DNA of 64,000 bases from positions 124,001 through 188,000 of the forward strand of contig CANLXH010000001.1 of the NCBI GenBank assembly GCA_947495075.1. The letters are read 5' to 3'. How positions within the stretch are numbered: position 1 is the stretch's first letter; the number at the start of each line of letters is the position of its first letter. Positions 1-64,000 of this stretch are shown here, one piece after another. The DNA comes from an uncultured Croceitalea sp. Its GTDB lineage: Bacteria; Bacteroidota; Bacteroidia; Flavobacteriales; Flavobacteriaceae. Both the position numbers and the translations under genes were made by a program. Below the pieces are notes generated by a model, which was not told the origin of the DNA, searched no databases, and was given only the letters and a program-made list of their open reading frames with translations.

Positions 1-8
1 ACGATTTG

Positions 9-1787
9 ATGGAGTTACATAAGGTTTTAGAACAAAAAGTACAGGAAGCAGTTAAATCCATATTTAATGTGGATTTACCTACTGTAGAATTTCAACCAAC
101 ACGTAAAGATTTTGAAGGAGATATCACTGTCGTTGTATTTCCTATGTTAAGAGTGGTAAAGGGTAATCCTGTTCAAATTGGGAATCAAATTGGAGAATAC
201 CTTGTTGAACATGTTTCTGAAGTCTCAAAATTCAATGTAGTTAAAGGCTTTTTAAATTTGGTAATTGCCGATTCTTATTACCTTGATTTTTTCAACGCTA
301 TTATGGCTGACGCTACTTATGGCTATGCAAAAGTAAATTCTAAAGATGCTGTTATGGTAGAGTATTCTTCACCAAACACAAACAAGCCATTGCATTTAGG
401 TCACATTCGTAACAACTTATTAGGGTATTCTGTAGCTGAAATATTAAAAGCTGCAGGACATAAAGTCTATAAAACCCAGATTATAAATGACCGTGGCATC
501 CATATTTGTAAGAGTATGTTGGCATGGCAAAAGTTTGGAGAAGGAGAGACCCCAGAATCTTCTGGTCTAAAAGGTGATCATTTGGTAGGTAAATACTATG
601 TAGCTTTTGATAAAGCCTATAAAGCTGAAGTACAAGAATTGGTTGCTGATGGAAAAGATAAAGCGACAGCAGAAAAAGAAGCTTCAATACTCATTGAAGC
701 ACAAGAAATGTTGCGCAAGTGGGAAGCTGGAGACAATAAAGTAGTTATGCTTTGGAAAAAAATGAATGCTTGGGTATACGAAGGCTTTGATACTACATAC
801 AAAAATATGGGTGTCGATTTTGATAAACTGTACTATGAAAGTAATACCTACCTTTTGGGGCGAGACGTGGTAAAAGATGGGCTTGAAAAAGGAGTGTTCT
901 TTAAAAAAGAAGATGGTAGTGTTTGGATAGACTTAACTGATGAGGGTCTGGATGAGAAAATTGTTTTACGTTCAGATGGGACAGCAGTTTATATGACACA
1001 GGATATTGGTACCGCAATTCAGCGAGTTACGGACTTTCCTGATATTAATGGAATGGTATATACTGTAGGTAATGAGCAAGATTATCATTTTAAAGTTTTG
1101 TTTTTAATTTTAAAGAAACTAGGCTATTCTTGGGCCGAGAAATTATATCATTTGAGTTACGGAATGGTAGATTTACCGTCTGGGAAGATGAAAAGTAGAG
1201 AAGGTACCGTTGTTGATGCAGATGACTTAATGGATAGTATGACAGCTACTGCGGCATCTATTTCTGAAGATTTAGGAAAACTAGAAGGCTATTCCAACGA
1301 AGAAAAGCAACAACTTTATAAAACAATAGGGCTTGGGGCATTAAAATATTACATCCTAAAAGTAGACCCTAAAAAACGTATTTTGTTTAATCCAGAAGAG
1401 TCAGTGGATTTTCAAGGAAATACAGGACCTTTTATTCAATATACCTATGCAAGGATTCAATCAATTTTACGAAAAGCTTCAAATGTCACTTTGAGTGGAA
1501 TCGAGAAATCTTTAGAGTTACATGAAAAGGAGAAAACGTTATTAAAACAACTACAAATTTATCCAGAAACGGTGCAACTGGCCGCTGAGAATTACAGCCC
1601 AGCACTAATAGCTAATTATACCTATGATTTGGTTAAAGAATTCAATTCTTTTTATCAGCAAGTTTCTATTCTCGGAGAAGCCGATGAGCAGAAAAAGATG
1701 CTTAGAGTAGCACTTTCAAAAAAAGTTGCAAGGGTTATCGAGTCTTCTTTTAGGTTATTAGGCGTTGCTGTTCCAGAACGTATGTAA
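9..1787 (+). CDS. argS: arginyl-tRNA synthetase
   Basis: Class I aminoacyl-tRNA synthetase that charges tRNA-Arg with arginine in the cytoplasm. The HIGH signature appears as HLGH near residue 130, preceded by the family's SSPNTNKP stretch. The KMSK loop reads KMKSREG near residue 395. An N-terminal Add-1-type tRNA-recognition domain and a C-terminal DALR anticodon-binding domain ending in GVAVPERM fit the roughly 590-residue family length. The reading frame also offers a TTG at base 6, but the ATG at base 9 gives a normal 592-residue protein and is preferred. The stop overlaps the next start by one base (TAATG), so the two genes are probably co-transcribed. Confidence 0.97.
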   Translation: MELHKVLEQKVQEAVKSIFNVDLPTVEFQPTRKDFEGDITVVVFPMLRVVKGNPVQIGNQIGEYLVEHVSEVSKFNVVKGFLNLVIADSYYLDFFNAIMADATYGYAKVNSKDAVMVEYSSPNTNKPLHLGHIRNNLLGYSVAEILKAAGHKVYKTQIINDRGIHICKSMLAWQKFGEGETPESSGLKGDHLVGKYYVAFDKAYKAEVQELVADGKDKATAEKEASILIEAQEMLRKWEAGDNKVVMLWKKMNAWVYEGFDTTYKNMGVDFDKLYYESNTYLLGRDVVKDGLEKGVFFKKEDGSVWIDLTDEGLDEKIVLRSDGTAVYMTQDIGTAIQRVTDFPDINGMVYTVGNEQDYHFKVLFLILKKLGYSWAEKLYHLSYGMVDLPSGKMKSREGTVVDADDLMDSMTATAASISEDLGKLEGYSNEEKQQLYKTIGLGALKYYILKVDPKKRILFNPEESVDFQGNTGPFIQYTYARIQSILRKASNVTLSGIEKSLELHEKEKTLLKQLQIYPETVQLAAENYSPALIANYTYDLVKEFNSFYQQVSILGEADEQKKMLRVALSKKVARVIESSFRLLGVAVPERM

Positions 1788-2590
1788 TGGAAGATTTAAC
1801 CGAGGCTCAAAAACAAATTGCAGCTATAATCTTGGTTGTAGGTTTGCTGTTTGTTTTTGTAAAGGCACTCTACGAACGTTTTGTACATGAGCAGTTTACG
1901 TTTTTCAATCTTTTTCATCCTGTAAAACCTATAAATGCAAAAGAGCGGAATTTTATCGCGAGTTTTCTAGTTCCGTTTAGAACATTTAACCCAGAGCAGA
2001 AAAGGCGTTTTCTAAAACGTTTTACATGGTTTAAATCTAAAAAACAATTTGTTTTTTATGGAGATATCCAAAATGAGGAAGAGATAAAAGCTTACGTCAC
2101 TGCTTCAGCTATTTTAACAACATTAGGTCTGAAAAATTTTAGATTTGAAAACTCTATTTCTAGAATAATTGTATACCCATCTAAATATTATTCTAATATT
2201 AATAAAAGGCATCATTTAGGGGAGTATAACCCCAAATTAAAAACACTTGTATTTTCAGCTGAAGATTTAAAACATGGTTTTAAGATTCCAAACGATAGTT
2301 TAAATCTGGGAATCCATGAGATTGCACATGCCTTGCTATTTGAGAAAAGATTAAAATCTACATGGGAAGCTAGGAAGTTTAAGGTTGGTTTAACTAAATT
2401 AAAAACTGTTTTTAATTCTGTAAATTTTAATGATAGGATTAACAATTCTAATTACATTAGAGCATATGCCAAAACCAATTTTATGGAGTTTTTTGCTGTG
2501 TTAGTAGAAAGTTTTTTTGAAAATCCTTCGGGTCTACGAAATGATTTTCCAGAGCTTTATTTTTATCTAAAAAAAATGTTGAATTATTAA
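1787..2590 (+). CDS. MtfA-like zinc-dependent membrane peptidase (M90 family)
   Basis: Probable membrane-anchored zinc metallopeptidase. One hydrophobic segment lies near residues 10-27. The zinc-binding HExxH reads HEIAH at about residues 177-181, and the EFFAV stretch near residue 230 matches the third-ligand region of MtfA-type enzymes. MtfA in enterobacteria binds the Mlc repressor. No Mlc homologue is visible here, so a signalling role cannot be assumed. The start codon overlaps the argS stop by one base. Family assignment rests on these motifs. Confidence 0.8.
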   Translation: MEDLTEAQKQIAAIILVVGLLFVFVKALYERFVHEQFTFFNLFHPVKPINAKERNFIASFLVPFRTFNPEQKRRFLKRFTWFKSKKQFVFYGDIQNEEEIKAYVTASAILTTLGLKNFRFENSISRIIVYPSKYYSNINKRHHLGEYNPKLKTLVFSAEDLKHGFKIPNDSLNLGIHEIAHALLFEKRLKSTWEARKFKVGLTKLKTVFNSVNFNDRINNSNYIRAYAKTNFMEFFAVLVESFFENPSGLRNDFPELYFYLKKMLNY

Positions 2591-2603
2591 ATGACAGGAA
2601 TAG

Positions 2604-5186
2604 TTAAAAACTAACCCTAAAACTTAGATTAGGCGTAATTCCCAAAGAACGATTAACTACGGTTTCAATTTCATTGTCATCAGAAATACGATAGTATTGA
2701 TTTATTATATTTCTCCTATTCGTAAGATTTAACAGAGATATACTCGTACTGGCTTTTAATCTTCTATTAATATCAAAATTATAGTTTGCAGAAGCGTCAG
2801 CTCTAAAATATTCTGGTAAACGACTGCTATTTGATGGTTTATAATTAATTCTATTTGGAAAAGAAGTAGTGTCTAAGGCTAAGTCTCCATCTTCTGGTTC
2901 TGTAAAGGGCCTCCCTGTCCTGTAGTTGATGCCAAGCCCTAATTCTAAGTTTTTAATAGTATAAGTACCAGCAAGTGTAACAGTATGTCTTACATCTAAG
3001 TTGTTAGAAAATCTGTTGGGTATTAAACTGTCAAACGTATAATCATTTTTATTGTAAGTATAACTTAACCAAGTACTGTAATTGTTTGCCCTTTTATTGA
3101 TTAAAAATTCAATACCCTTTACTTTATATTCACCAATTTCGCCATTAAACTGATTTTCATTTTGGAAACCCTGCGTTCTTGTACTAATACCATCTACTTC
3201 TTTATAAAAACCTTCTAAACCTATGTAAATTGAATTTCTACTGTAGTTAAGACCAACAGAACCTTGTTTACTTTTTGTGATGGGCAGTTTGTCATCATCA
3301 GAAAGTATCCAACGTCTTTTTTCTATACCTAAAAAATTTTGTTCTAAATCAATGACTTGGTTGGTAGTCTGGCTTTTAAACTCTCCCAAGGCTTGAATTC
3401 TCAAGTTTTTAACAAATTTAAAGTTGATATTCAATCTAGGTTCTAGAATGAGTTTGTTAAAAGAAGAACCAAATTGAGCAAGATTTTGAATATAGTTTGC
3501 TCGTAGTCCACCACTTGCAATAAGTTTATTTTCAAAAGAAGTATAGTTGATTTGCGTATATGGTGCATGAGTTCTGATTACTCCTTTAATATCAGAATTA
3601 AAAGGAGGTTGGGTTACAAGCGTAGTATTTGTTATTCCAGTTTCGATAAACTGATATCCATTTTGCCAGTTAAGATTATCCGAGATACGATAAGTACTAT
3701 TTAGTTTTAAAGCATTTTCTAGGACCGTATTTTCTTGAAAAAGCTGTTGTGTATTGTTAAAGAAATTTTCTGCACCTAAGTCATATCTGGATATATAGAC
3801 GTTTAAGTGTGAGGAAAGTCTTGAATTCCATTTGCTTTGAAGTTGTATGCCAAGCGAGACATTTGCTTGATCTAAAAAACTCTGTGTTATTTCATTGGTA
3901 TCTGTATTAGTCTGTATATACTTTAAATCATTAGTTATCCCAATAAAGTTGATACGTAATTTTTGATTTTTATTAATATCGTATAATAGCTTTCCTGTAA
4001 AATCATAAAATAGAAAAGTAACATCTCTATCTATGTTTTCATCAATGGCTTGGTTTTGCTGGTTTTGTACTTCAGAATCTTGAAAAACACGATCTGTAAA
4101 GCTGTTGTATGTGGGGGTATTTAAAAAATCTGTTATAGAACGGCGTGCAGAAAATTGAAAAGCGACTTTATCGTTAATAGGGAATTGGGCATATACATCA
4201 CCACTTATTAAATTAATCCCCGCTCCTCCAACAAAGGACCCATCAATATCGTTTTTAGTTTCAAGACTAATAACACTACTTACCCCATCACCATATTTAC
4301 TGGGAGTGCCATTTTTGTAAAGTGTGACTTTATCTGTTAAATAAGGATTAAAAGCAGAGATAAGCCCAAAAAAGTGCCCGGATTGGTACATTTTAATCCC
4401 ATTCCAGAGCATTAGGTTTTGGTCATTTGTTCCACCACGCACGTTAATATCCGAAACGGTTTCATCAATACTTTTAACACCTGGTAAGGCTTGAACCGAT
4501 TGTAAGATGTCTGGTTCTACGAGCCCTGGTAGTACACCAAGTTGGGCAGTATTTAACGTGATACTCGCATCCTCTTGTTTAACTAACCCAGAAGTTAAAA
4601 ACTCATAAACAACTACTTCATCTAATTTTTCTAAGTTTTGAGCTAAAAGAATATCAATACAGTTAGGTTTATCTGCTAAATCTTCAATAGGAATATACTT
4701 GGTAATGTACCCTAAATAGCGCACCTTAAGAGATGCCGTTCTTGGAATATCTTCTAAAGAAAAACTACCATCTAGATTAGTTATTAGAGCTATTTTGCTT
4801 CCCAAAACCTCTATTGTCGCACCAGGAATGGTATTTTTAGCATAATTATCAAAGACATTGCCACAAATACTAACTAGTGTGCTTTTGGCCAGAGTGTAAT
4901 ATCTGTTATTTAATTTTTCGATTTTGAGCTTTGTTTGATTTTCTAGTGCTGTTAAAATCGAGTTTAAATTGTTAAAGTTGGGTTTGGTAATCGTTACACC
5001 AGATAAATCCTCGTCTACAAAAGAAAATTTTACATCATATTTTGCTTCAAGTTGAGTTAAATATGATTTAAGCGGAACCGTACTTTTTTCTTGGGCCAAC
5101 ATTGATTGTGTTGAAAACGAAAAAAATAGCAGTAAAAAAAAACTAATTAGAGTGCTACGGAGTGTCCTCGCCATAGAAAAGCACAT
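2604..5186 (-). CDS. TonB-dependent outer-membrane receptor with STN domain (FecA-like)
   Basis: Outer-membrane transporter of the signal-transducing type. After a signal peptide (hydrophobic run ending near SMLAQ) come a secretin/TonB short N-terminal domain at about residues 37-105, a carboxypeptidase-regulatory-like domain at about 107-190, the plug (LPGLVEPDILQSVQALPG and the NVRGG motif) and a long beta-barrel ending in aromatic FRVSF. The STN domain is what FecA-type receptors use to contact an anti-sigma factor, matching the FecR gene directly upstream, which it overlaps by 32 bases. The ligand is unknown: no siderophore or glycan-uptake partner (no SusD) is adjacent. An internal ATG twelve bases downstream is an alternative start. 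Confidence 0.9.
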   Translation of the reverse strand: MCFSMARTLRSTLISFFLLLFFSFSTQSMLAQEKSTVPLKSYLTQLEAKYDVKFSFVDEDLSGVTITKPNFNNLNSILTALENQTKLKIEKLNNRYYTLAKSTLVSICGNVFDNYAKNTIPGATIEVLGSKIALITNLDGSFSLEDIPRTASLKVRYLGYITKYIPIEDLADKPNCIDILLAQNLEKLDEVVVYEFLTSGLVKQEDASITLNTAQLGVLPGLVEPDILQSVQALPGVKSIDETVSDINVRGGTNDQNLMLWNGIKMYQSGHFFGLISAFNPYLTDKVTLYKNGTPSKYGDGVSSVISLETKNDIDGSFVGGAGINLISGDVYAQFPINDKVAFQFSARRSITDFLNTPTYNSFTDRVFQDSEVQNQQNQAIDENIDRDVTFLFYDFTGKLLYDINKNQKLRINFIGITNDLKYIQTNTDTNEITQSFLDQANVSLGIQLQSKWNSRLSSHLNVYISRYDLGAENFFNNTQQLFQENTVLENALKLNSTYRISDNLNWQNGYQFIETGITNTTLVTQPPFNSDIKGVIRTHAPYTQINYTSFENKLIASGGLRANYIQNLAQFGSSFNKLILEPRLNINFKFVKNLRIQALGEFKSQTTNQVIDLEQNFLGIEKRRWILSDDDKLPITKSKQGSVGLNYSRNSIYIGLEGFYKEVDGISTRTQGFQNENQFNGEIGEYKVKGIEFLINKRANNYSTWLSYTYNKNDYTFDSLIPNRFSNNLDVRHTVTLAGTYTIKNLELGLGINYRTGRPFTEPEDGDLALDTTSFPNRINYKPSNSSRLPEYFRADASANYNFDINRRLKASTSISLLNLTNRRNIINQYYRISDDNEIETVVNRSLGITPNLSFRVSF

Positions 5187-6066
5187 TATTACCCTCTAAT
5201 TTATAATTAATCTTAGATGGAGTACTTATACTTTCTAACGCAATTTTTATTGCTGTGTTGCTAAAAGAACCAGTAAATAATTGATTAGCGTTAACATTCT
5301 CTGTTTTTACCTTTACATTAAATTGTCTTTCGAACTCGGCAAACACATATTTTAGAGGTACACTTTTAAACGAACTTTCTTTGTTCAACCAAGATGGTTG
5401 GCCATTTTTCATGACCATGTCATCCATTATTTCGCCATTAATAACAATGAATGAATTACCTGCAGGAAGTTTACGTTCTTTATTATTATATACTACGCTT
5501 ACTAAGCCTTCATAACAGGTGACTTCAAAAAAATCATTTCTATTTTCAACATTAAACTGTGTTCCTAAAACGGATATAATACCAGCGTCTGTCGAAACTG
5601 TAAATTTTTTCCCTTTAGCAACTTTAAAGAAAGCCTCTCCATCAAGTGTTACGTTTCGCTTTTCATTCCAATTCTTTTCACTAAAAGAAATTTTAGAATC
5701 TGCATTTAGAACAATTTCAGAATTATCCGGTAGTTGAACTTGTTTTGTTTCGGCAAATTGAGTAGTAAAAGATTCGTCCAAAGAATTTAAAAAGAAGTAA
5801 GAACCAGTTAACAGAATAGCAATAACCGCAGCTACTCTTAAGAATCCTTTAAAAGGTTTTAGCTGTACAACTTTAGTTTTATTATTTAATTTACCCTCTT
5901 TAAAGAGTTCGTAAGCCTCATCAACATTAAATTGAGGGGTTTCTAGATGTTTAGAAGCCTCTGCAATTTTTACATACGCAGCATACTCATCAGATTTTTT
6001 AAATTCTGATAATTCTGTTTCCGAAAGCTCATTGTTGAGCCATTTTGCTAAATAATTCTCTTGCAT
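5155..6066 (-). CDS. FecR-type anti-sigma factor
   Basis: Inner-membrane anti-sigma factor expected to hold the neighbouring ECF sigma factor inactive until the receptor signals. A cytoplasmic N-terminal part precedes a single transmembrane helix at about residues 75-94 (AAVIAILLTGSYFFL). The periplasmic FecR domain (about 105-205, with VLGTQFNV) and a C-terminal DUF4974-like domain (about 230-300) follow. This is the standard Bacteroidota architecture. It lies between the sigma gene (50 bases away) and the receptor gene (overlapping), so the three form one leftward unit. Confidence 0.92.
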   Translation of the reverse strand: MQENYLAKWLNNELSETELSEFKKSDEYAAYVKIAEASKHLETPQFNVDEAYELFKEGKLNNKTKVVQLKPFKGFLRVAAVIAILLTGSYFFLNSLDESFTTQFAETKQVQLPDNSEIVLNADSKISFSEKNWNEKRNVTLDGEAFFKVAKGKKFTVSTDAGIISVLGTQFNVENRNDFFEVTCYEGLVSVVYNNKERKLPAGNSFIVINGEIMDDMVMKNGQPSWLNKESSFKSVPLKYVFAEFERQFNVKVKTENVNANQLFTGSFSNTAIKIALESISTPSKINYKLEGNNVLFYGEDTP

Positions 6067-6097
6067 AATAGTATGCTTTACAACTTAATAACAATCT

Positions 6098-6116
6098 TCT
6101 TAAAAAAAACCCTACC
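6098..6116 (-). promoter_or_regulatory. candidate ECF-sigma promoter box before the fecR-like gene
   Basis: On the minus strand the sequence reads GGTAGGG followed by eight T and AAGA, ending 32 bases before the anti-sigma start. An almost identical GGTAGGGTATTTTTAAGA occurs on the plus strand at 6672-6689 before the lipoprotein gene. Two matching boxes at similar distances from two genes flanking an ECF sigma gene suggest its own recognition site. This is inference, since the FecI-type consensus of this species is not known to me. Confidence 0.4.
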
Positions 6117-6616
6117 TAAATTCCATCAATTTTTTCACGTAAGGCTTTTAATGCCAAATGCATTCTTTTTTCAATAGCTTTTATACCTACACCTTCTATT
6201 TCAGCTATTTCAGCATATTTTTTTCCGTCTACACGGTTCAACAAAAATGTAGTGCGTTGATTTTCTGGCAAATCATTTAAGGCATTATCTAATTTTTGTT
6301 TAAACTGTTTTTCTTCTAACACATATTCTGGAGACTCGTTTGTGATAGAATTTGAATGTAAATCGGCATATTTTAAGCGAACCTTTTCTGCTTTAAGAAC
6401 ATTTAGATACAGGTTGTTAGCAACGGTGTATAGATAGGATTTAGCTTTTTCTGGGGTGACCTTTGCACAATTCTCCCATAGCTTCACAAAAGCTTCCTGT
6501 ACAGCATCGTTTGCTTTTTCTTCATTACCAAACTTATAATATATATAGTTGAATATCGTTTTAGAATTGGTTTTAAATATGGAGCTAAAGATTTGCTCCT
6601 CACAGACATTGCTCAT
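6116..6616 (-). CDS. ECF-type RNA polymerase sigma-70 factor (FecI-like)
   Basis: Sigma factor of 166 residues with region 2 at about residues 25-90 (DAVQEAFVKLWE, AKSYLYTVANNLYLN) and region 4 at about 110-160 (LPENQRTTFLLNRVDGKKYAEIA and a helix-turn-helix). No region 3 or C-terminal extension is present, as is usual for ECF factors. It directs transcription of the receptor locus when released by the FecR-type protein encoded just downstream. It is divergent from the acidic lipoprotein gene across 119 bases, so that gene is a likely second target. Confidence 0.93.
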   Translation of the reverse strand: MSNVCEEQIFSSIFKTNSKTIFNYIYYKFGNEEKANDAVQEAFVKLWENCAKVTPEKAKSYLYTVANNLYLNVLKAEKVRLKYADLHSNSITNESPEYVLEEKQFKQKLDNALNDLPENQRTTFLLNRVDGKKYAEIAEIEGVGIKAIEKRMHLALKALREKIDGI

Positions 6617-6671
6617 TTAGTAGGGTATCGCTTGACTCGCTCAAAGATATTTTAAAAAAAATTAAAAATTG

Positions 6672-6689
6672 GGTAGGGTATTTTTAAGA
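6672..6689 (+). promoter_or_regulatory. candidate ECF-sigma promoter box before the acidic lipoprotein gene
   Basis: GGTAGGGTATTTTTAAGA, 47 bases upstream of the lipoprotein ATG, nearly identical to the inverse-oriented box at 6098-6116. A third, shorter TAGGGTATC occurs at about 6620-6628 on the same strand. The arrangement suggests that the sigma factor drives both divergent units. Confidence 0.4.
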
Positions 6690-6735
6690 TGTGTTGTTTT
6701 AATAGCAAATAAGCAATGAATAAATCCAAATCATT

Positions 6736-8502
6736 ATGAAAAAGATAGTTAAAAACTTAATGTATGTAGGGCTTTTTAGCATGGCCCTGATTTTTAATTC
6801 TTGTCAAGAAGAATTTGAAGAAGTAAATGGTGGTAACGACCAAGAAACAATAACAGCTAGTTCTACTACAGCAGGTCTTATAAAGGATACCTCTACTAAA
6901 GATGGTTCTTTTGATAATATTGTTGATGGTGCGAGTTGTTTCGCAATTAATTTCCCTTACACGGTTGATGTTGCCGGGATTCAGATAACAATTGATTCAA
7001 TTGAAGATTTACACTTAATTGAGGAGATTTTTGATGAGTTTGATGATGATGAGGATATTTTAGAAATACTCTTTCCAATTACCATAACCCTTGGTGACTT
7101 TACAGAAATTACAATCGAAAACGAAGAAGCCTTACGCGAATTGGTTGCAGAATGTACAGAAGGGGATGATGATGATATTGAATGTATAGACTTTGTGTAT
7201 CCAATTACATTATTCACTTTTGATATAAATGAGCAGCAAACCGGCAGCGTTGTAATTAATAGTGATAAAGAGTTAAGAAGATTCTTTGCAGGTCTCGAAG
7301 ATGACGATTTAGTTAGTATAGATTTTCCTATCACACTAAAAAAGTTTGATGGAACTGAGGTTATGATAAATAATAATGCAGAATTAGCTGCGGCATTAGA
7401 GGCGGCAAAAGATGAATGTGATGAAGATGATGACAATGATTTTAATGATGATGATTTTAATGAGGAGCGATTAGATGCTCTTTTAGTTGAGTGTCCTTGG
7501 TTGGTTCGTGAAATAGAAAGAGATGGTAATGACAGGACAGACCAATATTTCGAGTACTTGATGAACTTTGCTGAAGATGGAATGGTGACTGTCAGGGATA
7601 GAGAAGGTAATATGCTTACCGGAACCTGGGAAACTAGTATTTCTGAGCGTGGAGCAGTCATAGACTTAGAATTTGAAACTCTTGTTGATTTTAACTTACA
7701 ATGGTTGGTTTATGATATTGGAAATGGTAAGATTAAACTATTTGGGGATGATAATAACAGAATTATTTTAAAGCGATTCTGTGAGGATGATTCTAATTCT
7801 GAAGAACCTGATACGCTGAGAGAGATTTTAAAAGAGTGTGAGTGGATTATCAAGAAAGTAAAGAATGAAGGTGAGGAAATAGATAGACTTTTAGGTTATG
7901 AATTCAAATTTATGGCTGAAGGTGTTGTTACCTTAAGTAATGGAATTACAGTATCTGAAGGTACTTGGGAAGTAGGTTTAAATGCAGAAATGAAACTCTC
8001 TTTATTGATTAGTTTTGGTGACGAGCAAGCAGTGAATTTTGATTGGCCTTTACGAGAACTTACTAACGAAAGGTTGGAGTTCGAAGTTGATGGTACCGAC
8101 TATGAATTAATCTTACAACGTGTTTGCGATGACAATGCTGATGACGGAGATGTTGCAGAAATTAGAAATATTATGCTAGGCGGTCAATGGAACGTAGCTT
8201 TATATGCTGAAGACGATGTTGATATGACTACTGAATATAACGGAGTGGATTTTAGCTTTTCTAATATGCACCAAGTAGAATTGTCCGTGAATGATGATCC
8301 TTTCTTAACAGGACTTTGGAGAGTTATCCGTGATAGTGATCAAGACTTGAAGTTTTATTTAAGCTTTGATGAAGATGGCATCTACGGAGACCTTACAGAT
8401 GATTGGGATATTGTTGAAATCTCAACGGATAGGATAGAGCTAAGAAGTGAGAGTGGTGAAGATGGCTCTGAGGATTTTTTAGTGTTCGAAAAAAGAATAT
8501 AA
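6736..8502 (+). CDS. large acidic repeat-containing lipoprotein
   Basis: Exported lipoprotein: the lipobox ends at Cys23 (LIFNSC). The mature protein is very rich in Asp and Glu. The N-terminal half contains repeated modules built on an (F/Y)PIT(I/L) beta-strand followed by an 'ELR' helix and a conserved Cys (starting near residues 52, 150 and 195). The C-terminal half contains three lipocalin-like repeats of about 110 residues, each beginning with a Cys/Trp strand (ECPWLVREI, ECEWIIKKV, GGQWNVALY) and ending with a GTW or GLW strand. No enzymatic motif is seen. Opposite orientation to the ECF sigma gene and a shared candidate promoter box suggest it belongs to the same signalling locus. Calcium or cation binding is possible but unproven. 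Confidence 0.75.
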   Translation: MKKIVKNLMYVGLFSMALIFNSCQEEFEEVNGGNDQETITASSTTAGLIKDTSTKDGSFDNIVDGASCFAINFPYTVDVAGIQITIDSIEDLHLIEEIFDEFDDDEDILEILFPITITLGDFTEITIENEEALRELVAECTEGDDDDIECIDFVYPITLFTFDINEQQTGSVVINSDKELRRFFAGLEDDDLVSIDFPITLKKFDGTEVMINNNAELAAALEAAKDECDEDDDNDFNDDDFNEERLDALLVECPWLVREIERDGNDRTDQYFEYLMNFAEDGMVTVRDREGNMLTGTWETSISERGAVIDLEFETLVDFNLQWLVYDIGNGKIKLFGDDNNRIILKRFCEDDSNSEEPDTLREILKECEWIIKKVKNEGEEIDRLLGYEFKFMAEGVVTLSNGITVSEGTWEVGLNAEMKLSLLISFGDEQAVNFDWPLRELTNERLEFEVDGTDYELILQRVCDDNADDGDVAEIRNIMLGGQWNVALYAEDDVDMTTEYNGVDFSFSNMHQVELSVNDDPFLTGLWRVIRDSDQDLKFYLSFDEDGIYGDLTDDWDIVEISTDRIELRSESGEDGSEDFLVFEKRI

Positions 8503-8523
8503 CTTTTTGCCCTTTATTGATTA

Positions 8524-8555
8524 AAAGAGGACAACCTAAAAAGGTTGTCCTCTTT
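8524..8555 (+). terminator. rho-independent terminator
   Basis: Perfect 14-bp stem (AAAGAGGACAACCT pairing with AGGTTGTCCTCTTT) around an AAAA loop, followed by CTTTTT, 21 bases after the lipoprotein stop. Being A-rich before and T-rich after, it could act in both directions, but only the plus-strand gene ends here. Confidence 0.85.
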
Positions 8556-8611
8556 CTTTTTAAGGTAAATTCCTTAACCACTTTATCTATCACTAATCCA
8601 ACAGTTATTAT

Positions 8612-8619
8612 TAAATTTG
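8612..8619 (+). promoter_or_regulatory. putative ffh promoter -7 element
   Basis: TAAATTTG matches the Bacteroidota -7 consensus TAnnTTTG and ends 29 bases before the ffh ATG. No clear TTG was found at the expected -33 distance, so this is a partial match. Confidence 0.4.
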
Positions 8620-8648
8620 TGCTTCTTCAAAAAAAATGATGTTAGCTC

Positions 8649-9980
8649 ATGTTCGATAATTTAAGCGAAAAACTAGATAAAGCATTACATGTACTTAAGG
8701 GACATGGTCAAATTACAGAAATTAATGTAGCAGAAACGCTAAAAGAAGTCCGTAGGGCTTTGCTAGATGCGGATGTTAATTTCAAAATAGCTAAAGAGTT
8801 TACGAACGTAGTAAAAGAAAAAGCACTTGGACAAAATGTATTAACGAATCTTCAGCCAGGTCAATTAATGGTTAAAATCGTTAAGGACGAGTTAACCGCA
8901 TTAATGGGTGGTGATGCTGAAGAAATTAATTTAACTGGGAGTCCATCTGTTATTTTAATGTCTGGTTTACAGGGTTCTGGTAAAACAACTTTTTCAGGTA
9001 AGCTAGCCAATTATCTTAAAAACAAAAAAACAAAAAAACCATTACTGGTTGCTTGTGATGTATATCGTCCCGCTGCGATAGACCAATTGCATGTTGTTGG
9101 AGAGCAAATAGGTGTTGAGGTATACTCGGACAGAGAAAATAATGATCCTGTTGCTATTGCAAAAGCGGGTGTAAAGCATGCAAAAGAGAATGGCTGTAAT
9201 GTTGTTATTATTGATACTGCTGGTCGTTTAGCTGTTGATGAGCAAATGATGAATGAGATTTCTAACATTCATAAAACCATCGATCCGCAAGAGACATTAT
9301 TTGTGGTGGATTCTATGACAGGGCAAGATGCAGTAAATACAGCAAAAGCCTTTAATGATATTTTAAATTTTGATGGTGTTATTCTTACTAAATTAGATGG
9401 AGATACCAGAGGTGGTGCAGCTATTTCTATTAAATCTGTAGTAGATAAACCTATCAAGTTTATTGGTACAGGTGAGAAGATGGAAGCTATTGATGTTTTC
9501 TATCCTTCGCGAATGGCGGACCGTATCTTGGGTATGGGTGATGTTGTATCGCTGGTTGAACGTGCACAAGAACAGTTTGACGAGGAGCAAGCGCGTAAAA
9601 TTCAAAAGAAAATTGCTAAAAACCGTTTTGGTTTTGATGATTTCTTAAGCCAGATTCAGCAGATAAAGAAGATGGGTAATATGAAGGACCTTATGGGGAT
9701 GATTCCCGGTGCTGGTAAAGCGTTAAAAGGTCTTGATATAGATGATGATGCTTTTAAACATATTGAAGCTATTATTCATTCTATGACACCAGATGAGCGT
9801 TCGAACCCTTCTAAACTAGACTCTAGTAGAAAAAAACGTATAGCTGCAGGTAGTGGAAGAAAAATTCAAGATGTAAATCAGCTTTTAAAACAGTTTGACC
9901 AAATGAGTAAAATGATGAAAATGATGCAAGGTGGAGGTGGTAAGAAAATGATGCAGATGATGCAGAACATGAAAGGTTAA
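8649..9980 (+). CDS. ffh: signal recognition particle protein Ffh
   Basis: GTPase subunit of the signal recognition particle, which binds 4.5S RNA and signal sequences of nascent membrane proteins and delivers them to FtsY. N domain at about 1-90; G domain with the P-loop GLQGSGKTT near residue 105, DTAGR near 190 and TKLDGDTRGG near 246; C-terminal M domain rich in methionine, ending in a run of MM repeats with GGGG. Length (443 residues) is typical. It is followed 27 bases later by folD in the same direction. Confidence 0.97.
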   Translation: MFDNLSEKLDKALHVLKGHGQITEINVAETLKEVRRALLDADVNFKIAKEFTNVVKEKALGQNVLTNLQPGQLMVKIVKDELTALMGGDAEEINLTGSPSVILMSGLQGSGKTTFSGKLANYLKNKKTKKPLLVACDVYRPAAIDQLHVVGEQIGVEVYSDRENNDPVAIAKAGVKHAKENGCNVVIIDTAGRLAVDEQMMNEISNIHKTIDPQETLFVVDSMTGQDAVNTAKAFNDILNFDGVILTKLDGDTRGGAAISIKSVVDKPIKFIGTGEKMEAIDVFYPSRMADRILGMGDVVSLVERAQEQFDEEQARKIQKKIAKNRFGFDDFLSQIQQIKKMGNMKDLMGMIPGAGKALKGLDIDDDAFKHIEAIIHSMTPDERSNPSKLDSSRKKRIAAGSGRKIQDVNQLLKQFDQMSKMMKMMQGGGGKKMMQMMQNMKG

Positions 9981-10007
9981 TCAAAACTTTAATTACAATA
10001 CCAACCA

Positions 10008-10892
10008 ATGGAGATTCTAGACGGGAAAAAGGTTTCAAACGATATTAAAAATGAAATTGCAGCTGAGGTTGCAAAAATGAAAGAAAATGGTGAAAAAGTA
10101 CCACATTTAGCTGCAATAATAGTAGGTAATGATGGAGCTAGTTTAACATACGTTGGCAGTAAAGTTAGGTCTTGCGAACGAATTGGATTTGAGTCTACTT
10201 TAATAAAGATGCCTAGTACAACTTCTGAGCAAGAATTACTTAAAAAGATAGATGAACTAAACTACGATGAAAATATTGATGGGTTTATCGTGCAATTACC
10301 GCTACCAGATCAAATAGATACACAAGAGGTAATAATGGCGATTCATCCAGATAAAGATGTAGATGGTTTCCATCCTACAAATTTTGGAAAGATGGCGCTA
10401 GACATGAGTACATTTATACCAGCTACTCCATTTGGAATTTTAGAGCTTTTAGAACGCTATAATGTAGATACTAAAGGAAAACATACAGTCGTAATTGGAA
10501 GAAGCCATATTGTTGGCCGCCCTATGAGTATTTTAATGGGTAGAAAAGGTTGGCCAGGAAATTCTACGGTTACCTTAACTCACAGTCACACAAAGAATAT
10601 CACACAGATTATTTCACAAGCAGATATTGTTATTTCTGCACTTGGAGTTCCTAATTTCTTGAAAGCAGAAATGGTAAAAGATGATGCTGTGGTTATAGAT
10701 GTAGGAATTACTAGAGTGCCAGATGAAACTCGTGAGCGTGGTTACTATATTACGGGCGATGTAGATTTTGAAAATGTAAGTAAAAAAGCTTCATATATCA
10801 CTCCGGTTCCCGGAGGCGTTGGACCAATGACAATCGCCATGCTACTTAAAAACACGCTGCTTGCAAGAGAACGCCATAGAACGCGTAAGTAG
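10008..10892 (+). CDS. folD: bifunctional methylenetetrahydrofolate dehydrogenase / cyclohydrolase
   Basis: Interconverts 5,10-methylene-THF, methenyl-THF and 10-formyl-THF in cytoplasmic one-carbon metabolism. Visible signatures are the Y-x3-K catalytic region (TYVGSKVRSCE, near residue 45), the DGFIVQLPLP motif near residue 95, the NAD(P)-binding VIGRSHIVGRP near 165 and the C-terminal PGGVGPMTIAML. Full-length at 294 residues. The gene sits just downstream of ffh. Confidence 0.97.
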   Translation: MEILDGKKVSNDIKNEIAAEVAKMKENGEKVPHLAAIIVGNDGASLTYVGSKVRSCERIGFESTLIKMPSTTSEQELLKKIDELNYDENIDGFIVQLPLPDQIDTQEVIMAIHPDKDVDGFHPTNFGKMALDMSTFIPATPFGILELLERYNVDTKGKHTVVIGRSHIVGRPMSILMGRKGWPGNSTVTLTHSHTKNITQIISQADIVISALGVPNFLKAEMVKDDAVVIDVGITRVPDETRERGYYITGDVDFENVSKKASYITPVPGGVGPMTIAMLLKNTLLARERHRTRK

Positions 10893-10919
10893 TATTCAAT
10901 AAATTATAGAGGTGCGTCC

Positions 10920-10964
10920 GTTGGTTGTAAAAATTAGTATCTTTTAGTACTAATTACAACCAAC
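10920..10964 (+). promoter_or_regulatory. long stem-loop ending one base before a start codon
   Basis: GTTGGTTGT (10920-10928) pairs with ACAACCAAC (10956-10964), and AATTAGTA (10932-10939) pairs with TACTAATT (10948-10955), leaving a 3-A bulge and an 8-base loop. The esterase ATG begins at 10966, so the structure covers the whole region where a ribosome-binding site would lie. No T-tract follows, so a terminator for folD is less likely than a leader structure or an operator. Confidence 0.55.
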
Positions 10965-10965
10965 C

Positions 10966-12696
10966 ATGAAAACTCTGAAACTATTATCGATTATCTTAAT
11001 TCTTGTTTTAGCCTCATGCACTCCAGAAAACAAGAATTCAAACACTGTTCTAGTATCTTTTTCTGATAAGGTAAGTCAGCAGACTTTAGATGGTCGTTTA
11101 TTGCTAATGCTTTCTTCAAACAATGAAAAGGAACCTCGTTTTCAAATCAACTCAGGTTTAGATACACAAATTATTTTTGGAGTTGATGTTAATGGTATAA
11201 AAGCAGGTCAAGAAATTAGTTTTGATGATACGGTTTTCGGGTTTCCATATGCAAGTCTTATAGATGTTCCACAAGGTGAGTATTATATTCAAGCATTATT
11301 GCACACCTACGAGACTTTTAATTTACAAACGGGACATACTGTAAAACTTCCCATGGATAATGGCGAAGGACAACAATGGAATCGTTCCCCGGGAAATCTT
11401 TATAGCGAGCCATTTAAAATTTCTATTGATGAAAATGGAATTCAAAATTTAAAGGTTTCCATGGATAAAATTATTCCTCCGATTAAAGAACCAGAGGATA
11501 CAGAGTGGATAAAGCATATTAAGATAAAATCAGAAAAGCTATCTAAATTTTGGGGTAGAGATATGTATTTAGGAGCCCATATTTTATTGCCAAAGGGTTT
11601 CGATGAGCATCCAGAAGCAAAATATCCTTTAATGGTTTTTCAAGGGCATTTTCCTTCAGATTTTGGGGGATTTAGAACAACGCCACCAGATTCAAATATG
11701 AAATCAGAGTATTCTGCTCGGTTTAATGTTGAGGGGTATAATATTATACAGCAGCAAGAGGCATATGATTTTTATAAAAGATGGAATGAACCAGATTTTC
11801 CAAGATTCATAATTATTGAAATTCAACATCCAACACCGTATTATGACGATTCTTATGCAGTTAATTCTGCGAGTCAAGGACCTTACGGCGATGCCATTAC
11901 TTATGAGTTAATTCCTCATATAGAAAAAGAATTTCGTGGTATTGGAGAGGGTTGGTCTAGATTCTTGTATGGTGGCTCTACCGGTGGCTGGGAAGCTTTG
12001 GCAGTGCAAGTAAAATACCCAGAGGAATACAATGGTTGTTTTGCTGCTTGCCCAGACCCAATAGATTTTAGAGCCTATTGTCTCACAAACATTTATGATG
12101 ATAAAAATGCTTATTATTACGAAAGTGAGAATAAGAAACTAGAAGTACCAGCACGTCGTGATTATTTGGGACAAATAAGCTCAACTATAAAAGATGAAAA
12201 TCACTTAGAATTAGTTTTAGGTACAAAATCACGGTCTGGACAACAATGGGATATTTGGGAGGCTACCTATTCCCCTCAAAATGAGAAAGGCTATCCAGAA
12301 CGAATATGGGATAAGAAAACTGGAGATGTCAATCCTGATGTTGCAAAGTATTGGAAAGAAAATTTCGATTTAAGACATATTTTAGAACGCGATTGGGATA
12401 AATTGGGAGATAATTTAAAAGGGAAAATTCACATTTATTGTGGTGATATGGATAACTACTATTTGAATAATGCGGTTTATCTCATGGAAGACTTTTTAGA
12501 GAAAACCCAAGACCCATATTATGATGGCGAAGTTTTATATGGAGATAGAGCGGAACACTGTTGGAACGGGGACCCAGAGCTGCCAAATCATATTACTAGA
12601 ATGCGATATAACAGTATGTATGTGCCAAAAATCATGAAACGTATAGCTGAAAGTGCACCAAAAGGTGCAGATTTAACAAGTTGGAGGTATGAATAA
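10966..12696 (+). CDS. lipoprotein with alpha/beta-hydrolase (esterase) fold
   Basis: Exported lipoprotein (lipobox LVLASC, Cys18) of 576 residues. The C-terminal two thirds look like an enterochelin-esterase/esterase-D type alpha/beta hydrolase: the nucleophile elbow is GGSTGG near residue 335 and a late histidine (RAEHCWNG) could complete the triad. The first about 170 residues form a beta-rich domain typical of such hydrolases. The substrate is unknown. A Gfo/Idh/MocA oxidoreductase gene follows 41 bases later, which hints at glycoside or sugar-ester metabolism, but no sugar-uptake genes are adjacent. A strong hairpin covers the leader just before the start. Confidence 0.75.
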   Translation: MKTLKLLSIILILVLASCTPENKNSNTVLVSFSDKVSQQTLDGRLLLMLSSNNEKEPRFQINSGLDTQIIFGVDVNGIKAGQEISFDDTVFGFPYASLIDVPQGEYYIQALLHTYETFNLQTGHTVKLPMDNGEGQQWNRSPGNLYSEPFKISIDENGIQNLKVSMDKIIPPIKEPEDTEWIKHIKIKSEKLSKFWGRDMYLGAHILLPKGFDEHPEAKYPLMVFQGHFPSDFGGFRTTPPDSNMKSEYSARFNVEGYNIIQQQEAYDFYKRWNEPDFPRFIIIEIQHPTPYYDDSYAVNSASQGPYGDAITYELIPHIEKEFRGIGEGWSRFLYGGSTGGWEALAVQVKYPEEYNGCFAACPDPIDFRAYCLTNIYDDKNAYYYESENKKLEVPARRDYLGQISSTIKDENHLELVLGTKSRSGQQWDIWEATYSPQNEKGYPERIWDKKTGDVNPDVAKYWKENFDLRHILERDWDKLGDNLKGKIHIYCGDMDNYYLNNAVYLMEDFLEKTQDPYYDGEVLYGDRAEHCWNGDPELPNHITRMRYNSMYVPKIMKRIAESAPKGADLTSWRYE

Positions 12697-12737
12697 TAGT
12701 AATGAAAACAGTAAAATAGAACGATTACCGCGATAGT

Positions 12738-14189
12738 ATGGAAAAAAGAGAGTTTTTAAAGAAGTCAAGTATGTTGGCTGCATCTACAGCAGTAATACCT
12801 TCTGTGGTTTTTTCTTGTAAAGAGAGAGAAGCAAAAGCTGTTGTTAAAGTAAAGAGCAGCATACGTACAGCTCATATTGGAGTAGGCAATATGGGAGCAG
12901 AAGATTTACGAGATATTTCATCGCATGCTAAAGTTGATGTAGTTGCCTTATGTGATGTAGATTCTAATATGCTCAAGGCTGCTTCAGAAAAGCATCCAAA
13001 GGCAAAATTATATGCCGATTATCGTAAAATGTTGAGTGATATGACAGATGAAATTGATGCTGTAATTGTTTCAACGCCAGACCATACCCATGCCCCAGCT
13101 TCATTGATGGCAATGAACTTGGATAAACCTGTTTACTGCCAAAAGCCTTTAACACATCATGTTTCGGAAGCTAGACAAATGCGAAAATTAGCAAACGAGA
13201 AAAAGTTAGTTACCCAAATGGGTATTCAAGTTCATTCGTTCTATGATTATAAATTGGCTACCTTATTAATTCAATCAGGAATAATAGGTAAAGTACATAC
13301 CGTCCATGCTTGGTCTCCTAAAAACTGGGGATATGATGGTCCAATTCCTGAAGGCAGTGACCCAGTTCCAGACAATTTGGATTGGAACCTTTGGCTAGGT
13401 ACATCATCAGAAAGACCCTATAAGAAAGATATTTACCACCCAGGTAACTGGAGAAAATTAATGGATTATGGTTGTGGTACTTTAGGTGATATGGGAGTTC
13501 ATATTTTTGATACGCCATACAATGCTCTGGCATTAGATATACCTAAGACTATCACTAATAATTGTAGAGAGCCAAATGGATTTGGATTTCCAGAAAATAA
13601 TGTAGTAACCTATGAATTTCCAGGTACGGAGTATACCACCGAAGAATTCAAATGGATATGGTATGATGGTCCAGGTGCTCCTGAGATTCATGAAGATTTA
13701 GTTTTACCTAATGCTTCCGCAAGTAAGGGCAATTCTTCTACCGATGAATCTATGGAGGATAAAATGTCTTTAGAAACTAAAGTTGCAGGTGAAGGAACAC
13801 TGCCAGACCAAGGTGCCATGTTTGTTGGGGAGAAAGGTCGCTTACTGCTACCACATTTTATGCAATTGCCTAAAAAAATAGTAGATGGTAGCTATGTGGA
13901 TATCTCGGAAGAAATTGCCGCTGTTGAAAAAGCTAATAATATGGGGACACCTATCCGTGATTATGCTTCTGAAGGTCCAAAGCATTACCACCAGTTTATA
14001 GATGCCTGTTTAGGTAAAGATGAGGTTAGTGCACCCTTTTCTTATGCTGCTCGGTTAACAGAAACCATTTTGCTAGGTGTTATAGCGGGGCGTTTTCCTA
14101 ACCAAACCTTACATTGGAATAACGAAACGGCAAAGTTTGATGAGGATGAGGCTAATCAATATTTGGATTCTCCGTATAGAGAATTTTAA
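12738..14189 (+). CDS. Gfo/Idh/MocA family oxidoreductase, exported
   Basis: NAD(P)-dependent sugar or inositol dehydrogenase relative. An N-terminal export-type segment (KREFLKKSSMLAASTAVIP, ending VVFSC) resembles the secretion leaders of the periplasmic members of this family, though no twin arginine is present. The Rossmann motif HIGVGNMG is near residue 45. The usual (E)KP catalytic motif appears as CQKPLTHHV near residue 136, with Gln in place of Glu. The C-terminal substrate domain carries GCGTLGDMGVHIFD near residue 238. Length 483 is typical of the exported Bacteroidota subgroup. Probably in one operon with the esterase upstream. Confidence 0.85.
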   Translation: MEKREFLKKSSMLAASTAVIPSVVFSCKEREAKAVVKVKSSIRTAHIGVGNMGAEDLRDISSHAKVDVVALCDVDSNMLKAASEKHPKAKLYADYRKMLSDMTDEIDAVIVSTPDHTHAPASLMAMNLDKPVYCQKPLTHHVSEARQMRKLANEKKLVTQMGIQVHSFYDYKLATLLIQSGIIGKVHTVHAWSPKNWGYDGPIPEGSDPVPDNLDWNLWLGTSSERPYKKDIYHPGNWRKLMDYGCGTLGDMGVHIFDTPYNALALDIPKTITNNCREPNGFGFPENNVVTYEFPGTEYTTEEFKWIWYDGPGAPEIHEDLVLPNASASKGNSSTDESMEDKMSLETKVAGEGTLPDQGAMFVGEKGRLLLPHFMQLPKKIVDGSYVDISEEIAAVEKANNMGTPIRDYASEGPKHYHQFIDACLGKDEVSAPFSYAARLTETILLGVIAGRFPNQTLHWNNETAKFDEDEANQYLDSPYREF

Positions 14190-14212
14190 ATCTTAGTCGC
14201 TTATATAAATCT

Positions 14213-14641
14213 TTACTTGGCAAACAACCGTGACATATCTTTAAAAGCTTTAAACTCCAAGGCATTGCCAGCAGGGTCTAAAAAGAACATGGTGGCCTGT
14301 TCGCCAGTTTCACCTTTAAAACGAACATAGGGTTCTATTACAAAATCAACTCCTTTAGTTTTTAATTCTGTAGAAAAAGATTCAAAAGTATCCCAAGGTA
14401 AAACTACACCATAATGGGGTACAGGTACATTTTTCCCATCAACAGCATTGGTATGTAGTGCTTCTTCTTTTGATTTGGCCTTATAATGGATAACCAATTG
14501 GTGTCCAAAAAGATTAAAATCTACCCAATGGTCGCTACTTCTGCCTTCCTCACAGTTTAATATTTCTTTATAAAATTTACGACACTCAGCAAGATTATGA
14601 ACGGGTATCGCAATATGAAATGGAGTTACGGTAGTTGTCAT
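14213..14641 (-). CDS. VOC (glyoxalase/bleomycin-resistance) family protein
   Basis: Small cytoplasmic protein of 142 residues with the paired beta-alpha-beta modules of the vicinal-oxygen-chelate superfamily. It starts [20 protein letters not shown] with a potential metal His, has HQLVIHY in the middle and ends [16 protein letters not shown], which carries the final Glu ligand. Substrate cannot be told from sequence. It is convergent with the oxidoreductase gene and 39 bases downstream of an alpha/beta hydrolase gene on the same strand. Confidence 0.85.
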
Positions 14642-14680
14642 TTTATAGCATTTTGTTTCGGTATAAAAGTAGAAATTAAC

Positions 14681-15520
14681 TTAGGATTTAAGAAATGCGA
14701 TAATTTGATTATTAACCTCATCTTGATGCATAGAATGGCCCAAACCTTCAGTGCTAATGAACTCACTGTTTTTCCAATTTTCATGTACTTGTACAGATGC
14801 ATGATATGGCGCAATAGTATCTAATCTATCATGAAAAAGCAGGCCTTTTTTCGTATTTGTTTGTACGAATTTTGAAGAAGAAAAATCACGCACCTTAAAC
14901 CCAAATTTCTCTAAGATAAAATTTTCCAAAGCCTTTTCGATCTTGGTTCCCAAACCAAGAAGGTTTTTAAAATGAGTCATTATTTCATGAAATTCTGATG
15001 GTGAACCTATGGTGATTATTTTTTCTACAGAAGGTGTTTCATTTTTATGTTCATTATAAATCACAGTCATGCCACCAACGGAATGACCTATCAAATATTT
15101 TGGACTATAGTTTTCTATTAATGGTTGAAGTATTTCTGCATAAAGCGGTACGTACAAATATTTTCCTGATGAGTACCCGTGAGCAGGAGCATCAAATGCT
15201 ATGATGTTATAACCAGCTTCTTGTAATTTGGTAATTAATTTGTGCCAACGCCACGAATTGCTTTCCCAGCCATGTATTAAAAGTACGGTCTCTTTGTTAC
15301 CAGACCAGTGATAAGTCTGTATAGAATGACCTGCAATTTCATGTTTAGTGCCAATTGCTGGTTTTAAAAAAGCAAGTTGATGAGGTAATATGCGTCCTTT
15401 TCGTACGGTACAAAAAATATAAAATGCCTTCGTTGCTGCTTTTTTAGGGTTTATAAGAGCCAATAGATTTAGAAAAAAGCCGTAGAGTTTTGGAATGAGT
15501 TTGATTAGTAGTTTTTTCAT
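14681..15520 (-). CDS. alpha/beta-hydrolase family protein
   Basis: Hydrolase of 279 residues. The oxyanion/early motif LLIHGWESNSWRW is near residue 82, the nucleophile elbow GHSVGG near 145, an acidic residue lies in the FHDRLDTIAPY region and the C-terminal GHSMHQ provides a histidine. The N-terminus is hydrophobic (KLYGFFLNLLALI) and may anchor or bind membrane rather than be a cleaved signal. Substrate unknown. It is divergent from an HxlR regulator gene across 97 bases, so it is a plausible target of that regulator. Confidence 0.85.
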   Translation of the reverse strand: MKKLLIKLIPKLYGFFLNLLALINPKKAATKAFYIFCTVRKGRILPHQLAFLKPAIGTKHEIAGHSIQTYHWSGNKETVLLIHGWESNSWRWHKLITKLQEAGYNIIAFDAPAHGYSSGKYLYVPLYAEILQPLIENYSPKYLIGHSVGGMTVIYNEHKNETPSVEKIITIGSPSEFHEIMTHFKNLLGLGTKIEKALENFILEKFGFKVRDFSSSKFVQTNTKKGLLFHDRLDTIAPYHASVQVHENWKNSEFISTEGLGHSMHQDEVNNQIIAFLKS

Positions 15521-15617
15521 AAGGTTACTTTTTGTAACTTACTCTTTTAAAGAAACTAAAAGTACACATTCCTTTTGTAAGAAAAAAGAAGTCACCATGC
15601 GTTAACTAAGTGTAAAT

Positions 15618-16040
15618 ATGGAAACTATAACTGAAAATCAGAAAGTTAGAACGATAAAAAAAATTGAAAAAATGTTCGGGCATATAGATTATAAAAACCC
15701 ACCAGAACTATGCCCGGTGCGAGATGTAATGTCCGTAGCTTCTGATCAGTGGAGTACTTTAATACTATTGTGGCTCGGGTATTTTAAAACACTTCGTTTT
15801 AATAAGTTGAAAAAGTACGTCTATGGAATATCCAATAAAGTACTAAGTCAGCGCTTAAAGGTATTAGAAGCAGATGGGTATGTTTCTAGGAAAGCATATC
15901 CCGAGGTTCCTATTAGGGTTGAATATACATTGACTGACTTTGGACAATTGTACGTTGAAAAGTTACTAGACCTAACCGAATGGATACAAACGAATAGCCC
16001 AAAAATATTAGCAAATAGAGAGAGATATGGACTTCTTTAA
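15618..16040 (+). CDS. HxlR-family transcriptional regulator
   Basis: Winged helix-turn-helix regulator of 140 residues. The family hallmark is CPVRDVMSVASDQWSTLILLWL near residue 30, followed by LRFNKLKKYVYGISNKVLSQRL, the recognition helix and the wing (RKAYPEVPIRVEYTLT). HxlR members often sense electrophiles through the conserved Cys near the N-terminus, which is present. Divergent placement suggests control of the neighbouring hydrolase gene and itself. Confidence 0.9.
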   Translation: METITENQKVRTIKKIEKMFGHIDYKNPPELCPVRDVMSVASDQWSTLILLWLGYFKTLRFNKLKKYVYGISNKVLSQRLKVLEADGYVSRKAYPEVPIRVEYTLTDFGQLYVEKLLDLTEWIQTNSPKILANRERYGLL

Positions 16041-16084
16041 TAAATTTTATTAGTTATACATTTTAAATTAATCGATGAGATTCT

Positions 16085-16136
16085 GTCAGTTCGAGTGGAT
16101 TTCACTTATTAAAAGAAGTAAAATTTGTATCGAGAA
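16085..16136 (+). repeat. palindromic extragenic repeat (copy 1)
   Basis: GTCAGTTCGAGTG at the left and TATCGAGAA at the right enclose an imperfect hairpin (ATTTCACTT with AAGTAAAAT). A related element with the same outer signatures is at 54731-54782. These look like members of a dispersed extragenic palindrome family. The surrounding 164 bases between genes hold nothing else I can identify. Confidence 0.45.
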
Positions 16137-16204
16137 TCAAAATTTCATCAAAATACACAACAAGTAAGTCTAACTCATAAGATATTTTTTAAAACATATT
16201 TTTA

Positions 16205-16792
16205 CTAATGACTATTGGAAACAATTTTACCATTAGTGCAATCTATTTTCCAAAAGGGAAATGATACAGATTCGGTTTTATCTACCCATTCTCCAATCCA
16301 TTTATAACCTTTATCATCAATATCATAGAAAGTTAGTCTGGAATATCCTTTCGTACCATTTGAGGCTTTTTGGTCCTTGTATAAAATGATATTACCGTTA
16401 TCATTTTTACCTCCTTTCCAAGTACTTAATGTTGGTGTGGGTGCTGCTGTACTATAATAATGAACATACCATTTGGTGCTGTCTGCAATAAATTGTCTAA
16501 TACTACCAGAATGTCTTCCATCAGCTTTTACAGTTTCATCTTGTACTGCCATGCCGTTCATAATATATTTAAACCGCCATTTCATATTAATAGGGTCTGC
16601 CCAAGTTTGATTTGGCTTTCTAGATTGAGATTTACAATTACATTCTCCTATCAATTTAGAATAATCCAGTAATTCTTTTGGAGCTTCAGGATTTGGTTGA
16701 CCAAAAGGATTTTTGGTAGAGGACTCATATTGGTATTGTGCTATGGAGAGTAAAGGAATACAAACAGCGAGTAGAAGGTATTTAGTTTTCAT
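16205..16792 (-). CDS. secreted protein of unknown function
   Basis: Protein of 195 residues with a cleavable signal peptide (YLLLAVCIPLLSIAQ). The mature part is one domain: a CNCKS motif near residue 52, then beta-strand-rich sequence with many aromatic residues (MKWRFKYIMNGMAVQDE, KWYVHYYSTA, WKGGKNDNGNIILYKD, YKWIGEWVDKT). The pattern resembles the DUF1579/lipocalin-like group that assesses small hydrophobic ligands, but the match is weak and I do not assign a function. Downstream of a cupin gene on the same strand. Confidence 0.6.
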   Translation of the reverse strand: MKTKYLLLAVCIPLLSIAQYQYESSTKNPFGQPNPEAPKELLDYSKLIGECNCKSQSRKPNQTWADPINMKWRFKYIMNGMAVQDETVKADGRHSGSIRQFIADSTKWYVHYYSTAAPTPTLSTWKGGKNDNGNIILYKDQKASNGTKGYSRLTFYDIDDKGYKWIGEWVDKTESVSFPFWKIDCTNGKIVSNSH

Positions 16793-16865
16793 TTTGATTG
16801 ATTTTACAACAAAATATCAAAAACCAAATAGTGTTAGAGTCTGATTAATAATAAATTAACAGAAA

Positions 16866-17225
16866 CTATTCTTCTCGATTTACCTTTTCAAAACTAAATG
16901 CAGGAGTACAGATTGCTAGATATTCACATTCTTCTTCAAACGGATTAGAATATTGAACTCTTGTATTTTTTTGAATTTTTATAGATTCTCCTGCTTTTAA
17001 AATCACCTTGTTATTATCTATAATAAACTGCTTTTTCCCCTTGATAATAAATGTGAATTCGTCAAATTCTGGGGTTTGGAAAGGCTCACTCCATCCAGGT
17101 GGAGCTTTCATATGAGCAATGCTTATGTTGCTGTTAATAGCTAAACCAAAGTGTTCAGCTATATATTTACCGTCATTGGTTGGTACAATAAATGGAGTTT
17201 TTTGAATCTGGTAATTTTCAGTCAT
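16866..17225 (-). CDS. cupin-domain protein
   Basis: Small single-domain cupin. Motif 1 appears in the PEFDEFTFIIKGKKQFIID stretch and motif 2 in LKAGESIKIQKNTRVQYSNP. The usual metal-binding histidines of motif 1 are largely replaced (PEFDEF), so it may bind a ligand without being a metal oxygenase. The frame is open to 17249, but that start would overlap the upstream lipoprotein gene by 14 bases. The ATG at 17225 (MTENYQ) leaves 10 bases and is preferred, giving 119 residues. Probably co-transcribed with the lipoprotein gene. Confidence 0.7.
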   Translation of the reverse strand: MTENYQIQKTPFIVPTNDGKYIAEHFGLAINSNISIAHMKAPPGWSEPFQTPEFDEFTFIIKGKKQFIIDNNKVILKAGESIKIQKNTRVQYSNPFEEECEYLAICTPAFSFEKVNREE

Positions 17226-17235
17226 TGCAGTTAGA

Positions 17236-17781
17236 TTAGTTCCATCCAATCATAAGATACTTCACTTTAGCATCATCTGGAATTTGAACTGCTTCTATTG
17301 TATTTGTACCAAATCTAAGATTAGCAGGTAGTTCTTCTTTATCTATAGTAAAATATAGGTCGCTTTCTTTTACAAATACCACAATACTATTAAGCGTGGT
17401 AACAATTTTCTTTACGGTATAATTAGCTTGAATATCTTTAAAAGTACTGTTTAAGCCTATACCAGTATCAGTGGAAAACCGCCGATCAAAGACGCGAACA
17501 TTCTCGATTACTGGAATACTATCATCACTTGGGGTAATTGTTAGTAGGTGTTTTCCACCTTTTTCAAAAACTTTTACTTTTTGATATGCTGGACCCAACT
17601 TTGAATTAAAGGTATCTTTAACTATAGAATCATCTGCATAAATCAATTCTAAATCTCGGGCTAAGCTAATTTTCTCAAGTTTGCCAATACCATTATTTGT
17701 TATTAAAAAGGTGGTGTCTTTTTCTTTACAAGAACTTAGGCATATTGTATAGAAAAACAGAAATATCACTAATTTTTTCAT
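17236..17781 (-). CDS. lipoprotein of unknown function
   Basis: 181 residues with a lipobox at Cys18 (ICLSSC). The mature protein is a mixed alpha/beta sequence with short repeats of charged and hydrophobic residues and a C-terminal MIGW. No known motif is visible. It precedes the cupin gene by 10 bases and follows the HerA-like ATPase gene by 25 bases, all leftward. Confidence 0.7.
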   Translation of the reverse strand: MKKLVIFLFFYTICLSSCKEKDTTFLITNNGIGKLEKISLARDLELIYADDSIVKDTFNSKLGPAYQKVKVFEKGGKHLLTITPSDDSIPVIENVRVFDRRFSTDTGIGLNSTFKDIQANYTVKKIVTTLNSIVVFVKESDLYFTIDKEELPANLRFGTNTIEAVQIPDDAKVKYLMIGWN

Positions 17782-17806
17782 TAATACTTTTTAAATATGG
17801 GGGAAT

Positions 17807-19315
17807 TTACCGAATTATTTTTTTCATTACACCTAGAACACCTCTAATAAAAGTTGCACTTGTAAGTACCTTAACTATTGGATTCATACGCGTACTTTTT
17901 CTTCTTGATGAGGTTTTTCTTGCAGCCGGCTTTGTTTTTTCTTTTTCTGCCTCTTTTTCAGCTTTTTCTATTTTCTCATTTAAGATTTCATAAGCACTTT
18001 CTCTATCTATATCTTCATTGTACTTCTTAATAAGTTTTGATTCTTTAAGAACATTTTTCAATTCAGCAGCTGTCAATACATCCATTCTGCTCATAGGAGC
18101 TCTGAGCATGGTCGCGGCTAGGGGAGTAGGACGCCCTTTTTCATCTAAAGCAGAAATTAATGCTTCTCCAATACCCAACGAAGTTAAAATTTCTTTGGTG
18201 TCATAGAATTCTGAATCTGGATAATTTTCGGCGGTGAGTTTAATAGCTTTTCTATCTTTAGCAGTAAAAGCACGCAGAGCGTGTTGTACTTTTAAACCCA
18301 GTTGTGATAATACTGCGTCTGGTACGTCTGTTGGATTTTGAGTAACAAAATAAAGCCCAATTCCTTTAGAGCGTATTAATTTTACAATACTTTCTATTTG
18401 GTCTAACAAAGCTTTTGAAGCTTCTTTAAAAATTAAGTGTGCCTCATCAATAAATAGAATTAATTCTGGTCTATCACTATCACCTTGCTCTGGAAAAGTA
18501 GCATAAATCTCTGCTAGTAAACTCAACATAAAAGTTGAAAAAAGTTTAGGCTTATCCTGGATATCTGTTAATCTAATAATATTAATAAATCCTCTTCCAT
18601 TTTCATCTATGCGCGTTAAATCATCTACATCAAAAGACTTTTCTCCAAAGAATAAATCTGCTCCTTGTTGTTCTAGTTCAATAATTTTTCTAAGAATGGT
18701 ACCAGTAGAACTTATAGACATTCTACCATATTCTTTTTGGAATTCTGCTTTACCCTCCCCAGTAGCATATTGTAATACTTTTTTAAAATCTTTTAAATCT
18801 AAAAGGGGTAATTTATTGTCATCACAATATTTAAAAACAACAGCAACAATACCTTCTTGAGTAACTGTTAAGTCTAAAATTCTAGAAAGTAATATTGGAC
18901 CAAATTCAGAAACTGTTGCTCTAAGTCTTACACCGTCTTGTTCTGAAAGAGAAAGTATTTCAACAGGAAAACCTTTCGCATCAAAAGGAAGTCCAATTGC
19001 TTCGTGACGTTCATCTATTTTAGGATGTCCGGGACTCGGTTGAGCAATACCACTTAAATCTCCTTTTAAGTCCATCAATAGTACAGGAATACCTTTTTCT
19101 GAAAGGTTTTCGGCAATTACTTGAAGTGTTTTTGTCTTTCCAGTACCAGTAGCTCCAGCAATTAGCCCATGGCGGTTTAAGGTTTTTAATGGGATTTTCA
19201 CAAAAGCTTTGTTAACTGTTTCGCCATCTACCATTCCCGCTCCCATTGTTAGGAAGTCCCCTTTGGTAGTATATCCTTTTTCTATATGGTCAAAGAATTT
19301 CTCTTTGTTACTCAT
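17807..19315 (-). CDS. HerA/DUF853-type ATPase
   Basis: Cytoplasmic P-loop ATPase of the FtsK/HerA superfamily, DUF853 (YjgR-like) branch. Walker A is GATGTGKTKT near residue 53, followed by VLLMDLKGDLSG. Walker B is LILFIDEAHL near residue 287. The C-terminus has a long charged, coiled region (EIEKAEKEAEKEKTK) and an Arg/Ser-rich tail. Cellular role of this family is not settled. The frame is open to 19360, but the 15 extra residues are atypical. The ATG at 19315 (MSNKEKF) begins at the expected point, giving about 502 residues. Confidence 0.88.
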   Translation of the reverse strand: MSNKEKFFDHIEKGYTTKGDFLTMGAGMVDGETVNKAFVKIPLKTLNRHGLIAGATGTGKTKTLQVIAENLSEKGIPVLLMDLKGDLSGIAQPSPGHPKIDERHEAIGLPFDAKGFPVEILSLSEQDGVRLRATVSEFGPILLSRILDLTVTQEGIVAVVFKYCDDNKLPLLDLKDFKKVLQYATGEGKAEFQKEYGRMSISSTGTILRKIIELEQQGADLFFGEKSFDVDDLTRIDENGRGFINIIRLTDIQDKPKLFSTFMLSLLAEIYATFPEQGDSDRPELILFIDEAHLIFKEASKALLDQIESIVKLIRSKGIGLYFVTQNPTDVPDAVLSQLGLKVQHALRAFTAKDRKAIKLTAENYPDSEFYDTKEILTSLGIGEALISALDEKGRPTPLAATMLRAPMSRMDVLTAAELKNVLKESKLIKKYNEDIDRESAYEILNEKIEKAEKEAEKEKTKPAARKTSSRRKSTRMNPIVKVLTSATFIRGVLGVMKKIIR

Positions 19316-19372
19316 TACTTTCAATTTGAGATAAAAATAGGGTAATTTTACCCAATTCAAAAAATACCGAAA

Positions 19373-19825
19373 ATGAAAACTCTTAGATGTTTATTACTTT
19401 TTGTTTTGTGCTTTATAAGCTTTGTTAATTTATATAGTCAGGACAGTACTACTGTGATATTTCATAAGCCTGAAAACCCTGCTAGAGCAAAAGCTCCTTT
19501 TAGTGAAGTGGTCCAGGCTGGGAATTTGTTTTTTCTTGCTGGGCAGATTGGTATGGATAGGTCTATAGGAAAGTTAGCTGATAATGGAATTAAAGGTGAA
19601 ACTGAACAAGCCATCAAAAATATTCAAGGAGTTTTAGAGCATCACGGGCTTAGTTTGGATAATGTAGTAAAGTGCACCGTGATTTTAAGTGATATCAATG
19701 ATTTTAAAGCTTTTAACGAAGTTTATATTAGATATTTTACCAAAAAACCTGCACGTACTACTTATGCAGCGGCTGGCTTGGCTGTAGGCGCTAAGATTGA
19801 AATTGATGTTATAGTGGTGAAGTAA
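19373..19825 (+). CDS. RidA/YjgF-family protein with signal peptide
   Basis: RidA-type enamine/imine deaminase fold of 150 residues. The domain covers about residues 35-150 and shows FFLAGQIG, the KCTVILSDINDF strand, and the arginine of PARTTYAAAGL that binds the carboxylate of the substrate, followed by KIEIDVIVV. Unusually, about 22 residues of hydrophobic sequence (LLLFVLCFISFVNLYSQ) precede it and look like a cleavable export signal, so the protein probably acts in the periplasm. Cytoplasmic RidA removes reactive 2-aminoacrylate, and a periplasmic role would be different. It lies 15 bases upstream of queE. Confidence 0.85.
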   Translation: MKTLRCLLLFVLCFISFVNLYSQDSTTVIFHKPENPARAKAPFSEVVQAGNLFFLAGQIGMDRSIGKLADNGIKGETEQAIKNIQGVLEHHGLSLDNVVKCTVILSDINDFKAFNEVYIRYFTKKPARTTYAAAGLAVGAKIEIDVIVVK

Positions 19826-19840
19826 TATTATTATTTAAGA

Positions 19841-20473
19841 ATGATTTTGAAGGATGTAATGAGTTTGGTGGATAAGGGAGAAATGCTTCCCTTAATGGAA
19901 GAGTTTTATACAATACAAGGCGAAGGTTTTCATAAAGGAACTGCAGCATATTTTGTGCGTATTGGAGGGTGTGACGTGGGTTGTCATTGGTGTGATGTTA
20001 AGGAAAGCTGGAACGCTGAGACTCATCCACCTACTGAAATTGATAAGATTGTTTCTAATGCTTACAATTATTCAGATACAATAGTTGTTACTGGTGGCGA
20101 GCCGCTAACTTGGAATATGAATCCACTTACTTTAGCGTTAAAAGCAAAAGGTTTAAAAACACATATTGAAACATCTGGAGCTTATGAATTAACTGGTGTT
20201 TGGGATTGGATTTGCCTATCACCAAAGAAAAATAAACTTCCTGTAGGTGTTATTTATGATAAAGCTCATGAGCTAAAAGTTATTGTTTATAATAAACATG
20301 ACTTAATTTTTGCTGAAGAGCAAGCTAAAAAGGTAAATTCTAACTGTATTTTGTATCTACAACCAGAGTGGAGTGTTCGAGAAAAAGTTACACCATTAAT
20401 AGTTGATTATGTAATGCAAAACCCCGAATGGAAAGTTTCTTTACAAACACATAAATACTTAAATATCCCCTAG
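19841..20473 (+). CDS. queE: 7-carboxy-7-deazaguanine synthase
   Basis: Radical-SAM enzyme of the queuosine/7-deazaguanine pathway that converts 6-carboxytetrahydropterin to CDG. The N-terminal FYTIQGEGFHKGTAAYFVR is diagnostic. The cluster-binding cysteines are in GGCDVGCHWCDV (C-x3-C-x2-C) near residue 45, and the glycine-rich TGGEPLTW binds SAM. Length 210 fits QueE. The stop codon overlaps the stop of the convergent lipoprotein gene by four bases (CTAG). No other queuosine gene is in the window. Confidence 0.93.
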   Translation: MILKDVMSLVDKGEMLPLMEEFYTIQGEGFHKGTAAYFVRIGGCDVGCHWCDVKESWNAETHPPTEIDKIVSNAYNYSDTIVVTGGEPLTWNMNPLTLALKAKGLKTHIETSGAYELTGVWDWICLSPKKNKLPVGVIYDKAHELKVIVYNKHDLIFAEEQAKKVNSNCILYLQPEWSVREKVTPLIVDYVMQNPEWKVSLQTHKYLNIP

Positions 20474-21378
20474 CTAGTTGTAGTAGGTCTACCTCCATTA
20501 GCCTCTAAATCTAATTGGCATTCTGCATCTAAATCTGGTGGAGCTGCAATACCACGAGAAACATTAGACTCCATTTGGTTTAGTAGAATATTACCATCTA
20601 AAGTACAAGAAGACTGCAAACCATTTTTATTGGAAGCTGCAGATTTACTAGTTGCTCTAAACTCAAGTTCTGCTCGCATTAAACATGGGTCTACGTTACA
20701 ATGGTTTTCTGCATCAACATCTTCGTGGTCGTTAACGGCTGGAGAACCAAGATTTACCAAGCCCAGTAAATGTCCAAATTCATGGTTTAACGTTGCACTT
20801 TCTACATCGGCATTTGTTATTGTTCCGCTTCTTCCAGCGAGAGTTCGTACAGTCTCTTCATAGATAATCATAGAGGTGTTTCTATATACGGCTCCTAAAG
20901 TTACTAATCCTTCATCCAAATCGTCTCCTTCAGAAGGTGCATCTGCAAAATAGATGTAGATACCTAGTGTAGAACCTTCGTTATAAACAGTTCTATTTGC
21001 TATCTCTAAATCTGAAATTTCTTGAAGCGTCAAGTCTTCTTCATCTGGTGATGATAATTCTGTAAAGACTAAATCTATATTTTCTTTAAAAGTAAATTGC
21101 TGTAAAAAAGACTGAAATTCATTTAATGCAACTTCAGTTGGTCTAAAACCTTCTACAAATGCAATTTCAACTCTAAGTCTATTAAAACTTGCATTAGACA
21201 ATAAATCATTTGCAGAAGAACCGGTTGCTTGAAAATTAGCAGGGAACGATTGTTGTGGATTTTCAGGCACTTGACTTTGGTCATCATCTGGCATTTGGGT
21301 ATCATCAGAAGAATTTTCTGAACATGCCAAAAACGCAATAAAGAATAATGAAAGAAATAATATAACCGATTTTTTCAT
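20470..21378 (-). CDS. lipoprotein metalloprotease (metzincin-like)
   Basis: Exported lipoprotein (lipobox FLAC, Cys19) followed by an acidic, Pro/Gln-rich linker. The catalytic zinc site is HEFGHLLGL near residue 200, preceded by ATLN and followed by a His/Asp-rich stretch (NDHEDVDAENHC) supplying a possible third ligand, then PCLMRAEL, which could be the Met-turn. This arrangement resembles small metzincin-type 'membrane metalloproteases' of Bacteroidota. Substrate unknown. Confidence 0.75.
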   Translation of the reverse strand: MKKSVILFLSLFFIAFLACSENSSDDTQMPDDDQSQVPENPQQSFPANFQATGSSANDLLSNASFNRLRVEIAFVEGFRPTEVALNEFQSFLQQFTFKENIDLVFTELSSPDEEDLTLQEISDLEIANRTVYNEGSTLGIYIYFADAPSEGDDLDEGLVTLGAVYRNTSMIIYEETVRTLAGRSGTITNADVESATLNHEFGHLLGLVNLGSPAVNDHEDVDAENHCNVDPCLMRAELEFRATSKSAASNKNGLQSSCTLDGNILLNQMESNVSRGIAAPPDLDAECQLDLEANGGRPTTTS

Positions 21379-21424
21379 AGCTTTTTTATCTGTTATAATA
21401 GAAAACGCATATTTGTAGCATCTA

Positions 21425-22159
21425 TTATGATTTTACTGTAAGTCTCGCTAAATAGTCGTAATGATTTCCTTCACTTACAAGCTCACAATTAAAATTATTT
21501 GATTCAGCAGCATTTTTTAAAGTATTGTAATCTAGATACAACCATCCAAAAGGGTCACTTTTATTGTCTTTATATTCCATTGTAAACTCAACTTCTCCAT
21601 AATAAATTACATTATTAGGAATCCAATACCCACCGTCGTTATCTTGCTCAAACATGTAAATAATATCGCTTGAATCTAATATAATTTGTCCCATAGGATT
21701 CAATAAAGATTTAAATTTTTTTAAATACGTATCTATATTGGATAACTTTTCTACTATACCAATCCCGTTCATCAATAATAATAGTGTGTCAAATTTTGTT
21801 TCAGAATAATTAAGAATATTTTTATGGATAGTATTTTTTACACCTCTTAGTGAGCATGTTTCTATAGCTCCAGCAGAAATATCTATAGCTGTAATTTGAT
21901 GTCCCTTTTTTTGTAGATATAGACTATGACTTCCAGCTCCCGCTCCAATATCTAAGATTTTTCCTTTACAAAGCTTAAGAGCTTTTTTCTCTAACTCTGG
22001 CATTTTACTATAGGAACGAAAGAGATGAGGTAATGGAATACTATCTTCTTCATCTAATGAGGAGAAAGTTTTGATATCTTCAGTGTATCTTTCTTGTTGA
22101 TAATCTAATAATGCTTCACCAAAAATGTCCAAACCGTAATTATTTGTATTTTGAGCCAA
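21425..22159 (-). CDS. SAM-dependent methyltransferase
   Basis: Class I methyltransferase of 244 residues. Motif I is ILDIGAGAGSHSL near residue 70, and motif II is ITAIDISAGAIETC. Later NGIGIVEKL corresponds to the region after motif IV. Small-molecule or protein substrate cannot be predicted. The start appears to be TTG (reading MAQNTNNYG): no in-frame ATG is found before residue 50, and the first residues are needed for the fold. It is divergent from the DUF2059 gene across 19 bases. Confidence 0.85.
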   Translation of the reverse strand: MAQNTNNYGLDIFGEALLDYQQERYTEDIKTFSSLDEEDSIPLPHLFRSYSKMPELEKKALKLCKGKILDIGAGAGSHSLYLQKKGHQITAIDISAGAIETCSLRGVKNTIHKNILNYSETKFDTLLLLMNGIGIVEKLSNIDTYLKKFKSLLNPMGQIILDSSDIIYMFEQDNDGGYWIPNNVIYYGEVEFTMEYKDNKSDPFGWLYLDYNTLKNAAESNNFNCELVSEGNHYDYLARLTVKS

Positions 22160-22178
22160 AGTTGCTTTTTTATTTGAT

Positions 22179-22703
22179 ATGAAATATTATAAAATTTTAT
22201 TTTTTACAATTACATTTTTACTTTCTATAAACGTCTTTGGACAAGATGTAAATATGATAACTAAGGTTTCTAGTTATTTAGAAAGTAATGGCACCATAAA
22301 ACAATATAAGAACGCTTATCTAGAGCTTTTAAATTTAATGGAAAAACAATTTCCAAAGTCTGATAGGAATAGTGACGGATGGTTGTATTTAGAACGTAAT
22401 GAAAAGAAAGCATTACAAGAGATACAAGATTTATTAGTTCCAGTTTATATCAAACACTTCAATAATAGCGATATTGATAAAATGAAAGCTTTTTATAATA
22501 CTGATGCTGGAAAACAATTGATAGAAAATAAAAATAAGTTAACCGATTCTCAATCAATAGAAGTAAATACTTTTTTTAACTCTGAAGTTGGTATTAAACT
22601 AAAAGAGAAACAGGAAGTACTTTCTATAGAAATCGCAGGTGTATCTGAGTATTGGAGTAAGGACTTATACCAAACTGCAGTTTTACTCTTAAAAGAAGAA
22701 TGA
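22179..22703 (+). CDS. secreted DUF2059-domain protein
   Basis: 174 residues with a signal peptide (TITFLLSINVFGQ). The DUF2059 pattern is seen as VPVYIKHFNNSDIDKMKAFYNTDAG near residue 90: helix pairs containing a 'FY..P/DAGK' turn. Periplasmic, function of the family unknown. Its stop overlaps the start of the next gene by four bases (ATGA), so the two are translationally coupled. Confidence 0.8.
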   Translation: MKYYKILFFTITFLLSINVFGQDVNMITKVSSYLESNGTIKQYKNAYLELLNLMEKQFPKSDRNSDGWLYLERNEKKALQEIQDLLVPVYIKHFNNSDIDKMKAFYNTDAGKQLIENKNKLTDSQSIEVNTFFNSEVGIKLKEKQEVLSIEIAGVSEYWSKDLYQTAVLLLKEE

Positions 22704-23194
22704 AAGAGATTATAAATGAACTGCCAAAAAAGGCAGCGGATAAACATACAGAAAACAAAAAATTCCTCACTAAGCTTAAAAAGAAACCACCAAAGAATTT
22801 GGATTATATTATGCAGGAATTGCATGAAGAAGAATTTGAAAAAACAGATTGTCTTACTTGTGCAAATTGTTGTAAAACTACGGGACCTCTTTTTACAAAT
22901 GCTGATATTGAAAGGATTGCCAAGCATTTTAGAATAAAACCTTCAGCTTTCATAAAAGAGTATTTAAAGGTAGATGAGGATAATGATTATGTCTTGCAAC
23001 AGGTTCCGTGTACTTTTTTAGATGCTGATAACTATTGTTCTATTTATGATGTAAGACCAAAAGCTTGTAGAGAGTTTCCACACACAGATAGAAAAAAGTT
23101 TCATCAGATAAGTCATCTAACCTTAAAAAATGTTGCTATTTGCCCAGCTGCTTTTAACATTGTAGAGAAAATGAAAAAACGAATTAAGACCTAG
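22700..23194 (+). CDS. YkgJ-family cysteine cluster protein
   Basis: 164-residue cytoplasmic protein with the CxxCxxCC signature (CLTCANCCKTTGP near residue 52), later PCTFL, YCSIYDVRPKACREFP and CP near the C-terminus. The eight or so cysteines of this family (also called Fe-S oxidoreductase or zinc/iron-chelating domain) bind a metal or Fe-S cluster. The first 45 residues are basic and helical. Biological function not established. Coupled to the DUF2059 gene. Confidence 0.88.
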   Translation: MKEIINELPKKAADKHTENKKFLTKLKKKPPKNLDYIMQELHEEEFEKTDCLTCANCCKTTGPLFTNADIERIAKHFRIKPSAFIKEYLKVDEDNDYVLQQVPCTFLDADNYCSIYDVRPKACREFPHTDRKKFHQISHLTLKNVAICPAAFNIVEKMKKRIKT

Positions 23195-23203
23195 CGTTTT
23201 TAT

Positions 23204-23211
23204 TATATTTG
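23204..23211 (+). promoter_or_regulatory. putative promoter -7 element close to a start codon
   Basis: TATATTTG matches TAnnTTTG and ends only five bases before the ATG of the desaturase-like gene. If used, the transcript would begin at or near the start codon and be nearly leaderless. Confidence 0.35.
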
Positions 23212-23216
23212 ATTTC

Positions 23217-24050
23217 ATGGAACAGCTGATAGCCTATTTTGAGAATATTCCTGCTTTGCACCGAAGTCTTATTTTAGTTGGTGGTATCACGTTCTTTTGG
23301 ATCTTAGAGGGTATAGTTCCATTGTTTAGTGTTAAGTACAAAAAATGGCGACATGCACTGCCTAATTTGTTTTTTACGTTAACGACAATTATTGTCAATT
23401 TTCCATTGGCCTTTCTTTTATTAAAAACTTCTGATTGGACTATTGAAAATAAGTTTGGAATTATTAATTGGCTACCAGAAATGCCCTTATGGTTGTATGT
23501 ATTATTAGGTATTGCTTTATTAGATTTGATAGGAGCATATACCGCACATTTGGTAGAACATAAAGTAAAGCCCTTATGGATGGTGCATTTGGTGCATCAC
23601 TCAGACCATAATGTAGATACTACTACAGCTAATAGGCATCATCCATTAGAGAGTTTAATTCGTTATACATTTACTCTAATTGGAGTTTTTGTGATTGGAG
23701 CTCCTATTGGGATTATCATGCTATACCAAAGTATATCCGTTGTGCTTTCCCAGTTTAATCATGCAAACATAAGATTGCCAAGAAAAATTGATAATGCCCT
23801 AAGTTGGTTGATTGTTTCTCCTGATATGCATAAAGTGCATCATCATTATATATTACCTTATACAGATTCTAATTATGGTAATATTTTTTCTATTTGGGAT
23901 AGACTTTTTGGTACATACATGAAATTAGATCCTGATAAAATTACGTATGGGGTAGATACTTTTCCTAATGAAAAAGAAAACGACAGTATTGTTGGATTGT
24001 TAAAACAACCGTTTCATAAATATAGAAAACCAACTACTGGTCAATCATAA
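23217..24050 (+). CDS. sterol desaturase / fatty-acid hydroxylase family membrane protein
   Basis: Integral membrane di-iron oxygenase of 277 residues. At least three or four hydrophobic segments are visible (near residues 15-35, 50-68, 90-112, 155-180). The histidine-box set is present: HLVEH near residue 118, HLVHHSDHN near 128, NRHHPLE near 140, then HKVHHH near 210. These ligate the di-iron centre that hydroxylates or desaturates lipids. The substrate is unknown. It is convergent with, and overlaps by ten bases, the DUF1343 gene. Confidence 0.9.
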   Translation: MEQLIAYFENIPALHRSLILVGGITFFWILEGIVPLFSVKYKKWRHALPNLFFTLTTIIVNFPLAFLLLKTSDWTIENKFGIINWLPEMPLWLYVLLGIALLDLIGAYTAHLVEHKVKPLWMVHLVHHSDHNVDTTTANRHHPLESLIRYTFTLIGVFVIGAPIGIIMLYQSISVVLSQFNHANIRLPRKIDNALSWLIVSPDMHKVHHHYILPYTDSNYGNIFSIWDRLFGTYMKLDPDKITYGVDTFPNEKENDSIVGLLKQPFHKYRKPTTGQS

Positions 24051-25267
24051 ATCAAATATTTCTCACGAATTATCTTAAAAGCCTCGATATCTACTTTCCA
24101 GGTTTCTTTAATTTCACTTTCAGAAAATCCCGCTTCAATTTGTTGTTGTAATTTTTCTGTTCCCGCATGTTTTGTAAAGCCAGCAGTCTTAAAAAAATCT
24201 TCTTTATTTTTCGAATTTTTATAAGCTTTTATCAACCATTTTAAAGAAACAGAAGACATTTCCTCAGTTTTAGTCAAATTCTCACCATAACAGATTTTTC
24301 CTTTTCCCTTTGGGGATTTGGATCCAAAATTGGGTTCTGGTATGTAGTTAAATTTTAGAACTGTACTATCTAAAAAAGATGATCCGTAGCGTTGAAATTG
24401 AAACTCGGTGCCACGCCCTGCATTTATGGTAGTGCCCTCAAACAAACCTAGACTGGGATACAGATTGATAGATTTGTCGTTAGGTAAATTTGGGGAAGGT
24501 CGTATTGGTAAGGAATAAGAACTGCTATGATTCCAATTTTTAAGAGGAATTACAGTTAAATCCGCCTTTAGTTTATTATTTAGCCAGCCTTCTTTATTTA
24601 TCATTTTAGCGTACTCGCCAATAGTCATTCCATATACTAGCGGAATTTGTTGCATGCCTAAAAAACTGATATGCTCAGTCTTCATTATTGGACCATCTAC
24701 ATAATGTGCATTAGGGTTGGGTCTATCTAATACTAGAACTGGAATATTACTTTCTGCGCAAGCTTCCATAACTAACTGTAATGTGGATATATAGGTATAA
24801 AAACGAACCCCTACATCTTGTATGTCAAAAACTACTAGGTCAACATCTCTTAGTTGTTTTGTTGATGGTTTCTTATTTTTTCCGTGAAGTGAGATAAGAG
24901 GAAGTTGGGTTTTAGTATCAAAACCATCTTTCACTAATTCTCCCGCGTCAGCTTTTCCTCTAAACCCATGTTCAGGGGCAAATACTTTTTTAATATTTAC
25001 ATCCAAAGAAAGTAAAGAATCAACCAAGTGTGTATATCCTTTAGTTTTAAAAAGCACGGAGGTTTGATTAGCAACTACTGCTATATTTTTACCTTTTAGG
25101 TAGGGTAAATAGGCTTTAGTTCTATTAGCAGCAACAACAACTTCTTTTATAGACTGTTTAGATTTTGGTGCTATTTTCCCAGTTTGTTCTTCCTTTTTTT
25201 GTGCACAAGTAGAAAAAAGGATAAACAACAATAAAAATGTACTTTTGAACTTCAAGAAAAAAGGCAT
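24041..25267 (-). CDS. DUF1343 lipoprotein, probable exo-beta-N-acetylmuramidase (NamZ-like)
   Basis: 408-residue exported lipoprotein (lipobox FSTC). The DUF1343 domain spans about residues 45-405: VVANQTSVL, the FAPEHGFRG motif near residue 97, LISLHGKNKKPS, DIQDVGVRFYTY near 150, LDRPNP and the GRGTEFQFQ stretch near 290. Characterised members (NamZ) remove N-acetylmuramic acid from peptidoglycan ends, so this protein probably acts in cell-wall turnover in the periplasm. It starts three bases from the oppositely oriented permease gene. Confidence 0.88.
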   Translation of the reverse strand: MPFFLKFKSTFLLLFILFSTCAQKKEEQTGKIAPKSKQSIKEVVVAANRTKAYLPYLKGKNIAVVANQTSVLFKTKGYTHLVDSLLSLDVNIKKVFAPEHGFRGKADAGELVKDGFDTKTQLPLISLHGKNKKPSTKQLRDVDLVVFDIQDVGVRFYTYISTLQLVMEACAESNIPVLVLDRPNPNAHYVDGPIMKTEHISFLGMQQIPLVYGMTIGEYAKMINKEGWLNNKLKADLTVIPLKNWNHSSSYSLPIRPSPNLPNDKSINLYPSLGLFEGTTINAGRGTEFQFQRYGSSFLDSTVLKFNYIPEPNFGSKSPKGKGKICYGENLTKTEEMSSVSLKWLIKAYKNSKNKEDFFKTAGFTKHAGTEKLQQQIEAGFSESEIKETWKVDIEAFKIIREKYLIYD

Positions 25268-25270
25268 CCG

Positions 25271-26512
25271 TTGAATTTAGAATTATTTATAGCCAAGCGC
25301 CTGATTACAGGGAAGGAACATAAAATTAGTATTTCCGCACCGATAATAAAAATTGCTATTGCAGCCATTGCAATTGGCGTTGTTATGATGTTAATTGCCA
25401 TTGCTTCTACAGCAGGTCTCCAATTAAAAATTAGGGAGAAAGTTTCTGCGTTTAATGGTCATATTCAAATTTACAATTATGACAATAATAGTTCTGATGT
25501 TTCTGTAGTTCCAGTATCTAAAGAACAAGATTTTTATCCAAAATTTAAAGATGTTGATGGGATATCACATGTGCAAGCAGTAGCAACAAAAGGAGGCATT
25601 ATTAGAACAGCAGATACTTTTGAAGGAATGTTGGCCAAAGGGGTTGGTAAAGATTATAATTGGTCTGTATTTAAAGAATATTTAGTGTCTGGTAGCATAC
25701 CAGATTATACAGGAGACCTAAGTAACGAGGTCTTAATTTCTAGAATTAAAGCTAATCTTTTGAATTTAAAAGTGAGGGATTCTTTCTTTGCTATTTTTCT
25801 AAAGAACAACGACCCTTCAAAAGCTCCAAATAATAGGAAGTTTCAGATAAGTGGCATCTACGATAGCGGATTTGAAGAATTAGATAGGGATAATATATTT
25901 GTTGATATCAGACATATTCAACGAATGAATAAATGGTCTGAAAATGAAATAGGGAATTTTGAAGTTTTTTTAGAAGATTTTGATAAAATAGATGAAAAGA
26001 GTGCTGAGGTTTATGGAGCTGTAGTTTCTACTTTAGATACTCAAAATATTAAGAAAAAATATTATAAGATATTTGAATGGATTAGTCTTTTCGATTTTAA
26101 TACAGCCTTAATAGTTGGTATTATGATACTAGTAGGAGGTATTAATATGATTACGGCACTTTTAGTGTTGATTTTGGAACGCACTCAAATGATAGGTGTA
26201 TTAAAAGCCTTGGGAGCTGCTAATTGGAGCGTTCGAAAAGTATTTCTTTATAATGCATCTTATCTTATTGCTTTGGGACTATTCTGGGGGAACCTTGTTG
26301 GTTTGGGAGTCATTTTTCTTCAACAGAAGTTTCGGTTTTTAAAATTTCCAAACCCGGAAGAATACTATATAGATTATATTCCAATGCATATTAATTTGTC
26401 AACAATTTTAATACTCAATATCGGTGTTATGCTGCTTTGCTTGTTAATGCTATTGATTCCTTCGTATGCAGTTTCTAAAATCTCACCGGTTAAAGCTATC
26501 AAGTTCGAATAA
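25271..26512 (+). CDS. FtsX/LolE-like ABC transporter permease
   Basis: 413-residue inner-membrane protein: one transmembrane helix at about residues 23-48, a large periplasmic MacB-type domain (about 50-265), then three helices (about 275-300, 320-345, 370-395) forming an FtsX domain, with the ERTQMIGVLKALGA coupling helix near residue 300. Such permeases with a separate LolD-like ATPase move lipoproteins to the outer membrane, but no ATPase gene is adjacent. The start is TTG; MNLELFIAKRL is the usual N-terminus of this family, so the unusual start codon is probably real. Confidence 0.85.
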   Translation: MNLELFIAKRLITGKEHKISISAPIIKIAIAAIAIGVVMMLIAIASTAGLQLKIREKVSAFNGHIQIYNYDNNSSDVSVVPVSKEQDFYPKFKDVDGISHVQAVATKGGIIRTADTFEGMLAKGVGKDYNWSVFKEYLVSGSIPDYTGDLSNEVLISRIKANLLNLKVRDSFFAIFLKNNDPSKAPNNRKFQISGIYDSGFEELDRDNIFVDIRHIQRMNKWSENEIGNFEVFLEDFDKIDEKSAEVYGAVVSTLDTQNIKKKYYKIFEWISLFDFNTALIVGIMILVGGINMITALLVLILERTQMIGVLKALGAANWSVRKVFLYNASYLIALGLFWGNLVGLGVIFLQQKFRFLKFPNPEEYYIDYIPMHINLSTILILNIGVMLLCLLMLLIPSYAVSKISPVKAIKFE

Positions 26513-26579
26513 TTTTTTAGTTATTCCTAACGCTCTGTTATTTAATACTCCAACGCTCGTATTTTATATTTCATAAAGC

Positions 26580-26587
26580 TACCTTTG
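26580..26587 (+). promoter_or_regulatory. putative promoter -7 element of the cysteine-synthase-like gene
   Basis: TACCTTTG matches TAnnTTTG and ends seven bases before the ATG at 26595, which would place transcription start almost at the start codon. Confidence 0.4.
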
Positions 26588-26594
26588 CCCAGTT

Positions 26595-27575
26595 ATGAAA
26601 TATGCAAAAAACATTTTAGAAACTATAGGTGAAACACCTTTAGTAAAGCTTAATAAATTAACTGCGGAATTACCTTGTTTGGTATTGGCTAAATATGAAA
26701 CATTTAACCCTGGTAACTCTGTTAAAGACCGTATGGCGTTGCAAATGGTTGAAGATGCCGAAGAAACTGGTATTTTAAAACCGGGAGGTACTATTATAGA
26801 AGGGACTTCAGGGAATACAGGAATGGGACTAGCTTTAGCTGCCGTGGTAAAAGGCTATAAAATGATTTGTGTAATTAGTGATAAACAATCTAAAGAGAAG
26901 ATAGATATCCTTAAAGCAGTTGGTAGCGAGGTTTATGTTTGTCCTACTGATGTTGCTCCTGAAGACCCAAGAAGTTATTATTCTACTGCAAAGAGATTGT
27001 CCCAAGAAATTCCAAATTCGTGGTATGTAAATCAATATGACAATCCAAGTAATACAAAAGCTCATTATTTAAGCACGGGACCAGAGATATGGAAACAAAC
27101 TAGTGGTAGAATCACTCATTTTGTAGTGGGTGTGGGTACTGGTGGCACTATTTCAGGAGTTGGAAAATATCTTAAAGAACATAATCCAAATGTCAAAGTT
27201 TGGGGAATAGATACTTACGGATCAGTGTTTAAAAAATACCATGAGACAGGTATTTTTGATGAGAATGAAATCTACCCTTATGTCACAGAAGGTATTGGAG
27301 AAGATATTTTACCAAAAAATGTAGATTTTGGCATCATAGATGGTTTTACTAAAGTAACAGACAAAGATGCAGCTGTATATACACAGAAATTAGCTAAGGA
27401 AGAAGGAATGTTTTTAGGGAATTCTGCTGGAGCAGCTATAAAAGGACTATTGCAATTAAAAGAGCATTTTACAAAAGACGATGTGGTCGTAGTATTATTT
27501 CACGATCATGGAAGTCGTTATGTTGGTAAGATGTTTAATGATGATTGGATGCGACAGATGGGATACATCGAATAG
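26595..27575 (+). CDS. PLP-dependent cysteine synthase / cystathionine beta-synthase-like enzyme
   Basis: Fold-type II PLP enzyme of 326 residues. The PLP lysine is in NPGNSVKDR near residue 43, the substrate loop is EGTSGNTG near 69, and the phosphate-binding GVGTGGTISG is near 180. No C-terminal CBS regulatory domain is present. It makes cysteine from O-acetylserine and sulfide, or condenses serine with homocysteine. The C-terminal HDHGSRYVGKMFND is seen in the cystathionine-beta-synthase-like branch, so the exact reaction is not certain. Confidence 0.88.
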   Translation: MKYAKNILETIGETPLVKLNKLTAELPCLVLAKYETFNPGNSVKDRMALQMVEDAEETGILKPGGTIIEGTSGNTGMGLALAAVVKGYKMICVISDKQSKEKIDILKAVGSEVYVCPTDVAPEDPRSYYSTAKRLSQEIPNSWYVNQYDNPSNTKAHYLSTGPEIWKQTSGRITHFVVGVGTGGTISGVGKYLKEHNPNVKVWGIDTYGSVFKKYHETGIFDENEIYPYVTEGIGEDILPKNVDFGIIDGFTKVTDKDAAVYTQKLAKEEGMFLGNSAGAAIKGLLQLKEHFTKDDVVVVLFHDHGSRYVGKMFNDDWMRQMGYIE

Positions 27576-27610
27576 ATTTGGTAAATTGAGTCAAATTCTA
27601 ATTCCTATAG

Positions 27611-27799
27611 GATGCTAATGTTTTACAATTAGAAGATTCGGGTTCAATCTCTAGAAACTTTTAAACTTGGCCTGTTTTAGGCACTTATGTTTGGCCAAAT
27701 AATTTTGTAGGCTCAAGTTATGACCAAGAGTTAGATTACTTAACTAATTGGATAAAAGATAGGTTGGTATGGTTAGACACAGAGATAAATCAATTATAA
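27611..27799 (+). pseudogene. remnant of a CotH-kinase-family protein C-terminus
   Basis: No start codon, and an in-frame TAA interrupts it, but the frame encodes a recognisable C-terminus: SISRNF, stop, TWPVLGTYVWPNNFVG, SSYDQELDYLTNWI and KDRLVWLD, ending in a stop at 27797-27799. RNF-x-x-W-x-VLG-x-YVWPN, YLxxWIxxRLxWMD and the length of the tail match the end of secreted CotH-type spore-coat-kinase relatives common in Bacteroidota. The rest of the gene is gone. The 230-base interval to the next gene contains nothing else. Confidence 0.7.
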
Positions 27800-27805
27800 T
27801 ACAGT

Positions 27806-29101
27806 ATGAAAAAGCTTTTTATACTTTCAATAGCAGTTTTAGGTTCTAGTTTTAGTTTGTGTGCTCAAAAATTGAGTAAGATTGAGAAAAAGATACTTAC
27901 ATCAATTAAACAAAATAACTCGGAAGCAATTTCTTTTTTAGAGAAAGTAGTAAATATTAATAGTGGGACTCTAAACCCAAAAGGTGTTAAAGAAGTTGGC
28001 GTTGAATTTAGAAGTGTTTTTGATGCTATTGGTTTTGATACCAAATGGATAGAAATGCCTTCTGATATGAATCGCGCTGGCCATTTGTTTGCTGAAACTA
28101 CAGGTAAGAAAGGTAAGAAATTACTCTTAATAGGACATTTAGATACCGTTTTTGAAGAAGACAGTCCTTTTCAAAAATTTGAAATGGTAAATGATAGTAT
28201 TGCACATGCTCCTGGAGGTAATGATATGAAAGGTGGTAATGTGATAGTGCTTTACGCTTTAAAGACTTTATATGAGAATAAACTTTTACAAGATGCTCAA
28301 ATTATTGTCGCATTTACTGGTGATGAAGAAAGTACAGGTAAACCATTAAAAATTAGTAGAAAAGATTTGATTGAGACTGCTAAGAGGAGCGATATCGCTT
28401 TAGGTTTCGAAACTTCTACAGGTTTTAATTACGCTACAGTAGCTAGGCGTGGAGCTTCTGGCTGGACTGTTGAGGTAGATGGTAAACGCGCTCACTCTTC
28501 AGGAATATTTAGCGAACGAACAGGAGCGGGTGCTATTTTCGAAATGTCTAGAATTTTAAATCAATTTTATACAGAGGTAAAAGGTGAGGAGCTACTAACA
28601 TTTAATCCAGGGACCTTATTAGGAGGTACTTTTGTTAATTTTGATAAAGCAACCAGTAAAGGTGATGTCTTTGGAAAATCTAATGTGGTAGCTCAAAAAG
28701 CTGTGGTATATGGAGGACTTAGATTTATATCTGAAGAGCAGAAAGAAAATGCAAGAGCAAAAATGAGGGAAATAGTCCAGAACAATCTACCACAAACATC
28801 GGCAAAAATTACATTTACGGATAGCTATCCTTCAATGGCCCCAACTGAGGGTAATATTGGTTTATTAAATACCTTGAATCAAGTTAGTTTGGATTTAAGA
28901 CAAGGTGAAGTGATAGCATATAATCCAGGTAAAAGAGGTGCTGCCGATGTTTCTTTTGTTGCAGAATATGTAGATTGTCTAGATGGTTTAGGTAGCATGG
29001 GTACTGGAGCGCATACACCGCAAGAGACCGTAAACCTTAACACTATTGAGGAACTTACAAAACGAACCGCTATTTTAATTTATAGACTAATTAATGAGTA
29101 A
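27806..29101 (+). CDS. exported M20-family metallopeptidase (carboxypeptidase G2-like)
   Basis: 431 residues with a signal peptide (FILSIAVLGSSFSLCAQ). The zinc ligands and catalytic residues of M20 enzymes are visible: LLIGHLDTVFEED near residue 110, PGGNDMKGG near 143 and TGDEESTGK near 173. The dimerisation domain (about 215-330, with KRAHSSG) is intact. Periplasmic hydrolysis of N-terminal or C-terminal amino acids from small substrates is expected. The last eight bases overlap the next gene, so they are co-transcribed. Confidence 0.92.
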   Translation: MKKLFILSIAVLGSSFSLCAQKLSKIEKKILTSIKQNNSEAISFLEKVVNINSGTLNPKGVKEVGVEFRSVFDAIGFDTKWIEMPSDMNRAGHLFAETTGKKGKKLLLIGHLDTVFEEDSPFQKFEMVNDSIAHAPGGNDMKGGNVIVLYALKTLYENKLLQDAQIIVAFTGDEESTGKPLKISRKDLIETAKRSDIALGFETSTGFNYATVARRGASGWTVEVDGKRAHSSGIFSERTGAGAIFEMSRILNQFYTEVKGEELLTFNPGTLLGGTFVNFDKATSKGDVFGKSNVVAQKAVVYGGLRFISEEQKENARAKMREIVQNNLPQTSAKITFTDSYPSMAPTEGNIGLLNTLNQVSLDLRQGEVIAYNPGKRGAADVSFVAEYVDCLDGLGSMGTGAHTPQETVNLNTIEELTKRTAILIYRLINE

Positions 29102-29879
29102 TATAATTGAACTTGTACTGAAGAACCAATCAGTTAGAATAGAAAAAGGAGAGTTAATAAGTTTTAAAGTTGATGATTACGAGTTTATTCATCAAAAAGG
29201 AAGCCCAGGCTGGAGTTCTTCAGATACTGAGATGTTCCCAATTATTGGTCCAGTAAATGAAGTTAACTTTCAAGTTCAAACTTTAAATGGAATTTCATGC
29301 CAAGACCAACACGGACATTTGCGACAGATGGAATATGATTTAACTTCCAGTTCTTCTAAAAAAGCTTCATATAAAAAAACTTATAAGTCAGGCACACAGA
29401 TAAAAAACTCCAAGTTCCCTAAAAAATCTACAATAGAATGGATGGATTGGCCTTATAGTTTTGAATTTGAAAAAGTGTTTGAGTTAACAGATTTAGGTTT
29501 AAGTATTGACTTTATAGTTTTGGGAGATAAGAATATGCCATTTATGCTAGGGTATCATCCTACTTTTAAAATAAATACAGCTACTCCAACAATACATATG
29601 AATACTACAGAGATAACTTTAGATGAGGTTTTAGCTGTTGGGAGTAGAGCTTTACAAGTTCCAGATTGCGAATTTATCACCCTAAAGGATGAAAAAGATA
29701 TTACCATTAAAACCGAAGGATTTGGTCATTTTATGTGCTGGACAGAGGTAAGAAATATGGTTTGTATAGAACCAATTTCATTCTACCCATATGCTGTTGC
29801 TCAAGAACATATTCACAAAGGTTTTCAGTCCTTAAAAGATAAGACAAGATTTAAGGTACTCATTTCTCCAGATACTTAA
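29094..29879 (+). CDS. aldose 1-epimerase family protein
   Basis: 261-residue galactose-mutarotase-like beta-sandwich. The substrate-contact regions are visible: KGSPGWSSSDTEMFPIIGP near residue 34, QDQHGHLR near 70 (catalytic His candidate), MLGYHPTFKI near 150 and a late acidic residue (CIEPISFYPY). It belongs to the short, cytoplasmic LacX-like branch. The sugar is unknown. It overlaps the peptidase gene. Confidence 0.85.
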   Translation: MSNIIELVLKNQSVRIEKGELISFKVDDYEFIHQKGSPGWSSSDTEMFPIIGPVNEVNFQVQTLNGISCQDQHGHLRQMEYDLTSSSSKKASYKKTYKSGTQIKNSKFPKKSTIEWMDWPYSFEFEKVFELTDLGLSIDFIVLGDKNMPFMLGYHPTFKINTATPTIHMNTTEITLDEVLAVGSRALQVPDCEFITLKDEKDITIKTEGFGHFMCWTEVRNMVCIEPISFYPYAVAQEHIHKGFQSLKDKTRFKVLISPDT

Positions 29880-29969
29880 TCCAATATTTGTTAAAGAAAT
29901 CACAATTTTTTTAACATTTCTATCGTTATATTCAATAACTTAGTAGAAATAGATTACGCAAACAAACTA

Positions 29970-30152
29970 ATGTTTAAAGATTTTATTGAGCGAGTAGGCA
30001 TAATGAATTGCATTCTACTCTTAGTAGTAGTTTCTATCATAATTGTCTCAGAAACACTTTTTCTTAGTGGAAGAAAGTTGGATGCAATATTTATTGCATT
30101 TTGGGCACCTACTATTTTAGGCTTTATGAATTACCTTAAATACAAAAAGTAG
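29970..30152 (+). CDS. small two-helix membrane protein
   Basis: 60 residues: one hydrophobic helix at about residues 12-32 (CILLLVVVSIIIVS), a short basic turn (SGRKLD) and a second at about 37-50 (IFIAFWAPTILGF), ending in YLKYKK. No family recognised. Its stop overlaps the start of another small membrane protein gene (TAGTG), which supports both being real. Confidence 0.55.
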   Translation: MFKDFIERVGIMNCILLLVVVSIIIVSETLFLSGRKLDAIFIAFWAPTILGFMNYLKYKK

Positions 30153-30247
30153 TGGATTTTATCCTTATATATTCAATTATAGTAGCAACCATATTTTTTA
30201 TATGGCTACTTTTTGTTGCTAAAATGTATCGAAAAATGAAAGAATAG
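30152..30247 (+). CDS. very small single-helix membrane protein
   Basis: 31 residues starting at GTG and ending at TAG: MDFILIYSIIVATIFF, then IWLLFVAKMYRKMKE. A single transmembrane helix is followed by a basic C-terminal tail. It overlaps the preceding gene by one base, so the pair looks like an operon of two membrane peptides. Function unknown. Evidence is the open frame, helix-plus-charge pattern and coupling only. Confidence 0.45.
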   Translation: MDFILIYSIIVATIFFIWLLFVAKMYRKMKE

Positions 30248-30252
30248 CAATA

Positions 30253-30672
30253 TTAGGATATTCCTTTAAGCCAAATTTTAAATTCTTTTATCCTATTTCT
30301 ACTTACTACTAAATCAAAAAGGATTTTTTTCTGCATTCTAATCTTAAGACGATTGTTAAAATAGTCTTCTACCGAGTATATATAAGCTATGTTAACAGAC
30401 ATTTTTCTGTTTCTTCTAAAGAAGCATTGTGGATTTACAATTTTTTCTAACCGTTCCATTGTTCTGAAAACAGTCACCATCTTCTAAATGAATATCCATA
30501 AAAACTAAATCCTAATCTTTATTGGAGGAAAAAAATCTATAGCTTCGTTGGTCTTAGTAATTTCTGCGACTACTTGGTGCTTAATACCTATATCTTGAAT
30601 TTGCTTTTTCAGATACTTAGAAGACGCAGGTTCGTCTTCAATTACAACTAATTTTATTGGGTCAATTGTTTT
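30253..30672 (-). pseudogene. decayed LytTR-type response regulator
   Basis: The remnant runs leftward. At the upstream end a receiver start is readable (IKLVVIEDEPASSKYLKKQI), with no start codon left. The frame then breaks after AIDFF, a different frame supplies DLVFMDIHLE (phosphorylation-site strand), and a third continues as a LytTR DNA-binding domain (FFRRNRKMSVNIAYI, VEDYFNNRLKI, VVSRNRIKEFKIWL). About 80-100 residues between the receiver and LytTR domains are missing. Frameshift plus deletion make it non-functional. Its histidine kinase partner is absent from the window. Confidence 0.8.
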
Positions 30673-30741
30673 GGTATAATTAAATCTATACAGAAGTTAC
30701 GTTTCTGTTTTTTAAATAAAAAATAGATTTTCTAATATAAT

Positions 30742-32124
30742 TTAGCTGAATTGGGTGCTTAATGGCCTATCTGGAGTCAAGATTTCACTTTTTAATACAT
30801 TTTTTATAATACTTATAGTTTCAGGTGTATGTTTTTGCGGTATTAAAAAGGCTTCTAAAGATTCTATTGATGATATTTCAACCCCATTATCGATAAAACC
30901 ATATCCTAAGTAGATACCTTCTTTTACTAGTACAAATGCTTTTTCATCTGCATTTCTTCCCTTTCTTTCTAAGAGAACATTTTTAGTTTGTTCTTTAATT
31001 GCTTTAATAGCATTCTCTACTTTTATATTGTAGTCCACAATATTTTCTTTACCACAACAAACACCATCACACTTCATATTTTCGTAGTAAGAACATTTAC
31101 CTAAAGTTGTTTGCAAGTGGCAATATTTAGGACAAAGCGAGTAGGCTTTGCAAATTTCCTCCAAATATATTCTGCAATCTGTTTTGTTATTAAGAACCAG
31201 GATGGGGTTGATGCTGTTTTTTAGCGTATTAAATGCTAGATGAAGGACTCCTCTTCTATCTTCATAACTAAAAATTGAATATTGTGTAGCATTTCTCTTT
31301 TGGGCTCGATTATACTTGGGGTAATGTATTTTAATTGCAGCAGATTCCATTAGTAGTGCTACCAATTCACTCCCAGAAAGTTCATAATCAATAAAACTTG
31401 TTTCATTACATAAAAGAAGTTCATGGTTGGTTTTCGTGTAAAAATGGCTTAAAACGCGTTTTTTAATATTAATAGCTTTACCTACATAAATAATTTCACC
31501 GCCACTATTCTTAAAATAATAAACCCCAGGTTTTGTAGGTAATTCGTCAATATTTTTTTTAGAAACTAAAGGTGGTAATGTAGCTTCTTGGCTTCTAGAA
31601 TTTAAAAAGGCTTTTATGGTTTTTTCTGCATCTGGATTATCCAAGAGTTTTTTAAATAGTAAAACTGTTGCATGAGCATCTCCACGAGCTCTATGCCTAT
31701 CTTTTAAGGGAATACCAATTGCAGAGCAAAGTTTACCTAAACTATACGATTTAAATCCAGGAATCAATTTTCTTGATAGCCGTACAGTGCATAATTTTTT
31801 TCTACTAAAATCCACACCAATTAAGTGAAACTCTTCTTTGATTACACCGTAATCAAAATTTACAGCATGGGCCACGAAAATAGAATCTTTGGTGATTTCT
31901 ATGATTTGGTCAGAAATTTCTTTGAAAGTAGGAGCATTGGTAACCATTTGGTCATCAATTCCTGTAAGACCAGTTATAAAATTTGGTATGGGGCATTCAG
32001 GATTTACAAGACTAGTGAATTCATCTACTAGCTTTTCACCATCAAATTTAAAAATCGCTATTTCTGTAATTCGATTTCCTTTTATTCCATTACCAGTGGT
32101 TTCTATATCTATGATGGTGTACAC
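30742..32124 (-). CDS. DEDDh exonuclease fused to GIY-YIG nuclease domain
   Basis: 460-residue two-nuclease protein. The N-terminal DnaQ-like 3'-5' exonuclease has ExoI IIDIETTG, ExoII AHAVNFDYGV near residue 90 and the HRARGDAHAT stretch near 145 (DEDDh set). A UvrC-type GIY-YIG domain follows at about residues 195-275 (KPGVYYFKNSGGEIIYVGKAINIKKRV). The rest carries a Cys cluster (CSYYENMKCDGVCCGK near residue 350) as in UvrC/Cho-related proteins. This fusion is known in Bacteroidota and is presumed to act in DNA repair. It marks the left boundary of the accessory island. Confidence 0.88.
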   Translation of the reverse strand: MYTIIDIETTGNGIKGNRITEIAIFKFDGEKLVDEFTSLVNPECPIPNFITGLTGIDDQMVTNAPTFKEISDQIIEITKDSIFVAHAVNFDYGVIKEEFHLIGVDFSRKKLCTVRLSRKLIPGFKSYSLGKLCSAIGIPLKDRHRARGDAHATVLLFKKLLDNPDAEKTIKAFLNSRSQEATLPPLVSKKNIDELPTKPGVYYFKNSGGEIIYVGKAINIKKRVLSHFYTKTNHELLLCNETSFIDYELSGSELVALLMESAAIKIHYPKYNRAQKRNATQYSIFSYEDRRGVLHLAFNTLKNSINPILVLNNKTDCRIYLEEICKAYSLCPKYCHLQTTLGKCSYYENMKCDGVCCGKENIVDYNIKVENAIKAIKEQTKNVLLERKGRNADEKAFVLVKEGIYLGYGFIDNGVEISSIESLEAFLIPQKHTPETISIIKNVLKSEILTPDRPLSTQFS

Positions 32125-32444
32125 CCAATAAAATTAGGTATAATTTTAATTGTGGAGCCGGGGAGACTAGAACTTAGCTTTCAAAGACCCAATAAATAAG
32201 GGCTTTTCAGAATTTTAAAAATTTATGCTCACCGAATAGGTGACTTTTTGTTAAAATATGGAGTTCGATTACCTACATACGACGCAAATAAAAACAAATT
32301 TTAGAGTATATAAGCCGAGGCTAAGCAAGAAAAATGACTTTAGAATTCTACATTTTGAGTTTTGGCGCTGAAAGTTTCTTTTTTAAAGGAACTTCCAAAG
32401 AAACAAATAGACATAATTTGTGAATATAAATGTTGTCCAGTTAT
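32125..32444. other. gene-free 320-base interval at the island's left edge
   Basis: It contains the left direct repeat (32165-32249), and just before it, on the minus strand, a stretch reading TTCTAGTCTCCCCGGCTCCA (about 32154-32173) that looks like the 3' end of a tRNA. The T-stem does not pair with anything upstream, so no tRNA gene can be called. The remaining sequence up to 32444 shows no open frame or strong structure that I can identify. Confidence 0.5.
32165..32249 (+). repeat. left copy of diverged 85-nt direct repeat flanking the island
   Basis: Begins GACTAGAACTTAGCTTTCAA and ends with CTCACCGAATAGGTGAC followed by T. The right copy (48586-48670) has the same length and conserves about 18/20 bases at the start and 20/21 at the end, while the middle 44 bases have drifted. 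The end forms a small TCACC-GAATA-GGTGA hairpin. The pair brackets 16.4 kb. Confidence 0.6.
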
Positions 32445-33743
32445 TTAGTAGCTTGGTAACATTTTTACATCCTTGATTTCGGATAGCTTCAAAGGAGCCT
32501 TCGTTTTTTCGTTATACAATTGAAAATCCCCGATTTTGGTGTCTTTTTTGCCTAATAAGTGCTCCCTGAAAATTATCGCTTCGTCCCTAGTAAGAAAACG
32601 TACCACATAGCGAACCCCATTTTTCTCAGCCAAAAGCCTCTTAGTATTAGTTTTATCAAGAAAAAAGTTGAAGAGTTTGGGAGTTACATCCTGAACTGTA
32701 AAAATTGCCTTGTCATCATAGAATTTTTTCTCCAATTGATAATACTCTATTACGTCGTCCCCCTCGAAGTAAGTATTTCCTTTTCTTACGGTTTTGCGAT
32801 ATACCCAATTCAAGGAAATGTCTACCGTTGGTACTTTTCCAAAACTAGGAAGCAGGACTTTCCTAAGGGTTAAAATTTCTTTCTTGTTCTTAATGGCAAA
32901 AGTGCAATATTCCTTGCTTACAAGAGCGTTTTCATCTACTTCCATTTCCACATCAATGGAAATTGGACCGTTGAGATTTTTGTAGGGCGATCCCTCCATA
33001 TAAATAGACATATCCTTGGATGAAATGGAACCACTTTGTGATATCACCCGTTTTCTTAAAGCAATGTTTTCCACTAAAGTGCTTGAATTGGATATCGAAC
33101 CTTCAATAGATGGCGTAAAACTTGAACCACTACTTCCTGTTTGATTGCCACTTTGGTCAAAAATTCCAGAACCGCTGGAAGAATTGGAACCTACTGAAGC
33201 CCCTAAAGAAAAGCTGCGTATCTCTGTATTGGATATACTTCCCAAATCAAGCACTTCATACTTGTTTTGAAACCCCATGAAGTTTTTAAATCGGACATCA
33301 TCTGAATTCAATGAAATCCGAATTTGAAGTGATTCTATTCTATTGGCACTACTTTTTTGGGCCCATTCATCATGAATAAAAAACTCAAGTTTCCGATAAG
33401 TTGTGACGTAGTTTTTATTCACCACTTCCTTTGCTTTTTTAGCCTCTTTTTCCAAAGTTTGCACTAGATTTTCTCTAAGCTTTTTAGGTTCCTTTATTTT
33501 TTTGCCGTACTCGGAAATGAGTTTGAATTGACCTAATTCGGATAGGTCAAAAATCGATTTTTTCTTTTCCTTGGATTTAGCCTTCTTGGTTTTTTTTGAG
33601 TCAAAAGTGACCTTCAGCTTACCAGTGGCATCGCCTATCGCTGTAGAAGGAACTTGGATCTTCTTATATGAATTGGTATATCTGGGTTTACTAGCACAGC
33701 TATATATTAAGATGACCAGTAGTAAAAGAATACTGTTTTTCAT
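32445..33743 (-). CDS. island lipoprotein of unknown function
   Basis: Lipoprotein of about 432 residues starting at MKNSILLLLVILIYSC (the upstream 18 codons of the open frame are not needed and would precede the signal peptide). Very Lys-rich region at residues 45-65 (KKTKKAKSKEKKK), a Ser/Gly-rich low-complexity segment near 195-230 (GSNSSSGSGIFDQSG) and a beta-rich C-terminal half. No recognised domain. It is the last gene of the eight-gene leftward operon, 10 bases after the preceding small gene. Confidence 0.7.
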   Translation of the reverse strand: MKNSILLLLVILIYSCASKPRYTNSYKKIQVPSTAIGDATGKLKVTFDSKKTKKAKSKEKKKSIFDLSELGQFKLISEYGKKIKEPKKLRENLVQTLEKEAKKAKEVVNKNYVTTYRKLEFFIHDEWAQKSSANRIESLQIRISLNSDDVRFKNFMGFQNKYEVLDLGSISNTEIRSFSLGASVGSNSSSGSGIFDQSGNQTGSSGSSFTPSIEGSISNSSTLVENIALRKRVISQSGSISSKDMSIYMEGSPYKNLNGPISIDVEMEVDENALVSKEYCTFAIKNKKEILTLRKVLLPSFGKVPTVDISLNWVYRKTVRKGNTYFEGDDVIEYYQLEKKFYDDKAIFTVQDVTPKLFNFFLDKTNTKRLLAEKNGVRYVVRFLTRDEAIIFREHLLGKKDTKIGDFQLYNEKTKAPLKLSEIKDVKMLPSY

Positions 33744-33753
33744 TTTGTCAATT

Positions 33754-34029
33754 TTAATTTTTTGCCTTGAGCATAATGGGAAATCTAGAATATACAAATG
33801 CGGTTGACGTATCGGTAACTTTTACCAGCTTGCTACATTGTCCAAACTTCTCAAATTCACTTTTGCTCACTAAGGTCAATTCGGCTTCCCCATTGAATTC
33901 TTGGTCCTCTATGGGACAAAAGGAAAAGACTTGTGGCAAACATGCCCAGTTGATTCTATCATCATCAATGACAATTCGTATCTGTGCACTGTTATAATTT
34001 GTGCCAAAAGGGTGATCGTGTGATTCCAT
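33754..34029 (-). CDS. small acidic island protein
   Basis: 91 residues, no signal peptide or membrane segment. The sequence is mixed beta/alpha (IRIVIDDDRINWACLPQVFSF, ELTLVSKSEFEKFGQCSKLVKV). No family recognised. It is separated from its neighbours by 11 and 10 bases, which supports it as a genuine member of the leftward operon. Confidence 0.6.
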   Translation of the reverse strand: MESHDHPFGTNYNSAQIRIVIDDDRINWACLPQVFSFCPIEDQEFNGEAELTLVSKSEFEKFGQCSKLVKVTDTSTAFVYSRFPIMLKAKN

Positions 34030-34040
34030 AAATGTGGTTT

Positions 34041-34796
34041 TTATAAGGTTTTTTGTTGGTGTCGGACGGTCAAAAATCGATTAATCAAGGAATCCGTTAG
34101 CCAACCTAGGACTTTTCCTGATGACGTTCCATCTAAAGTGACGAATATATCCCTGCAATTCTGAGTTTTCTCCATTTCTTCTATAGCTTTCTGCAATGTG
34201 GTTGATTTAGACACTGTGACGAATCCATATTCTTTATTATGACCAAAACTGTTTTGTTTTTCTTTTATTAGGTCGGCCAGTGTGTAATCTTTACTTGCTT
34301 GATCCGATTTGCCAGAAAGATATGATCGAATTTGATTTAAATGAATGACATATCTAGGAATTATCTCTGTACTAAATACTGGGACTCTGTCTTTTTCAAC
34401 CTTTTCATATAAACTAATAATATCCTTTAACTTTTTGATTGTATCCTGATCTGTATTTGACTTTTGGGCAACTATTGTTTTTACATTGATCATTATGTTT
34501 TCAACATTGATATCTGACAACGTATCTCTGGTCAACGCCAATGCTTGCTGTGTCGCAACTTCATAATTGTCCCTACCAAAATAAAAGGCGATTACAGCGC
34601 CAATCCATGCCGCAACTAGTGGAACAATGGAATTAAAAACGGACTTAGCGGCATCCAGTTTTTTATCCCCAGCCAACACAATTACTGCTAAACCCAAAAT
34701 GAGCAAAACAGCAAAACCGACCCAAACAATGGTTTTTGTAAGGGTTGTTCTATTCTTATTATTAGTCGCATCAGTAGAATGAAAGATTGTGTTCAT
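34041..34796 (-). CDS. membrane protein with CBS-like C-terminal module
   Basis: 251 residues: two transmembrane helices at about residues 22-42 (IVWVGFAVLLILGLAVIVLA) and 53-75 (FNSIVPLVAAWIGAVIAFYFG), a long helical cytoplasmic region, and a C-terminal stretch resembling one CBS half-domain (GFVTVSKSTTLQKAIEEME, then RDIFVTLD and GKVLGWLTDSLINRFL, near residues 190-245). CBS modules bind adenine nucleotides, which would make this a nucleotide-responsive membrane protein. The CBS reading is by eye. Fifth gene from the left end of the leftward operon to be transcribed after the lipoprotein/TM pair. Confidence 0.6.
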   Translation of the reverse strand: MNTIFHSTDATNNKNRTTLTKTIVWVGFAVLLILGLAVIVLAGDKKLDAAKSVFNSIVPLVAAWIGAVIAFYFGRDNYEVATQQALALTRDTLSDINVENIMINVKTIVAQKSNTDQDTIKKLKDIISLYEKVEKDRVPVFSTEIIPRYVIHLNQIRSYLSGKSDQASKDYTLADLIKEKQNSFGHNKEYGFVTVSKSTTLQKAIEEMEKTQNCRDIFVTLDGTSSGKVLGWLTDSLINRFLTVRHQQKTL

Positions 34797-34896
34797 AGAA
34801 ATATGTTTTATTGAATAGTTTATAATTTAGACTGATTTTATCCAGGGATTATATTATCGCTTTCTGATAAACTAAATAGCCCTCAAGAACTCATAG

Positions 34897-35565
34897 TTAT
34901 TTAGGAGATTTATTTTCTGTTACATCTATGATTTCTGTCTTCGCGAAGCCAGTATTGTCAATACTCAACTGGTTTATCGGATATACATGAGCAATATATA
35001 AATAGAAGAAAGCTATGGAAAGAGATAGAATTATTAACCCAATTATAGAAGAGTTTATTTTTATTCCATTAGTTAGGGATAGTTCTATCTCGGTTTTATC
35101 CGCTTTGGTTACAGTATCAAGTTTTTGAAGATTTTCAGAGTCTACGATTTTAAGAATGGAGTTTACCTGCTTAATAGATTGGTAAAACTGAATACCTGAA
35201 AAAACAAGACCGCACAAAACAATAATTATAACAGCAACAAAAATCAATTTACCTGAAAGAAGTTGCCAATTAAAAGTTCTCCTTCTATGATTCAGGTTGT
35301 CTGTGAAGTAATTCGAATACTGTTTTTCAAAGTATAGTTCTTTTGAAATCTCATTCTTTAATCTAGATATTTCCGATAAATCTTGATAGTATTTTAGTGA
35401 ATCGGAAATTGATGATTCATTCTGCTTCATAAAGTCATCAAACTTCTTTCCTATGTCGACTGAAGAAGAATCTTTTTGTCCATTGACGAAAGTACCAAGT
35501 AGAAGAAATAATAAAAAGACAAACGTCTTGACCCCAGCTTTTAGGGAGTTAGTTGATACTGACAT
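34897..35565 (-). CDS. membrane protein with coiled coil
   Basis: 222 residues: an N-terminal signal or transmembrane segment (TFVFLLFLLLGTFV, about residues 14-28), a helical region (about 40-90), a transmembrane helix at about 108-130 (LIFVAVIIIVLCGLVFSG) and another at about 172-192 (SSIIGLIILSLSIAFFYLYI). No known domain. Overlaps the upstream lipoprotein gene by 17 bases, so the two are probably produced together. Confidence 0.6.
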   Translation of the reverse strand: MSVSTNSLKAGVKTFVFLLFLLLGTFVNGQKDSSSVDIGKKFDDFMKQNESSISDSLKYYQDLSEISRLKNEISKELYFEKQYSNYFTDNLNHRRRTFNWQLLSGKLIFVAVIIIVLCGLVFSGIQFYQSIKQVNSILKIVDSENLQKLDTVTKADKTEIELSLTNGIKINSSIIGLIILSLSIAFFYLYIAHVYPINQLSIDNTGFAKTEIIDVTENKSPK

Positions 35566-36172
35566 AATATTTTGAACTTAGAAATTTTAAAAATCTTTTC
35601 CGGAAAACAAATCGCTTAGAATCCGTGTCAATATCCCTTTTGCCTTCCATTCCGAGATATTGTTCATAGGTTAATCCTTCCAATTTTTCTTTATTTCCTT
35701 CAATTATTACTTTTATGGTCTCCAGATAGGTTTTGGAATCTGTTGCTAAATTACCAGTACGGGCAGGAAAAATATCCAAGTCGCTTGCTAATCCCCTGCA
35801 ATTTATTTTTAGCAAATCATTTTTTCTTAGCCTTTCAAGATTTGGAATTACATTTTCTTTTTGAAGTTGTTTGTAATCCTCACAGAACAATTGTGCAAAA
35901 TCAATTTTGAGTATTCCATTTTGAATATTGACACTAATAATTTTAGGTTCAAAATTCTTAATTCTACCAAGGTAATTATTTCCTTGGGCCAAAGAATCAA
36001 GTTGTATAATTTCTCTTTTAAATTTGTCTCTTTCATTTTCAGTATTCTCAAATTCAGAAAATGAAGAGATTAAAGGTGAGGTTTTATCCTGTTCTGAGGT
36101 AGTCTGACTGGCAGTTCTACAACTTAACAAAGAAGCAAATACATAAAGAAATAAAAAAAAATTGCCTTTCAT
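35549..36172 (-). CDS. lipoprotein of unknown function
   Basis: 207 residues with a lipobox at Cys18 (ASLLSC). The mature protein begins with a Ser/Thr/Gln-rich linker and is otherwise helical and highly charged, with one possible beta-rich segment (PKIISVNIQNGILKIDFAQLF). No motif recognised. It overlaps the next gene by 17 bases and follows the Cys/Gly-rich gene by 45 bases, within the leftward operon. Confidence 0.6.
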   Translation of the reverse strand: MKGNFFLFLYVFASLLSCRTASQTTSEQDKTSPLISSFSEFENTENERDKFKREIIQLDSLAQGNNYLGRIKNFEPKIISVNIQNGILKIDFAQLFCEDYKQLQKENVIPNLERLRKNDLLKINCRGLASDLDIFPARTGNLATDSKTYLETIKVIIEGNKEKLEGLTYEQYLGMEGKRDIDTDSKRFVFRKRFLKFLSSKYYVSIN

Positions 36173-36217
36173 TGATTAAGGATTTGTTGGAAATAATACA
36201 TTGAAAATATTTCTGGT

Positions 36218-36604
36218 CTAACAGCTCTCACACCGAGAATAATCTGGTTGGCTACCACCTCCACCACCATCGCAATAAGCATCTACCCTCGCACGGCCAC
36301 CAGAACAAGAACCGCAACCCCAATAAACATAAGTACATGTTTCACTACTTTTAAGACATGACAAGAAGGATTTGGCCTGACTATCATCTGAGTTTTCCAA
36401 TTGTTCAATTAAATTAGCCACAGAGACATAGGATTTTGAAACAAATTCGTTTGAAAATTCACCAGCTACTCTTCTTATTTTTTCAGAAAGTTTGTCATCG
36501 GACTTTCCCTTTACATTATTTAAATGCAAAGTGAATTCAAACTTTTTTGAACCTTCAATTTTTTGAGGAGTGATTATCTCCGCGCTTTCGTTAATAATTT
36601 TCAT
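36218..36604 (-). CDS. small protein with Cys/Gly-rich tail (possible peptide precursor)
   Basis: 128 residues. Residues 1-80 are ordinary and charged (NESAEIITPQKIEGSKKFEF, then helices). The last 46 residues hold seven cysteines, a GGGGG run and several aromatic residues (CTYVYWGCGSC, DAYCDGGGGG, SRCESC). A leader-like front and a Cys/Gly-rich C-terminus are the shape of ribosomally made peptide precursors, but also of small metal-binding proteins. No signal peptide. No standard maturation enzyme is next to it, although a subtilase is encoded in the same operon. Confidence 0.55.
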   Translation of the reverse strand: MKIINESAEIITPQKIEGSKKFEFTLHLNNVKGKSDDKLSEKIRRVAGEFSNEFVSKSYVSVANLIEQLENSDDSQAKSFLSCLKSSETCTYVYWGCGSCSGGRARVDAYCDGGGGGSQPDYSRCESC

Positions 36605-36658
36605 TCTCTAAAATTTTTGTTGTTATTAAATTATTCTTTCTCTTTGATTAATTCTTTT

Positions 36659-37984
36659 TTAAAGTTCTATTAGTTGCCAATTTCTGTTTTTAGGCATCAT
36701 CTTGAAATCAAAATTTCGTTTCTTCGATTTGTATTCTTTCATCTTTCCTTCAACTTTTTGCATATGCTTTTTTTGATTTTCGGTTAAGTCGTCTTTTGGA
36801 TTTGAACTGAACCAAAACGTAAAAGGTTTGTCTACCTCGGCATTGTTGCTTTTTTCACTAATGTTACCTGTCCTAGAATTAAAAATTACATCTAACACAG
36901 TTTCTTCTGGATTCGTGTGTGTACCGTTTCCACAAAAAACATAGTGATTAGCTGTAATCTTTTTACAGAATTTTTTATCAATGTTTGCAGCTGCTCCATG
37001 GTGCTGTACTTTTAAAACATCAACATGTAGCCCCCCATTTTGATTTAGCTTTTGATTCTTTTTGAGACCTTTTATGATGTCGTCTGAGTGTCCATCACCT
37101 GTCATTAGAATGGATTTGCCCTCAGCCTCGGCTAAAAACATAATAGATGCAAGATTTGGAATTGTTACATCTTCACGATCTCCAAGTGAACCACTGTTCA
37201 CTAGGAGTTGAGATACCTGAGGGATACTTAATGGCTGGTTTAGTGCGGTTATGCTCAAATCGGCATAAAATGATTCTAAAGTTTTACGATGTTTTTTCTC
37301 CCACTCTATCCAATCTTTTTTAAGTTCTGTTAAATCATTTGAAAATGGACCTATAACGGAAAGGTTTATTTTACCAATTTTATGTTCATTTTTGCTTATC
37401 GTACTCTGATTACATTTGACCAAACTACCATTAAACTGTGGGTTCAAATCTATATTTAATTGTTCTGGACGAATTCGTTGAGAAAGTGTTATCCCCTGTT
37501 TAATGCTTGTCGCTTTATGGTTTACCTTGTCAAGAACAAGTTCATTTACATGATTAGCGGTCATTTGCTCAATGTTCTGAAGGGCATTTGCTATTCTTGG
37601 TAAAGCTTCTCCAAGTTCATAAGTTCTTGCAAATGAATTATGCCAAATTGATTTGATTGAAGGAGGTTCGAGAACTTTTGGTCTAGAAACATTTGCCGTA
37701 CTATTGGTTCGTTTAGAATGATGATTGAATACCCTCCATTTAGCAATTAATTCCATTAGGGTTATTACTCCTTTAATATGGTCATCATCTATGTGAGAAA
37801 CGCATAATAAATCTATATGCTCGTTCTTGTTCTTTACCTCTTTATTTAAGTATGGTGCTACCGAACTGTTAAAACTGCCTTTCATTCCACCATCGACTAG
37901 GACATTAGTGTTTTTGCCATTGCTGTTAGGATGTGAAATCAGGAGAGCATCACCTTTTGACGAGCGGAAAATTATAAGTTTCAT
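36659..37984 (-). CDS. metallo-beta-lactamase-fold hydrolase (ComEC-type MBL domain)
   Basis: 441-residue soluble protein with the MBL fold. The metal-binding motif reads SHIDDDH near residue 65 (HxDxDH variant), a later acidic ligand lies in LMTGDGHSDD near 290, and a terminal His occurs in VLKVQHHGAAAN near 320. These match the hydrolase domain seen in ComEC-like proteins, which cut DNA or phosphodiesters, but the membrane channel is missing. A large insertion (residues about 95-250) is family-atypical. It lies 26 bases downstream of the subtilase gene and is expected to act with it. Confidence 0.75.
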   Translation of the reverse strand: MKLIIFRSSKGDALLISHPNSNGKNTNVLVDGGMKGSFNSSVAPYLNKEVKNKNEHIDLLCVSHIDDDHIKGVITLMELIAKWRVFNHHSKRTNSTANVSRPKVLEPPSIKSIWHNSFARTYELGEALPRIANALQNIEQMTANHVNELVLDKVNHKATSIKQGITLSQRIRPEQLNIDLNPQFNGSLVKCNQSTISKNEHKIGKINLSVIGPFSNDLTELKKDWIEWEKKHRKTLESFYADLSITALNQPLSIPQVSQLLVNSGSLGDREDVTIPNLASIMFLAEAEGKSILMTGDGHSDDIIKGLKKNQKLNQNGGLHVDVLKVQHHGAAANIDKKFCKKITANHYVFCGNGTHTNPEETVLDVIFNSRTGNISEKSNNAEVDKPFTFWFSSNPKDDLTENQKKHMQKVEGKMKEYKSKKRNFDFKMMPKNRNWQLIEL

Positions 37985-38010
37985 CTGTGAGTGTTTACAT
38001 TATGCAATAA

Positions 38011-40161
38011 TTATTCATCAGTAACATCTTCAAAATTTATTAATTGATTTGCCTCCTGGATACATGCATCCACATTGACAAGGCCAAAACCTGTATCATC
38101 TTTCCAATCATAATTCAAACCCGTTATTGGTGTAGCTGTACGTTTTAAAATGCCTGCAATTTGTGAGGAAGTTAATTGGGGGCGCATAGCGAGTAAAAGC
38201 CCTGCAACACCGCATACATAAGGACTAGCCATACTAGTCCCTGTTTTTGGTGTCCAAAGACTATCCGACCCACTAAAACCGTTAGCTGCTATGATATTTG
38301 TCCCAGGAGCCACAATCTCAGGCTTCTTTCGATTGTCTCTTGAAGGACCTTGGCTGCTTGTAATGTTGATTTTGTCATTTTGCGTATCAAAATTGCCGAC
38401 GGCAATAACATTATGTCCACAAGCCAAAGAGTTTATGGACTTGTTATCAACGTTGGTTTTCTCTGTAAAAAAGGATGGAAAATTCCAAAAGTTCTGAACC
38501 CTTCTCACAGGGTCGTCCCTTTCTATCCAAGCATCAAAATGACCATCTCTAATCTCATCTCCTATAACCCTAACTTTCCATAAACCAGCTTTTACACCAA
38601 CAACTTGCTGTGGATTTAAATTTGGGCTTAAATAAATAGCTATGTAGTTATTGCCATTGGCTTCATGATAAACCTTATTGTAGACACTCAAAAAAGACAA
38701 ATCATCAAGCTGTTGGTTTTCAATAAATTGTTGGGGCTTTACTGGACCAATCCATTCACCTCCAGGGGGTCTAATCATTACGGAAAAACGATCTTGGGGT
38801 TCATACCATATTTCAAGCTCATTTTCAGAAACGTCGCTAATGCCATTACCCACAACTTGCCACTCCAAATCCACTGAAAGACCTTTATTAGGGATTTTTC
38901 CCGATGTATGGATTCTTCCCATTATATAACCGAAATCGTTGGGAACTACCCCTTTTTCCTGTCCTGCGTTGCCAGTGGCTACTGAAACACATCGTCCATC
39001 TAAAGTAAGTTGATTATCTATCCAACGGTTAACTCCGGCACTGCCGTCATGGGCATGCCCGTTGGTACCTAGGCTAATGTTTATGGAAATTGGCTTTCCC
39101 TCCTTTTTTGCCAATTCTAAAAGGAAGTCGACAGCATCAGAAATTCTTGAAGAATCGGTAAAAGACTTAGTACGATCTTCATCCTCCTCAGGTAAGGAAA
39201 TCAATACCCCGGCAATATCTGCTTCGGAGCAGACACCCGAATTTCCCGCAGCAATACTTGCGACATGGGTGGCATGGGATGAAGGGAACTGTTGGGACTG
39301 TGATTCAATGTCATGTATGGGAGCTCCGATATTGAGTGCTTCATTGATAGCAATGTTCATATTCTGTTGGGTAAGGAGGCTTCCATAGTCCAAACCATCA
39401 AAATTGTTCCATGTGGCTTTGGGTGAGGGCCTATGATTGCCACCTTGATCCCAGATTGCCAAAAACCTAGTCATGCCATTCTCGTCAAGAAAATCTGGAT
39501 GTGCATAATCGAATCCACCAACGTCAACTATTCCAATAATAACATTTTGCTTATTGAAATGAGGTGTTGTGGCTTTTAAATTCAAACCTTTTGGCTTTTC
39601 TTTGATTGACAATGGAACGGTCGTCAACGGAGGAGTGAGTATGGATTGAGTACCTTCTATTCCCACTATGTGCTTACTTGTCATCAAGATTTTGAGGTAG
39701 TCCAGTACAATTGTAGCCTTGACCACCTTGCCGCACTGTCGAACGTTTCTGACCTGAGTTTTGAAGGTCTTATCCTTAATATGCAATGCTGGATCATTAA
39801 TTACGTCCTTCCATAAGCTACTTGCTCTTAACTCAATGTAAATGTTTGCCTCAATTGAATTAGGAGGATTGTCTTCAATGTTACCTTTTCTTAGACTTGC
39901 TTTTACGGATTTTTCACGTGAAAGGACGTAGGCCTCCTTGAATATTTCTGATTCGGAGGTCAATGAGATTTTTTGTGCCATTTGGTACGTGGCACTCATT
40001 AGTTGTTTTTGGTCTAGAATCCTTTTGTTTGTTGCAATGCATGGATTAGTAATGGACCGTATGGCGTTTACCTCGTTACTACCATTGGCAATCATACGAA
40101 GCTTTGCATGGATCTTTGAGTAATTTCCAAGTTCTTGTTTAGATTTTTCCCTTTTTGACAT
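38011..40161 (-). CDS. subtilisin-like serine protease (S8), probably cytoplasmic
   Basis: 716-residue subtilase. Catalytic Asp is in IIGIVDVGGFDYAHP near residue 212, His in SSHATHVASIAAG near 299 and Ser in TGTSMASPYVCG near 641. About 180 extra residues (about 440-560, strand-rich: LEIWYEPQDRFSVMI, GLWKVRVIGDE) sit between His and Ser and look like an inserted beta-sandwich, as in the Csp-type clostridial subtilases. A 200-residue N-terminal extension lacks a signal peptide, so the enzyme seems to stay inside the cell. It is the first gene of the leftward operon. Confidence 0.88.
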   Translation of the reverse strand: MSKREKSKQELGNYSKIHAKLRMIANGSNEVNAIRSITNPCIATNKRILDQKQLMSATYQMAQKISLTSESEIFKEAYVLSREKSVKASLRKGNIEDNPPNSIEANIYIELRASSLWKDVINDPALHIKDKTFKTQVRNVRQCGKVVKATIVLDYLKILMTSKHIVGIEGTQSILTPPLTTVPLSIKEKPKGLNLKATTPHFNKQNVIIGIVDVGGFDYAHPDFLDENGMTRFLAIWDQGGNHRPSPKATWNNFDGLDYGSLLTQQNMNIAINEALNIGAPIHDIESQSQQFPSSHATHVASIAAGNSGVCSEADIAGVLISLPEEDEDRTKSFTDSSRISDAVDFLLELAKKEGKPISINISLGTNGHAHDGSAGVNRWIDNQLTLDGRCVSVATGNAGQEKGVVPNDFGYIMGRIHTSGKIPNKGLSVDLEWQVVGNGISDVSENELEIWYEPQDRFSVMIRPPGGEWIGPVKPQQFIENQQLDDLSFLSVYNKVYHEANGNNYIAIYLSPNLNPQQVVGVKAGLWKVRVIGDEIRDGHFDAWIERDDPVRRVQNFWNFPSFFTEKTNVDNKSINSLACGHNVIAVGNFDTQNDKINITSSQGPSRDNRKKPEIVAPGTNIIAANGFSGSDSLWTPKTGTSMASPYVCGVAGLLLAMRPQLTSSQIAGILKRTATPITGLNYDWKDDTGFGLVNVDACIQEANQLINFEDVTDE

Positions 40162-40495
40162 TGGTGATATTTAGAAACAGCTAAAAATTAGACCTAGTTC
40201 TTCTTGAGGGATAACCTAGTAATAGTAGAAATTAGTATGGAGATTTTGAGCCCTTATAAGATACGAAGCTATTGTAAACAGGAAATTGTAATCGACTAAA
40301 AACCAATTATTCAGATTAAATGTTAAGTGCAAATGAAAATCATAAAAATTCATGGTTTTTGTATATTCTACATTGGGTAAAAACCAAAAAAAAAAAAAGG
40401 TTTTTATGCAATATAAATATTGTTATATTCACTATATTTCGCAATAGTTCTTTCCCCCAAAGCTTTCGTTTTTACTAATTTCATCACCAACCAAA
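40162..40495. promoter_or_regulatory. divergent promoter region of the island (334 bases)
   Basis: AT-rich interval between the leftward subtilase operon and the rightward NTPase operon. It contains the inverted repeat TAAAAACC (40378-40385) and GGTTTTTA (40399-40406) around 13 A, a possible operator at the middle of the region. A TATATTTC near 40431 resembles a -7 element with one mismatch. No open frame is seen. Confidence 0.45.
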
Positions 40496-43400
40496 ATGCC
40501 AAAATCTCGGTTTAGAGCTGATTATTCTTTTTTGAAAGAAGTTTATGTCGAACTCTATAATTATAAATTCTTTCATAGTCCATCAGTAGTTGGAAAGATA
40601 GATGGACGTTTTCGTGGTCGCAAGAAAATAGAAAATAAACTTTATAACATTCTTAAAGCAAGTAAGGTTAAATCCGGCGCGTATTTAATTACTGGGTATC
40701 GAGGGGTTGGTAAAACGAGTTTAGTGAACAAAGTTCTTTCACGAAGGGTTTATTTTAGTTTTAAAAAATGGGGAAAAATATCGGAGATGTTTGGCTTTCT
40801 TAAGATAAGAAAGCCAAATGCTCCAATAGTTATACGGCTTAATCTCGGTCATGAGGAACTAAAAGAGAAGGATATTTTAAATTTAGTTGCTAAATCGTTA
40901 TTTGAAAAATATCGATTATGGTATTCGAGATTTGCTATTTCCTTCTACGGCAGATGTAATAAGGTTTTGATAGCCTGTTTGTTTTCTTTTTTGTTAGTAA
41001 AGAAACTCCGAATTGGCGAATTACCATACGTAAAATCCATACTTGATGGTTTTCATGGCTTGTTTGCTTATAACTACAGATTTTGTGATTTTCTTGAATC
41101 CAACGCCATTTTACTATGGTTAATTTCCTTTATAATATTCTATCAGTTAGTTAGATTAATTTTATCGGTATGGTTTAAAAATAGCATTCCCACTAATAGC
41201 TCAGCAATTCGAAAGCTTAGATTTTTAAATTCAAGGATTGATTCACAAGTTATATATGAGCAAGGTGCAGGGGTTAAAAGATCTTTTTTTGATTTGGGTT
41301 TTGGTAAAAAAAACATATACCCTATTGCAGATGCCAGGGATATTGAAATTGCATTAATAGGAGCCTTTGAGTATATAGATCGTATTCTTTTCCCAAAACC
41401 AAAGTTCATATTTGTATTCGATGAACTGGATAAAATAGAAGCGCATCAAAATAGGAGCATACAGCAAAAAGAGGAGTATGACTTGGGTGCTTCAGGATAT
41501 TCCACAAGTGCAGAATTGACCAGAAAAAGACAACAGGCAACCTCGAGGATTCTTGCCAATCTAAAACACTTTTTTACGACTGCCAGGGCCAAATTTATTT
41601 TTATTGCCGGTAGAGAAATGTATGATGCTACCTTGGCCGATATAAGTGATAGAAACTATTTTCTAGGAAGCATTTTTCATGATGTTATTTATGTGAATAG
41701 TTTTTTGACAGAAGACCCGGAACCTCTTAATAAAGGAGGGAGCGATTTGCCTTCTAAAAAAGACAACCCTGAGCATACATCCTATTATCATAGTATGGCA
41801 GAAGAATTTCTATGTCAATTTCTAATGCCAAAAACCTTTGTTTACAGAAATAAGGAAAAAAATAGGATGATCAGGGCACGTTTGGACAATCCAATTAAGA
41901 TTAGCCCAGAAGAGGAACGCAAAAGTATTTCTCTCAAAACGTACAACTTGTTTTTAGAAAATCATTCTGAAATACGTGATGATGAAGAAAAGGTTAGGAG
42001 GGTGATTTTGGTTTTAAATCAATTTATAACCTATCTGGCCCATCGAAGTTCGGGTTCTCCAAAGAAACTTACACATTTGCTGGAAAGTTACATTTGCAAG
42101 AATTCTGAAACCCTTTTTGATAAGGGCAGAAAAGAATACCACGATATAAGAACATTGGTAGCCAAAAGGAAAGAATGTACACCAAATAAACTATTCCTAC
42201 ACTTTGATTATTATTCGCAATATACTTTTGGAATAATCGATTACCTAACAGTTCCATACTATTATAATATTTCTCGTTATGTAAGAAGGTACAATGATAA
42301 GTTGATGGTTTCAACTGCATACCTTCTAGATCACCTATATAAGTTTCACAATTTTGGTTTTTCTTGGAGGAATTTGGAGGTTACACCTGAAATAATTGAT
42401 GTTAATAAGGCACCTACACTTCGAAAACTCATTGAAGATATTGTCAACTTTTTAAGTTATACACATCTTCAGCATGTGGTTAGCGGTTTGTACGATTTCA
42501 AATTCAAAAAAAAGATAGCATATGAAATAGATTTTCTTTCAAAAGTGTCTGAAAGAGAATCTGCAGCAATGAACTTTACTTTAGATGAGTCGCAAGAAGT
42601 CAAAGGGCATTTTAGGAGAAAACTAGAGCATTTGATCAAGGATTATAAGAACGAAAAGAGTTCCAAATATATTCATTCAAAGGGCTATATCCAGCAAAGC
42701 TTAGCCGACCTTCATTACTATGACCAAGAATATGATGATGCATCCATTATGTATAAAGATGCTATTCAGCAGATTACTAAAAATAACGACAAAGAACCTG
42801 AAGCTTCAATACGCATTTTGATTATACTCTGTAGAATCATGTTAAAGATGGGATTGACCTTTGAAAGAAAAAAGGCATATACCTCTGCCTTAATGGCCTA
42901 TAGTGAGCTAACGGATCTGATAATAAAGAGCTTGGAGGTTGAACTAAAAAAACTGGGATTTGTAAAAAGGAATGATGAAAATAATAACATCTTAATTCAT
43001 AAAATAAGGTCGGATGAAAGTATTGATTATTCTTCCGAAGCCACAGTAAATGAATATGTTAAAAATTACCATAATGATATTTTAAACCTTCCATTTTATT
43101 CATTTAATCATGAGCTTTTATATAAATCATCTACTGCGGAGACAGTACGTCTTTTATACCAACCCTTTATGGCAAAACTCCATGTATTGGATAAAGAAAA
43201 GATAGGCGGTATTACGGATGAGGATATAAAAGTGGCATTAAGGCAAGTATCTTTTTTAACTAAAATCACAAATGCAAAGGTTGAAAAATTGATTCTAGCA
43301 GAGTATCACAATAAAGTAGGGGATTTATTATATTTTATTAATTATCGCCCTTTCTATACTGGTGAAAGAGAAGAAGAAAAAGACATTCATAATAAATTCT

Positions 43401-44842
43401 CTGCTCAGAAGCTTTATCGCATAAGCTTGCAAATGTCGGGGGATGAGGATAAACACCTCATTGATATACTATTCGATAATTATATTGATATATCACCTAA
43501 AAATAATCCAAAAACTAATCCACGGTTTGAAGAGATAAAGATGCTTGCCAGTGGGTTGAGCGATTTAGGGGATGCTTATTTGTGTTCGATAGATAAAAGC
43601 ACTAACACAATCAACTGGGGCTTATATAAAATCATAGTTGCTCTTTTCGAAGAAGATAAAGAAATCAAGAATAAGCGCAAAGAAATAAAAACCTTATTCG
43701 AATCTGGAAGTTTGAATAGGGTTTTGAGTTGCTATTTGATGTCCAGCTTTTTTTACTATTTAAATGATGATCATAGTAAGGCAGCTTTTCAATATATCAA
43801 GGTGTTGCACTTAATTGAAATGAACAGTTCAAAAATTACTGAGACGCTTAGTCAAGGAACAAAAGAGATCTTTTTTGATAATGTCAAAACTATGGTCATG
43901 AAAATCCTTTCTTACATATATAGATCTTATAGTGCTTCTACCCGTCAGGAGATTGAACGAATGAAAGAAATTTTTAAAATTGGAAGAAAGGAAATAGATG
44001 ATAATTTCCATTATATCCTTAATAATTTGCCATCCATTGGCGAAGCACAGGAGATTTTGATGCTATATCAATTAATAAAACTACGTTTTGGAGTATTTGA
44101 TAAGGAGTGGGATAAACTTAAAAAAGATTTCTCACTTTATAATCCCAGTAAGTACGCTAATTTAAATGGCATGTACGGTCGCCTGAATTCACTTTATGTT
44201 AAGATAAGGTTCAATTATGGAATTTTTGAAAGACGAATGAGAGAGCTTAACGGGTTAAAAAATGAAGGGGAAATTCCAGCTTGTTTTGGGTCTATTTGGG
44301 AAAAGATGACAAAAGAAGATCACGATATAATTAAATATTTGATAGCCGATACTATATATTGTTTGACCGAAACTATTAGGATTTTAAAAGTCTTTGGAGC
44401 GACTTATATAACCAATCATTCTACGTTTGCTTTCGCGTATGAAAAAAGAGCTGCGTGGTGCGAATATTTTGAAGGTTACGACATAGAAGAAAGAAAGCCT
44501 AGAATTTCAATAAATAGAAAAGGTTCCTCAAAATTGTATATGATAACAAGAAATTTGATTGGCTCACAAGCCATGCCGAATTTAAAGGCGAAATACAATT
44601 ATGAAAAGGCGGCCTTTCATTTTACACAGGCCATTGAAACTCATGAAAGTAGATTTACGTATGATCGTTTTACAGAAAGCTTGTACTATTTAGAAGACGA
44701 TTTTAATGACAATCATCTTCATTTTTTTACCGCACTAGAACGCTATAAGATTAACCTTGGGAAAATAAATAAGAAACTCAACTATTGCGATGAGAAACTT
44801 GAGAAATCAAAGATTTATATTACAGAAATGTACGATAGTTGA
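40496..44842 (+). CDS. giant membrane P-loop NTPase with KAP-like architecture
   Basis: 1448-residue protein. Walker A is ITGYRGVGKTSLV near residue 66, and Walker B is KFIFVFDELDKIE near 305. Between them lie two transmembrane helices (about 157-175 and 204-228): a membrane segment inserted into the NTPase domain, the hallmark of KAP-type ATPases and of transmembrane-NTPase anti-phage proteins. The C-terminal two thirds are helical, with TPR-like repeats such as LADLHYYDQEYDDASIMYKDAI near 745. It probably senses or transduces something at the membrane. It is the first gene of the rightward operon. Not identified as any named protein. Confidence 0.8.
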   Translation: MPKSRFRADYSFLKEVYVELYNYKFFHSPSVVGKIDGRFRGRKKIENKLYNILKASKVKSGAYLITGYRGVGKTSLVNKVLSRRVYFSFKKWGKISEMFGFLKIRKPNAPIVIRLNLGHEELKEKDILNLVAKSLFEKYRLWYSRFAISFYGRCNKVLIACLFSFLLVKKLRIGELPYVKSILDGFHGLFAYNYRFCDFLESNAILLWLISFIIFYQLVRLILSVWFKNSIPTNSSAIRKLRFLNSRIDSQVIYEQGAGVKRSFFDLGFGKKNIYPIADARDIEIALIGAFEYIDRILFPKPKFIFVFDELDKIEAHQNRSIQQKEEYDLGASGYSTSAELTRKRQQATSRILANLKHFFTTARAKFIFIAGREMYDATLADISDRNYFLGSIFHDVIYVNSFLTEDPEPLNKGGSDLPSKKDNPEHTSYYHSMAEEFLCQFLMPKTFVYRNKEKNRMIRARLDNPIKISPEEERKSISLKTYNLFLENHSEIRDDEEKVRRVILVLNQFITYLAHRSSGSPKKLTHLLESYICKNSETLFDKGRKEYHDIRTLVAKRKECTPNKLFLHFDYYSQYTFGIIDYLTVPYYYNISRYVRRYNDKLMVSTAYLLDHLYKFHNFGFSWRNLEVTPEIIDVNKAPTLRKLIEDIVNFLSYTHLQHVVSGLYDFKFKKKIAYEIDFLSKVSERESAAMNFTLDESQEVKGHFRRKLEHLIKDYKNEKSSKYIHSKGYIQQSLADLHYYDQEYDDASIMYKDAIQQITKNNDKEPEASIRILIILCRIMLKMGLTFERKKAYTSALMAYSELTDLIIKSLEVELKKLGFVKRNDENNNILIHKIRSDESIDYSSEATVNEYVKNYHNDILNLPFYSFNHELLYKSSTAETVRLLYQPFMAKLHVLDKEKIGGITDEDIKVALRQVSFLTKITNAKVEKLILAEYHNKVGDLLYFINYRPFYTGEREEEKDIHNKFSAQKLYRISLQMSGDEDKHLIDILFDNYIDISPKNNPKTNPRFEEIKMLASGLSDLGDAYLCSIDKSTNTINWGLYKIIVALFEEDKEIKNKRKEIKTLFESGSLNRVLSCYLMSSFFYYLNDDHSKAAFQYIKVLHLIEMNSSKITETLSQGTKEIFFDNVKTMVMKILSYIYRSYSASTRQEIERMKEIFKIGRKEIDDNFHYILNNLPSIGEAQEILMLYQLIKLRFGVFDKEWDKLKKDFSLYNPSKYANLNGMYGRLNSLYVKIRFNYGIFERRMRELNGLKNEGEIPACFGSIWEKMTKEDHDIIKYLIADTIYCLTETIRILKVFGATYITNHSTFAFAYEKRAAWCEYFEGYDIEERKPRISINRKGSSKLYMITRNLIGSQAMPNLKAKYNYEKAAFHFTQAIETHESRFTYDRFTESLYYLEDDFNDNHLHFFTALERYKINLGKINKKLNYCDEKLEKSKIYITEMYDS

Positions 44843-44943
44843 ATTATTAAAAAAAATAATGTTAAAAGTTGTATGTATTGAAATGCATGGAACATTGGAA
44901 ACAGTATTATATTATTAAATAATATTTCGTTAAAAAATAAAAA

Positions 44944-45444
44944 ATGAATTCGTATGTAAAAGTGTTAGAAATAATAAGTGGGATGACAGAAATAGTTAAA
45001 AGAATTACACCAGTGTTTCTAGCAATAGTATTCTTGTTGACAGCAGGCTGGGTTTTAAGAGAAGTATTTTTGATTACATATGATTCAATCAGTTATGATA
45101 TGGAAACTGATAACATTTTTGTTCAATACAATAACGAACCAAAAAGTTCTGTAAGGATTGATTCCAAAGCATTGATCATGCCGGATGGGTTAAACAATGA
45201 GCTTATTGAATCTGTAATACAACATAGAAGCCGTCTTAGAGTAAGTTTTGCAGTAATTTCAATTGGAGCTACAATGATTTTTGCCGGATTTGTTTATATT
45301 CTTTTTGGTTTAACAAAGATCAAGTTCGTTAAAGATTATTATTTTGAAGCCAAATCAGTTTTAAATACAAATCTACCAGGAATTGCGCTGGTTTTTTTTG
45401 GAACCACTCTGATTGTTTTAATTTCACTAAAATTTATAGTTTGA
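44944..45444 (+). CDS. two-helix membrane protein of the rightward operon
   Basis: 166 residues with two or three hydrophobic segments: about 20-40 (VFLAIVFLLTAGWVL), 100-122 (FAVISIGATMIFAGFVYILFG) and 142-162 (GIALVFFGTTLIVLISL). No motif recognised. A 101-base gap from the NTPase gene holds no visible terminator, and its stop is nine bases before the next start, so it belongs to the same transcript. Confidence 0.6.
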   Translation: MNSYVKVLEIISGMTEIVKRITPVFLAIVFLLTAGWVLREVFLITYDSISYDMETDNIFVQYNNEPKSSVRIDSKALIMPDGLNNELIESVIQHRSRLRVSFAVISIGATMIFAGFVYILFGLTKIKFVKDYYFEAKSVLNTNLPGIALVFFGTTLIVLISLKFIV

Positions 45445-45452
45445 CAAAAACA

Positions 45453-47201
45453 ATGTACAAATCCAATTTCATATATACTAGTGAGATTATTTCCTTTCTT
45501 AAAAAAGGGAATATAATATCTGATGATGAAACACCTTCTGATATGATTTCGCGAATGGTGAGTAATATATTTTCAGTTGAAACAAAGTTTAAAACATCTG
45601 AAAATGAAATTGATTATTTAGAAAAAGATTTTGGTCATTTCATTGATAATCACTTTTGTGTTTTAAGTACACCAATTTTAACAAATGCTGGCCGCTATAG
45701 AAATAGACCACTTTCTGCGTGCACAGTTCCAGAAATAGATTTAAATGATAACAATGAAGAGCTTGAAAGTGTTATAAATGTTTTTCATGAAATGGGAATG
45801 GGCACAGGATTTAGTTTCGACTCATTGGATAACCCCATTGAGAAAATAATTTCCCTGAATGAGATAGCCTTGAGGGGGGCCAAAAGCGGGAGGGAGAATA
45901 GACCAGTTGGTAACATGGGAATTTTATCGGTCTATCACCCTAAAATAGAAGATTTTATAAAACTTAAAATTACTGCGGACAGGCAAAATATAAAATGGAA
46001 ATTTAATCTATCCGTAGATATCGATGAAAATTTTATTACATCAATCAATAATAAATCGACTTACAAGTTGATGAATGGTAAGTTGAAAGATGCTAATGAA
46101 ATTTTTGACTTGATTGTGGAATCAGCACATAAATGTGGTGATCCGGGACTTGTATATCTTGATAGATTAAACCGGGACAATCCGGTTCCTGCCGTAGGCA
46201 AATACATTAGTACTGCTCCATGTGCAGAAGTAGGACTGTCGCCGGGGGAAGCTTGTCAATTTGGATATATAAACATAGCAAGATTTCTAAAAGATGACAA
46301 CAATTACGATTTCGAGGCTTTGCAGCGGCTTACGCATTTACTCGTCAGGGTCTTAGATAATGCCTTAGAGTTGAGTTTGCCAAACTACCCTTATCTTAAG
46401 ACTGTCGAAGTTATGACCGCAAAAAGAAAAATTGGAATTGGAATATGTGGAGTAGCAGATTTATTAATAAAGAAAAGATTGCCTTATGATTCTATGCAGG
46501 CCAGAGAATATATCTCTGACATTCTTTGCTTTATCAACTTCCACTCAAAAAAAGCTTCTTATTATTTGGGTAAAACCAGAGGTTCATTTGGCGCAATGAA
46601 TCTAATAATTGGGAATGAACATCTAGAAACCCCGTCATTTATTGAGAGAAAGTATGGGAGTTTTAGTTCAAAAATAATCTCTAAATCTGATTGGAATAGT
46701 TTGGCTGCAAAGATAAGAGAGGAGAAATGTTTAAGAAATGCAACTACAATAGCTTTACCTCCCACAGGTAGAAGCGGTTTGGTAATAAACGCCTCAACAG
46801 GTGTGGAGCCACTTTTTTCTTTGGTCGATTATTATGGAAATATTAATAAATCCTTAAGGCAAGATTTGATTGCCGAGGGAGTTTGGAACAATGAAACAAT
46901 TCAAAATATTAAGGAATCAGGTTCTATTCAAAATATTGATGAAATTTCAGAAAATATTAAAAGAATATATAAAACAGCTTTGGAAATTGAACCAATAGAC
47001 CATTTAAAAATGGTTGAAAGACTCCAAAATTTTGTTGATGAATCTATTTCAAAGACAATTAATTTACCCGAAGATATTAGCATTGAAGATACTAAAGAAA
47101 TTTATCTTAAATCTTACAAACTTAATCTCAAGGGAATAACAATATATAGAAAAAACTCAAGAAGAAAGCAACCTAGAAAATTATCGAACAATAGCAAATG
47201 A
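45453..47201 (+). CDS. divergent ribonucleotide-reductase large-subunit-like protein
   Basis: 582-residue member of the RNR barrel family. The family order is visible: VLSTPILTNAGR with PLSACTVPEI (first redox Cys near residue 75), PVGNMGILSVYHPKIEDFI, then APCAEVGLSPGEACQFGYIN near 255, and ALPPTGRSGLVINASTGVEPLFSL near 430. The central Cys and Glu of the C-x-E motif and the partner Cys (EACQFG) are kept, but the usual N before it (N-P-C-G-E) is A. The C-terminus is basic with no Cys pair. No small subunit is encoded nearby, so it resembles the cobalamin-dependent (class II) branch. A TTG twelve bases upstream overlapping the preceding stop is an alternative start. Confidence 0.72.
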   Translation: MYKSNFIYTSEIISFLKKGNIISDDETPSDMISRMVSNIFSVETKFKTSENEIDYLEKDFGHFIDNHFCVLSTPILTNAGRYRNRPLSACTVPEIDLNDNNEELESVINVFHEMGMGTGFSFDSLDNPIEKIISLNEIALRGAKSGRENRPVGNMGILSVYHPKIEDFIKLKITADRQNIKWKFNLSVDIDENFITSINNKSTYKLMNGKLKDANEIFDLIVESAHKCGDPGLVYLDRLNRDNPVPAVGKYISTAPCAEVGLSPGEACQFGYINIARFLKDDNNYDFEALQRLTHLLVRVLDNALELSLPNYPYLKTVEVMTAKRKIGIGICGVADLLIKKRLPYDSMQAREYISDILCFINFHSKKASYYLGKTRGSFGAMNLIIGNEHLETPSFIERKYGSFSSKIISKSDWNSLAAKIREEKCLRNATTIALPPTGRSGLVINASTGVEPLFSLVDYYGNINKSLRQDLIAEGVWNNETIQNIKESGSIQNIDEISENIKRIYKTALEIEPIDHLKMVERLQNFVDESISKTINLPEDISIEDTKEIYLKSYKLNLKGITIYRKNSRRKQPRKLSNNSK

Positions 47202-47779
47202 AAAACCAAGAAGTAGAAATACGTGCTTTACTTCCTGATAAAGATGAGAATTTTCATGATGAGTTAATTCAGACGGGAGCTAGCAAGATTGGAGAAAGTA
47301 TATTAGAAGATTGGTATTACTGTCCTAACCATGTTACTGATTTTTCAGAAATAGAAATGAAAGAAATCGGGACATACAGTTTAAGGATAAGAAAAAGCAC
47401 CGGTTTTATTTCTGATGAAGGAGAATTAAATGTAAAAATAATTTCTCGGTATGATGATCATAGTTCATGGGAAGAGCAAGAAGTTAAGGTTTCTTCAGTG
47501 GAAGAAATGAAAAAAATTTTACGATCAATAGGATTTAAAAAATATTTTGAAATTCGAAAGGAAAGAACTGATTATATACTTGGTGAATTAAATATATCTG
47601 TTGAGAAAATTAAGGGGTTAGGGTATGCTATTGAGGTTGAAATAATGACTACAAGAGAGAAATCTTCAGAGGCCAAAAATAAAATACGAAAGTTTTTAAG
47701 TCGACTTAATATTAATCCGGATAATGCTGTTCCTAAGAGTATTACTAACATCCTAATGCGAAAATTGTCAAAATTCTAA
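47198..47779 (+). CDS. CYTH-domain protein (class IV adenylate cyclase/triphosphatase-like)
   Basis: 193-residue CYTH tunnel-fold protein. The diagnostic ExExK motif is at the N-terminus as EVEIR (Arg in place of Lys). Further acidic and basic strand patterns follow (SLRIRKS, LNVKIISR, WEEQEVKV, FEIRKERTDYI, GLGYAIEVEIM). CYTH enzymes act on triphosphates: class IV adenylate cyclases make cAMP from ATP, others split thiamine triphosphate or polyphosphate. Its start overlaps the RNR-like gene's stop (ATGA), so the products are made together. The reaction here is unknown. Confidence 0.78.
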   Translation: MKNQEVEIRALLPDKDENFHDELIQTGASKIGESILEDWYYCPNHVTDFSEIEMKEIGTYSLRIRKSTGFISDEGELNVKIISRYDDHSSWEEQEVKVSSVEEMKKILRSIGFKKYFEIRKERTDYILGELNISVEKIKGLGYAIEVEIMTTREKSSEAKNKIRKFLSRLNINPDNAVPKSITNILMRKLSKF

Positions 47780-47782
47780 TAG

Positions 47783-48496
47783 ATGAAAAGTTTTTTATTG
47801 AAAAATTATAATTGGATTGGGCCATCGATTCCTATAATTTCTACTATTGCGTTAACTTTTTATTTTTCAGAATTAAGATTAAATTCTAAGTCAAAAAATA
47901 TGGATTTAGGAAATTCAATTTTAGATTTAGGTTTTTTTAATGTAGTTTTTTTAGTTGGATTTTTCTTTCTAGGATTACTTATTTATCTAAATTTTATTTA
48001 TCAAAGTAGTAAGCAATCTTTACAAAAAACAAATGATTTACGATTTATAGATGAAATGCTTGGAATAATTGTAGATGTTTGGAAGCATAATAAGCCAGAT
48101 ATAGTTATGAGAGCTTTGGTTACACACTATAAAGAAAAAGAGGGTACTCGTGTCTCAGTTGCCGGAGTTAATGTGCGGCAGGACCCTGAGAGTAATCGTG
48201 GTGTCCCTTATGATTATGGTATAGCAGGGGAAGCTTTTGTATACGATAAGGTGGTATGCGAAGACATTGATCTGTCAATTATCCCTACCGAAGATATGAG
48301 GAAAAGAACTTGGCAAGAACTTAGGTGTGTTACTGCTACTCCAATTAAAAACCTAAATGGAGAAAAAATAGGAACACTAAATTTTGATAGTTCATCAAAA
48401 TTGGACGTGACCAAATTTGATGATAGAGATTTCCAAGACGTCCATTGTAGAATAGCAGAAATTATAGGACCAATTATTGATAGACATTTTAACTAA
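47783..48496 (+). CDS. membrane protein with cytoplasmic GAF domain
   Basis: 237 residues: two transmembrane helices at about residues 12-30 (IGPSIPIISTIALTFYF) and 50-70 (FFNVVFLVGFFFLGLLIYL), then a GAF-like domain (about 95-235) with VSVAGVNVRQDPESNRG, the GIAGEAFVYDKVV stretch, CVTATPIKNLNGEKIGTLNFD and a closing helix. GAF domains bind cyclic nucleotides or other small ligands. With the CYTH gene three bases upstream, it is a natural effector for a nucleotide signal, which is inference. Confidence 0.72.
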   Translation: MKSFLLKNYNWIGPSIPIISTIALTFYFSELRLNSKSKNMDLGNSILDLGFFNVVFLVGFFFLGLLIYLNFIYQSSKQSLQKTNDLRFIDEMLGIIVDVWKHNKPDIVMRALVTHYKEKEGTRVSVAGVNVRQDPESNRGVPYDYGIAGEAFVYDKVVCEDIDLSIIPTEDMRKRTWQELRCVTATPIKNLNGEKIGTLNFDSSSKLDVTKFDDRDFQDVHCRIAEIIGPIIDRHFN

Positions 48497-48585
48497 TAAC
48501 AATTACCCCGTTGGTTTGTTTCTTTATAATAAGCTTGATTGACTTCATGAAACCAATTCTTTATTGTTCTCAAGACTCGTATAAA

Positions 48586-48670
48586 GACCAGAACTTAGTT
48601 TCAATAACGTAGGTATAATAGGTGTTTTGGCTGCCTCAAATTTCGCTACTCACCGAATAGGTCACTTTTG
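48586..48670 (+). repeat. right copy of diverged 85-nt direct repeat flanking the island
   Basis: Begins GACCAGAACTTAGTTTCAA and ends CTCACCGAATAGGTCACTTTT, matching the left copy at 32165-32249 in length and ends. The interval 48497-48585 before it also carries, on the minus strand, a short open frame (reading RTIKNWFHEVNQAYYKETNQ) that looks like a decayed protein end I do not recognise. Confidence 0.6.
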
Positions 48671-48702
48671 TTTGTAGATGGCATTTCCAGAACTGAAACG
48701 TA

Positions 48703-49401
48703 TTATTCTGAACCTTCTGTTATGTTTTGAATACGCTGTTGTATAATTTCCATTCGTTCATCTGCTTGGCTGTAATATAAACTTCCACGAATGGCCGTGA
48801 GGATGGAACTATCTTTTTTGAATGACTTTAGTTTTTCAATCAAGAATTGCCTTACTTCTTTTTCAGCAGCTGTAATTTGCTCATCAATATCCGTGGTGTA
48901 GTTGAGCAAGTAGGTAATGTCTTCCAAATCATGACTGGCATAAATATCCTTAATCCCCCTATCAAAAAAGGCCTCCATTTTTGTAGCCAAAAAGTACGGC
49001 AATGGCAACACTTTGATAGTTACTTCATCCAATGTTTTGGTAATAGCTTTTTTAAAACCTTTAGCAAACCACAGGTTCGAAGGTGCCCAGCCCACACTTT
49101 GAGTAGACATTACATCCACTTTTAAATCTTCATATCTAAACCTGCAATTGACTGTGTCTTCTGCGTTTTGGGTAAATCCTTTTTCAATTAGCTGTTCTCG
49201 TAATTCCTCTAATTCAGCAAAGGTAGCCACCTGAAAAGTGAGGTCAAGATCTTTAGTGGGCCTAATATCTTCGGCTGCAGTGTCATCAATATAAAGGCTT
49301 ACCATGGCTCCGCCAACATAAACCACTTCATCATTCAAGTCACCTAATGCCTTCGCCACTTTTTTCGTTGCCGCTCTATTGATCAAAGTATTCTTTAGCA
49401 T
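48703..49401 (-). CDS. AbiEii-like nucleotidyltransferase (toxin-type)
   Basis: 232 residues of the nucleotidyltransferase superfamily. VVYVGGAMVSLYIDD followed by PTKDLDLTF gives the GG and DxD metal-binding signature near residues 28-50, and FRYEDLKVDVMST supplies the third acidic residue. This is the toxin partner type of AbiE/type IV systems, which modify tRNA or other targets. It overlaps the upstream regulator-like gene by seven bases, the usual arrangement. Toxicity is inferred from the family. Confidence 0.78.
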   Translation of the reverse strand: MLKNTLINRAATKKVAKALGDLNDEVVYVGGAMVSLYIDDTAAEDIRPTKDLDLTFQVATFAELEELREQLIEKGFTQNAEDTVNCRFRYEDLKVDVMSTQSVGWAPSNLWFAKGFKKAITKTLDEVTIKVLPLPYFLATKMEAFFDRGIKDIYASHDLEDITYLLNYTTDIDEQITAAEKEVRQFLIEKLKSFKKDSSILTAIRGSLYYSQADERMEIIQQRIQNITEGSE

Positions 49402-49913
49402 ATGCGTTGCTCTAGGAGTTCCAATGCCAAATTTTTTTCTCGTGCTCTACCTACTCGAACAGCATCCATTAGAGCCAATAGTTCATATAGGTAATGATCT
49501 AGTATTACGGCTTTTGGTACTGTTGGATATAAAGGAGCAATACTTTGGCCACGGGCCCTACCTTTGGCATAAGGCCAAACGTATTTTTCTTCACTAACAA
49601 TTTCCATATCCAAAGGCGGTCCACTATGCGCAGTTAATGTCCCCCGTACTATGGCACCCGGATGTTGGGGAAATACCACCGCCAAACCATATTTAATAAA
49701 ATCAAAAAATAATTTTCGGTTTACTTCTCTGCCCTTATTCATAAGAAGTCCTGCATAAGAAGACCTAGATATTGAACTACTGATTTCCGATTGGCTCATA
49801 TAAAGCATTTCTGCCAGTGCTATTTGAATGTAGTCTGGATCATTTATAGAAATTAGCTTTGCCAATACGACAATGTCTTGAGGTTTCATCTGTTGTAAGC
49901 TGCTTTTGCTCAT
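49395..49913 (-). CDS. AbiEi-like antitoxin / HTH regulator
   Basis: Start at MSKSSLQQ (ATG at 49913) is chosen because the frame open to 49931 would begin inside an operator-like palindrome. The 172-residue product has a helix-turn-helix near residues 20-55 (ALAEMLYMSQSEISSSISRSSYAG) and a C-terminal domain of unknown type. As partner of the nucleotidyltransferase it should neutralise it and repress the operon through the GCAATAT palindromes just upstream. Confidence 0.72.
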   Translation of the reverse strand: MSKSSLQQMKPQDIVVLAKLISINDPDYIQIALAEMLYMSQSEISSSISRSSYAGLLMNKGREVNRKLFFDFIKYGLAVVFPQHPGAIVRGTLTAHSGPPLDMEIVSEEKYVWPYAKGRARGQSIAPLYPTVPKAVILDHYLYELLALMDAVRVGRAREKNLALELLEQRIC

Positions 49914-49922
49914 GATTATTTC

Positions 49923-49942
49923 ATATTGCAATATGCAATATT
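49923..49942 (-). promoter_or_regulatory. operator-like GCAATAT repeats next to the start
   Basis: ATATTGCAATAT is a 12-bp palindrome (49923-49934), followed directly by another GCAATATT. The same GCAATAT half-site occurs in the large palindrome at 49980-50007, so this is probably a second binding site of the same regulator, at the start of its own gene. Confidence 0.6.
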
Positions 49943-49979
49943 AATACATAAAATATTGAAAAACAATATAATATAAAAA

Positions 49980-50007
49980 AATATTGCATATCGCGATATG
50001 CAATATT
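49980..50007. promoter_or_regulatory. perfect 28-bp operator palindrome
   Basis: AATATTGCATATCG followed by its exact reverse complement CGATATGCAATATT, centred between 49993 and 49994, about 67 bases upstream of the HTH gene start. Its half-sites (GCAATAT) recur at 49923-49942. A palindrome of this length is a strong candidate operator for autoregulation of the toxin-antitoxin-like pair. Confidence 0.75.
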
Positions 50008-50853
50008 GCAAAATTTAAACAATAAGCTTTACAACATTTAGATTATTTCATTTGTGTAAAGCCTATTCTTCAAAAGCAACCGGACACAACCCAAGTTTCT
50101 ATGAAATTGGGTTAAGTCCTATTTCCGTGCAAATAATCTCCATGACTAACTGTATTAATTCCATTTGACATTAAATGAGTTTGTTTAAAATGACAAAAGA
50201 TTCATTTTTCATAAAATCTGGGAATTCATAATAAGCGGGTCGATTTAGTCGAATTTGATGTATTCATAAAGCACTCAGTGTTTACATTTTTTGTCCTGCC
50301 AGCAGGACGAAGAGTGTAAAGCAAGAGGGTAACACGCTAAAGCGATGTTACGATTATTAGTTAACTGATTTTCAATCTCTTACAGAGATATAAAATCCAT
50401 GAAAAAAAGTTTTTACTGTAAAAAGCTTGGCAACCCCAATAAGCACTGAAAAAGTTTGCTGTAAAAAATATTAATTGCTACAATTTATGGACATTTGAGC
50501 CACCTTTTTTCACGTATTTAATTTGAAGTTATTTGTTGCGATTTGAAGAATGCTGAGATAAAATTTTTTGAAAAGAGAGATGATTTGAAAATAGCAAGTG
50601 CGCCCTATTTCGATTTTACTTGACGCTTATCTATCGGAACACTATAAAATCGAAACAGGATCCGGCGCAAAGTTTGAGGGTAAGGATTTGGAGACTACTC
50701 CTGTTAGAAAAGATAATTAGCTGTTTCCTTGAACTTTTAGATTGTATTTTAAAGGGTTCAACTACAATTCTGAAATCAAGTTCGAAAGGTGTAATGTAAA
50801 GAGTTAGAGAAAGAGACTATACAAGTTTAATTATTTGATGATTCCAAATTATT
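50008..50853. other. 846-base gene-free region with several stem-loops
   Basis: No convincing gene. Stem-loops seen: AACCCAA/TTGGGTT (about 50093-50118); a hairpin at 50281-50320 with outer TTTACA/TGTAAA and inner GTCCTGC-CA-GCAGGAC; GTAACACGCT with AGCGATGTTAC (50329-50351); and a larger one at 50600-50668 with CCTATTTCGATTTTA pairing to TAAAATCGAAACAGG with one mismatch. A GTG-started frame of about 40 codons overlaps the last (LLDAYLSEHYKIETGSGAKF), possibly a decayed gene end. The meaning of these structures is unknown. Confidence 0.5.
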
Positions 50854-51591
50854 TCATTCTGGTATAAATGATTCTTTTTTATCTAGATGCATTGGTACAT
50901 AATTTTGAATTATATATGGAGTTATCTTTCGCAAAGTTTCTCCATTTACTGGATGCAAACCAGGAGCTGTAAAAAATTCATGTTCGTTACTTTTATTTTT
51001 AAAATACCATACCAAGGGCTTTCCATCTTCTGAGAAAAATTTGTAGGTCGCATTAACTTCTACTTTTCGCATATTATTTAATTCCACCTTGTCTAATGGT
51101 TTCACGTGGGTTCCATATTTAGATAAAGGACCCTTGTTACATGAAATTGGAATGTAAATCGAATCTGCCCAGGTCATGCATTTGTCTACCGAAGTATTAT
51201 TGTTATACCTAAAGCCAGACCATTTTTGAAAAGCAAAAAACAATAAAATCATTCCGAAAGCAATACTTATGGTAATTATTAATTTCTGTTTATTAGTTCC
51301 CTTAATTGGAGGTTGCTCAATAACCAAGTCCCCAGGTTTATTTTCTACATAGTCTCTAAAATCTTCGTAGCCCAAGTATTTACAAAATAAATCGATACTC
51401 TCTGCTTGAGGTACACCATATTTCACCTTTTTATTTATATATCTATCGTATGCTCTTTCGAGAGTTCTGGCACTTAAATCGGTTTCGTTACTGATATGAT
51501 TGGATAACGCAAATTTTGAATGAGAAGCATGCTCCTTCTTTGCTTTTTTAAAAACTTCACCTATAATTTCCCCTACTATTTTTTCATCCAT
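50854..51591 (-). CDS. HTH-like protein with a transmembrane segment
   Basis: 245 residues from MDEKIVGE (the frame is open further upstream to 51636, but those 15 codons look spurious). The N-terminal region is helical and basic, with a DNA-binding-like LSARTLERAYDRYINKK stretch near residue 40. A transmembrane helix lies near 105-120 (LIITISIAFGMILLFFAF) and a C-terminal extracytoplasmic domain contains two Cys (CMTWADSIYIPISC). This layout is seen in Bacteroidota membrane-anchored regulators. Function unknown. Confidence 0.6.
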   Translation of the reverse strand: MDEKIVGEIIGEVFKKAKKEHASHSKFALSNHISNETDLSARTLERAYDRYINKKVKYGVPQAESIDLFCKYLGYEDFRDYVENKPGDLVIEQPPIKGTNKQKLIITISIAFGMILLFFAFQKWSGFRYNNNTSVDKCMTWADSIYIPISCNKGPLSKYGTHVKPLDKVELNNMRKVEVNATYKFFSEDGKPLVWYFKNKSNEHEFFTAPGLHPVNGETLRKITPYIIQNYVPMHLDKKESFIPE

Positions 51592-51967
51592 TAGCTTAAA
51601 AATACAAATTTTGACCAGACACAAGTTCGACATCACCTATTGTCATCTATTGATTTCATTGATGTCAGTTAAATGACGAAAACAAGTCGATTTTTTGTCT
51701 GTAATTATCTCTTCACCTTCAATTTACTTTGTCCACAAGAATGATTCACTATGCATTGCTAACATAGTATTTCTAGAAAAATCATTCTTACGGAAATCTA
51801 TAATACGGCTAGTATTTGGTCAATTGGAAAGTAGCTAAACGCTGCCGTATAAGATTTCCACTTTCCACAATTACGGAGTACTCCAAGCTTAAAACGGAAT
51901 TGGTAAAAATGAATCTGGGAGAATCCTAGACAGCCACTCCTATATCAAATTTTTAATAACAAATTTT
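51592..51967 (+). promoter_or_regulatory. structured leader before the small lipoprotein and kinase genes (376 bases)
   Basis: No gene. From 51737 two strong stem-loops follow in series: AAGAATGATT (51737-51746) with AATCATTCTT (51780-51789) enclosing ACTATG/CATAGT; then GGAAATCT and ATACGGC (51792-51809) with GCCGTAT and AGATTTCC (51844-51859). A GGAGTACTCC palindrome follows at 51876. The left arm of the second stem contains TTACGGAAATCTATAA (51788-51803), a near-copy of the TTAC-N8-GTAA operators found elsewhere in this cluster. It could be a cis-regulatory RNA, an operator region or both. Confidence 0.5.
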
Positions 51968-52120
51968 ATGAAACGAATATTTATAGCCGTAATGGTACTA
52001 GTTTTTAATACATTCTTATTTTCTTGTGACAAAGGAAGTGTCGCAGAAGATGAATCTTTTTATGAGACTCTTGCTACTGAAGGTGAGGATGGTGAGATAG
52101 ATGAAGATCCAGATGCTTAA
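51968..52120 (+). CDS. 50-residue acidic lipoprotein
   Basis: Begins MKRIFIAVMVLVFNTFLFSC, with the lipobox Cys at residue 20. The mature peptide is 31 residues and strongly acidic (KGSVAEDESFYETLATEGED, then EIDEDPDA). It ends 52 bases before the histidine kinase gene. A secreted, acidic, very small lipoprotein encoded directly before a sensor kinase may be a signal, regulator or accessory of that sensor. No family recognised. Confidence 0.6.
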   Translation: MKRIFIAVMVLVFNTFLFSCDKGSVAEDESFYETLATEGEDGEIDEDPDA

Positions 52121-52172
52121 AGAACAGGATAATAATAGCAAATCTCATTAACCTTTTTATTATTTTCGAGGG

Positions 52173-54035
52173 ATGAAGCATTTTCTTGTTTTATCCCTCT
52201 TTTTTTTGTCTTGGATAATCACAAAAGGAAATATCCTATCCTTTAAAACTATTCCTCATTCAAATGTTTTACTTTTTCAAAAAATAAATCAAGATTCAAT
52301 AATTTTATTGAAAACTAAAAATCGGATTAAGAACTATGCCAAAGCACAAAAGTATGATAGCGCAATTTTTTATTCCAAAGAGTTACTTAATCTTTCAAGA
52401 AAATTTTCGGATAGTACTTATTTAGAGGAAGCAAACTTTAGGCTTGGATATTATTATAAAACAACCGGACGTTTAGAAGAAGCCTTTACATACTATAATA
52501 ATTCTTTTAAAATTTTAAGAGATATAAGTGATAGTACATCAGCTGCCAGTAGGTTAACATCAATGGCTAACATACAAAAAGGATTGGGAGATTATGTTGG
52601 CAGTAAAATAACAGCTGTAGATGGGTTAAATTACCTTAAAAATAATCTGAATTTCAAACGCATTTCAAGTCTTGAACATATCATTTCTGTATGTTTTAGA
52701 GAGTTAAAGGATTATCAAAGTGCCTTAAGGTGGAATGAAAAAGCATTAGCAACTTTAAAAAAAACCAAAGAAGATATTCCTTATACAAGTCTTGTCATTA
52801 TTAAAAACACAAGAGCCATCATATTATCTAATCAAAAGAAGTATGTTGAATCTATTTCTATCTTATCTGGACTTATGACAGATTCTTTAATTGTAAATAA
52901 CCAAAAAGAATATGCTCGTTTGCTAAGTAATTTGGGTTATGTTAAATGGCTTGAAAATAAAAATAATTCTGTGTCGGATTCTCTATTACAAAAGGCGTTT
53001 TTAATAAGACAACAAATTGATGATTCCCAAGGACTAATAGCTAGCTGTATTCATTTGACTCAATATTATTTTGATAGTGATAAAAGCAAAGCACTTCGTT
53101 TTGCCGAATATGCTTATTCTAATGCTAGAAAAAGAAATAGCTTGCCCGCAATAATTGAATCTTTTGGTTACATTTTTCAATTAAAAAAAGATGTAAATGA
53201 AGAAGCAAAAATATATCATGAGGTTAATGAAAAATTAAAACAAGTTAACCAAAAGAATCGGGAAACCTATGCAGTTACAAAATTTGAAAACGACAAATTA
53301 ATTGAAGATAATATCATAAAAGATAAACAAGTTTTAATTGAGAAAAATCAGAAAACCAACTATTTATTAGGCTTAATAGCTATTTGTTTTCTTGTATTAT
53401 TAGGTGGTTATTTTTTCATACAACGGACTAAACGTCTAAAAAAAGAAAAAGAATCTGCAGCCTTAAAGGCAATTCATGAAACCGAAGCCGAGTTATCTCG
53501 TCGATTACATGATGATTTTGGCGGTAAACTCAATAATGCTATGGTTATGTTACAGAATAAGACCGATGTCAATGAAGTGCTTGACGTTGTTGATGAACTT
53601 TACAATCAAAGTAGAAATTTTTCACGTGAGATAAATGTTGTTGACACGGATGAAAATTTTGAAGAAGAGCTTATAGAAATGCTGAGGTTTAGAACTCCTT
53701 CAGACTCCAAACTCATACATTCTGGGATTAAAGATATTAAATGGTCAAGTATTGCTCAAATAAAGAAAATCACACTCTTTAAAGTATTACAAGAGCTTAT
53801 GATTAATATGGGGAAGTATAGTAATGCTACACTCATAAGTATTGGTTTTTCAGCTACGTCAAAAACCTTAAAAGTTGATTATGGCGATGATGGTGATGGG
53901 GCAACAAATAAAGAGTTACAAACCAAAAATGGGCTTCGCAATACAGAAAAGCGTATTCGAGCATTAAAAGGAAGCATTACTTTTGATTCAGAGAAAGGAA
54001 ACGGGTTTCGAGCAGAAATCAAGATTCCTAAGTAA
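52173..54035 (+). CDS. TPR-containing sensor histidine kinase
   Basis: 620 residues. A signal or anchor segment (LVLSLFFLSWIIT) is followed by periplasmic TPR-like repeats at about 45-330 (LGYYYKTTGRLEEAFTYYNNSFK is one), a coiled linker and a transmembrane helix near 390-412 (NYLLGLIAICFLVLLGGYFF). A NarL/DegS-type dimerisation region carries the phospho-acceptor His in SRRLHDDFGGKL near 442, and the ATP-binding domain at about 520-620 has LQELMINMGKYSNA, DYGDDGDG and LRNTEKRIRALKG. Cognate response regulator is the next gene, 13 bases on. Confidence 0.88.
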   Translation: MKHFLVLSLFFLSWIITKGNILSFKTIPHSNVLLFQKINQDSIILLKTKNRIKNYAKAQKYDSAIFYSKELLNLSRKFSDSTYLEEANFRLGYYYKTTGRLEEAFTYYNNSFKILRDISDSTSAASRLTSMANIQKGLGDYVGSKITAVDGLNYLKNNLNFKRISSLEHIISVCFRELKDYQSALRWNEKALATLKKTKEDIPYTSLVIIKNTRAIILSNQKKYVESISILSGLMTDSLIVNNQKEYARLLSNLGYVKWLENKNNSVSDSLLQKAFLIRQQIDDSQGLIASCIHLTQYYFDSDKSKALRFAEYAYSNARKRNSLPAIIESFGYIFQLKKDVNEEAKIYHEVNEKLKQVNQKNRETYAVTKFENDKLIEDNIIKDKQVLIEKNQKTNYLLGLIAICFLVLLGGYFFIQRTKRLKKEKESAALKAIHETEAELSRRLHDDFGGKLNNAMVMLQNKTDVNEVLDVVDELYNQSRNFSREINVVDTDENFEEELIEMLRFRTPSDSKLIHSGIKDIKWSSIAQIKKITLFKVLQELMINMGKYSNATLISIGFSATSKTLKVDYGDDGDGATNKELQTKNGLRNTEKRIRALKGSITFDSEKGNGFRAEIKIPK

Positions 54036-54048
54036 TGCACCCAATAAA

Positions 54049-54714
54049 ATGTTCAAAAAAGTACTTCTAGCAGAAGATTTTCAAGATACCAATTTGGGTA
54101 TTGTAGACATGTTAAAAAGCAAGCTTCAAATTGAAGAAATTCAAGAAGAGTTATACTGTGATAAAGCTTTTAACCGATTTAAATTAGCCTCTACAAGCAA
54201 CAATCCTTTCGAATTACTAATTACAGACATACATTTTAAAGAAAACCATGTAGCGCGTAAAATTACCTCGGGCATTGAACTGATACAGTTAGCTAGAGAA
54301 CTTCAACCCAACATAAAGGTCATTGTGAATTCTATGGAGGACAACCCCTTAAAAATCAATCCGCTTTTCAAAAAAGAAAAAATAGATGCTTATGTCTGCA
54401 AAGGCCGTCATGGTTTAGAAGAATTGGTTAAAGCCATTCATGAGGTTTACCATAATCGAACGTACTATTCACCACAGATCAATTTAAGCGTGACCAATAA
54501 CGTTTTTCAGTTAGACCAATTTGATATGGATATTCTTAAAGACTTGTCTGATGGACTTACCAAAAAGGAAATCTCTAAAAAGCTTAAAAGACAAAATATC
54601 TCACCTAATAGCGAAAGCACCATAGACAAAAGGGTAAGTCGCCTTTTTGATGAATTTGGCGCCAAAAACACAAATCATTTAATTGCAAAGCTGATAAAAT
54701 TAGGTAAAATCTAA
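54049..54714 (+). CDS. response regulator with HTH output domain
   Basis: 221 residues from ATG 54049 (MFKKVLLAEDFQDTNLG); the frame is open 22 codons further upstream inside the kinase gene, but this start fits. The receiver has the acidic pocket LLAEDFQD and the phospho-acceptor Asp in ELLITDIHF near 68. The C-terminal LuxR-type HTH is in LSDGLTKKEISKKLKRQNIS. It is the partner of the kinase and the best candidate for recognising the repeated TTAC-N8-GTAA palindromes downstream. Confidence 0.88.
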   Translation: MFKKVLLAEDFQDTNLGIVDMLKSKLQIEEIQEELYCDKAFNRFKLASTSNNPFELLITDIHFKENHVARKITSGIELIQLARELQPNIKVIVNSMEDNPLKINPLFKKEKIDAYVCKGRHGLEELVKAIHEVYHNRTYYSPQINLSVTNNVFQLDQFDMDILKDLSDGLTKKEISKKLKRQNISPNSESTIDKRVSRLFDEFGAKNTNHLIAKLIKLGKI

Positions 54715-54730
54715 GCCTTCTACTTTCGTT

Positions 54731-54782
54731 GTCACTTCGAATAAATTTTAGCGGTTTTACCGCTAAAAATAGTATCGAGAAA
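54731..54782 (+). repeat. palindromic extragenic repeat (copy 2), possible terminator
   Basis: Hairpin TTTTAGCGGT-TTT-ACCGCTAAAA (54746-54768) inside outer signatures GTCACTTCGA and TATCGAGAA shared with 16085-16136. It begins 16 bases after the response-regulator stop and may end that transcript, but the following sequence has no T-tract. Confidence 0.45.
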
Positions 54783-54830
54783 TAACACATCTTAGACATT
54801 CTAATCTATTTCTATAGAACAAATTTATAA

Positions 54831-54852
54831 CCCTTACAGATATCTGTAAGGG
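54831..54852 (+). promoter_or_regulatory. operator palindrome, copy 1
   Basis: A perfect 22-bp palindrome with core TTACAGATATCTGTAA. The -7 element TAGGTTTG (54871-54878, matching TAnnTTTG) begins 29.5 bases from its centre. The palindrome occupies the -33 region, the place an activator would bind. The first gene starts at 54904, 52 bases downstream. Confidence 0.7.
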
Positions 54853-54903
54853 ATTGTCTTTTAATGGGTTTAGGTTTGAGTCTTAAATTCAAAAAAATTA
54901 GAA

Positions 54904-55053
54904 ATGGACAAATGGGAATTTTATCAAGATGCTTCAAAAGAGTGGAGATGGCGAAGAACTGCACCTAACGGAAGAATAGTCGGTGCTTCAACTCAAGGAT
55001 ATGTAAATAAATCAGATTGTATTGAAAATGCAAAAAGGCATGGATATAAGTAA
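54904..55053 (+). CDS. DUF1508-like small protein
   Basis: 49 residues: MDKWEFYQDASKEWRWRR, then TAPNGRIVGASTQGY, ending NKSDCIENAKRHGYK. The WEFY...RWRR..PNG.IVGASTQGY pattern is that of YegP/DUF1508 proteins: a small beta-alpha fold, usually of unknown role and often stress-linked. It is the first gene after operator copy 1 and is followed five bases later by the next gene. Confidence 0.7.
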   Translation: MDKWEFYQDASKEWRWRRTAPNGRIVGASTQGYVNKSDCIENAKRHGYK

Positions 55054-55058
55054 AACCT

Positions 55059-55298
55059 ATGGAATATAAAGTAGTACCATTAGATCCAACTTTTGATTCT
55101 AAAACTGCCACAGCAACTTCTAATGATGGTGCAGATTATTTGGAAAGATTTATAAAACATTATACCAGTCAAGGTTGGATTTATGTTAGAGTGGAAAGTA
55201 TATCAACATATGTTTCTGGTAATTCTGGATGCTTTGGTGCTGGTTCAACACCAGGTTATACATCAGTTAAACAAATGGTTGTTTTTAAAAAAGAATAA
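55059..55298 (+). CDS. small protein of unknown function
   Basis: 79 residues, no signal or membrane helix. KVVPLDPTF at the start, a helix (ADYLERFIKHYTSQGW) and strands YVRVESISTY and VKQMVVFKK, with a CFGAG turn. No family assigned. It ends directly at the next start (TAAATG), so it is clearly part of the operon. Confidence 0.6.
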   Translation: MEYKVVPLDPTFDSKTATATSNDGADYLERFIKHYTSQGWIYVRVESISTYVSGNSGCFGAGSTPGYTSVKQMVVFKKE

Positions 55299-55589
55299 AT
55301 GAAATTATTATTCTTGGGTCTTATACACTTGTACTGGAATATTATTCCAAAATCAATAAGAGGAAAATGTATTTTTCGTGAATCATGCTCAAAACATGTC
55401 CATAGGATTACAAGAGATGAAGGGTTCAAAGACGGGTTAAATGCATTGTTCTTTAGATATAAAAACTGTAGGACTAAAACCATGATTTTTAAAAACCCAA
55501 TGACAAATGAAATTCAATTGATTCTGCCCAGCGAGAAGATTTTGAATGAAGAAGAAGTTTCAGAAAAGTTGATTGAAACATTTAAATAG
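55299..55589 (+). CDS. YidD-family membrane-insertion factor-like protein
   Basis: 96 residues with the YidD fold: an amphipathic N-terminus (LLFLGLIHLYWNII), the motif GKCIFRESCSKHVHRITRDEG, which matches the conserved CxFxPSCSxY pattern with changes, and a downstream NCR. YidD helps the YidC insertase insert membrane proteins. The gene is separate from rnpA/yidC here, so this is probably a second, operon-specific copy. Start codon abuts the upstream stop. Confidence 0.7.
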   Translation: MKLLFLGLIHLYWNIIPKSIRGKCIFRESCSKHVHRITRDEGFKDGLNALFFRYKNCRTKTMIFKNPMTNEIQLILPSEKILNEEEVSEKLIETFK

Positions 55590-55591
55590 TT

Positions 55592-56643
55592 ATGGAAATT
55601 CAAACCCAGCTAAAAGCCTTATCCGGAAAAATAGGCAAGCTTAAAGATAAAATAGATACCGAAGAATCTACAAAACATGCATTTGTACTTCCTTTTATCA
55701 ATTTATTAGGATATGATACTTTTAACCCTACTGAGGTAGTTCCTGAATTCACAGCTGATATTGACCTTAAAAAAGGTGAGAAAGTAGATTACGCCATTTT
55801 TCAAGATGGTCAATCTATTATAATCGTTGAATGTAAAAATTGGAAGGAAAAATTAGATGCACACAACTCACAATTATTCCGATATTTTCATGCATCAAAA
55901 ACGCGTTTTGCACTATTGACCAACGGAATTGAATATCGATTTTTACTGATTTAGAAGCTACGAATAAAATGGACCAAAAGCCTTTTTTGGAGTTTGACAT
56001 CACAAAACTTAAGGAAGGTACTGTTCATGAAATTGCCAAATTTCATAAATCCAATTTTGATGTTGCCAAAATCGTAAATAATGCAAGCGCCTTAAAGTAT
56101 ACCAAGGAAATAAAGAAATTAATTACTGAAGAATTACAAACGCCCTCGTACCACTTTGTAAAACTGTTTGCTGGTAATGTGTATTCTGGCCGACTTACCG
56201 AAAAGGTTATGAGGGAATTTACTGATTTGGTAGGTAAAGCTTTTACACAGACCATAAGCGAAAAAGTAAACGATAGACTGAATGCTGCATTGAACAAAGA
56301 GGCTGAGCAACAGCAAGAAGAAACCCAAGAGCCCAAAGAGGCTAGTAAAATTGAAACCACCGAAGAGGAGTTGGAAGGTTTTAGGGTTGTGGTGGCCATT
56401 TTAAGAAGAAAATTACCTGTAGAGCGGATTATGCATAGAGATACACAGTCGTATTTCGGTATTTTATTAGATGATAATAATCGCAAGCCCCTATGTAGAT
56501 TACACCTTAACTCAGGCACTAAATATATAGGTATAATCGACCAAAACAAAGATGAGACAAGACATTCAATAGCATCGGTTGACGACATCTATAAGTTTGA
56601 AGAGTATTTATTAAAAACCGTTGATTTATATGAAAATGAGTAA
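55592..56643 (+). pseudogene. type I restriction-like nuclease, split by a frameshift
   Basis: First part (55592-55954): a helix, then GYDTFNPTEVVPEFTADID, KVDYAIF and IIIVECKNWKEKL, the D..(E/Q)xK nuclease core of HsdR-N-type proteins, ending ALLTNGIEYRFLLI. Second part (ATG 55969 onward): MDQKPFLEF, helices and a C-terminal beta domain with REVVVAILRRKL-like strands. The two fit as one roughly 350-residue protein: in the frame of the second part the sequence upstream reads TDLEATNK, so a single T missing from the five-T run at 55940-55944 breaks it. A real lesion, a slippery site or a base error are all possible. Confidence 0.75.
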
Positions 56644-57763
56644 AGTCTATTTAGTAGTTGCCTTGGTAGTTTGCTTCAATGGTTTGTCTCAACAACGAGT
56701 AGCGGTTACCGAAACAACATTGGCATTGGGCTTTGATCAAACCGCAGAAGTGTTTTACAGTTTTGCTGCGGGTGATGAGATTGTCTTTAACATGAATATG
56801 GTGCAGGGCAAGCACATAAAAGCAATAGAAATTGTGGAATTGTCCAATAATGTAGTTTTTTCAGCTTTTAAAGCAAGCGTAATTAGAGACAAACGAATCA
56901 AGGTTAGGAGCAAAGGCTTGTATGCATTTCGATTTTATAGTTCTTCATTGACTAATAGGGTTTGTAGGTATCGGATTGATAGAATTCCATCGGGTCCAAA
57001 TACTAAAAATTTTAATACCAATTGGAAATGGTTAACGATGAGAGACACTATCTATACTCCTTATCAACAAGATAGTTTAACAGGATATAAAAACATAAAC
57101 TATCAAGAAACCGTCAAAGAACTGAAGAGTACAAAATTAGAGGAAATAATGTTGTTTGAAAAAACCCAAACGGTTCACTCTTATTATAATGAAAATATCA
57201 GTCGAACCTTTCTTAAGGTTGATTTGCCAAAGGTTTATAATACATCGATGAAGGAGGAGCAAATTTTAGCTTGGGCCTACTAGATTGGTGTTGGTCAGGA
57301 ATCTAGGGAAGCTTATAAAAAAAACCTGAACTCAATAACAAATTCCATAGGTAAAGCTGCCAACATGTATTATCAAACACCGCTCGCGGGCATTGCTGTT
57401 GGTGAAATCTCAAGTTTGATAACACCTCAAACAGGCGAAGATGTAAACTATTATTTTATTCCAGATTATCAAAATGCTCAGCTATTTTACAACAAGCAAC
57501 AATTTCTTCAATTTGATAATGGAAAAGGCAGAGCAGCCTATGGTCGTAATGACAGGTTAATAAAAGGCACTTTTTATATAGGGTTACTGAATGATAATGA
57601 ATGGCGAGGAATTGAGGTCGATATAAAAGTAATGGCAGTAAAACAAGTGAAAATTTATGAAAATGTAATTTATAAAAGAGAACGTCAGGAACCTCAATAT
57701 GTGACATTGAATAAAACCCGAATGAATATTGATGAAACTAAAATTCGAGTTCCGGTAGAATAA
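56630..57763 (+). pseudogene. secreted protein gene with an in-frame amber codon
   Basis: Signal peptide (MKMSKVYLVVALVVCFNG) then a beta-rich protein: strands in the first part run to KEEQILAWAY, the TAG at 57281-57283 follows, then IGVGQESREAYKKNLNSI and a second domain to 57763 (YYFIPDYQNAQLFYN, IKGTFYIGLLND, MAVKQVKIYENV). Both sides keep one frame, and the downstream part is uninterrupted by other stops, so a Trp codon probably became TAG. Total length would be about 377 residues. No function recognised. It overlaps the preceding gene. Confidence 0.7.
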
Positions 57764-57768
57764 AACTC

Positions 57769-57987
57769 ATGAAAACAATTTCAATCTTTGTTACTCTTCT
57801 TTTGCTATCAATTTCTTTTACAGGGACTATTGAAACCAAAGTTTATATCTGCAAAGGAAAAGGAAGCAAAAAATACCACTACTCAAAGTCTTGTCGAGGC
57901 TTATCACGTTGTTCAACAAAAACATACGAAGTAACCCTAAAAAAAGCTAAAGAATTGGGGCGCACCTTATGTGGTTGGGAAGATTAG
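57769..57987 (+). CDS. small secreted Cys/His protein
   Basis: 72 residues with a signal peptide (ISIFVTLLLLSISFTG). The mature part, KKYHYSKSCRGLSRCSTKTY, followed by EVTLKKAKELGRTLCGW, has the Y-H-x3-C-x-x-L ... A...G...C pattern also found in small domains attached to secreted nucleases. Function unknown; a metal-binding role is plausible. Last gene of the first operon. Confidence 0.65.
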   Translation: MKTISIFVTLLLLSISFTGTIETKVYICKGKGSKKYHYSKSCRGLSRCSTKTYEVTLKKAKELGRTLCGWED

Positions 57988-58145
57988 TTTCTACTGCTTT
58001 ACGATAAAATACCCTTTTTAAAAATAATAAACCCAAAAAGTCATATCCAGCGTAGTCGATATGCTTATTGATGTAAAGAACCTTTAAATCGATCTCACTA
58101 CTCTCAAATTAACAAAGGAACTTCTATAAAACATATTTTTCCGCT

Positions 58146-58161
58146 TTACAGATATCTGTAA
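58146..58161 (+). promoter_or_regulatory. operator palindrome, copy 2
   Basis: TTACAGATATCTGTAA, identical in its core to copy 1. The -7 element TAGGTTTG (58183-58190) begins 29.5 bases from the centre, exactly as at copy 1, and a DUF1508 gene again follows 56 bases later. The rest of the 230-base interval holds nothing else. Confidence 0.7.
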
Positions 58162-58217
58162 GGTATTGTCTATGAATGATTTTAGGTTTGGTAAACAAAT
58201 TATAAAAACTAAGAATT

Positions 58218-58406
58218 ATGGCTTTTCCAAAGTTCGAAATCAAAAAGAGCAGTAATAGCAAATTCTATTTTAACCTCCGTTCAAAAGGTAATGGTGAAAT
58301 TATTGCCACTAGTGAAATGTACAATTCCAAACAATCTTGCAAAGATGGAATTGCAGCTGTGAAACGTGATGCTCCAGATGCGGAAATAGATGATACAATT
58401 CTTTAA
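58218..58406 (+). CDS. DUF1508 (YegP-like) protein
   Basis: 62-residue protein with the DUF1508 signature: FEIKKSSNSKFYFNLRSKG, then GEIIATSEMYNSKQSCKDG and IAAVKRDAP. Small cytoplasmic beta-alpha fold of unknown function. It leads the second operator-controlled unit, a second DUF1508 gene under the same promoter type as 54904-55053. Confidence 0.85.
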   Translation: MAFPKFEIKKSSNSKFYFNLRSKGNGEIIATSEMYNSKQSCKDGIAAVKRDAPDAEIDDTIL

Positions 58407-58416
58407 AATAATTTAA

Positions 58417-58554
58417 ATGGCAAAAAAAACAGTACCCGTGAAACCACATAGAAGATCAACTCCTTCTCCTGTTCCAAGAAAAAATCCTAATAGTCCAAAA
58501 CCTGGCCCCAAAACTGTTCCTGTAAAGCCGCATAAGAGAAAACCACCTAAATAG
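58417..58554 (+). CDS. short Lys/Pro-rich protein with an internal repeat
   Basis: 45 residues, extremely rich in Pro and Lys/Arg. The octapeptide TVPVKPHR/K occurs twice (about residues 5-12 and 33-40: TVPVKPHRRS and TVPVKPHKRK). It is probably disordered and may bind nucleic acid or acidic surfaces. Support is the ATG ten bases after the DUF1508 stop, the duplicated peptide and the tight operon spacing. No family known. Confidence 0.5.
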   Translation: MAKKTVPVKPHRRSTPSPVPRKNPNSPKPGPKTVPVKPHKRKPPK

Positions 58555-58564
58555 TATTGGCGAT

Positions 58565-58936
58565 ATGAACAAAAAACTATTCAGGAACATTTTGCGCGCT
58601 GTCTCGGTATGCTGTGCGTTGCTATTGTTTATTGCCGTTTTACCCAATCCGTTGAGTTATTATTGGATGTTGCGGATAGTGGTTTCTGTTGGAGCTATCC
58701 TTGTAATTCTCAATAATATTTCAAAAACATATTGGGTAGTTCTTTTCAGTATAGTACTGGTGCTCTTTAATCCAGTATTTCCAATTCATTTTTACATGAA
58801 GATACCTTGGATACCTATTGATATTGCCTCCGGATTTTTGTTCCTCATTGAAATAATTTTTAACCGGCCCAAAAAAGTAAAACCAAAACCAATTAAGAAA
58901 GAGGTCAAAAAGTACGAACGTGACCGAATATACTAA
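58565..58936 (+). CDS. small multi-helix membrane protein
   Basis: 123 residues with three or four transmembrane helices (about 12-28, 32-50, 58-72 and 82-102) and a basic C-terminal tail (KKVKPKPIKKEVKKYERDRIY). NPLSYYWMLRIVV and the IPWIPIDIASGFLF stretch resemble a family of small uncharacterised Bacteroidota membrane proteins. No function assigned. Confidence 0.65.
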   Translation: MNKKLFRNILRAVSVCCALLLFIAVLPNPLSYYWMLRIVVSVGAILVILNNISKTYWVVLFSIVLVLFNPVFPIHFYMKIPWIPIDIASGFLFLIEIIFNRPKKVKPKPIKKEVKKYERDRIY

Positions 58937-58954
58937 CCAAAACCATTAACAAGA

Positions 58955-59359
58955 ATGGAAAAAATTGCCATTACTGCTGAATTGAAAAGTCATTTTTTAA
59001 GGCTATATCAAATTGCACTTTCAGATGAAGATTTTAGTCCTTTAGAAATGCAATTGCTCTATCGATTTGCAGAAGAGCGTGAAATTTCAAAATTAGAGTT
59101 AGATAAAATACTAACCGAACCTGTTGGAGAGATAACTATACCTGAAAGTCTTGAAAAACGTATTGCATACCTATATGACTTGGCCTTAATGATTTGGGCA
59201 GATAAAAAAATAACACCAGATGAGGAGGTTACATTAAAAAAGTACATTCAAAAATTTGACTTTATAGACGAAAATGTTGATGAACTATGCAAATATCTTC
59301 TTGAGAGTGCTCAACAAGAAAAATCAAAACAAGACATTCTTAAAGAACTTAATGAATAA
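58955..59359 (+). CDS. TerB-like helical protein
   Basis: 134 residues, all helical. Two acidic repeats (ALSDEDFSPLEMQLLYRFAEE near residue 16 and ALMIWADKKITPDEEVTLKKYI near 80) have the paired D/E pattern of TerB-like tellurite-resistance-associated folds, which bind metal or act as scaffold. Cytoplasmic. Family assignment is by pattern only. Confidence 0.65.
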   Translation: MEKIAITAELKSHFLRLYQIALSDEDFSPLEMQLLYRFAEEREISKLELDKILTEPVGEITIPESLEKRIAYLYDLALMIWADKKITPDEEVTLKKYIQKFDFIDENVDELCKYLLESAQQEKSKQDILKELNE

Positions 59360-59364
59360 CTATT

Positions 59365-60630
59365 ATGGGGATTTTAAAAAAGCTAGCTTCATTACGGCCT
59401 AAAAATGAGGAAAAAGAGGTCACGCTCAAAAAAGTGGAAAATAACGAACCTAAAGACTACACGCATGAAGGTTACGAAACTTCAAAATCATGTCAAGGTA
59501 GAGAGTATACCCTTAAAATATCATTGGAGGCCATATACCAGAAATTTGAGAATGACTGTAAAATTGACTTGGCCAATCAAGAACGATTAAAGCAACCCTA
59601 TACTACCGAATTGAAGGGAAAAACTACAGCTTTGCTCAATAAAACAGAAGAAAAAGAAGAGCTTGAAAATGAAATTAATATTTATGAAGAAGAGATTGAC
59701 AAACTGCGCCATGACACAATTAATGTGCGTAGAAATCCTCAAGAATATGGCTTAGATGTAGATAAGCGTTCAACTGCTAAGTTTTGGACAGGTATATGTT
59801 TACTTCTTCCATTAACTGTGTACATACTTATCTTTTACATTTCTACCTCGTACTCAGCATTCTTTAGAACATTTGACCCCAGTACAAGTCTATTTCAAGG
59901 TATATTTTACCCAAAAGCATTATCTCAGGCCTACAAAGATGGTCTATTAGAACTAGGATTTGTGTTATTTATACCCTTTGTGTTTTTTGCTTTAGGGTAT
60001 TTAATCCACATGTTTCAGTCTAAAAAAGATATTGTAAACACCCTTAAAATAGCAGCCCTTTTTGTCATCACCTTCTTGTTCGATTCTATCTTGGCTTACC
60101 TTATTGAAGAGAAATTATATAATCTAAACAAAACTTTTGATAGCCCTGACTTTAATATTCCCATCGCTTTTCAAAGTGTAGGTTTTTGGCTTATCATCTT
60201 TGCTGGGTTTGTTTCTTATATCGTATGGGGTCTTGTATTTGATTTTGTTATGAAAGAACATTCTGATAGAGACAAAATACAGTGCTTTATTAATGACAGA
60301 TTAGAAGAAATACAAAACAAGGAGCAAAACATTTTAAAGCTTAAAGGGGGAATCAAAATAATACAAGATGAAATCACGGGTTTTGACAAACGTATATCCG
60401 AACTGCAGAACATCATAGATGGTTTTGTCCTTCCAATTCGCAATTACAAATTACTCTCTGCCCAATACCTTAAAGGATGGCAAAAATATATTGATGCAGA
60501 GCTTCGAATTGGGGTAAATGAAAAAAATGATTTGCAATTAACCTGCCGTAAAATCTATGATAATCATATCACAAAACTGGATTTGGACACCGACGACTAT
60601 CAAAACAAAGTATACACTAAAACACTCTAA
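59365..60630 (+). CDS. coiled-coil membrane protein
   Basis: 421 residues. An N-terminal coiled coil (about residues 70-120, EEKEELENEINIYEEEIDKL) is followed by four transmembrane helices at about 145-162, 200-220, 230-252 and 275-302, and a second long helical region (about 310-380, KEQNILKLKGGIKIIQDEI). Looks like a membrane scaffold or sensor with a symmetric coiled-coil arrangement. No family recognised. Five bases after the TerB-like gene. Confidence 0.65.
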   Translation: MGILKKLASLRPKNEEKEVTLKKVENNEPKDYTHEGYETSKSCQGREYTLKISLEAIYQKFENDCKIDLANQERLKQPYTTELKGKTTALLNKTEEKEELENEINIYEEEIDKLRHDTINVRRNPQEYGLDVDKRSTAKFWTGICLLLPLTVYILIFYISTSYSAFFRTFDPSTSLFQGIFYPKALSQAYKDGLLELGFVLFIPFVFFALGYLIHMFQSKKDIVNTLKIAALFVITFLFDSILAYLIEEKLYNLNKTFDSPDFNIPIAFQSVGFWLIIFAGFVSYIVWGLVFDFVMKEHSDRDKIQCFINDRLEEIQNKEQNILKLKGGIKIIQDEITGFDKRISELQNIIDGFVLPIRNYKLLSAQYLKGWQKYIDAELRIGVNEKNDLQLTCRKIYDNHITKLDLDTDDYQNKVYTKTL

Positions 60631-60632
60631 CA

Positions 60633-61565
60633 ATGCCAACACTTTTAAGAAAAATAGGGGCTATTGTCTTTCTAACTTTATTCACGGCCTGTATCGAAGA
60701 AACCAAGCAGGAAAAAGAGAATGAATTGGAGATAGCCCAGAAGGAAATTAGCAGTATTTGCCCAAAACACATTCTTCAAAACAAGAATAATAACCTTAAC
60801 ATAAGTATTCTCTTAGACCTTTCGGATCGTATTGAAAAAGGTAATCAGATGGAGAAGGATTCTGCATATTTGAGCAGTTTGGCAAAAGCTTTTATTTCTC
60901 ACGTGAAAACGAAAAGACTATTGTTTTTAGAAGATAGGATGCAATTGTTCTTTAATCCAGAACCTTCAAATCAAAAAATAAACGAGATATCAGAGAAAAT
61001 GAGTATTGTTTTTACCAAGACATCAAGTAAGAACAGCATAGAAAAATCGCAAACACTTTATAACAAACTTCCATCACAATTATATCATTTGGCAAAAGCG
61101 GATGCTGAAAAACACAAAGGATACCCTGGGTCTGATATTTGGCGATTTTTTGAACATGATGTTAAAGATTATTGTATTGACGATTGTCATCGAAACATTT
61201 TAGTAATCCTTACAGATGGGTATATGTACCATTACAAAACCGTAATGGAGAATAAAGGACGAACATCATTTTTGACTCCAAAAGGTCTTTCCAGATTGAA
61301 ATTGAATAAACCAAATTGGAGAGATGAATTAGAAAAGAAAGATTTAGGCTTTATACCTGCAACGACCAATTTAAATGATTTAGAAGTCTTGGTCATTGGT
61401 ATAAGTAGTGATAACGAGAGTGCTTACGCCCAAGATGTTATCGAAGCATATTGGTATAAATGGTTATTAGAGATGGGAGTGCAAGAATCTAATATCAAGA
61501 TTAAAAATGCTGATATCGCCAAGAACATGGAGAAAGTGATTTTTGATTTTGTTTTAAATAAATGA
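60633..61565 (+). CDS. lipoprotein with VWA-like domain
   Basis: 310 residues with a lipobox (FLTLFTAC). The region NLNISILLDLSDRIEKGNQME near residue 50 followed by CHRNILVILTDGYM near 185 has the arrangement of a von Willebrand A metal-binding (MIDAS-like) fold, with DLSDR in place of DxSxS. No other motif. Exported, function unknown. It follows the coiled-coil protein by two bases. Confidence 0.6.
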   Translation: MPTLLRKIGAIVFLTLFTACIEETKQEKENELEIAQKEISSICPKHILQNKNNNLNISILLDLSDRIEKGNQMEKDSAYLSSLAKAFISHVKTKRLLFLEDRMQLFFNPEPSNQKINEISEKMSIVFTKTSSKNSIEKSQTLYNKLPSQLYHLAKADAEKHKGYPGSDIWRFFEHDVKDYCIDDCHRNILVILTDGYMYHYKTVMENKGRTSFLTPKGLSRLKLNKPNWRDELEKKDLGFIPATTNLNDLEVLVIGISSDNESAYAQDVIEAYWYKWLLEMGVQESNIKIKNADIAKNMEKVIFDFVLNK

Positions 61566-62077
61566 GTATGGCATTTCGGTTTCAAAAAAGGATAAAATTA
61601 GGTAAGGGACTAGGCATCAATGTAAGCAAATCTGGTATAACACCTAGCTATAGAAATAGAAAAGGAAGTCTAAGCACTAAAGGATATTCTGTAAGAACAG
61701 GCATACCCGGCTTAACGTATCGAAAGACGTTCTCCAAAACTAGAAACGTTGGATGTTTAGTATTGTTAATACTTCCGTTGTGCATAATGTTGACTTTTTT
61801 TTCATGTTCTGGGGAGGAGAATACAACTCCTTGCAGGGATACCAATTGCGCCAACTATACTTCACAAGCTAATGCACAGGCGGATTTTGACGCCGATCCC
61901 GAATGCAGAAATGATTTGGATGCTGATAATGATGGTATTGCCTGCGAAGAACCCGGTAATAGTGTAAAGACCTGTGCTTCAACTTCCAATTGCGGTTGTT
62001 CCAATAAAAACAAAGCTCCATGCCAAGCAGATCCATGTTGTAGATGGGTAGTTGGAGAAGGGTGCAAGTGTGGCTAG
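61562..62077 (+). CDS. DUF4236-Excalibur membrane protein
   Basis: 171 residues. The N-terminal DUF4236 motif (MAFRFQKRIKLGKGLGINVS, SGITPSYRN) is followed by a transmembrane helix near residues 63-80 (GCLVLLILPLCIMLTFFSC), then a Cys-rich extracellular part containing DLDADNDGIACE, the Excalibur calcium-binding loop (DxDxDGxxCE), and many Cys pairs at the C-terminus. It overlaps the upstream gene by four bases and the convergent gene by four. Confidence 0.85.
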   Translation: MSMAFRFQKRIKLGKGLGINVSKSGITPSYRNRKGSLSTKGYSVRTGIPGLTYRKTFSKTRNVGCLVLLILPLCIMLTFFSCSGEENTTPCRDTNCANYTSQANAQADFDADPECRNDLDADNDGIACEEPGNSVKTCASTSNCGCSNKNKAPCQADPCCRWVVGEGCKCG

Positions 62078-62889
62078 TTATCTAAACTAAAACTTAAAAA
62101 AACAGGTAAATGATCTGACAATTTTCTAGCCTTTTCTAAATTATCACAAACCCTTACAAAGTCTATTACCTCACTTTCAGTTTTAAGAATATCTTTAGAG
62201 TAGAAAATGTTGTCAATAGGATGATTGAGGTACTCAAAACCATCACAAGTTCTCTTAAGTGTTGTTTTCTGATTTGAAATTGCAGCTTCGTATCCTGATT
62301 TTTTAAAAAAATTAAACACTGGTTTTGACTGGTCTACATTAAAATCACCAGCTAAAATTAGAGGTGAAGTTATCTTGGTTGCTATATAACTTGTCAAAGC
62401 ACTTATTTCTGCTTCTGGGTTTTTATTATATGGTCTTGAGTGAAAGTTAATAAGAGTCAATTTTTTGTTTCCTAAGTAAAAATCTATCAAAAAAGGTTCT
62501 CTATCTATGACTTCATCAAGTTTCTTAATAAGGCTTCCCCTATTCTTGATTTTTATATGCTTTGTTTTCCAGACAAAAGCATATCGTTCTGTAACATATT
62601 TTGGGCTATTAGTGGGGTCGCTGATAACATAGTCCCATTTTGCCCCTTTTCTGTTTAGTAAATCAGTTAATTTGGCAACTGCCTGTGCTCCACCATAACC
62701 AGCAACTACTTCTTGAATCGCAACAATATCTGCTTCTCTTACTATTTCAGCTATTTGCTCTAATTCTTTGCTGTTTTTAGTTTTACCAAAGTCTTGAATA
62801 TTCCAGGAAATCAAACTAATTTCATCAACCTGTGAATATGTAATAAACTGTAAAAAGATGAAAAGGAAAGCGAGTGTTTTTTTAATCAT
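62074..62889 (-). CDS. secreted endonuclease/exonuclease/phosphatase-family protein
   Basis: 271 residues from MIKKTLAFLFIFLQFITYS (signal peptide; the frame is open 11 codons further upstream, but these look spurious). DNase I-like fold: SLISWNIQDFG near residue 28, IVAIQEVVAG near 58, ITFHSRP-like LINFHSRPYN, AGDFNVDQSKP near 190 and the final SDHLPVFLSF. The order fits a metal-dependent nuclease or phosphatase. It is convergent with the Excalibur gene and preceded by operator copy 3. Confidence 0.88.
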   Translation of the reverse strand: MIKKTLAFLFIFLQFITYSQVDEISLISWNIQDFGKTKNSKELEQIAEIVREADIVAIQEVVAGYGGAQAVAKLTDLLNRKGAKWDYVISDPTNSPKYVTERYAFVWKTKHIKIKNRGSLIKKLDEVIDREPFLIDFYLGNKKLTLINFHSRPYNKNPEAEISALTSYIATKITSPLILAGDFNVDQSKPVFNFFKKSGYEAAISNQKTTLKRTCDGFEYLNHPIDNIFYSKDILKTESEVIDFVRVCDNLEKARKLSDHLPVFLSFSLDN

Positions 62890-62936
62890 CAGATATAGTT
62901 GTTGAACTTCTAAAGTAACCATAATACTATTGATTA

Positions 62937-62954
62937 TTTACAGATTTCCGTAAA
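62937..62954 (-). promoter_or_regulatory. operator palindrome, copy 3
   Basis: Reads TTTACGGAAATCTGTAAA on the minus strand, an imperfect palindrome with half-sites TTTAC and GTAAA spaced by eight bases. A -7-like TACTTTAG (one mismatch from TAnnTTTG, 62910-62917) begins 28.5 bases from the centre and the nuclease ATG follows at 62889, 48 bases away. It matches copies 1 and 2 in design. Confidence 0.6.
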
Positions 62955-62957
62955 GCT

Positions 62958-64000
62958 TTAGTTGTTTTTAGCCCTTGATATTTCATTTTCAGTACTGGTC
63001 TCCGACCTTTCCAACTTCTCCTTCAAAACCGCCATATCATCACCAATTTTTTTATTGATGATTTTAGCATAGTGCTGTGTAGTCCTTAGATTTTTGTGAC
63101 CAAGGATTTTACCAACTGTTTCGATAGGAACGCCGTTAGAAAGCGTGACAGTAGTAGCAAAGGTATGACGAGCCAAATGCGTTGTAAGATTTTTTTTAAT
63201 GCCACAGAGATCAGCTATTTCTTTTAGATAGGCATTTGATTTCTGGTTGCTAAGAACAGGTAAAATACAATGTTCATTAACCACTTTAGGGTGGTCTTTA
63301 TATTTTTCAATAATGCTAAGAGCGGTTGGGAGCAAAGGGATACTTAACTTAGCATTAGTCTTAGTCCGTTTAGCCTCAATCCAAAGATTGCCATCAATGT
63401 TCTTTACTAAATTATCTTGATTCAATTTTTGAACATCGGTATATGCTAGCCCTGTATAACAGCAGAATACAAACATGTCTCTAACAATATCAATTCGAGA
63501 CCACCTTATTTCTAAGTTAATTAAACTTTCTAATTCATCATTGGATAAGAACTCTCTATCTACCCATTTGAATTTTGCCTTAAAATTGTAGAATGGGTCT
63601 CTTGCAATCCAGCCATTTGCAACCGCCATGCGGACAATCTTTTTAAAATTGTTAATGTACTTTAGGGAACTATTGTGGTTACAGTTTTTTACAGACTTCA
63701 TAAAGTAATCAAAGCGAGTAATAAACTTTAAGTCAACATCTTGAATTGGAAAATCTTCTCGTTTGTATTCATGGTTAATGAATTCAGCGATATGGTTTCT
63801 GGTTGTGAAATAGCGTTTCCAAGTACCTATAGCAAACTCCTTATCCACTAGTTTCTTCATTTGGCGATTATGTTCGTCAAAAACTTCTAGAAGCATTTTT
63901 ACCTCCCTATCCTTACCTTGATAAATATTTTTGATGTCAACCGCAGTAAATGGTTTTCCTTCTTCAATGAGCAGATGCTGTATTCTATTTATCTTATGAC
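62958..64000 (-). CDS. tyrosine-type site-specific integrase (5' end beyond the window)
   Basis: The frame continues past the start at 63896 to the window edge (reading IEEGKPFTAVDIKNIYQGKD upstream of the internal Met), so the real start lies outside. C-terminal catalytic domain: TGLAYTDV near the Arg box, HLARHTFA (HxxR) and LGHKNLRTTQHYAKI (His and nucleophile Tyr). The N-terminal part carries a core-binding SAM-like domain (FPIQDVDLKFITRFDYFMKS). This is the usual integrase of Bacteroidota integrative elements. Target site not seen. Confidence 0.9.
   Translation of the reverse strand, partial: HKINRIQHLLIEEGKPFTAVDIKNIYQGKDREVKMLLEVFDEHNRQMKKLVDKEFAIGTWKRYFTTRNHIAEFINHEYKREDFPIQDVDLKFITRFDYFMKSVKNCNHNSSLKYINNFKKIVRMAVANGWIARDPFYNFKAKFKWVDREFLSNDELESLINLEIRWSRIDIVRDMFVFCCYTGLAYTDVQKLNQDNLVKNIDGNLWIEAKRTKTNAKLSIPLLPTALSIIEKYKDHPKVVNEHCILPVLSNQKSNAYLKEIADLCGIKKNLTTHLARHTFATTVTLSNGVPIETVGKILGHKNLRTTQHYAKIINKKIGDDMAVLKEKLERSETSTENEISRAKNN

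Follow-up and report, generated by a model that had tools for sequence, protein, structure and literature searches.

Two back-to-back gene modules in a variable genomic interval of an uncultured Croceitalea: a recurrent subtilase-MBL pair and a separate NTPase arm

Layout of the locus

Do 13 genes in two divergent arms form one system, or do two systems merely lie side by side? We addressed this question in a 64,000-nt stretch of DNA from an uncultured Croceitalea sp. (the window), for which an original prediction had proposed a membrane- and nucleotide-linked defence system or, alternatively, two neighbouring ones. Its outline of eight leftward and five rightward genes around a 334-base gap agrees with the ORF coordinates. 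The left arm (32445-40161) comprises:

38011..40161, minus strand: subtilase (S8), 716 aa, no signal peptide (Pfam Peptidase_S8, 1.1e-26)
36659..37984, minus strand: MBL-fold ComEC-like nuclease, a predicted gated pro-nuclease (Pfam Lactamase_B, 3.8e-6; defence-model matches, metal motif, ComEC relatives)
36218..36604, minus strand: Cys/Gly-rich small protein, 128 aa (7 Cys and 12 Gly; no Pfam match)
35549..36172, minus strand: predicted lipoprotein, 207 aa (lipobox LLSC)
34897..35565, minus strand: membrane protein, 222 aa, three hydrophobic segments (DUF2207_C, 5e-6, below cut-off)
34041..34796, minus strand: membrane protein, 251 aa, C-terminal CBS-like domain (CBS, 4.7e-5, just over cut-off)
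33754..34029, minus strand: 91-aa ORF, gene status uncertain (no Pfam match)
32445..33797, minus strand: 450-aa ORF, lipoprotein (lipobox IYSC at residue 31)

The gap and the right arm (40496-48496) follow:

40162..40495, no strand: divergent intergenic region, 334 bases, between the left and right arms
40496..44842, plus strand: P-loop NTPase, 1448 aa (AAA_16, 1.3e-5, below cut-off)
44944..45444, plus strand: membrane protein, 166 aa, three hydrophobic segments (hydropathy scan)
45441..47201, plus strand: shortened class-II-like ribonucleotide reductase (RNR), 586 aa (NrdJ_Z, 374.4 bits, cut-off 399.95)
47198..47779, plus strand: CYTH protein of the CyaB (class IV adenylate cyclase) type (TIGR00318, 70.8 bits, cut-off 57.95)
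47783..48496, plus strand: membrane protein, 237 aa, GAF by eye only (TM-like segment 42-60)

Adjacent genes within the arms overlap or are separated by 3 to 101 bases, in line with the tight spacing that the original prediction had described. For the 450-aa ORF the listed start is TTG, but the lipoprotein signal begins 18 residues later, at an internal ATG that is probably the true start; the 44-base overlap listed between this ORF and the 91-aa ORF is therefore probably not real. The gap had also been taken for a shared divergent promoter region. The 334 bases are there, but we found no Bacteroidota-type promoter motif in them, and promoter-like sites in positions 32000-49000 were at chance level (72 seen versus 67.8 expected). 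Rfam and tRNA scans of the entire window gave no match.

The 16-kb span of the two arms had been put forward as an island; the variable interval is actually ~31 kb long, from about 32.1 to 63 kb, and contains both arms. We found its borders in each of the three genus genomes (own included) in which both were readable:

30742..32124, minus strand: DEDDh exonuclease-GIY-YIG gene, left border (relatives in 8/8 genus genomes, own included)
62958..64000 (beyond the window, to 64217), minus strand: tyrosine-integrase-like gene, right border (84-86% identical in G646 and G647)

The integrase-like gene stands at the same border in both G646 and G647. The DEDDh-GIY gene has a close copy in seven genus genomes and only a 43% match in G644; it matches PDC-S48, and its presence in 8/8 genus genomes ruled it out as a defence gene. 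Within the interval, the PADLOC candidate pair PDC-M21A/B adjoins the right arm.

The two arms are separable

We found five relatives of the NTPase outside its own genome (L027, L028, L029, which is the same as L018, L030 and L063). None of the five loci contained an S8-MBL pair in the stretch read; conversely, none of the 11 plasmid S8-MBL loci that we inspected contained a relative of the NTPase. We rejected a joint 13-gene system on this failure of the arms to occur together in either set of loci, which supports two separable modules and bears out the "two systems" form of the original prediction. Unlinked genes in related genomes had been named beforehand as its refutation; we found the 13-gene set unlinked in this way, and the S8-MBL pair linked. 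Our preferred reading, which we hold at a probability of roughly 0.6, is that two unrelated modules sit back to back in a chromosomal hotspot, the left one a putative subtilase-gated DNase for abortive immunity and the right one a separate NTPase module.

The subtilase and MBL genes form a recurrent pair

The subtilase and MBL genes are a recurrent, tightly linked and co-inherited pair with intact catalytic residues. An S8 gene lies directly upstream, on the same strand, in 16/16 plasmid records with an MBL relative (11 inspected as loci, 5 judged from match coordinates); many of these records are near-copies, and nearly all are rhizobial. S8 starts in our tabulation of gaps are longest-ORF starts, and some gaps differ from the annotated ones. 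Distances among S8 proteins and among MBL proteins were correlated over 11 pairs (r 0.95; 0/5000 permutations as high); co-inheritance of any two genes would also lead one to expect such a correlation. In the S8 tree the MBL link has to change twice, and a single change suffices in 6% of 200 bootstrap trees; the short S8 ORF of L021 (292 aa) was left out of both the tree and the distance test.

The catalytic triad of the subtilase is D213, H296 and S643, positions invariant in five aligned type A members (the row "Subdol", in a wrong reading frame, was left out of the residue position scan). A hydropathy scan detected neither a TM-like segment nor a lipobox in it, in keeping with the cytoplasmic location first suggested. 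IetAS consists of an AAA ATPase plus a subtilase. The left arm has the subtilase in common with it, but the IetS model reached 0.0071 only, and no IetA match occurred in the scanned proteins.

In 296 genomes of the order, the subtilase at 1e-30 recovered itself and a single 31% relative; the MBL profile at 1e-25 found its own copy alone in 247 genomes of the phylum; and the Avs1a model found this MBL and one other (G404) in 198 genomes. Viral contigs gave no subtilase relative and one partial MBL match. Neighbours of the plasmid pairs include cyclase+E2+TIR, patatin and FRG genes, and are metabolic-looking in some loci. In two plasmid loci the pair has caspase-family genes within a few kb; the window proteins scanned gave no caspase match.

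The MBL protein carries a candidate gate

The MBL protein, correctly called a hydrolase of this fold from the start, matched the defence models LmuA (4.9e-55), RTasMBL (8.3e-35) and Avs1a (1.6e-31), and all three models match 12/12 aligned MBLs; its NCBIfam Avs1a score is below cut-off (141 of 420 bits). The metal-site motif H64-D66-D68-H69, plus D297 and H328-H329, is invariant in 12 alignment rows, and its best solved relatives are ComEC proteins. The hydropathy scan detected no TM-like segment or lipobox in this protein either.

Compared with ComEC, the protein has an extra segment of ~125 residues, at about 79-270: the stretch bounded by the blocks that align with ComEC 9ic4 spans 188 profile positions versus 63 ComEC residues. 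From its position in the alignment we predict this segment to be a candidate gate over the active site (a single-sequence AlphaFold model of the protein had a pLDDT of 33). Published gated pro-nucleases have protease-cut gates in the corresponding part of the protein; the published cut residues are Ile and Gly (PMC12799240).

We considered whether the pair might instead be a stress or plasmid-maintenance device that acts on host substrates rather than a protease-pronuclease switch. It occurs mostly on conjugative plasmids (13/16 records are so typed), as such a device might, but the defence-model matches, the extra MBL segment and the TIR, patatin and FRG neighbours speak against this explanation, and we regard it as rather unlikely.

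The remaining left-arm genes are largely missing from the plasmid loci of the pair

The six other genes of the left arm were missing from the 11 plasmid loci, except for one relative of the 251-aa protein ~13 kb off. That protein has four plasmid relatives (30-32% identity) and a weak RTasSLATT match (0.023). The 450-aa protein had no plasmid match, and the 207-aa lipoprotein had no relative in the 11 loci. Both proteins have lipoboxes, in agreement with the lipoprotein genes that the original prediction listed for this arm.

The 128-aa protein, whose Cys/Gly-rich character is as first noted, raises the possibility of a peptide-maturation locus, in which the subtilase would remove the leader of this protein, the MBL would be an accessory hydrolase and the lipoproteins would serve export or immunity. 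Its gene stands 54 bases behind the pair, its Cys/Gly richness is in the C-terminus, and the subtilase weakly matches PatA/PatG (2.8e-6, far below cut-off). R. indicum has a Cys-rich 107-aa ORF ~2 kb behind its pair; it is similar to the 128-aa protein in look only, with no BLAST match, and was rejected as a homologue. However, the pair is present in 11/11 plasmid loci and a relative of the 128-aa protein in none of them, nor on any plasmid searched; the best MBL models are defence nucleases; and the left arm has no recognisable gene for peptide modification or transport. We consider peptide maturation highly unlikely.

The right arm

The NTPase shows a Walker A (GYRGVGKTS) and a Walker B (FIFVFDELDKIE) motif, with one marginal TM-like segment between them (196-214). 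It had been called KAP-like; no KAP model matched at E<=1, and AAA_16 was the only match. In 296 genomes of the order we recovered the protein itself and three short matches at 1e-4, which we took as chance, and no relatives were found on plasmids or in viral contigs. None of the five relatives has RNR, CYTH or S8-MBL genes beside it. In L063, a sequence weakly resembling S8 (31% over 102 aa) occurs ~6 kb from the NTPase, with no MBL.

The RNR-like and CYTH assignments held (Pfam RNR barrel domain, 1.6e-82; Pfam CYTH, 5.3e-14). The island RNR reads APC where relatives read NPC or NLC, which places Ala at an active-site Asn position, and it has two deletions and no Cys tail. It was rejected as the sole RNR of the cell, as the genome has a full 830-aa copy. 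At 1e-100 it found its own copy alone in 247 genomes. RNR matches occurred in 10/11 genomes related by genus or NTPase, mostly in ORFs of about 740-1190 aa and none above 41% identity, and viral contigs contained no relatives. The CYTH protein has CyaB and TTM proteins as solved relatives, and its ExExK motif, by eye, reads EVEIR; a second CYTH gene is present elsewhere in the genome, and no relatives were found on plasmids, in phages or in viral contigs. The 237-aa membrane protein was originally assigned a GAF domain, which our searches did not confirm: no GAF model matched at E<=1 and there was no meaningful PDB match (single-sequence AlphaFold, pLDDT 47). It had no plasmid match and was found as its own copy alone in 247 genomes of the phylum. 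The shortened RNR and CyaB-type CYTH were not found elsewhere as a set.

These genes could be metabolic or mobile-element cargo, that is, a mobile-element NTPase beside stray nucleotide-metabolism genes. Both families, RNR and CYTH, are common in metabolism; in Dokdonia, the NTPase relative adjoins a TraD/VirD4-like gene; and the five right-arm proteins gave no PADLOC match. Yet the genome already has the 830-aa RNR and another CYTH gene, the island RNR is shortened with its altered active-site position, and the arm lies in the variable interval, adjoining PDC-M21A/B. We view cargo as a real, if tentative, possibility, a little short of even odds. Pycsar-like signalling would pair a nucleotide cyclase with a membrane protein that binds cyclic nucleotides; of these, the right arm has a CyaB-type CYTH match above cut-off, though with EVEIR for ExExK, and a membrane protein whose GAF domain is unconfirmed. 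A nucleotide-signalling immune system is another option, in which the membrane NTPase would sense infection, a repurposed RNR and the CyaB-type CYTH cyclase would make a (deoxy)nucleotide signal, and the GAF-type membrane protein would be the effector; this option, combined with recruitment of the S8 partner of gated nucleases at least twice, seems to us improbable.

Discussion

We propose that the MBL protein would be made as a ComEC-like DNase with its active site covered by the inserted gate segments. The subtilase or one of its neighbours would sense infection, the lipoproteins of the arm possibly having a part, and the cytoplasmic subtilase would then cut the gate. The freed nuclease would degrade DNA, and death or growth arrest of the cell would precede phage maturation. 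The right arm would act separately, as an NTPase module with local partners. For the membrane- and nucleotide-linked defence originally envisaged, the outcome is divided: a predicted defence role is well supported for the subtilase-MBL pair only, and remains a guess for the right arm, since its RNR-CYTH set did not turn up elsewhere.

The original prediction recognised no described system; among known systems, the left arm comes closest to the gated-nuclease and protease pairs published in 2025. Trypsin- and caspase-activated nuclease pairs were described in that year, with trypsin-MBL pairs in Hachiman (HamMAB), AVAST type 1, Lamassu and DRT (PMC12799240). Both they and the left arm combine a ComEC-like MBL nuclease with a protease gene, and the MBL proteins of both carry their additional residues in the corresponding region. 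The protease is in their case a trypsin fused to HamA, Avs or Lmu, whereas here it is a stand-alone upstream subtilase, and STAND NTPase, LmuB SMC, HamA/HamB and reverse transcriptase gave no PADLOC match among 17 proteins from 30742-51636. Canu resembles our locus in having a stand-alone protease gene upstream and the nuclease gene downstream (PMC12799240), but its protease is a caspase, with no caspase match among the scanned window proteins. The left arm is best read as a variant of these pairs. The tree of the same paper includes further protease families unnamed in its text, and subtilases may stand in its figures or supplement. Among the open-licence matches listed, neither a subtilase-MBL pair nor a defence set of RNR and CYTH is described in any title or abstract.

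If our reading is true, subtilases would be a third protease class that switches on the same gated nuclease in bacteria. They would parallel the fungal subtilase HET-Q2, which cuts and switches on the gasdermin death effector HET-Q1; both are two-gene pairs of a subtilase and a death effector, but the fungal effector is a pore former rather than a nuclease, so the likeness is an analogy only (PMC10989679). TIR, patatin, FRG and cyclase genes stand beside the pair on rhizobial plasmids, and the pair would therefore be a portable death module, filed under other names in the defence library that we used. Were the right arm an immune system, it would extend immunity to RNR and CYTH chemistry.

Layout of the two operons

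The original prediction placed thirteen ORFs in two divergent operons, and all thirteen are present in the window where they were claimed:

32445-40161, minus strand: left arm, eight genes
38011-40161, minus strand: subtilase (S8)
36659-37984, minus strand: MBL-fold ComEC-like protein (MBL)
40496-48496, plus strand: right arm, five genes (1448-aa NTPase, 166-aa membrane protein, RNR, CYTH and GAF-like 237-aa protein)

Counted from the subtilase onward, the intergenic gaps of the left operon measure, in bases, 26, 54, 45, -17, 100, 11 and -44, although the 44-base overlap vanishes if the 450-aa lipoprotein begins at an internal ATG; those of the right operon are 101, -4, -4 and 3 bases. A motif scan of window positions 32000-49000 gave promoter-like motifs at chance level. 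Pfam bore out the subtilase, MBL, RNR and CYTH labels. The KAP and GAF labels were not borne out by profile models, nor, for GAF, by solved structures and a predicted model.

The S8-MBL pair recurs on plasmids

We found MBL relatives (threshold 1e-20) in 16 plasmid records (nine Rhizobium, six Sinorhizobium and one Methylorubrum), several of which are near-copies. All 16 carry an S8 gene immediately upstream in the same orientation (11 seen in fetched loci, and five, H2, H7, H8, H10 and H12, from match coordinates only). The reverse search with the subtilase matched 32 plasmid records, and all 12 at 41-56% identity have the MBL gene. Of the other 20, eight are among the matches listed and three of these eight were examined; the unlisted ones may include some type B loci (see below). 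No MBL relative was found in the stretch read of these three (H13, H16 and H17). S8 and MBL are the only island proteins, of 13, present in 11/11 fetched plasmid loci; at one locus of the 11, L021, the 251-aa membrane/CBS protein has a relative as well, approximately 13 kb off. Because the left arm's Cys/Gly-rich protein, its lipoproteins and its membrane proteins are lacking from the plasmid loci, they may have been added separately or locally.

The MBL tree splits the pairs with full support into two types, and the subtilases split likewise. Type A comprises the window pair and those of seven plasmids, type B the pairs at the loci with cyclase/TIR, patatin and FRG. In the S8 tree, unpaired subtilases fall between the two types, so that two changes of the MBL link are needed; a single change is permitted by only 6% of 200 bootstrap trees. 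The well-supported S8 branches alone are compatible with a single origin, and both trees are small and midpoint-rooted.

Genes directly upstream of the pair vary between plasmids: a nucleotide cyclase, an E2-domain protein and a TIR protein in Methylorubrum, a patatin in S. meliloti M270, and an FRG gene in R. phaseoli (one gene further upstream in R. leguminosarum). Caspase-family genes lie a few kb from the pair in S. medicae T10 and S. chiapasense, and the neighbours in R. leguminosarum 248 look metabolic. On the Methylorubrum plasmid pCMU01 (L033 555-7230), the genes for an adenylate/guanylate cyclase, an E2-domain protein and a TIR protein stand in a row with S8 and MBL, a signalling system in which the pair may take part. 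Behind the R. indicum pair (L008 15570-18468) are a gene of the tyrosinase family, a Cys-rich ORF of 107 aa and a protein that looks membrane-bound; at L010, an oxidase gene of the LodA/GoxA family is close to the pair. On two Rhizobium plasmids (L020 6732-9696 and L021 14389-18702), relatives of the 251-aa protein face a DUF3616 gene cluster; at L035 a DUF3616 gene also lies behind the pair.

The right arm: a rare operon, separate from the left

Among 395 genomes of the phylum, the NTPase has one relative besides itself (G438), and none was found on plasmids or in viral contigs. A scan of genome contigs gave four loci (Dokdonia, Nitrospirae, Magnetobacterium and Kapaibacterium, the last matching the G438 relative in contig and protein length and counted once with it), and border mapping brought up a fifth relative, at 59% identity, within the variable interval of G647, which is a genome of the genus. 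Relatives of RNR, CYTH, the GAF-like protein and MBL were not found in the stretch read beside any of the five. Behind the Dokdonia NTPase come a TPR/SH3 protein and a TraD/VirD4-like protein; the partners of the NTPase therefore vary. At L063, the fifth of these loci, there is only a weak S8-like match, approximately 6 kb from the NTPase relative. The arms are thus apart in the stretches read of both the NTPase and the plasmid loci: the thirteen genes do not hold as one joint set, and the suggestion of two systems side by side stands.

Against T. maritima NrdJ, the alignment of RNR scores 230 bits; against NCBIfam NrdJ_Z, RNR falls just below the cut-off (374.4 vs 399.95). RNR retains the three cysteines and the glutamate aligned with active-site positions. 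It reads APC where relatives read NPC or NLC, lacks approximately 20 residues in two gaps before the barrel match, and lacks the C-terminal cysteine pair; a Haloarcula relative is likewise short. Judged from its sequence, nucleotide reduction by this protein is doubtful. The CYTH protein passes the class IV adenylate cyclase model's cut-off, but its ExExK motif reads, by eye, EVEIR. A signalling system is possible, depending on a putative GAF domain and a gene set seen once. Among the matches listed in searches of open-licence papers, no title or abstract described an RNR-CYTH defence set or a subtilase-MBL pair.

Both arms lie in a variable interval

The gene content of the window points to a flavobacterium. 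The DEDDh-GIY gene on the left border (30742-32124) has relatives in 8/8 genomes of the genus, its own included, with no close copy found in G644. At the right end of the window, the integrase-like gene has counterparts of 84-86% identity in G646 and G647, where the same approximately 400-aa gene comes behind it. Both borders were readable in three genomes, the window's own, G646 and G647; the count leaves out G201, G642 and G645, whose contigs end first, G643, whose border gene lies at a contig end, and G644. The interval measures 30.8 kb in the window genome, against 38.9 kb for G647 and 50.4 kb for G646. As the borders are shared and the content mostly differs, we assign both arms to a variable interval. 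A PDC-M21A/B pair (48703-49931; PADLOC candidate, AbiEii-like; E 4.1e-46 and 1.3e-56) directly adjoins the right arm.

Other genes were seen in this setting. By eye, two neighbouring ORFs (55592-56643) together resemble one HsdR N-terminal-type restriction-subunit-like protein split by a stop. TPR histidine kinase/response regulator-like pairs (window 52173-54714, L061 6276-8966, L063 6994-9509 and L067 3020-5454; 24-35% identity) recur within this interval in three of the genus's genomes. Lipoproteins that look vWA-like by eye lie in the interval behind coiled-coil membrane proteins (window 60633-61565 and G647 locus L067 10168-10977), and BLAST found no link between the two. In L067 the NTPase relative also has, a few genes further on, what looks by eye like a trypsin-like protease gene (5502-6614).

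The left arm as a probable protease-gated nuclease

The MBL protein matched the PADLOC models LmuA (4.9e-55), RTasMBL (8.3e-35) and Avs1a (1.6e-31). Its NCBIfam Avs1a match (3.3e-41) reached 141 bits, yet the cut-off is 420, and we rejected it as a true Avs1a; it is a relative only. The best solved relatives of a 12-row MBL profile are ComEC nucleases. The two blocks that match 9ic4 are separated by 188 positions in the profile and by 63 residues in ComEC; in the window protein this intervening stretch is approximately residues 79-270. Metal-site residues are invariant in 12/12 aligned rows, and the window subtilase retains D213, H296 and S643.

One report describes HamM and Avs1a, in which insertions covering the ComEC-like active site are cut by a trypsin-like protease, and CanC, a nuclease turned on by a caspase complex (PMC12799240). 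By analogy, the subtilase would cleave the MBL protein within residues 79-270, and cleavage would then release the nuclease. The left arm would be of the same kind as these protease-gated nucleases, a new variation with a subtilase as the protease, and is most likely an abortive immune device.
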